A DNA stretch of 22,489 nucleotides, from IMG/VR virus record IMGVR_UViG_3300044961_000400, positions 1 to 22,489 of that record; one strand, given 5' to 3'. Position 1 is the stretch's first letter. Each line of letters begins with the position of its first letter. Both the position numbers and the translations under genes were made by a program. The notes under the pieces were generated by a model that made no database searches, was not told where the DNA came from, and saw only the letters and a list, made by a program, of their open reading frames with translations. This DNA comes from a virus. This document shows, piece after piece, positions 1-22,489 of the stretch.

Positions 1-187
1 CCAGGCACGCGCCGGACATGTACGCGCCGGCCATGTTCGCGCCGGCCAGGTGCGCGTCGGCCAGGTACGCGCGGGCACGAGATCCCTCGCCGCGCTTAGC
101 CTGGACGGCCTTCAGCAGATCGTGCACGTCGTCAAACGCGCCCGCGTCGGTCCATCCGGTGGTCTCGTCCCAGGTCTGTAGCTTCAT
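1..187 (-). CDS. Pentapeptide-repeat protein, C-terminus outside window
   Basis: The frame opens at an ATG (187-185) that overlaps the stop of the preceding gene in an ATGA arrangement and stays open to the window edge, so only 62 residues are visible. The first ~43 residues are an ordinary start (MKLQTWDETTGWTD...). Then come tandem five-residue units of the A(x)L/M(x)(x) type: AYLAD, AHLAG, ANMAG, AYMSG, ACL. This pattern defines the pentapeptide-repeat family, whose members fold as right-handed quadrilateral beta helices and include DNA-mimicking gyrase protectors, but most have no known function. Codon third positions are strongly G/C. The SD is AAGGAG, 5 bases upstream inside the previous gene. 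Its target cannot be inferred. It could be a lysogenic-conversion (moron) protein. Confidence 0.7.
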   Translation of the reverse strand, partial: MKLQTWDETTGWTDAGAFDDVHDLLKAVQAKRGEGSRARAYLADAHLAGANMAGAYMSGACL

Positions 188-637
188 CGTCGCTCCTTCA
201 GGTCGAAGGCGTCGTAGACGCCGGTCGTCTCGGTGGCGGTTTCCCGCCGAAACAGGGCCACGCGGTTGCGCATCCATCGGGCCACCAGGCGCCAGCGCGA
301 CGGCGGCGGGGCGGCCGGCGGGAGGCAGCGGCAGCACATCGGCGTTGCCCACGTCGCGCGGTCCTCGTCGGTCGGCCTGCCGCACTGACGACACGTGGCC
401 CCTGCGGGAGGGGGCGGCGAGCTCCTCGCCGGCCTCGCAGTCGCACGCGGTGCCCGCGTCGCCGAGAAAGACGCCGGTGTCGTCGCAGTACCCGCAGGCG
501 GGGCCGGGCTCCTCGACGGGCACGGTGCCCTCACCGAGGCAGTCGGGGCAGGGGCCGGGCTCGGCATCGGGGCCGCAGTCGAACAGCACCTGGGCGGCCC
601 CGCCGCAGGTGTCGCAGTCGATCCGGTCGTTGGACAT
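184..637 (-). CDS. Cysteine-rich zinc-finger-like protein, reading frame broken in the middle
   Basis: The start is ATG 637-635, just downstream of the repressor gene. The first ~70 codons carry DnaJ-like knuckles: CDTCGG, CPDCLGEG, CGYCDDTG and CDC. Around 405-415 the G/C-third-position signal leaves this frame and continues one base further on. There it encodes a second zinc-ribbon pair, CRQC and CCRC about 15 residues apart, and ends ...DAFDLKERR at 184-186, overlapping the next ATG. Neither frame alone is a convincing whole protein. The original frame stays open into the downstream pentapeptide gene, but its middle section looks like out-of-frame Arg/Pro-rich sequence. The break lies at GCC CCC TCC, where tRNA-Pro could slip +1 from CCC to CCT. 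A sequencing indel in the five-C run is equally possible. A zinc-binding role is inferred from the cysteines only. Confidence 0.55.
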
Positions 638-640
638 CGT

Positions 641-690
641 GAGAACAGTCTAGAGAACTATTCTCGCGATGTCCAGGGAAAAGTGTTCTC
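641..690. promoter_or_regulatory. Cluster of GAGAAC operator half-sites
   Basis: Between the repressor stop and the zinc-finger start there are four copies of GAGAAC or its complement: 641-646 and 653-658 on the plus strand, and 660-665 (one mismatch) and 685-690 on the minus strand. GAGAA-CTA-TTCTC (653-665) is a perfect inverted repeat. Another copy, in the longer form GAGAACAG also seen at 641-648, lies in the repressor promoter (991-998, minus). The recurrence on both sides of a small HTH gene suggests binding sites for that protein. No binding data are implied. Confidence 0.45.
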
Positions 691-694
691 TACA

Positions 695-973
695 TCAGCT
701 TGCCGCCTTGCGGCCGCGCTTCTTCGCGGGCCTCGGAGGGGGCCAGTCGTCCCATCCCGTGAGGCGCTCTACCGTCTCGCGAATGTGCTCGGGGACGGGC
801 CGCGTAGCCTTCCCTTCCGCGTATTTCGAGAGGTTGGACGGCGCGCGCCCCGCTGCCTCGGCAACGGCCCGGAGAGACGAGCCAGCGTCCGCGCAAGCGC
901 GCGCCAGCGGCTTCCGGGCCATCGCCGCAGCGATGGCACTATTCTTCTTGACCCTGGCCTCTTCCGAGAGCAT
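695..973 (-). CDS. Small Cro/CI-like helix-turn-helix regulator (putative repressor)
   Basis: A 92-aa protein. Residues ~33-56 (SLRAVAEAAGRAPSNLSKYA) fit an XRE/Cro-type HTH: helix 2, a Gly-containing turn, then a recognition helix. The tail is short and basic and Pro-rich (PPPRPAKKRGRKAAS). There is no C-terminal dimerisation/peptidase domain as in LexA or lambda CI, so it is Cro-sized. The ATG at 973-971 has no Shine-Dalgarno sequence. A promoter directly upstream places the predicted +1 at or next to the ATG, so a leaderless message is likely. A 14-bp palindrome abuts the start codon, indicating autoregulation. The gene is divergent from the plus-strand lipoprotein gene. It could be a lysogeny repressor, a Cro-like antirepressor, or a moron regulator. 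Confidence 0.7.
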   Translation of the reverse strand: MLSEEARVKKNSAIAAAMARKPLARACADAGSSLRAVAEAAGRAPSNLSKYAEGKATRPVPEHIRETVERLTGWDDWPPPRPAKKRGRKAAS

Positions 974-974
974 T

Positions 975-988
975 TACTGTGCACAGTA
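975..988. promoter_or_regulatory. 14-bp perfect palindrome, probable operator
   Basis: TACTGTGCACAGTA is a perfect palindrome. It ends one base before the repressor start codon and overlaps the -10 element of its promoter. It resembles LexA-type CTGT...ACAG dyads, but the spacing is far shorter than the E. coli SOS box, so I read it as a phage operator. Confidence 0.55.
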
Positions 989-1011
989 TGCTGTTCTCTG
1001 TGTCGAAGCAA
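983..1011 (-). promoter_or_regulatory. Promoter for the HTH regulator gene
   Basis: On the minus strand, TTGCTT (1011-1006) and TACTGT (988-983) are separated by exactly 17 bases, a good sigma-70 type match in this very GC-rich DNA. The expected start site is within a few bases of the ATG at 973, consistent with the missing SD. The GAGAAC half-site (993-998) lies in the spacer and the palindrome covers the -10, so occupancy would block transcription. Confidence 0.5.
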
Positions 1012-1086
1012 CCCGGTAGGGGCGCTCCTTGCGCCGGGGCTGGGAGGTCGACCCGCGCACCGGGATCGCCGTCGCCCCCTTGGTCC

Positions 1087-1599
1087 ATGCGGAGGCTGCT
1101 GGTGCTGGTGTCCCTGGTGGGGTGTGCACATAGGCCGGAGGCCAGCCCGGAGGTGAGGCAGATCGACGCCGACCTCGACGAGATGGACCGCAAGGCGGTC
1201 GCCGGACTCGCGGCCGACATCGAGGAGATGCAGAAGAACCCCGCCCGCCTGGAGTGCAAGGTGGCCCTGCTCACCGGGACGGACATCATCGACGGCGCGC
1301 AGGTCCAGCTTTCCCAGCGACGAGCGACCGCCTGCGCCGAACTCCTCGCCGTCCAGGACGAGCTCATCAAGACGCTCGAGCGGCTCAGGGACGACAGGCA
1401 GCGGGCCATGCTGGAGCGACGCAGGGCCCGCGCCGTTGAGCGCGACAGAGAGGCGCAGGCGTCGCGGTCTAACGCCTGGGCCGCCGCTGCCGCCGGCCTC
1501 CAGTCCTACAGCGATGCGATGCGAGCGGCGCCGCCTCCGCCTCCGACCTACGAGTGCCGCAACAACTACGTGGGCGGCGTGACCTGCTCCCCGCGGTGA
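1087..1599 (+). CDS. Small coiled-coil lipoprotein on the opposite strand
   Basis: A 170-aa protein starting at ATG 1087. This start is chosen because it begins a textbook lipoprotein signal peptide: MRR, then a hydrophobic LLVLVSL, then lipobox LVGC with lipid-acceptor Cys13. The mature part (~25-140) is highly charged and helical, probably coiled coil, with Cys in LECKVALL and TACAELL. The tail is Pro-rich and ends in a short two-Cys segment (CRNNYVGGVTC). An outer- or inner-membrane lipoprotein is predicted. It is the only credible plus-strand gene and sits between the lysis/nuclease genes and the repressor, the usual place for a lysogenic-conversion gene. It is too long for a typical Rz1 spanin, though a spanin-like role is not excluded. 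I see no clear SD. The family is unrecognised. Confidence 0.65.
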   Translation: MRRLLVLVSLVGCAHRPEASPEVRQIDADLDEMDRKAVAGLAADIEEMQKNPARLECKVALLTGTDIIDGAQVQLSQRRATACAELLAVQDELIKTLERLRDDRQRAMLERRRARAVERDREAQASRSNAWAAAAAGLQSYSDAMRAAPPPPPTYECRNNYVGGVTCSPR

Positions 1600-1600
1600 G

Positions 1601-1623
1601 TTTCCGGTCGCACCGCCCGGAAA
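1601..1623. terminator. Hairpin between convergent genes
   Basis: TTTCCGG (1601-1607) pairs with CCGGAAA (1617-1623) around a 9-base loop, directly after the lipoprotein stop and before the end of the convergent nuclease gene. The symmetric T/A flanks give a U-tract in both directions, though a short one. It is a candidate bidirectional terminator. Confidence 0.4.
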
Positions 1624-1640
1624 TCAGGCCCAGTCGGCGC

Positions 1641-2006
1641 CTACCGGCTGGTGGTACTCGCCGGTCCCCTCGATGCAGCGGCGGGCGTCGGCGTCGTAGG
1701 TCGCCGCGAGATGGCACGGACCCCCGTGGCGGCCAGGGCCTCGGTGACGCTGCGGACGACGACCAGGGAGCCCCTGGGGCCGCGCCAGGACGCGCGGAAG
1801 GCCTCCTGCGTGGCCTCCAGGCGGTTCTTGCCGTCCTTGACCTCCAGGAGCACGACGCCGCCGGGCCAGCTCGCCAGGAGGTCGGGCACCCCGCCGCCGA
1901 CCCTGTGCAGCTCGACGACGGTGCGGCCGGCGGCCTTCAGCGCCGCGACGATCTCGGTGTGGGTCCGGTCGCGCTTGACGCGCCGGTAGCCGCCGGCGTG
2001 GAGCAT
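1641..2006 (-). CDS. VRR-NUC / PD-(D/E)xK family nuclease
   Basis: A 121-aa protein. Residues ~15-95 match the small phage VRR-NUC fold: an N-terminal helix, then GGGVPDLL with Asp42, then VVLLEVKDG with Glu55 and Lys57 as the catalytic D...ExK, then a Gln-containing helix and LVVVRSVTEAL. Such enzymes are Holliday-junction resolvases or structure-specific nucleases that trim replication or packaging intermediates. The start is ATG 2006, two bases after the endolysin stop (TAGGCATG). After residue ~95 the frame turns Pro/Thr/Ser-rich, while the neighbouring frame keeps good codon bias and ends ...GEYHQPVGADWA at 1624. The true C-terminus may therefore be shifted by one base at the ACGGGGG run near 1716-1722. 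The nuclease core is unaffected. Confidence 0.75.
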   Translation of the reverse strand: MLHAGGYRRVKRDRTHTEIVAALKAAGRTVVELHRVGGGVPDLLASWPGGVVLLEVKDGKNRLEATQEAFRASWRGPRGSLVVVRSVTEALAATGVRAISRRPTTPTPAAASRGPASTTSR

Positions 2007-2008
2007 GC

Positions 2009-2488
2009 CTACTCCGACAGCCGCGTCGGGGCCTCGCTGCCTGGCACGCGCCCGTTCGCCAGCCAGCGGGCCCAGCCATCATCGTCGCGTGGCCCCTGGG
2101 GGAGCCTCTGCCACCTGAAGCCCTGCACCTGGATGTGGGGCTTCTCGAAGCTGAGCGGCTCGAGCCCCTCGGCGCGCGCGAGCCGGTGCAGCTCGTCCCA
2201 GGCGCCGCGGAACGGCTCGTCCCAGGTCCACGCCTTGCCGCTGTGGAACACCAGGTCGACGGCCATGCCGTGCTGGTGCGCGCTCTGGTAGGCGCGGGCG
2301 CGGGTCACGGTCTTGCCGGGTGTGCCGGTCGTGCGACCCCGGGCGTACAACTCCTCCTGCCGGCGAGGGCTGCGAAGGCTCTCGTAGACCCGCAGCGTGG
2401 GCATGACGACGGACGTGCGCTCCAGCAGCGACTCCAGGCGTCGCCGGAACTCGGGGTCGAGGCCGGCGAGGGTCGCAATGCGGCTCAC
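2009..2488 (-). CDS. Endolysin, M15-type (VanY-like) peptidoglycan peptidase
   Basis: A 159-aa single-domain protein of the usual size for L-Ala-D-Glu or D-Ala endopeptidase endolysins. The zinc-site motif SAHQHGMAVD gives His71 and Asp78. The third ligand is His118 in EKPHIQVQGF. The N-terminal half has the family's helix and ESLRSPRRQEELYARG, where Arg and Gln help bind substrate. There is no signal peptide or cell-wall binding domain, so release depends on the holin just upstream. The start is GTG 2488, overlapping the stop of a 19-aa peptide gene (GTGA). It cleaves peptide cross-bridges of host peptidoglycan at the end of infection. The family assignment is firm; the exact bond cleaved is not known from sequence. 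Confidence 0.88.
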   Translation of the reverse strand: MSRIATLAGLDPEFRRRLESLLERTSVVMPTLRVYESLRSPRRQEELYARGRTTGTPGKTVTRARAYQSAHQHGMAVDLVFHSGKAWTWDEPFRGAWDELHRLARAEGLEPLSFEKPHIQVQGFRWQRLPQGPRDDDGWARWLANGRVPGSEAPTRLSE

Positions 2489-2544
2489 CCTGGCCCCCGC
2501 AGCACCAGGGCAAAGGCGAGCAGGACGACGGCGTCAGACCTCAT
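2485..2544 (-). CDS. 19-aa hydrophobic peptide coupled between holin and endolysin
   Basis: ATG 2544 overlaps the holin stop (ATGA), and this mini-frame's own TGA overlaps the endolysin GTG (GTGA). It is thus coupled on both sides and exactly fills the gap between the two lysis genes. The product is MRSDAVVLLAFALVLRGPG, an uncharged VVLLAFALVL stretch flanked by Arg. It could be a minimal membrane peptide or simply a leader that keeps ribosomes moving into the endolysin gene. It is too short for family recognition. Confidence 0.35.
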   Translation of the reverse strand: MRSDAVVLLAFALVLRGPG

Positions 2545-2843
2545 TTCTCACGGCCCCCGCGGGGCGGGAGGAAGCGCCCCACCGCACGGCCGATCAAAGG
2601 CCAGGCGGAAGCCGGGGAAACAGCCACCGCCAGCGCCAGCGCCAGCCCGAGCATGATCGACTTGTCCCCCATCGCCAGTACCGTGCCGATGTGGCTGGAC
2701 AGGCTGTGAATCACGTACAGCGACACTGCGCCCTCCAGGATGGCCCGGACCGTAGACGCCAAACACGTGTGCGATGGCGACGGCGACGAGGGCGGCGACT
2801 CCGAGGCGCCAGTCGTGGAGGGCGGCAACGACTGCGGCTCCAT
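2541..2843 (-). CDS. Probable holin (possible frame break near its N-terminal third)
   Basis: As an unbroken frame this is 100 aa: a Ser/Pro-rich first third, then two hydrophobic segments (about residues 35-58 and 62-82) and a basic tail (PPRGGREK). Position just before the endolysin, small size and membrane segments indicate a holin that opens the inner membrane. The N-terminus is suspicious. ATG 2847 in the next frame has a better SD (GAGGAAGG, good spacing), overlaps the preceding stop as ATGA, and encodes MNGAAVVAALHDWRLGVAAL and further hydrophobic residues, i.e. a first membrane helix. Dropping one base of the TTT around 2763-2766 joins the two into a three-helix class-I-like holin. 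Either a sequence indel or a real mutation would explain this. Confidence 0.6.
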   Translation of the reverse strand: MEPQSLPPSTTGASESPPSSPSPSHTCLASTVRAILEGAVSLYVIHSLSSHIGTVLAMGDKSIMLGLALALAVAVSPASAWPLIGRAVGRFLPPRGGREK

Positions 2844-3059
2844 TCATGGTCCCTTCCTCGGGCTGGCGGTCGGCGCGCTGATCTCCTCGAGCGTGGGCCC
2901 CGAGCCGCGGCGAGCAATCCGGCCGGGCGGCTGCATCGCCGGCTGCGGGGGCGCGGCGGGCGCCTGGGCGCTCGTCGGCATGGGCTCCGGCAGGGGAGCG
3001 GGCTGCGGCGGGGCCTCCCGGCCGCCGGGAGGATGCGGGATGCGCAGGAGCGGCTTCAT
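2844..3059 (-). CDS. 71-aa proline-rich protein containing a duplicated module
   Basis: Starts at ATG 3059, three bases after the upstream stop (TGACCCATG), and ends in an ATGA overlap with the preferred holin start. It is Pro/Ala-rich. Residues ~14-41 are encoded by an 80-bp block (2939-3018) found identically and in the same frame in the 540-aa virion protein gene. The remainder is a basic patch (GRIARRGSG) and a short C-terminal helix (TLEEIS). There is no membrane segment. It may be a minor virion protein or a degenerate piece of a larger gene. Function unknown. Confidence 0.55.
   Translation of the reverse strand: MKPLLRIPHPPGGREAPPQPAPLPEPMPTSAQAPAAPPQPAMQPPGRIARRGSGPTLEEISAPTASPRKGP
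2939..3018. repeat. 80-bp perfect direct repeat, copy 1
   Basis: Identical base for base to 7366-7445, with mismatches immediately outside both ends. Translated in the minus frame of each host gene it gives the same Pro-rich linker (...PAPLPEPMPTSAQAPAAPP...). Confidence 0.9.
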
Positions 3060-3062
3060 GGG

Positions 3063-3509
3063 TCACTCGATGAGCAGGTCCGTCGGCCCGAGGTACCCGC
3101 GCACGACCAGGCCGGACGGCCCCGATGCCCCGGCGGCGATGCGAAGGCGGAAGTCGGGCCCCGACGGGATCCACCGGAGCGTCTGTCCGTTGCCGGCGCC
3201 AGTCGAGACGACGATCCCGCTCGGCCACGCGCTCTCGATGTCCCAGTCGGCCGAGGTCCCCGCGTTGCCGGTGAGCACGTCGGCGTAGGCCGTCACTGGC
3301 TGGCCGGCGCACTCGATGGTGCCGCGGAATCCGTAGCCGGCGAGCCGGTTACGCCCTTCACCGGGGGCAAAGAAGGGCGAACCGGCGGTGATCGAACCAG
3401 GAGCGGCGACGCCCGATCGCATCCTGGTGGTGTCGAACACGATCACGGATTCACTGTTCCCCGGGGGGATGATCCAGGTGACCGGCAGTACGCGCGGGTA
3501 CGTCTCCAT
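3063..3509 (-). CDS. 148-aa beta-rich minor structural protein
   Basis: Starts at ATG 3509 with a good SD (AGAGGAG, 7 bases upstream). It is mostly short beta strands and Gly/Ser/Ala turns, begins METYPRVLPVTWIIPPGNSE and ends YLGPTDLLIE. There is no signal peptide, membrane helix or catalytic motif. Its place between ejection-type proteins and lysis genes suggests a small virion, decoration or tail-tip protein with a beta-sandwich fold. This is inference; I do not recognise the family. One copy of the recurrent 22-bp element lies immediately upstream of its SD. Confidence 0.65.
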   Translation of the reverse strand: METYPRVLPVTWIIPPGNSESVIVFDTTRMRSGVAAPGSITAGSPFFAPGEGRNRLAGYGFRGTIECAGQPVTAYADVLTGNAGTSADWDIESAWPSGIVVSTGAGNGQTLRWIPSGPDFRLRIAAGASGPSGLVVRGYLGPTDLLIE

Positions 3510-3516
3510 GCGGGCT

Positions 3517-3545
3517 CTCCTCTGCTTTTTGTAGGATGTCCGGTG
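3517..3545 (-). repeat. Recurrent gene-start element, copy A
   Basis: Minus-strand core CCGGACATCCTACAAAAAGC plus AG (3543-3522) starts two bases after the TGA of the 243-aa gene and runs directly into the SD AGAGGAG of the next gene. The 22-bp core is identical to copy B (18291-18312). Confidence 0.7.
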
Positions 3546-4277
3546 TCACAGCGCCGCGATGCGCTCGGCCTTGCTGGCCTGCTCGCGGAACTCGATCTGA
3601 ATGGGCGCAGGGCTCGCCGCGCGCGCCGGGGGCTGCTTCACCTCTGACAGCGGCAGCTCTGGCGGCAGACCCAGGAGCTGGCGCCACAGCTGCTCGTGCC
3701 ACCAGCGCATGGACCAGCCGCGCCGCCGGGTGAGCTGGCGCAAGATCTCCTCCTGGATCATCGCCTGCAGCATCTGCAGGAGCCCCGGGTACACCGCCGC
3801 CAGCGCCTGCACCTGGGCGTCCTGCAGGGTGCCCATGCGCAGCTCGTCCAGGATGCGCTCGGGGCGCTCCACCACGGCCAGCGCGGCGTACGCATCCCCC
3901 AGCTCGGTCAGGGATGGCTCGAGCGCCCGGGGGCCCATGGGCGTGTCGAGCGCCAGGGCCGGCCACAGGGCACGCAGGTACTCCCGGGCGTTCGACAGCT
4001 GCGCGTCGTACGCGCTCGCCATCTCGGCCTCCAGTTCCCGGTGAACATCAGCCAGCTCCTCGAGGCTCACGCCGCGGGTGATGTTCTCGAGGGTGGATTC
4101 GTGGTCAGGGCGCTGGTCCAGGCGGAACCGCCGGGGGCGCTCCTGCTCGATCCACTCCCGCACGGCCGTGCGCCACTGCCGGGGCAGCCGGGCGGCCTCG
4201 GCGCCGTCGCTGCGGGTGACCCGCCGGGGGCGCAGAACGCCGGTGGTGGCGACGAGGCATTCAGCGGCGAGGCTCAC
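3546..4277 (-). CDS. 243-aa alpha-helical virion-region protein
   Basis: GTG 4277 overlaps the stop of the 581-aa gene (GTGA). The protein is almost entirely helical and charged, with amphipathic stretches such as LEELADVHRELEAEMASAYD and WWHEQLWRQLLGLPPELP, rich in Trp and Leu near residues 180-205. No enzymatic motif is seen. It belongs to the run of large internal-protein genes and is most likely a third, smaller internal or ejection component, analogous by position to the multi-protein ejectosomes of P22-type phages. That role is inferred from context only. Confidence 0.65.
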   Translation of the reverse strand: MSLAAECLVATTGVLRPRRVTRSDGAEAARLPRQWRTAVREWIEQERPRRFRLDQRPDHESTLENITRGVSLEELADVHRELEAEMASAYDAQLSNAREYLRALWPALALDTPMGPRALEPSLTELGDAYAALAVVERPERILDELRMGTLQDAQVQALAAVYPGLLQMLQAMIQEEILRQLTRRRGWSMRWWHEQLWRQLLGLPPELPLSEVKQPPARAASPAPIQIEFREQASKAERIAAL

Positions 4278-6019
4278 AGGTCGAGCCCTCCGCTCGACGC
4301 CAGCTTCTCGACGGTGGCCCGAGGCACCCCGTTGCGGATGGCGTCCGCGGCGAGGTCAGCGAGGTCCGCCGCCGTGCTGCCCCCGCCGCGGGCCGCCTTG
4401 GCGAGCCGGGCGAGCGCCACCGAAGCCGCCGCGGCGCGCGCGGTTTCCACGCCCTTCTGCTCGAGCGCGGCGCGGATGTCCTTAAGCGGCGAGAGCATTT
4501 GCCCCATGGTCGGATTGCCGGCCACGTCGCGGGTGCTCTTCTCGGTCAGGATGAGCTTGATGGCAGCGAGGCCCGACACCCGGTCGTTTGTCTTCTTCAG
4601 CAGCGCGCGCGAGATCCCGAGGTCGGGGTGCTTCGCGGCCACCCGCTCCACCTCGTCGTGCAGCACCTTGCGCAGGACCTGGGATACCTCCTCGGCGACC
4701 TGGGCGCGCGGGCTGACGATGCCGTTTTGAGCGCGCGCCGCCTGGTAGGCCAAAGACTGGAACTCCCGGTACTGCCGGCGCAGCTCCTGGAGGGGGATTT
4801 TCCAGGCGACGCCACCGACGGAGGCGTCCGCGTACTGCTCCTGCAGGTCCGCCAGGATGCTGCGCACGACTTTGGCCCGGCCCTTGGTGGCGACGGTGCC
4901 GGCATACGCGTCGGCCAGCTCGCCCAAGCCCTTGCGGATCTCCACCATGGGCGCACCCGCAGTCCGCTCCTGGGCGGTGTCGAAGATGCGGTCCAGGATC
5001 TTGCCCTCCTTGGCCAGGCGCCGCTCGGCCACGGAGATGCCGGCCTCGGCGTCCCCGGCGACCACGGCGGCGCGCAGCTCGCGCGAGCGCCTGAACGCGC
5101 CCTCGATGTTTGCCGCGTTGCGGCCGCGCACGCCGAAGGCGCGGGTCTTCGTGGAGTTCTGCGAGCTGAGCTTGAGCGCCTCCATGGCGTCCGTGACCAG
5201 CGCCCTCTTGCCCGCCTGCAGGGCCAGCGTCGGATCGCCGGCCGCGCGCACGGCGGCGTCCCCGCCGGGCAGGAGACGGGGCTGGGCGTCGGTCGCCACC
5301 GGCAGCCTCCCGGGGATTTTCCGGTCGAGCTGACCGGTAATTGCACGGTGCGGCAAGACGTCGTCGGCGACCAGCGGCCCGAGCCGGCGCGCCTCCGCCT
5401 GCATGGCCTCGGGGCCGGCGGCCTGGGCGGCGCGCAGCTTGGTCATGGCGTGCTCGCGCACCTCGTGCTGCACCTTGGGCCCGAGGCGCTGGGCGGCTTC
5501 CCGGCCTGCGCGCCGCAGGATGGCGGCGAGTCCCCCGGTGACAGCGGGGACGGCCCCGCCGATGGCGGCGCCGGCGCCGGTGTCCAGGGCGGCCTGCCCG
5601 AGCTCACCCCGGGTCAGGTCGGCCTCGCTTGCGCCGAGGCCCGCGGCCCCGCCGATGGCGGCGCCCGCTGCCACCTTGGCAGCCGTGCCCGCCGCGCGCA
5701 GCGCCCCGCCGCCTGGGAGCAGGATGGACGCGAGCCCGCCGCCGACCTGGCCGGCGCCGTAGGCCACGGGGTTTGCCTCCTGGGCGGCGCGAAAATTGGC
5801 GCGGGATTCGTCGCGGGCCTGGGCGTAGGTCTTGCCGGTGAACGCGCTTTCGAGAGCGCCCGAGATCTCATCGGCGTAGCCCAGGGTCACGCCCTGGGCG
5901 ACGCCGCGGGCGGCGCTCTCGATGACGCCGGGCTTGGGGGCGGGCGCGAACGTCTCCAGCAGCTCTTCGACGGAACGGTGGGTCTGCGGGCCGGTGGCGA
6001 GTAGCAGCGGAGCGGGCAT
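4274..6019 (-). CDS. Large internal virion / DNA-ejection protein with glycine-rich membrane-active region
   Basis: 581 aa. Near residues 47-99 is a segment that, from memory, recurs in podovirus internal proteins: GYADEISGALESAFTGKTY, then QARDESRANFRAAQEANP and YGAGQVGGGLAS. Residues ~85-168 are Gly/Ala-rich with glycine-zipper spacing (AAIGGAAGLGA, GAAIGGAVPAVTGG), a pattern expected to insert into membranes. The remaining ~400 residues are helical coiled coil. It is probably packed in the capsid and expelled with the DNA to form a channel across the host envelope. The start ATG 6019 lies three bases after the previous stop. No muramidase active site was recognised. Confidence 0.72.
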   Translation of the reverse strand: MPAPLLLATGPQTHRSVEELLETFAPAPKPGVIESAARGVAQGVTLGYADEISGALESAFTGKTYAQARDESRANFRAAQEANPVAYGAGQVGGGLASILLPGGGALRAAGTAAKVAAGAAIGGAAGLGASEADLTRGELGQAALDTGAGAAIGGAVPAVTGGLAAILRRAGREAAQRLGPKVQHEVREHAMTKLRAAQAAGPEAMQAEARRLGPLVADDVLPHRAITGQLDRKIPGRLPVATDAQPRLLPGGDAAVRAAGDPTLALQAGKRALVTDAMEALKLSSQNSTKTRAFGVRGRNAANIEGAFRRSRELRAAVVAGDAEAGISVAERRLAKEGKILDRIFDTAQERTAGAPMVEIRKGLGELADAYAGTVATKGRAKVVRSILADLQEQYADASVGGVAWKIPLQELRRQYREFQSLAYQAARAQNGIVSPRAQVAEEVSQVLRKVLHDEVERVAAKHPDLGISRALLKKTNDRVSGLAAIKLILTEKSTRDVAGNPTMGQMLSPLKDIRAALEQKGVETARAAAASVALARLAKAARGGGSTAADLADLAADAIRNGVPRATVEKLASSGGLDL

Positions 6020-6022
6020 GCG

Positions 6023-7645
6023 TTACCTTCCGGCGCGCAGGGCGGCCATGATGCGGTCGTGTTCAGGCGTCCCGGGCGGGTGTTGGCGGGCCGCCTGCTG
6101 GAGCTTGGCGATCTCGGCGCTGGACATCTTCGGCGGGCCGCCGGCCGCGCCGATGATCTGCATGACCTGGGCACCGTCGACGCCGTAGGCATCGAACTTC
6201 ATTTGGGCGTTCTCGATGATCCCCTTTTTGAACTGCGCGAGCTTGTTCAGGCCCTGGCCGCGCCAGCCGCGGTCCTTCGGCACCATGTCTTCGGTGAATT
6301 CGACGCTCCCGTGGTCGAGGGCGCCGAGATTCTCCGAGTTCTTGATGGCCAAGGTGATCTGCTTCTGCAGAGCGGCCGCGCGATCTCCGCGCTCGCCGAT
6401 GGCGGGCCCCTCCTTCAATAGCGCCTCCAGCTCGGCCGTCTTCGCGACGAGGTTTCGGACGGCGGCGACCTTATCCGAGGCTTCCTTGTGCTCCTTTTCG
6501 TTGCGGGCGCGGAAGATGGGCTGACCACCGGGGCCGGTGACGATGAGTTCATCGCCCTGGCCGACCTGCTTGGCGGCGGCGAGGCGCGCGGCCTGCTGGC
6601 TGTGGTTGCTGACGGTGGTCTGCTCGCCCTCGCGCACGATGCGGCGTAGGCCCTGCTGCCGCTGCAGCTCGGTCTGCGCGATCTCCCTGTCGGTCGCGTT
6701 GATGAGGGCGTCGGTGCGGATCCGCTCCTCGTCCGCCCCGAACTTGGCCAGGTTGCTCTCGCGCTGGGCGCGGATGGCGCGCAGCTTGGCCTCCCACAGG
6801 TTCGCGGCCTCGACCTCGGCGATCTGGCGCCGCTGCAGGGCGTCCTGCACGCCCTGGCGGGCGCCGCTGACGGCCTTCTCCTGCCGGTCGATCTCGGCCA
6901 TCTCCTTGCGGAAGTGGCGCTCCCGGGCGGCGTTGATGATGGAAAGCGCCGTGTTGGGGCCGGCACCCATGGCCGAGGCGTACTGCCCGAGGCCGATGGA
7001 CAGAGCGGCGAGGATGCCGGAGGCCTCCCGACCCTCGAACAGATCGGTGATCTTCATCCCTGCCAGCTTCTGGCGCTCCCTGTCCAGGTAGGCGGTCGCC
7101 TCGGACTCCTTGCGCTCGTACTCCTTGGCGCGCAGCTCGGCCTCGGCGGCGCGGTCCCGCTCGGCCTGGGCCTCGAGGGCGGCGGCGTCGGCGGTGACGC
7201 CGGCCTTCTGGCTGGCGAGATCCCCGGCGGCGCGGATCTGGCCCTTGCCCGCCTCCTGGGCCGCGCGCAGCTCGCCTGCCGCGGCCTTCTCCTCGTCGGT
7301 GGCCTGGGCCTGCTCGGTGCCCTTGCTGCGGGCGCGAGAGACGTCGGGCCCGATGGGGGGCAGGACCGGCTGCGGGGGCGCGGCGGGCGCCTGGGCGCTC
7401 GTCGGCATGGGCTCCGGCAGGGGAGCGGGCTGCGGCGGGGCCTCCACGGTCGCCGTCGACGGCGACGTCGGCGCCGTGCCGGCGGACGAGACGCCCGGGG
7501 CGAACAGGTTCGCAGCGCGCCCCGCTGCCTGGACCCATTGGATCCCGCCCTGGGCGAGGTCCGCCGCCTGCGGCTCCTCGGGGGCGTAGGCGGTGCCGCC
7601 CACGTCCTCGATGAGGCCGGTCTGCGGGTTGCGTGCGAGGGCCAT
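6023..7645 (-). CDS. 540-aa coiled-coil internal virion protein with Pro-rich linker
   Basis: ATG 7645 overlaps the upstream stop (TGATG). Regions: residues 1-65 low complexity; ~66-92 a Pro-rich linker encoded by the 80-bp repeat; ~105-190 and ~240-370 long Ala/Glu/Arg/Gln helices typical of coiled coils; a hydrophobic patch near 205-225 (GILAALSIGLGQYASAMG) that could contact membrane; and a C-terminal helical domain ending HPPGTPEHDRIMAALRAGR. Size, composition and position between the S74 protein and the 581-aa protein match a DNA-ejection or internal core protein. No enzyme motif is seen. Confidence 0.68.
   Translation of the reverse strand: MALARNPQTGLIEDVGGTAYAPEEPQAADLAQGGIQWVQAAGRAANLFAPGVSSAGTAPTSPSTATVEAPPQPAPLPEPMPTSAQAPAAPPQPVLPPIGPDVSRARSKGTEQAQATDEEKAAAGELRAAQEAGKGQIRAAGDLASQKAGVTADAAALEAQAERDRAAEAELRAKEYERKESEATAYLDRERQKLAGMKITDLFEGREASGILAALSIGLGQYASAMGAGPNTALSIINAARERHFRKEMAEIDRQEKAVSGARQGVQDALQRRQIAEVEAANLWEAKLRAIRAQRESNLAKFGADEERIRTDALINATDREIAQTELQRQQGLRRIVREGEQTTVSNHSQQAARLAAAKQVGQGDELIVTGPGGQPIFRARNEKEHKEASDKVAAVRNLVAKTAELEALLKEGPAIGERGDRAAALQKQITLAIKNSENLGALDHGSVEFTEDMVPKDRGWRGQGLNKLAQFKKGIIENAQMKFDAYGVDGAQVMQIIGAAGGPPKMSSAEIAKLQQAARQHPPGTPEHDRIMAALRAGR
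7366..7445. repeat. 80-bp perfect direct repeat, copy 2
   Basis: Second copy of the block at 2939-3018, about 4.4 kb away, inside the 540-aa gene and in the same reading frame. The identity at silent third positions indicates a recent duplication or gene conversion. Confidence 0.9.
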
Positions 7646-9411
7646 CAGCGCCTCCCTTCCAGCTCGCGGAGCTTGCGAGCGGTCACCGCTGCCAGCGCCA
7701 GCGTGAGCCGGTCCGTGTCGACCTTCAGCATGCCGTCATCCCCCCGGCGCACCGCCTGGCGCCCGAGGGGGCCGGCCTTCTCCAGCTCCTGGGCCATGGG
7801 CCCGGCGCCCTCGGTGGCCCCGTCGTGGGGGTCGGGCTCCCTGTAGTCGTAGACGTGCGACTCGAGCGCCCTGGTGAAGGCGTCAGCGTCCTTGCCGCTC
7901 GCGCCGGTCGCCCGGTCCAGCGCCGCCAAGAAGGCGTCGTCCTCCTCCTCGGTGCTCGGGCGGATGTTCTTCTTGGCGCGCTCGTCGGAGCCCGGGCCCG
8001 CGACGGCGGCCCCAACGGTCCCCGCGGCGCTCAATAGCGCCGCGTCCTTCTGCGCCTTAAACTGCCGCTCCGCCGAGGCGGCGCCGTGCGCCTGCGCGGC
8101 TGCCTGGCCGGCGCCCTGCCGGGCCCCGTGGGCCTGATCCCCGAGCGCGATGTCCCGCTGGATCTGCTGCCCCGTGGTCGTCACGGCGGCGCCCTGGTTT
8201 GCCACCTGGGCCCTCTGCTGCCGGTTCGCGTTCGCGTCGTTCACCTGGGCGATGCGGTCCGCGTTGCCGATGGCCGCCTGCACCCGGAGCGCCTGATCCC
8301 GATCCTGTCGCGTGTTCGCCGCGCCCGCGTTCACGGTGTCCGCCTGCTGGCCGAGCATGGCATTAGTCGTGTTCGCGGTCAGCGTGCGGTCGGCGTTCCC
8401 CGTGGCCACGATGGTGTCCTGCGCGGCCTGGGCCAGGTTCCGCTGCTGGTCCAGGGTCACGTTCGTGGTGCCGGCTGCCAGGCTCCGGTCGGCGTTGCCG
8501 GTGGACGCGGTCAGCGCCTGCCGCGCCCGCTCGATCTCGGTCTGGTTCATCTGCCCCGCGTTGAACTGCGACGTGGCGGCCCCGGTGGCCTGGTTCGCCA
8601 AGCCTGCGCCCTGCCGCAGCCGCGCCTGCTCGGTGGCCAGCGCGGCGTCGCCCGCCCGCATCTGGCTGGCGAGCCGGGCGCCCTGCTCCGTTGCCTGGCC
8701 CACCTCGTGCGCGCGTGCCACCGCGGCCGTGGCAGCGCTGTCGTTCTTCAGCTTGGCGATGTCGCGGGCGGCCTGCCGGCGAGCAAAGGCCCCCTCGTTG
8801 CCCTTGGCGCTGGCCGCGAGGGACAGTTGCTCGTCGGCGATCCCCTGGATGTTCTTGGCGTGCTCGGCGACGGCGACCGACGGCCCCTGCCCCTGGGCCC
8901 GGGCCTCGAGAGCGGACAGGAAGCCGGCCTCATGCCCGCGGGCTGCGGTCGCCTGCTGCTGGTCGATGGTGGCGCCGTCGAAGCGCTCCCAGGATGCCTG
9001 CTGGGCAGGTCCGAGGTTCGGGGCCTGCACTCGCTCCGCTTCGACGCGCTGGGCTGGGGCGATGAACCCCGAGGACACCTGCGGAGCGGCGCCCACGTTC
9101 TGCGCGCTCACCCGCTCGATGGGCCCCGTGCTCTCCACCTGCACCTCTCGGGCGGGGGTCGACTGCGCCTCTTGCACCTGCGGCGGGGCCGGCAGCGACT
9201 GCCCGCGCTCACGCAGGAATTGCTCCATCATGGCGCGGCTGTCGTCGCGGTCCTGCTGGAAGGCCGAGGCGTCCAGCGGCTTGTCGGTATCGCGCTCGCC
9301 GTACCCCAACAGGCCGGTCCCGAAGACACCGCCCCTTCCGCCGAGTCCGGTCCCAAAGAGGCCCTTGTCCCGGGTGAAGGTGAAATCGCCTACAGTGTTC
9401 CAGAATCCCAT
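7645..9411 (-). CDS. Hendecad-repeat virion protein with C-terminal S74 self-cleaving chaperone domain
   Basis: 588 aa, with a good SD (GGAGG) before ATG 9411. Residues ~1-60 are Gly-rich (FGTGLGGRGGVFGTGLLGYG). The middle is long, Ala/Gln/Asn-rich and helical, with an 11-residue periodicity: GNADR recurs at intervals of 33 and 44 residues. From Ser475 the C-terminus matches the intramolecular chaperone of endosialidase (peptidase S74): SDERAKKNI with the nucleophilic Ser, VYDYRE, GPMAQELEKAGP, and the final helix LKVDTDRLTLALAAVTARK. This domain trimerises fibres and cuts itself off. The protein should therefore be a trimeric fibre, spike or needle-like rod made as a 474-residue mature part plus a ~114-residue released chaperone. 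Receptor-binding or depolymerase domains are not evident. Confidence 0.78.
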   Translation of the reverse strand: MGFWNTVGDFTFTRDKGLFGTGLGGRGGVFGTGLLGYGERDTDKPLDASAFQQDRDDSRAMMEQFLRERGQSLPAPPQVQEAQSTPAREVQVESTGPIERVSAQNVGAAPQVSSGFIAPAQRVEAERVQAPNLGPAQQASWERFDGATIDQQQATAARGHEAGFLSALEARAQGQGPSVAVAEHAKNIQGIADEQLSLAASAKGNEGAFARRQAARDIAKLKNDSAATAAVARAHEVGQATEQGARLASQMRAGDAALATEQARLRQGAGLANQATGAATSQFNAGQMNQTEIERARQALTASTGNADRSLAAGTTNVTLDQQRNLAQAAQDTIVATGNADRTLTANTTNAMLGQQADTVNAGAANTRQDRDQALRVQAAIGNADRIAQVNDANANRQQRAQVANQGAAVTTTGQQIQRDIALGDQAHGARQGAGQAAAQAHGAASAERQFKAQKDAALLSAAGTVGAAVAGPGSDERAKKNIRPSTEEEDDAFLAALDRATGASGKDADAFTRALESHVYDYREPDPHDGATEGAGPMAQELEKAGPLGRQAVRRGDDGMLKVDTDRLTLALAAVTARKLRELEGRR

Positions 9412-9425
9412 GGGCCCTCCGTCTG

Positions 9426-12425
9426 TCAGCCGAGGCGCGCCCCCGCGCGCCGGATCCCCGCCTTCACCGCTGCCTCAAACGCGATCCCTTCGAGCGCAAA
9501 ACCGCGCGTGAGATTGCCGCTAGCCACCTCCTCGATGGTGAACGCCCAGGCCGTCGACTTGGCCGCCGACGGGCGGAAGTCGAAGTCGAGCAGTCCCGGC
9601 GCGAGCGCCTTCGTCGGGAACACCTCGGCGGCGCCGTTGAAGCCGGGGGTCACGGACACGCGCAGGGAGCACGCGCCGTGCACCTGCCCGAGCAGAGCCC
9701 CCCGGGACAGGCGCGCGAACCCCTGCAGGCCCGCGAGGCTTGCTGGGGCGAGCTCCAGGCGCGGCAGGATCGGCGTGCCCCCCCCGTCGAACCACTGCCC
9801 GGCGACCTGGCGCCAGACCTGGCCCGTGGCGGTCAGGAAGTGCGGTCGGTCGTCGATGAGCACGCCTCCGATGGGCTCGGCCGGCAGGCGCCACGTGTAC
9901 CACTGCCCCGGCCTGCCTTCCTCGGGGACGGCCGTGCCGTAGTCGTACACCCAGATCCGGGACGAGTCGGTCAGGAAGTATACGTGCCGCTTGGCCGCGT
10001 TGTGGATCGCGCCCACCACGACGGCGGCGCGCTGGTCCCAGACGCCCTCACCGACGAAGACGATCTCTCCCGTGTGGCCGACCAGATAGATCCCCCCGTC
10101 GCCCCTGTTCTGGAAGAACACGCCGAGGCCGGTCGTCACCAGGCTGCCGGTCGCCGTGCACCCGAAGCTCCCGGCGACGCGCTGGGGAACGTAGTTGCCC
10201 CTGCCCTGCAGGTCGGGCCCCTCGCCGCCGATGAGCCACGCGCCGTCCCGTTTGAAGAGAACGGCATAGTTATGGTCAAGCGGCGCCCCGCACAGAACGG
10301 GGCCGCTGCCGTCCTGGACGGCGAAGGAGAAGATCTCGTTGAAGCCCAGTCCGTCCCTGGGCCCGGCGATCCGCTTCGAGTACCAGACCTCCCCTGTGTC
10401 GGTGTCGCACAGGAAAAGGCGGTCCCGCCAGGCGAACGCCGTCCGATGCGTCGGCGGCGGGATGTGGTCGCGCACCTCCCCGGTCGTGTACAGGATCTCC
10501 GAGCTGGCGTCGTAGCTCGAGACGCCGATGGTGACCGTGTTCGCGGAGCGGTCCGCCAGCTGCGCCCTCTGGAGGGTCAGCGTGGTCCCGCCGGCCGCGC
10601 TCATGAACACCGCGACGTAAAGAGCCTCGTAGCGGTTCTGGAAGCGCGGCAGCGGCGTCGTGACGTTAATGACCGACGGGCCGGTGCCGAGGGAGATCTG
10701 CGCCTCCGGAGAGGGCGCGGACCAGAACACGCGCCCGTTGAACGCCCTCAGCATGTACGCGGTGACCACGCGGCGAACGCCCGGGCCCAGACCGGGGGTC
10801 GAGCCCGACGAGGAAAGCGAGCAGTACCGCGGGTACATCGTCGGCAGCTCCGCGAGCGCGCCGCCGGCGATGACGGCGGGCCAGGCGCCCGGCATCGACA
10901 AGACGGAGCTGTCCATCATGGACGCCGGCGCGCCGAGACTGGCTCTCAGGTCCCAGATCACCGCGTGCAGCGGGTAGTACGGCGCCTCGTCGGGGTTCGC
11001 CTGCAGGGCCGTGAAAATGCGCTGCCCCTGGACCGTGACCCGCGCCGCGAAGCCCATGCGCGCGGCGGAGGCCGCCGTGAAGTCCGTCGTCCCGAGCTGG
11101 TACCGACGGCCAGCGCGCTGGTATAGGCCGCGGGCCACGTACGCGCAGACCGGCGAGGTCGTGTCCAGGGTGGCCAGGTAGTATCCGCGCTGCAGGCGGA
11201 CCGTGCTGCCGTCGTCGTGCTGCAAGATCGCGTGCCATTGCGAGCCGACCTGGAACGCCTCCGAGCACACCCATGCGCCGAATGCCCAGCCGCTCGTGGT
11301 CGTGGTCACGGTGTTGGTGCGCACGATCCGGCGCGTCTCCACCTCGTCCTCTGCCGTGGCGTCGCCCTTGGTGACGAGCATGACCCGCGTGGTGCCATTG
11401 TCCGGCGTGTAGCCCACGATCCCCTGTGAGTTGCCGCCATTGGTCCCGCCGAGCTGGTGGATGAACGTGCCGCCGTTGTCGTAGGACCATGCCAGGGCCG
11501 CGGTGGTGAACCAGCCCGCGTAGATGTTCCCGTTCGTGGACGCTCCGATGGCCAGCCAGACGCGCCCGTCAGCGCCGTTGTGGCCCCGGAGGATGTGCGG
11601 GTGCCGCAAGGTCGTTCCGCCGTCGAAGGTGTACGAGGGAGCGGGGGCGGCGGCCACGGCGCCGGTGGCGGGGTTGAATACCGCCGCGCCGATCTGGGTG
11701 TTGGCGTTGTTGAGCCAGTTGCCGATCAGGGCGAGATAGAACGTCCCACCCACCGCGCACACGTCCCAATCGTGGATCTCGAGCGAGGTGTGCGGTCCCA
11801 GATCCCAGGCCTGGGTGATGACCGGCGGCGCCGTGGGATTCGCCGGGTCGAAGCGCGCGGCGTAGAAGTAGCGCCTTGGCGACGTCCGGTCGAAGAGCAG
11901 CCAGACGAAGCCGCCGGCCACGATGGCCTTCGCGCGGATGCTGTTCATCTCGGTGCTCGCGTCCACCCAGGCCCCGGGGACGATCTCGCTCCCGGTCGCC
12001 TCGTCCACGACCCGATAGGCGTAGCGGCCGCTGTCGTTCCCGTAGAAGTACCAGATCTTGCCGTTGGCGATGGCGTGACTGGGCCGGTAGCTACTGGGCG
12101 CCGCGAAGCGGTCTGAGACGTAGGCGCGGGACAGCTTGCCGAGGTTCCGCGCCGTGGCCCCTTCCTGCAGGAACACGGTGTCATCGGTGCGGACCACCGC
12201 GGAGCCGCCGACCTCGGCGAGCCCCTGTCCGCTGGCGAGCACGCCAGAGTTCGGCGCGAGCTCCAGCTGCGAGATCCCTGGTCGCTTCTCGAAGACCTTC
12301 TCCTCCCCCGTCTGCTCGACGTCGAAGGCGGCAACCAGGCGCCCGGGCACGTGGTGCCGCGCGCCCCGCTTGCGGTCGACGGGCTTGAAGTCGAGGAGGA
12401 CCGGGGCCTTCACCAGCGCTGCCAT
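9426..12425 (-). CDS. 999-aa tail hub/stabilisation protein, beta-propeller-like
   Basis: The start is ATG 12425 (MAALVKAPVLLDFKP), overlapping the stop of the previous gene (TGATG). The upstream extension in this frame is poorly coding and covers another gene. The protein is almost all beta, with many blade-like units in which aromatic and Gly residues alternate: GKIWYFYGNDSGRYAYRV, GGFVWLLFDRT, GGTFYLALIGNW, HRTAFAWRDRLFLCDTDTGE, GDGGIYLVGHTGEIVFVG. The order adaptor, small protein, then this gene parallels the P22 gp4/gp10 tail-machine region, so a gp10-like hub or stabilisation protein plugging the portal channel is the best reading. At ~1000 aa it is about twice P22 gp10, so extra propeller blades or a host-binding domain may be fused. 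Confidence 0.65.
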   Translation of the reverse strand: MAALVKAPVLLDFKPVDRKRGARHHVPGRLVAAFDVEQTGEEKVFEKRPGISQLELAPNSGVLASGQGLAEVGGSAVVRTDDTVFLQEGATARNLGKLSRAYVSDRFAAPSSYRPSHAIANGKIWYFYGNDSGRYAYRVVDEATGSEIVPGAWVDASTEMNSIRAKAIVAGGFVWLLFDRTSPRRYFYAARFDPANPTAPPVITQAWDLGPHTSLEIHDWDVCAVGGTFYLALIGNWLNNANTQIGAAVFNPATGAVAAAPAPSYTFDGGTTLRHPHILRGHNGADGRVWLAIGASTNGNIYAGWFTTAALAWSYDNGGTFIHQLGGTNGGNSQGIVGYTPDNGTTRVMLVTKGDATAEDEVETRRIVRTNTVTTTTSGWAFGAWVCSEAFQVGSQWHAILQHDDGSTVRLQRGYYLATLDTTSPVCAYVARGLYQRAGRRYQLGTTDFTAASAARMGFAARVTVQGQRIFTALQANPDEAPYYPLHAVIWDLRASLGAPASMMDSSVLSMPGAWPAVIAGGALAELPTMYPRYCSLSSSGSTPGLGPGVRRVVTAYMLRAFNGRVFWSAPSPEAQISLGTGPSVINVTTPLPRFQNRYEALYVAVFMSAAGGTTLTLQRAQLADRSANTVTIGVSSYDASSEILYTTGEVRDHIPPPTHRTAFAWRDRLFLCDTDTGEVWYSKRIAGPRDGLGFNEIFSFAVQDGSGPVLCGAPLDHNYAVLFKRDGAWLIGGEGPDLQGRGNYVPQRVAGSFGCTATGSLVTTGLGVFFQNRGDGGIYLVGHTGEIVFVGEGVWDQRAAVVVGAIHNAAKRHVYFLTDSSRIWVYDYGTAVPEEGRPGQWYTWRLPAEPIGGVLIDDRPHFLTATGQVWRQVAGQWFDGGGTPILPRLELAPASLAGLQGFARLSRGALLGQVHGACSLRVSVTPGFNGAAEVFPTKALAPGLLDFDFRPSAAKSTAWAFTIEEVASGNLTRGFALEGIAFEAAVKAGIRRAGARLG

Positions 12426-12721
12426 CAGCCCACCGCCAGGTTGCAGGTGATGGCGGCAGCGCCGGTGTTGCGCAGGTAGACGTTCGTGGCATCGGGCGCG
12501 GCGGTCTGGATCACACCGGCGGTCTCCCCCAGCGTGACCAGTACCTCCCGGGGCGCGTACCCCAGGCCGTGCGGGATTGCCGTCTGAGTCGTCTGCACGG
12601 TGACGCCTTCCAGTCGCCGGCAGAACGCCAGTGGGCCGATGAGGCGTGACCACCGGGCGATCTCCTGCTGCACCTCGAACAGGCTCGCCGTCGGCTGGAT
12701 CCTGAAGGCGCGGTCAGACAC
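12425..12721 (-). CDS. 98-aa small structural protein near the adaptor
   Basis: GTG 12721 lies one base after the adaptor stop. There is an N-terminal helix (SLFEVQQEIARWSRLIGPL), then beta strands with HGLGYAPREVLVTL and NVYLRNTGAAAITCNLAVG. Small proteins of this pattern are, from memory, common between adaptor and hub genes of podoviruses and are probably head-tail or decoration proteins. No enzymatic motif. Function inferred from position. Confidence 0.65.
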   Translation of the reverse strand: MSDRAFRIQPTASLFEVQQEIARWSRLIGPLAFCRRLEGVTVQTTQTAIPHGLGYAPREVLVTLGETAGVIQTAAPDATNVYLRNTGAAAITCNLAVG

Positions 12722-12722
12722 T

Positions 12723-13352
12723 TCAGCGCCCCTCCAGGATGCCGGCCTCAGCCATGACGCCGTATCGACGCCGCAGGTACCACTTGCCCTCGCGCAGGGC
12801 CTCCTCGGCGGCCCTGATGTGCGGCGCGGGGTCCTCCTCGACCCGGACGCGCACGCGCGCGGCTACGCGCTCGGCGATGACCCGGTCGAACTCCGGCGGG
12901 ACGTCCACCACGGTCCCGTCGGCCGAGCCGTCCACCGCCAGGCGGGCCGGCTGGGCGATGTAGGTCGCGCGGTAGTTCCCGGCCGCGGTCAGCTCGGGAT
13001 AGATCTCGAGCACGTTGCCCCGCTCGAGCACCGCCTGGACGTAGCGCCAGGGGATGCGCTCGGGGTCGAGTGGGTTGGCCGCCGCCAGGGCCACGTAGTT
13101 GCCCGGGCCGTTGTCGCGCTCGAGCAGGTGCAGCCGCCCCCACAGCGGCGGGGTGATGGCCCAGGTGTTGCCGGTGGCGATGGTGAACGACACCCGCGCC
13201 AGGTACAGCGACGGGATGAGACTGCCGAGCAGGCGCCGCACGGCCTGGTACTCCTGGTCAATCCACCGGCGATAGGCGTCGGGGGGCACCTGCCCGCTTG
13301 CGTCCTGGTCGGTCGCCGCCCGGACGTCTGCCACCATCTCCGCGAGGGTCAT
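12723..13352 (-). CDS. Head-to-tail adaptor protein (P22 gp4-like by position and pattern)
   Basis: 209 aa, starting at ATG 13352, three bases after the previous stop (TGACCCATG). The N-terminal ~55 residues are helices (MTLAEMVADVRAATDQDASG; YRRWIDQEYQAVRRLLGSLI). A central beta section follows (SFTIATGNTWAITPP), and the C-terminus returns to long Arg/Glu-rich helices (FDRVIAERVAARVRVRVEE; IRAAEEALREGKWYLRRRYG). This helix-strand-helix layout, the size and the position after capsid genes match podovirus adaptor rings that bind under the portal and close the head. The assignment rests on pattern and context. Confidence 0.65.
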   Translation of the reverse strand: MTLAEMVADVRAATDQDASGQVPPDAYRRWIDQEYQAVRRLLGSLIPSLYLARVSFTIATGNTWAITPPLWGRLHLLERDNGPGNYVALAAANPLDPERIPWRYVQAVLERGNVLEIYPELTAAGNYRATYIAQPARLAVDGSADGTVVDVPPEFDRVIAERVAARVRVRVEEDPAPHIRAAEEALREGKWYLRRRYGVMAEAGILEGR

Positions 13353-13355
13353 GGG

Positions 13356-13601
13356 TCAGCGCCCCAGGGCCTCGTCGCGCGCGCTCAGCGCCTCGTGCAG
13401 CGCCTTGGCGTCGCCCAGCTTGAAGGCCCGGATCGCCGCCCGGCAGGCCTCGACGCAGGCCTCCTCGCGGCTGACGTGGGTCTCCCCCTCGTCCTCGTCG
13501 CGCTCCTCGTAGCGCCCGCGGTCATAGCCGCCGATGCGCGAGATCGGCTCGTCCTTGTCCTTGTCGCCCTTGGCCTTGCCGCCGATGACCGCGATCATCA
13601 T
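13356..13601 (-). CDS. 81-aa small charged protein after the capsid gene
   Basis: The start is ATG 13601 (MMIAVIGGKAKGDKDKDEP), chosen over an upstream in-frame start because AGGAAAGGA sits 6 bases before it and because upstream codons fall in the terminator hairpin. The Lys/Asp/Glu-rich N-terminal half (KGDKDKDEP, EERDEDEGE) is followed by a helix with two Cys (REEACVEACRAAIRAFKLGD). Possibly a head-associated or regulatory protein. I do not recognise it. Confidence 0.6.
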   Translation of the reverse strand: MMIAVIGGKAKGDKDKDEPISRIGGYDRGRYEERDEDEGETHVSREEACVEACRAAIRAFKLGDAKALHEALSARDEALGR

Positions 13602-13625
13602 GTCTGGTCCTTTCCTCGTTGCGCC

Positions 13626-13660
13626 AAAGGGCGCGGCGCCCACTCGAGCACCGCGCCCCT
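13626..13660 (-). terminator. Rho-independent-like hairpin after the major capsid gene
   Basis: On the minus strand GGGCGCGG (13658-13651) pairs with CCGCGCCC (13636-13629) over a 14-base loop, with flanking G-T/A-T pairs and a TTT run. It lies just after the capsid stop (13678) and before the next SD. It probably acts as a partial terminator, or 3'-end stabiliser, that boosts capsid mRNA relative to downstream genes. Confidence 0.55.
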
Positions 13661-13677
13661 CGGTCGTGCCGGCTACA

Positions 13678-14955
13678 TTACACGCCGACGTTGGTGCCCT
13701 TGATGAACCGCCCGGGCGCCCCGACGACCAGGTTCAGGATGGCGTACATACGCGCCTCGTAGGCGGCGGCGTTCGTCGCCCGGAGGAACACGTTGCCGTC
13801 GTGGTCGTCCAGGTTGATGAGCTTGCCCGGGTGAACCAGGTAAGCCGCCTCGGGGGTCTTGAAGTCGCCCATGAGGCACTCGCTCTTGGGCGCGTACGGG
13901 TGCGCGAGCACCTTGATTTCGCCGCACATCGCGCCGGTGATGGCGATGCCGTCGAAGGCCACCTTGAACTCCCGCGCGTCGATGCGGATGCTCTTTCCGG
14001 CCGTGTCGAGCGCGTCGCTCAGGGTGGTGTAGTCCTCCACGTTCAAAAAGGCGTGCGTGACCTTCACGCCGCCGAATTGGAAGAGCTTGTTGGCCATGCG
14101 GAGCAGCTTGGTCTTGATGGCCAGGCCCGACGTGGTGTCGCGGAGGCCGCCGAGCTGCCAGACGCCCTGGCGGTTGACCGACATGAAGGACGTCGGGCCG
14201 GGGGCCGCTCCGGGGACCCATCCGCCGAAGCCCATCATCACCCGGGCGTTGCTGTTGGCCGTGTTCTCCTTGGCGTCCAGCCGGTAGAACAGGAAGTCGT
14301 TCGCCGTCACGCTGAACGAGGTCAGGTCACCGCCCGTGATATTGACACAGGTGACGACGCCGGTGTCCTCGTTGATTTGGTCCACCTCGGCGTACCCGTT
14401 GCGGGTGTTGCCCGTGTCCGCCGCCGCCGCGAAGGTGACGTCGTCGCCCTTGCTGAGGCGGTTGACGGCCCAGGTGGGGACGGTGAACGTGGTCGCCGTG
14501 CGCGCGCTGATGCGACAGAGCGCCCCGGTGCCGTCGCCCCAGGCGTGGATCGAGATGCGGCGGCGAGCGGACCGCATGCGCCCCTGCATCTCGGCGTCCG
14601 CCAGGTCGAAGAGGTCCGTTTCGCTCTGGCACTCGTGGATGACGTCGCGATCCCACTGCGCCGTCGCGTTCAGGGTGGCGTGCGGCACCTCCCATCGGCT
14701 GTAGGCGTTGCGGCTGCCGAACGTCGACCCCTGGCTCTTGGCCTGGATGTCGGCGAAGGCGCCGAAGCCGACGGACGAGCCGTCTCCGTAGTGGATCGGC
14801 TGCACGAACTTGCGGCCGAAGCTCTTGGCCGCCTGCCGCTTCTCGAGGATGCCGAGCAGCGGATCGATCTGCTCGTCGTCCCAGAGGATCTTGGCCGCGT
14901 TCTCGTTGACGTTCTCGATGAGGGCGGCGGAGACCGCCGTTAGATCTGCTCCCAT
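13678..14955 (-). CDS. Major capsid protein
   Basis: 425 aa with a strong SD (GAGGTGA) before ATG 14955, directly downstream of the scaffold gene. The N-terminus is helical (LIENVNENAAKILWDDEQID), followed by KSFGRKFVQPIHYGDGSSVG and GFGAFADIQAKSQG, resembling the N-arm/E-loop region of HK97-fold shells. The C-terminal half has mixed strands with GEIKVLAHPYAPKSECLMGD and ends MYAILNLVVGAPGRFIKGTN. Order (portal, scaffold, this gene), length and its own terminator all point to the shell protein, present in hundreds of copies. The subfamily cannot be fixed without a search. Confidence 0.8.
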   Translation of the reverse strand: MGADLTAVSAALIENVNENAAKILWDDEQIDPLLGILEKRQAAKSFGRKFVQPIHYGDGSSVGFGAFADIQAKSQGSTFGSRNAYSRWEVPHATLNATAQWDRDVIHECQSETDLFDLADAEMQGRMRSARRRISIHAWGDGTGALCRISARTATTFTVPTWAVNRLSKGDDVTFAAAADTGNTRNGYAEVDQINEDTGVVTCVNITGGDLTSFSVTANDFLFYRLDAKENTANSNARVMMGFGGWVPGAAPGPTSFMSVNRQGVWQLGGLRDTTSGLAIKTKLLRMANKLFQFGGVKVTHAFLNVEDYTTLSDALDTAGKSIRIDAREFKVAFDGIAITGAMCGEIKVLAHPYAPKSECLMGDFKTPEAAYLVHPGKLINLDDHDGNVFLRATNAAAYEARMYAILNLVVGAPGRFIKGTNVGV

Positions 14956-15008
14956 GGGTCACCTCGGTCGAGCGGACTGGAGCGCTCGGCCGTGGCGTCC
15001 CGGGATGC

Positions 15009-15977
15009 CTACGACCGAAGGAAACGGCGCTTGATGGCGGCTGCGCGCTCCGAGTAGGGAGCGTCCATGCCGGGCATCTCGCCCGCGTCGCTGCGCCCCG
15101 CCCGCCTGTTGCTGTTGGGGGGGGTGGTGGTTCCGCCCTGCCGCTGCGCTTCGACCGTCTTCGGGGCGTATTTGCCGGTGGCTTCGACTTCGGAGGAGAT
15201 TTTCCGCTCGAAGTGGTCGAGGACCTCCTCTTGCGAGGGGGCGACGCCCTTCTCTCGGTAGTACTCCTCTGCTCTCCGTAGGATGTCCGGTGAGGCCACT
15301 CCGAAGCGGGCCACGAGCGGCCATCGCTCCGGCTCTGCGTTAAGCGTCGCGCCCACCGTGCGCAGGTAGCTCTGCACCCGCTCGTTGCCGGCGGCCTCCC
15401 GCGCCTTCGCGGCGGCCTCGGCCTTCTCCTTCTCCCGCCGGTCCACCTCCTCCTGCACGCGGCGGCGCAGCCTGTCGTCTTCGCTCTCCGGCTTGGCGCT
15501 TGCCAACACCTCATCGGTCAGCTCCTGGTACAGGGCGCCGGTGATCTCCTCGGAGTCGAAGAGCGCCTTGAGCGCGGCGACGCGCCCGCCCTTGGTCCTG
15601 GCCTCGTAGAACGCCCGGATCTTGGCCAGGTCGCTCTCGGCCTCCTTCACCCTGGCTTCGCGGGTCTTGACGTCCTCCTCGCCGCGGGCGATGCGGGCGA
15701 GCCGCTTGGCCAGCTCGGTGTCAGCCTCGACCGGGGCGGCGGAGGCGCCGGAAGATGCCGCGGCGTCGCTCGCGCCGCTGTCCTTCGCCGGGGCGGTCGG
15801 CCTGGAGGGCGCCCCCGCTCCAGCGGGCGGCACCTTCATGAGCCCCTTGGCGGCCAAGATCTCCCGCCCCTTGGCCTGGGCCGCGGCTTTTGGGTCTACG
15901 ACAGGCGCGGCAGGGGCAGCGGGGGCGCTCGATGCGGCAGGCGCCGCCGGTGCGGCGGGCGCGGTCGGGTCTGACAT
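15009..15977 (-). CDS. Scaffolding protein
   Basis: 322 aa with SD GAGGAG before ATG 15977. The N-terminal ~85 residues are Ala/Pro-rich and flexible. Residues ~85-230 are a long charged coiled coil (LAKRLARIARGEEDVKTREA; DDRLRRRVQEEVDRREKEKA). The C-terminus is basic (AAAIKRRFLRS), as needed to touch the capsid interior. Such Ala/Glu/Arg-rich helical proteins just before the capsid gene template procapsid assembly and exit before packaging. No protease motif is seen. The segment SPDILRRAEEYY is encoded by a diverged copy of the recurrent gene-start element (15269-15290). Confidence 0.78.
   Translation of the reverse strand: MSDPTAPAAPAAPAASSAPAAPAAPVVDPKAAAQAKGREILAAKGLMKVPPAGAGAPSRPTAPAKDSGASDAAASSGASAAPVEADTELAKRLARIARGEEDVKTREARVKEAESDLAKIRAFYEARTKGGRVAALKALFDSEEITGALYQELTDEVLASAKPESEDDRLRRRVQEEVDRREKEKAEAAAKAREAAGNERVQSYLRTVGATLNAEPERWPLVARFGVASPDILRRAEEYYREKGVAPSQEEVLDHFERKISSEVEATGKYAPKTVEAQRQGGTTTPPNSNRRAGRSDAGEMPGMDAPYSERAAAIKRRFLRS
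15269..15290 (-). repeat. Recurrent gene-start element, copy D (inside scaffold gene)
   Basis: 22 bases matching copy A with three differences, all in the T-rich part. The following GCAGAGGAG also matches. Here it is coding, giving SPDILRRAEE, unlike the other three copies. Confidence 0.5.
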
Positions 15978-16035
15978 GTGGTCTCCTCGGCTTCGATGGC
16001 GGTGAGGAACGGGCAGGACGCGGACGAACGGGCGC

Positions 16036-16287
16036 TCAGCAGTCGCCGAGCCTCGCGAGCAGGCGGCGGGCCTTGCTGCCGATGCCGCTGACGGGGTCCG
16101 GATGGGCGGCGGCGACCTCGCGCAGGAGCGCGGCCAGCTCGGTGCGGTCGATGTCGACCGCGACGAACACCGCAGCCGGCGCGGCCTCGGCGGCGACGTT
16201 GGCGGCCTCGGCCTGCCCGGTAATTCCCTCGGGCGAGTTCTCTGGCGTCACGGCCTCGGGCGCGGGCTTCTTGGTTCGCTTCGACAC
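16036..16287 (-). CDS. 83-aa small acidic protein between portal and scaffold
   Basis: The start is GTG 16287 with AGGA five to six bases upstream, 8 bases after the portal stop. The upstream in-frame extension is Arg/Pro-rich and overlaps the portal gene, so it is rejected. A basic Lys-rich start (SKRTKKPAPEA) is followed by Ala/Glu-rich sequence, then VFVAVDIDRTELAALLREVA, a predicted strand and helix. Small proteins at this spot are often head-assembly accessories. Function unknown. Confidence 0.6.
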   Translation of the reverse strand: MSKRTKKPAPEAVTPENSPEGITGQAEAANVAAEAAPAAVFVAVDIDRTELAALLREVAAAHPDPVSGIGSKARRLLARLGDC

Positions 16288-16295
16288 GGGGGTTC

Positions 16296-18107
16296 CTACG
16301 CCGCGGGGGCGGCTCCTTGGGTGGGGGCGGCAGTCTCGGTGGCGGCCGCCTGCTGGCTCGTGGGCGCGGGGGCAGCGGCGCCGTCCCGCTTCGCGATGAG
16401 CATCTTCGTGTGCGCCACGAGGCGCCGGCACAGCTCCAGGTTCTCCTCGGGCCAGCTCTCGTTGACCTGCGCGCGCATGAGCTCGCGAGAGGCGTACTCG
16501 TACAGGTCATCCAGCGGCTGCACCGGGTCCGGCGGGATGTAGACGCCGTCGACCAGGGCGGACTCTACCTGCCGTTTCGCCAGGTCCACCGGGGCCGTGG
16601 CGTTGTCGGTCATGCTCTCCGTGTCGGGCAGGCGCAGCATGGACAGCCCGTCCCGGGCGTTGATGAGAGGCTTGCCGGCCTGGTCTACGAGCTTGAGCGC
16701 CTCGGCGACGAACTCCAGTCGTCCCGCCACCGACTGCGGCAGAGCGCTCGACGTCGTCACGAGCAGGGAGATTTCCGACTCCTTGAGGCCGATATCCTTC
16801 CAGCGGACTTCTCGCAGCAGCCTCGTGCCGGGGGCCCGCACGACCGCGTCCCGATTCTTGTAGGCGTCCTCGGCCAGCATGAGCACGATGCGGGCGCTGT
16901 CCTGGTAGAGCGCCTCGAAGCGCCGAATCTGGTCGGATAGCCGCTGGCTGACGAACTCTCGCCACTCCCGCTGCGCCGGGGCGCTGTTGACGCCGTTGGG
17001 GCGCATGCCGGCTGCGGCGCCCTGGTTCACGCCGGCCAGGCCGAAGGCGTTCTCGCGGATCATCTGCCGCAGGACGGGCAGGTCAGGAGGTATCACCTGT
17101 GGCGCCTCGATCTTGGGCGCGATCTGGCCCCGGTACAGGACCTTGGCCAGCGGCGTGTCGCCGGTGATGGTCGACTCGGCCAGCTCGTGCTCGATGATCC
17201 GAGGCACGGCGGCGCGCGACGCCTCCACCATGATGCGCACGAGCTTGTTGTCCCAGGTCTGGTGCCCCAGGAGGAGCTGGGCCAGCGGCGTCCCCGCCGT
17301 AGTATTCCAGTCGTCCTGCCAGCGGATGAACGCGACCGGCAGGCGCGGCAGCTCCCACTTGCGGCCCTCCAAGATGGCCTTGCCGCAGCGCTTGATGTAG
17401 CGGCCTGGGGTCTTGCCCACGGGCAGGCACCACGAGTGCACCACCTCGCGCCGGTCGTAGACCGTCGCGTTCCAGCGGATCCGCGCTTCGTCGGTGGTCT
17501 TCCACAGCGGCGCCGCCAGGATGTCGCTGGCGTGCTCCGGGTAGTCCGCGAGCAGCTGCCGTTCGCTCACCCCCTCGGCGGCGTGGAGCTCGACCGGGTC
17601 CTTCTCGTCGCCCTCGTCCCACCACAGGTGATGAGGGTTCCACCAGCGGCCCCGGATGGCGCTGTCGCGGCAGACCTCCCACAGGATCGCGCCCACCGTG
17701 CACGCCGTGGACGTGCCCCAGGCGCGGGTCGCCAGCCGGTCCATGTCGGAGGCGTGGAACACGCCCTGCAGAAACCGCCCCATGAGCACGGAGCCCCGCT
17801 GGACCCGGAACGTCTCGCCCACCGGCTGCGCGCGCACCGAGGGCGGGTTGCAGATCTGGGGCCGGGCGGCGTCGATGACCTCGCGAATGAGGCTGAAGGT
17901 GCTCCCCCTCATCTCCTCCACAGCGGCGAGCGCGGCGCGGGCAGCAGGGCCTGCCTGGTCGCGCCTGGGGACGAGCGGCCGCTGGTGGTAGAGCGCCACC
18001 AGGGCGCGCTCCGTGGCCACGCGGGCGGCGTGGGCGGCCTGGAACCGCTCCGACCAGTAGGCGACCTTCTCCTGGTCGACCGACCAGTGCGGGACGCGGG
18101 TGCTCAC
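16296..18107 (-). CDS. Portal protein
   Basis: 603 aa, GTG 18107 overlapping the previous stop (GTGA). It lies between terminase and scaffold, and the size fits podovirus portals. N-terminal helices are followed by the ring core: STFSLIREVIDAARPQI, then the beta-rich wing with WNPHHLWWDEGDEKDP, AILEGRKWELPRLPVAFI, and FIRWQDDWNTTAGTPLAQLL leading into the tunnel-loop/stem helices (LLLGHQTWDNKLVRIMVEAS). The C-terminus ends in an Ala/Pro/Gln-rich tail. It forms the dodecameric ring through which DNA enters and leaves the head, and it docks the terminase and the adaptor. Confidence 0.82.
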   Translation of the reverse strand: MSTRVPHWSVDQEKVAYWSERFQAAHAARVATERALVALYHQRPLVPRRDQAGPAARAALAAVEEMRGSTFSLIREVIDAARPQICNPPSVRAQPVGETFRVQRGSVLMGRFLQGVFHASDMDRLATRAWGTSTACTVGAILWEVCRDSAIRGRWWNPHHLWWDEGDEKDPVELHAAEGVSERQLLADYPEHASDILAAPLWKTTDEARIRWNATVYDRREVVHSWCLPVGKTPGRYIKRCGKAILEGRKWELPRLPVAFIRWQDDWNTTAGTPLAQLLLGHQTWDNKLVRIMVEASRAAVPRIIEHELAESTITGDTPLAKVLYRGQIAPKIEAPQVIPPDLPVLRQMIRENAFGLAGVNQGAAAGMRPNGVNSAPAQREWREFVSQRLSDQIRRFEALYQDSARIVLMLAEDAYKNRDAVVRAPGTRLLREVRWKDIGLKESEISLLVTTSSALPQSVAGRLEFVAEALKLVDQAGKPLINARDGLSMLRLPDTESMTDNATAPVDLAKRQVESALVDGVYIPPDPVQPLDDLYEYASRELMRAQVNESWPEENLELCRRLVAHTKMLIAKRDGAAAPAPTSQQAAATETAAPTQGAAPAA

Positions 18108-18289
18108 TGTTCACCGCCGAACAGGTCAGGGTCCACGGCGCCGAGGCCCTCGATGTAGGTCGCACCCCGTGAGACGACGGGCGTCTCGGGGGCGCCCGTC
18201 GCCTCGAACTCTATGCCCTGGCCCTTGAACGACCGGACGCCCATGGCCTTGAGATCACGGACCAGCTGCACGATCTCGGCGGGGGTCAT
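18104..18289 (-). CDS. 61-aa small protein between terminase and portal
   Basis: ATG 18289 follows copy B of the recurrent element directly, so the SD (AGCAGG) has almost no spacing; the end overlaps the portal GTG. The sequence begins with a helix (AEIVQLVRDLKAMG) followed by a strand pair (VRSFKGQGIEFEATG). Tiny proteins of this form recur upstream of portal genes. The role is unknown. Confidence 0.6.
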   Translation of the reverse strand: MTPAEIVQLVRDLKAMGVRSFKGQGIEFEATGAPETPVVSRGATYIEGLGAVDPDLFGGEQ

Positions 18290-18290
18290 C

Positions 18291-18312
18291 CTGCTTTTTG
18301 TAGGATGTCCGG
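18291..18312 (-). repeat. Recurrent gene-start element, copy B
   Basis: 22 bases identical to 3522-3543. It occupies the gap between the terminase stop (TAA, 18320-18322) and the ATG of the 61-aa gene. Confidence 0.7.
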
Positions 18313-18319
18313 GGCTCCA

Positions 18320-19726
18320 TTACGCCGCGGCGGCCTTGGCAAACAGGCGCGCATGCTCGGTATCCCCGTCGGGCGGCCCCGGCGGGCGGAAGCTCCAGTG
18401 CGGCCAGGCGCTGCGCACGGCGTAGATGAGCGCGTCGACCCGGTCCGGGGTGTGGCCCCTGAGCCTGCCCGTGCGCGGGTCGCGCTGGACGCGCAGCAGG
18501 TCCCGGAAGAGCGCCTCGGTCTCGACGTCGTCCCGGGCGAAGACCAGCTCGCGGTTGCGGATGACGTTGGCGACGATGCGTGCCCAGAACTCCTTGTCGC
18601 TCTTCTGCGTCGCCTCCATCTGCACGCCTTCCTTGCTGGCGATGTCGTCCATGACACCAGCGCCTCCGCCAGCCGGATCGCCCACGCCGCCGAGGTAGCC
18701 CCGGCCGATGCTCCGGATCTCGTGGGCCATGAACTTCGCCGCGTCGGTGGGGCCGCAGGCCCAGGCTCGGTTGCGGATGGCGAACAGGCGCGGGTCGACA
18801 TCGCGGGCCCACCCCAGAATCTGGAGGGCGTTGAGGTCCCGCAGGCCGAAGTCGGCGCCCGACGTGTAGGCCCAGCGGTCCGAGCGGGGCAGCTCGGCGT
18901 AGACGTTCGCCTCCCGGTCGAGGTCCCCGAACATGAGCGCGGCCCGGTCGAGCACCCAGCGCCCGAAGAACTCCCGCTGGATGGTCGGATCGTCCTCGGT
19001 GACGTGCAGGTCACTGCAGGCATCCGCGAGCGCCCTCTGGGGGTTCCTGACGTGCGGGTTCCGCCACATCGTCAGCCCGGTGGACGTCCCGTGCTGGCTC
19101 CAGGCCTGGTTCTGCGTGATGGCGTACCACAGGGACACCTCGGGGTCAGGCACGGGCCCCGGGACGCCGCCCACGGTCAAGCGCCCCTCCCGGTCGGCCA
19201 GCGCCGCCGGCACCACCTCGGACAGCAGGTGCCGCAAAAGCTCGTCGCGCCAGTCCTGGGCCTCGTCCACGTAGAGCGAGGCGATGGGCGGCAGCTTGCC
19301 CTTGACCCGGTTCACGTGCCGCTTGCTGTCGCCGCCGCCCAGCCGAATCCAGCGGTTGCGAGGGCCCTTGAGGGTTAGGTCCGCCTCGTTCGCGACGTAG
19401 GGCAGGTCCGCCGCCTCCGCGACGGCCTTGAGCACCTCCCAGAAGGTGCCCTTGGCCCGGTCGCGGGTTTCGTTCAGGTAGTAGACGGTGGCATCCGGGC
19501 TGCGCCAGCTGTCGTCGAGGATGCCGAGCGCAAAAGCCGAGGTCTTGCCCGCGCGGCGGGTGGTGCAGGCGGCGCGCCGGCTCGCACGGTCGCGCAAGAA
19601 CGCCGCCTCGGCGTCGTAGGCCCCGAACTTCGGGGCAGTGGGGTCAAACGTCGGCTCGTTCGCCGCGCCGGCCCTTCGCCTCGCCAGCTCGAGCCTGACC
19701 GCCAGAGCCCGCGCCTGCCTCAGCAT
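18320..19726 (-). CDS. terL: Terminase large subunit (ATPase/nuclease packaging motor)
   Basis: 468 aa; ATG 19726 with SD GGTGA. The ATPase domain has a Walker A-like RRAGKTSA at residues 57-64, Walker B SLYVDEAQ with Asp154-Glu155, and a coupling segment around ITQN. The RNase-H-like nuclease domain supplies acidic residues in SGADFG (Asp292), GVGDPAG (Asp350) and HTPDRVDAL (Asp428/Asp431). It cuts the concatemer and drives DNA through the portal ring. G/C-third-position bias is strong from the first codon, supporting this start even though the upstream 99-aa frame overlaps by 83 bases. Confidence 0.9.
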   Translation of the reverse strand: MLRQARALAVRLELARRRAGAANEPTFDPTAPKFGAYDAEAAFLRDRASRRAACTTRRAGKTSAFALGILDDSWRSPDATVYYLNETRDRAKGTFWEVLKAVAEAADLPYVANEADLTLKGPRNRWIRLGGGDSKRHVNRVKGKLPPIASLYVDEAQDWRDELLRHLLSEVVPAALADREGRLTVGGVPGPVPDPEVSLWYAITQNQAWSQHGTSTGLTMWRNPHVRNPQRALADACSDLHVTEDDPTIQREFFGRWVLDRAALMFGDLDREANVYAELPRSDRWAYTSGADFGLRDLNALQILGWARDVDPRLFAIRNRAWACGPTDAAKFMAHEIRSIGRGYLGGVGDPAGGGAGVMDDIASKEGVQMEATQKSDKEFWARIVANVIRNRELVFARDDVETEALFRDLLRVQRDPRTGRLRGHTPDRVDALIYAVRSAWPHWSFRPPGPPDGDTEHARLFAKAAAA

Positions 19727-19943
19727 GGGTCACCGGCTCTCGCTCGAGTCTGCTCGCCAGGTCCTGCGGATAGCCGACGTCGCCGGCCCAGACCACGCCG
19801 TCGACGAGACACAGGTCCTCGATGACCCTGGACGGCGAGCCCTGCGCGGGGACGTCCTCACTGCCCCGGATCTCCTTGAGCGTCCCGTGGGGGCCGTGGA
19901 CGCTCGCCCTGAACTCGACTCGTCGAAGCTTCACCATCGTCAT
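19644..19943 (-). CDS. 99-aa small protein overlapping terminase start
   Basis: ATG 19943 (a second ATG lies six bases on). The first ~65 residues look real: strands KLRRVEFRASVHGPHGTLKE, IEDLCLVDGVVWAGDVGYP, and strong G/C third positions. After HAEA the codon bias collapses where the frame runs through the terminase start. A TGA three bases before the terminase ATG in another frame reproduces the operon's TGACCCATG junction, so an indel could have lost the natural stop. Function unknown. Confidence 0.5.
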   Translation of the reverse strand: MTMVKLRRVEFRASVHGPHGTLKEIRGSEDVPAQGSPSRVIEDLCLVDGVVWAGDVGYPQDLASRLEREPVTHAEAGAGSGGQARAGEAKGRRGERADV

Positions 19944-20379
19944 CGTCGAACTCCCTGCAGTCGTGGAAGAGCAGGTATCCGCTGCCGCGCGCCACGATCC
20001 GCGCCGCTGCGTAGGTCCAGAAGACCAGCCCGACCGGGGCGGGATTGCCGCCGGGGGCGAAGTCGATGCCGAGTGCCTCGGCTGCGCTGGTGGCCACGCC
20101 CATCCGCCGGTAATGGTGCCGCACGCAGGCCCACACGATCACGCGCTCGTGCGGCCGGGCGGCGATGGCGCCGATGAGCTTGCCGGGCATGCCCTTGGGG
20201 CTGATGACGTAGGCCACGGTCCCCGGGCGCGCCAGCTCGCGCACCAGCCGCTCGCGCAGGCGCCAGCCTGGGATCTCCCGCCATGGCCAGTGCGACCGCA
20301 GCGAGGACAGGAAGTCCCCGTAGACGAGGCCCCCGTGGGCCTCCGGGTCGAACGCCTGCAAGTCGAAGTCAGCTGGCAT
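19858..20379 (-). CDS. GNAT-like N-acetyltransferase family protein
   Basis: 173 aa; ATG 20379 overlaps the previous gene by 11 bases. The core reads like a GNAT fold: strand TVAYVISPKG, strand KLIGAIAARPHERVIVWACV, then HYRRMGVATSAAEALGIDF, which carries the R/Q-x-x-G-x-A pyrophosphate-binding pattern at the start of helix 3 (RRMGVA). Then VGLVFWTYAAARIVARGSGY. Podoviruses often carry such a gene next to terminase; the acceptor is unknown and host-protein acetylation is speculative. The last ~28 residues overlap the next gene and lose codon bias. Confidence 0.55.
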   Translation of the reverse strand: MPADFDLQAFDPEAHGGLVYGDFLSSLRSHWPWREIPGWRLRERLVRELARPGTVAYVISPKGMPGKLIGAIAARPHERVIVWACVRHHYRRMGVATSAAEALGIDFAPGGNPAPVGLVFWTYAAARIVARGSGYLLFHDCREFDDDDGEASTSRVQGERPRPPRDAQGDPGQ

Positions 20380-20536
20380 CGCTCCCGACCAGCTCCAGTG
20401 CGACCGCGACCATCGGGCCGACCGGCCGCGCGTGGTACGCCGCCATCTCGTCGACCACGGTCACGCCGCGGTCGGACCGCCAGGCGCTCGCCGCCTCCAG
20501 GTCGTGCGCCTCGGGGCCGTACGTCTCAGCTGACAT
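20369..20536 (-). CDS. 55-aa small protein
   Basis: The start is ATG 20536 (MSAETYGPEAHDLEAASAWR), with a strong SD GGAGGAG upstream. The longer in-frame start lies inside the previous gene and lacks one. It overlaps the previous stop by 11 bases and the next start by 11 bases. It has a mixed charged helix and a hydrophobic end (PMVAVALELVGSDAS). Unknown function. Confidence 0.55.
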   Translation of the reverse strand: MSAETYGPEAHDLEAASAWRSDRGVTVVDEMAAYHARPVGPMVAVALELVGSDAS

Positions 20537-20858
20537 TGCACTCCTCCCTGGTCGCGGCGTCCATGCCCTCGTCAAGGGCCTCCAGAGCAGACTCGCTCAT
20601 GCGGCGGGCCTGGCGCAGCTCCGCGCGGAAGGCATCCGCGCTCGCGCGCCCAAGGTCCGCTAGCCGATCTGTCAGCGCCATGAACCGCCTGAAGTCCTCG
20701 TCCGTGAGGCGACCGCCCGGGGCGGCCCTCTGCGCCCGTCCCAGCGCCTGCAGCTCGGCCCGCATGAGCGACGCCGCCTCGTCCAGGAGCTCGTCCGGAT
20801 CGGCGGGGCTGTCGTCGATGACGACGGGGGGCGGAGGCGTGCGCTTTCGTCGGGCCAT
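20526..20858 (-). CDS. 110-aa helical protein near terminase (possible small terminase candidate)
   Basis: The start is ATG 20858 (MARRKRTPPPPVVIDD); longer in-frame starts run through the 246-aa HTH gene. After a basic/Pro-rich head it is nearly all charged helix: DPDELLDEAASLMRAELQAL, LTDEDFRRFMALTDRLADLG, AFRAELRQARRMSESALEAL. Size and position would suit an oligomeric small packaging subunit, but no HTH is visible, so this is only a possibility. Confidence 0.6.
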   Translation of the reverse strand: MARRKRTPPPPVVIDDSPADPDELLDEAASLMRAELQALGRAQRAAPGGRLTDEDFRRFMALTDRLADLGRASADAFRAELRQARRMSESALEALDEGMDAATREECNVS

Positions 20859-20886
20859 GGCTTCAACGCGAGGGGAGGCCCTCCCT

Positions 20887-20908
20887 CTGCTCTTTGTAGG
20901 ACGTCCGG
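20887..20908 (-). repeat. Recurrent gene-start element, copy C
   Basis: 22 bases matching copies A and B with two changes, beginning immediately after the TGA of the 246-aa gene. The first half is now the perfect palindrome GGACGTCC. It precedes AGAGGGAGG and the start of the 110-aa gene. Confidence 0.65.
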
Positions 20909-21649
20909 TCAGCGTCCCAGCAGGCCGGCGCGCGCCTTGTGGCGGGCGATTGCGTCCTGCACGGTGCTCTTGGCCACGCCCATCCGCTCGCCGATATCCC
21001 TCACGGGCATGCCTTCGAGCGCCCACAGCTCCCAGATCTCCCGCTCCCTCGGCGCGAAGCGGTCCCACCGCGTCTCCCACAGGTACGCTCGCGCCGCGCT
21101 GAACAGCGCCGATGACACCTGCGCACGGATCGCCATCTGCTGCGCCTTCCACACGGCCGGCCTTCGCAGCTCCGACGCCAGTCCCCGCACCTCCCGCCTC
21201 TGGACACGGTCGCTGGCTCCGCCCAGGTTCCCGTTGTACTCGGGCTTCACGAGCCCCAGCCCCTCGGCGGCCAGCTTCTTCTCCCAGGCGGCCACCACGT
21301 GCCGCCGCGCCCGGTCGGGCGACGCCACCAGGGCCACGCCGCGCCAGCCGCGCACGCGCTCGCGCTTCTCGTACGCCGCCCCGACGGCGCTCATGGCCTG
21401 CCCCAGCTCCGTCAGCCGGGGCACCGCGCCCAGGTGCAGCGCCAGCATGCGCCGCAGGTCCCGGCAGCGGAGCAGGTTCCCGGGCTGGCGGATGACCAGC
21501 TTGCGCAGGAGCGCGATCAGGTCCTGCCGCTCCTGCCTCCGTCGGGCCAGCTCGAGCCGGGCCGCAGGCAGGCTCGGGACCACCGGGGGCACGGACGTCG
21601 CCTCGCCAGTCGCCAGGGGCGCCCTGCTCTCTCCCTGCTCCAGCCTCAC
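20909..21649 (-). CDS. Sigma-region-4-like HTH DNA-binding protein
   Basis: 246 aa; GTG 21649 overlaps the previous stop (GTGA). The longer frame upstream is Gly/Arg-rich and overlaps the 78-aa gene, so it is rejected. Residues ~30-130 are helical and basic; ~134-145 are VKPEYNGNLGG. The C-terminus (~199-238) reads APREREIWELWALEGMPVRDIGERMGVAKSTVQDAIARHK, here split at residue 219 in meaning: an ER.IW.LW helix, then IGERMGVAKSTVQDAI as helix-turn-helix, as in sigma-70 region 4 and LuxR-type domains. First or second in the late operon, it may be a late transcription regulator or the DNA-recognising small terminase. Both are inferences. Confidence 0.65.
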   Translation of the reverse strand: MRLEQGESRAPLATGEATSVPPVVPSLPAARLELARRRQERQDLIALLRKLVIRQPGNLLRCRDLRRMLALHLGAVPRLTELGQAMSAVGAAYEKRERVRGWRGVALVASPDRARRHVVAAWEKKLAAEGLGLVKPEYNGNLGGASDRVQRREVRGLASELRRPAVWKAQQMAIRAQVSSALFSAARAYLWETRWDRFAPREREIWELWALEGMPVRDIGERMGVAKSTVQDAIARHKARAGLLGR

Positions 21650-21882
21650 TGGCTGACCTCCGGGTACGCGGTGACCATCCCGTCCGCCTCGGCCCCGGTC
21701 AGCTCGACCGCCCCCCTCACCAGACCGTCGGGTCCCCTCTCCAGCACCCCGCACGCCACGCAGTCGGCCTCGCAGTGGTCCAGGGCCTCCTCGACCGTGG
21801 TCGCCGGGACGATGTACCGGAACGTGCGGACCATCCCTGTCCGGTACTCCACTTTTTCGCCGAAAAACAGGGTGTAGTCCAA
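21646..21882 (-). CDS. 78-aa small protein, first gene of the late operon
   Basis: TTG 21882 is used as the start (DYTLFFGEKVEYRTGMVRTF), with AGGA very close upstream; ATG or GTG starts inside are possible, e.g. MVRTFRYIV. It contains VEEALDHCEADCVACGVLERG, with three Cys and a His that could bind a metal, and acidic strands at the end. It overlaps the 246-aa gene (GTGA). Unknown function. Confidence 0.55.
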   Translation of the reverse strand: MDYTLFFGEKVEYRTGMVRTFRYIVPATTVEEALDHCEADCVACGVLERGPDGLVRGAVELTGAEADGMVTAYPEVSQ

Positions 21883-21986
21883 GGTCCTACGTGTCGGCGC
21901 GCCGTGCGGGCGTAGGTCTGGCTAGATCCCTCTATCCACCTTCGCTTCGTGACCTGCTCCCCGTGGGGCGAGCAGGGCGGTGGCAT

Positions 21987-22000
21987 CCAGAGGCCTCTGG
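21987..22000. promoter_or_regulatory. 14-bp perfect palindrome, possible operator
   Basis: CCAGAGGCCTCTGG is self-complementary across all 14 bases and lies about 105 bases upstream of the first late gene. It could bind a dimeric regulator such as the HTH protein ending at 22379, or form a hairpin in the leader RNA. Confidence 0.4.
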
Positions 22001-22265
22001 TGTGGTGGGTATCCCCGTGACCTCTCCTCCCCGGCGCCCATCGTGGTGGGCCGGCGCGTATCGGAGCGTCTATGCTGGACGCGAGCGCTACTCTGCGAGG
22101 GGGTGCGCCCTCCCACGTCTCCGGGAGCCTCCGCGGTTCGTCCCCGCGTCGCCTCCCCGGATGGCAGCCAGCCTCCGTGGCTCCGCACCCGGCTCGGTAC
22201 AGTCAGCCTATTGGTCGACCTCCGGCACTACCTGTGTAGCTGGATTCATTCGCTGCGTCGCATTA

Positions 22266-22282
22266 CCGGTCGCCGCGACCGG
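22266..22282. terminator. Strong short hairpin downstream of the HTH gene
   Basis: CCGGTCG and CGACCGG pair around a CCG loop. It lies about 95 bases past the stop of the right-edge HTH gene; on that strand TAATTTCCGG precedes it and no U-run follows, so a terminator role is uncertain. It is 18/21 identical to the hairpin region at 1604-1624. Confidence 0.3.
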
Positions 22283-22378
22283 AAATTACCCCCCCCCGCT
22301 TTACCCGCCGATGCGCCTCGTAGAGGACGCCGTCCCCGCCCTGCCGTGCTCCGCGGATCGTGGCGGTTCGCCCGGGAT

Positions 22379-22489
22379 TCACGATGACTCCTTGGGGGCC
22401 CGCTGGAGGCCGGCTTGAATTGCCGCTCGGCTGGCCCGCATCACGCGCCCGCCGGCGGCCGCGCGGGAGATCGTGTACTCCGAGACGCC
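22379..22489 (-). CDS. HTH DNA-binding protein, C-terminal end only
   Basis: The last 36 codons of a gene entering from the right edge: GVSEYTISRAAAGGRVMRAS, then RAAIQAGLQRAPKESS and TGA. The pattern GVS..T.SRA.AG..V...T/S...I..GL is that of small XRE/Cro-like phage regulators, where ISRAAAGG is the recognition helix and turn. G/C third positions are strong. It lies just upstream of the control region and the late operon, so it may regulate it. Full domain content is not visible. Confidence 0.6.
   Translation of the reverse strand, partial: GVSEYTISRAAAGGRVMRASRAAIQAGLQRAPKESS

Follow-up and report, generated by a model that had tools for sequence, protein, structure and literature searches.

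What does a 22-bp sequence do that recurs at the gene junctions of a phage late operon, always in one orientation? The question arises from the window analyzed here, an entire IMG/VR record of 22,489 bp (about 71% GC) that is itself a fragment, and the number of copies reported for it covers this fragment only. Its genes form a podovirus-like late operon on the minus strand, in the order HTH protein g2, g3, g4, acetyltransferase-like g5, terminase large subunit (TerL), g7, portal, scaffold, capsid, tail genes, g16–g19, and endolysin (Table 1). The operon also encodes a protein with a C-terminal Peptidase_S74 intramolecular chaperone domain (7645–9411, minus strand), which is probably a tail fiber or spike. 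Elsewhere in the window, an exact 80-bp duplication (2939–3018 and 7366–7445, 4.4 kb apart, in genes 2844–3059 and 6023–7645) is a recent copying of a Pro/Ala-rich segment.

Table 1. Copies of the repeated element and surrounding features, in the order of the late operon. G001 and L019 are relatives described in the text.
Feature	Position	Strand	Context and evidence
g2	20909–21649	minus	C-terminal sigma-region-4/LuxR-like HTH; candidate trans-acting factor; upstream of copy C
Copy C	20887–20908	minus	Upstream of g3, the first gene of the terminase block
Inverted repeat GAGGGAGGGCCTCCCCTC	20870–20887	minus	After copy C; conserved in G001 with the following GTTGAAGCCATGG
g3	20526–20858	minus	First gene after copy C
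Terminase large subunit	18320–19726	minus	phrog_2, E 6e-22
Copy B	18291–18312	minus	Follows TerL (stop 18320) and precedes small gene g7 (ATG 18289)
Portal	16296–18107	minus	Synteny and homology to relatives
Scaffold gene	15009–15977	minus	Contains copy D; between portal and capsid; 31–35% identity to G001 and L019 counterparts
Copy D	15269–15290	minus	In frame within the scaffold gene; the capsid gene ATG follows after about 315 nt
Major capsid protein	13678–14955	minus	phrog_14242, E 3e-7; 48% (G001) and 50% (L019) identity; proposed target of copy D
g18	3546–4277	minus	Upstream of copy A; 42% identical in G001
Copy A	3522–3543	minus	Between g18 (stop 3546) and g19 (ATG 3509)
g19	3063–3509	minus	Downstream of copy A

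The Repeated Element and Its Placement

The element, CCGGACATCCTACAAAAAGCAG, is exact in copies A and B, carries two changes in copy C and three in copy D, and is recovered as the same four-copy family by a repeat scan of the window. The list of four copies in the first-pass annotation, with their coordinates, strand, and mismatches, is confirmed. No member of the 22-mer family appeared in 100 shuffles of the window (the chance expectation is none), in line with the view in that annotation that an exact 22-mer found twice is not chance. The three intergenic copies had also been described as starting 0–7 bases after a stop codon and leading into the next gene, and this holds at each junction: copy A starts 2 bases past a TGA (3548–3546) and ends 12 nt before its ATG, with a good SD; copy B starts 7 bases past a TAA (18322–18320) and is followed after 1 nt by an ATG that has no SD; and copy C starts 0 bases past a TGA (20911–20909), with the ATG (20858) 28 nt after the element.

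The noncoding DNA that separates copy C from g3 holds a further conserved feature, in which an inverted repeat (GAGGG..GGCCTCCC..TC) and the adjoining GTTGAAGCCATGG are preserved between the window (20870–20887) and the relative L005 (8895–8915), phages whose TerL proteins are 44% identical; this could be a packaging or regulatory site.

Relatives Carry Their Own Words at the Same Places

No other IMG/VR contig carries the exact CCGGACATCCTACAAAAAGCAG. A relaxed IMG/VR search with the 22-mer gave one hit, in the unrelated contig L018, where AT-rich coding sequence matches by chance. Neither bacterial genomes nor annotated phages yielded a TerL match, and single-sequence capsid searches of phages and IMG/VR were likewise without result. 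The first-pass annotation had regarded a lack of copies in related phages as evidence against its proposal; such a lack is found for the exact 22-mer only, whereas the core and the positions of the element do recur.

The nearest relative, G001 (the same genome as L005), is syntenic with the window, with identities of 44% for TerL, 39% for portal, 48% for capsid, and 31% for scaffold. Its record has a 127-bp terminal overlap and thus represents a complete circular genome of 38 kb. The word GGGACATC, which contains the element core GGACATC, occurs seven times on the late strand of G001 and never on the other, and five of these sites lie at places orthologous to the window copies, namely after g18 (8429; copy A), before g3 (27707; copy C), between TerL and portal (30493 and 30564; copy B), and within the scaffold gene (33922; copy D). 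No 8-mer other than GGGACATC is shared by all four orthologous intervals of G001, a result obtained independently of the window sequence. Random interval sets in G001 shared a 7-mer in 32 of 20,000 trials and an 8-mer in 5 of 20,000, the latter figure being somewhat optimistic because the intervals, although bordered by gene ends, were picked after the word had first been seen in the printed sequence. A second relative, L019, has the core (3116) at the scaffold-gene position that also matches copy D and G001 33922. The G001 copy at 27707 occupies a gap, about 100 bp long, downstream of a lipoprotein gene that is encoded on the opposite strand; this gene is homologous (E 3e-8) to the lipoprotein-like gene at 979–1599 on the plus strand of the window, and its place relative to the late operon differs between the two genomes.

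The far relative G003 (the same genome as L007; 41% GC, TerL 26% identical) instead has the 17-mer ATAACGCCCACTTTATT, which is unrelated to the element and occurs four times unchanged on the late strand (195, 7391, 38154, and 51838). The copies at 7391 and 38154 occupy the g18–g19 and TerL–portal gaps, which are orthologous to the sites of copies A and B; the probability that four random noncoding places in G003 reach both gaps is 0.007 (0.0009 if placed anywhere). Thus, all three lineages have an element at two junctions, each with a word of its own. The 17-mer was revealed by a k-mer test on automatic ORF junctions, which nevertheless missed the known copies in the window and G001. Repeats were seen in three genomes only, and searches by exact 13- or 16-mers found none in the other relatives, many of which are short fragments. 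In the G003 scaffold gene, the 17-mer has a 3-mismatch copy at 42312; no better than chance and differently placed, it was left out. A 17-mer match outside G003, in L037, is a chance occurrence in unrelated DNA. Three of the four G003 17-mers are directly followed by a short stem-loop (195–260, 7408–7440, and 51855–51880; e.g., AAGACCTTGTGTCTT; by eye), as if transcripts started with a 5′ hairpin. Long arrays with a 15-nt period are also found in G003 (21350–21980 and 47500–49800), where several genes encode ADLSGANL-type pentapeptide-repeat proteins.

Because the relatives hold a signal at the same places despite its changed sequence, a control signal is very probable, and we are confident, from these sequence comparisons, that the repeated element is a functional, positionally conserved signal of some kind. 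A phage-specific regulatory signal had been the first option offered for the element, and it is strengthened by the finding that relatives have their own elements at matching places. The positions are kept, the sequence turns over, and the copies within a genome change together, which argues for a site read by a trans-acting factor. Copies that arose in the scaffold gene, spread by recombination or gene conversion, and mark the boundaries of shuffled genes with no regulatory role would fit the identity of two copies over 22 nt and the long match of the coding copy (26/29 nt; see below), and gene conversion can yield concerted sequence within a genome. Yet different words stand at these positions in G001, as they do at two of the positions in G003, and the flanking late genes are syntenic in G001 and unshuffled; we regard this account as very unlikely. 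Derivation of the junction copies from the scaffold gene, a suggestion of the first-pass annotation, is itself unlikely since relatives have different words at these same junctions.

Anatomy of the Element

In an alignment of ten copies, GGACATC is followed by ten variable bases, a pyrimidine–purine step, and G-rich sequence, with the step at positions 18–19 in all ten. A start at this step would give SD leaders of about 15 nt for copy A and the G001 copies at about 8430 and about 30565, and would make copy B and the G001 copy at about 30494 near-leaderless ATG starts. As a sign of transcription initiation the step is suggestive only, because the four window copies are not independent. The G003 17-mer is followed by purines in its copies (AGGAGA, AGGGAT, GAGAGT, and AAGACC). 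The element differs from sigma-70 promoters in that no −35/−10 hexamers about 17 bp apart are recognizable in the copies; outside the single block, alignment by eye gave no sequence common to them. This and the GC-rich presumed melting region of the G001 copies count against a promoter. The placement of copies at the heads of gene blocks (including before the capsid gene), the single orientation, and the start-like step favor late promoters, and we put the chances at about even that the element serves as a transcription start or activation signal of the late operon.

The same placement could reflect a signal that works at the RNA level in the transcript, whether by controlling translation through a hairpin that hides the SD or the start codon, by causing antitermination or pausing, or by directing RNA processing. 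Three of the four copies, in a single orientation, separate a stop codon from the start that follows; pairing of CATCCT with AGGATG in copy B could span the start codon; and the G001 copies at 8429 and 30564 fold into hairpins that hide the SD. However, copy D and its counterparts have no nearby start codon or stable hairpin, the structures are unlike between copies, and the window yields no Rfam match, so that an RNA-level role is, in our judgment, unlikely.

The Copy Within the Scaffold Gene

Copy D is read in frame within the scaffold gene (..ASPDILRRAEEYY..). Over a 29-nt extension of copy A, the two agree at 26 positions, against a best of 22 among 300 triplet-shuffled windows, and copy D is therefore not accidental. 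It uses two codons that are rare in the window genes, CTA for 10 of 494 leucines and AGA for 2 of 544 arginines, and thus looks like a DNA-level signal carried in coding sequence, the alternative to scaffold-gene ancestry that the first-pass annotation had raised. The scaffold cores of G001 and L019 encode an Asp-Ile pair, and a constraint on this pair in the protein, written with common codons, could be an alternative account of the cores in those two genomes.

A Candidate Reader Encoded Upstream of the Terminase Genes

The C-terminal HTH of g2 matches Sigma70_r4_2 (E 6e-5) and sigma70-ECF (E 2e-6) at sub-threshold level, and the G001 counterpart also has a sigma-region-4/LuxR-like HTH. An HTH gene is present upstream of TerL in the window and in six relatives (L005, L007, L011, L012, L014, and L023); in L007/G003, L011, L012, L014, and L023, the proteins are about 130 aa long and show the same pattern. 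The long g2 of the window is connected to this short family weakly by pairwise profile, the link being synteny and multiple alignment, and an hhalign comparison of g2 with its G003 counterpart was not significant. Structure searches with two g2-family models gave no significant PDB match, and RinA/ArpU/Ltr family models in NCBIfam and PHROG did not match g2. The protein may be a small terminase instead.

T7-type promoters are about 20 bp long, occur in near-identical copies, and have a purine-rich start, all of which the element resembles. A promoter for a T7-type single-subunit phage RNA polymerase would accordingly suit both the geometry, including the purines after the G003 17-mer, and the near-exact copies. 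Against it, no cognate polymerase gene was found in the relatives, neither in complete G001 nor in G003: PF00940 had no match in either (control genomes gave none either), the ORF lists of both agree, and the longest ORF of G001 (817 aa) matches tail protein g14. This makes such a promoter highly improbable. With no single-subunit phage RNA polymerase found in complete G001, g2 acting with the host RNA polymerase is the best candidate for the reader.

Comparison With Known Systems

The closest precedent is the late promoters of phiEco32 and Salmonella phage 7-11, which have dissimilar sequences at similar genome positions (PMC8948821). In these phages, six to eight sites head middle and late gene blocks, the promoters, whose starts are mapped, are either bipartite or made up of one −10-type element, and the phage sigma factors that recognize them are distantly related (15% identity; PMC8948821). 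The element likewise heads late blocks in the window, G001, and G003, and its positions are kept while its sequence changes between relatives. The difference is that phiEco32 and 7-11 encode recognizable sigma factors, whereas the phages described here have only a candidate HTH protein, and the core GGACATC is not a known element. The RinA/Ltr systems, in which the gene for a small late regulator immediately precedes the late promoter and terS and one promoter produces one long transcript (PMC13123087), are similar in gene order: the window and six relatives have a g2-family gene immediately ahead of the terminase genes, and the proteins of the relatives, at about 130 aa, are of Ltr size (PMC13123087). 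The element differs in having at least four sites rather than one promoter, and in the family-model result given above.

The first-pass annotation had likened the element to the start-associated sequences of cluster K mycobacteriophages (GGGATAGGAGCCC), which are short asymmetric repeats at gene junctions in one orientation, 3–7 bp before start codons in the non-structural half of the genome (PMC3203893). The general form is shared, but the likeness does not extend to sequence (CCGGACATCCTACAAAAAGCAG), to spacing from the start codon (12, 1, and 28 nt), or to gene class (virion genes), and one copy lies inside a gene; membership in that family was rejected.

Cluster A stoperators are about 30 asymmetric 13-bp sites spread through the genome, mostly in one orientation, with a motif that diverges together with the binding protein (PMC6550527). 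The element shares the asymmetry, the orientation, and the divergence, and could thus be a repressor-binding site of a temperate phage that stops late-gene read-through in the prophage; its occurrence at gene junctions in one orientation, with sequence varying between relatives, is as in cluster A phages (PMC6550527), and both an HTH_3-like gene and, by eye, an integrase-like ORF are present in G001. A 45-bp imperfect palindrome in the window (631–675, minus strand; TGGACATCGCGAGAATAGT-TCTCTAG-ACTGTTCTCACGATGTCCA, with 17 of 19 arm positions matching) covers the start of gene 637–2, has GGACATC in its arms, adjoins further GAGAACA-like words, and looks like an operator. Just upstream, a 92-aa ORF (695–973, minus strand) has the look of a Cro/CI-type HTH protein (by eye), which suggests a lysogeny or early control region. 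The GGACATC within this palindrome, near a possible Cro/CI-like gene, would suit stoperators; however, this is one 7-mer match only, the surroundings of the G001 HTH_3 gene (at about 15.3 kb) lack GGACATC, and instead of about 30 sites there are just four in the window fragment and, in complete G001, five that occupy conserved positions, these sites heading late blocks. We consider a stoperator role quite unlikely.

Proposed Mechanism and Implications

The repeats, their positions, their co-variation within each genome, and the existence of the HTH gene are observations; the action of the element on transcription, its start point, and the role of g2 we infer as follows. The element would most likely be a compact late promoter, or else the principal site bound by a factor that switches such a promoter on. 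Its copies would head successive gene blocks, with copy C serving the terminase block, copy B the g7–portal–scaffold block, copy D, from within the scaffold gene, the capsid gene, and copy A the block from g19 to lysis. The predicted transcription start is the pyrimidine–purine step 18–19 nt along from the first base of the core, which would place GGACATC at about −18 to −12. The reader is probably phage-encoded and changing over time, in which case the copies in one genome would co-vary while their positions stay; the HTH protein g2, acting with the host RNA polymerase, is the best candidate. In its most specific form, the proposal is a new type of late promoter that is compact (about 20 bp), resembles T7 promoters in geometry, and works without a phage RNA polymerase, through the host polymerase and a fast-evolving HTH family encoded upstream of the terminase, with one promoter inside scaffold sequence driving the capsid gene. 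We offer this as a tentative possibility that is more doubtful than the general late-operon signal.

The element provides a regulatory grammar for short-tailed phages known only from metagenomes, together with a candidate regulator and testable sites. The search for lineage-specific repeats at orthologous junctions offers a route to finding promoters in unknown phages. If the promoter reading is true, these phages would be a further case, beside phiEco32 and 7-11, in which promoter positions are conserved while sequence and reader diverge together.
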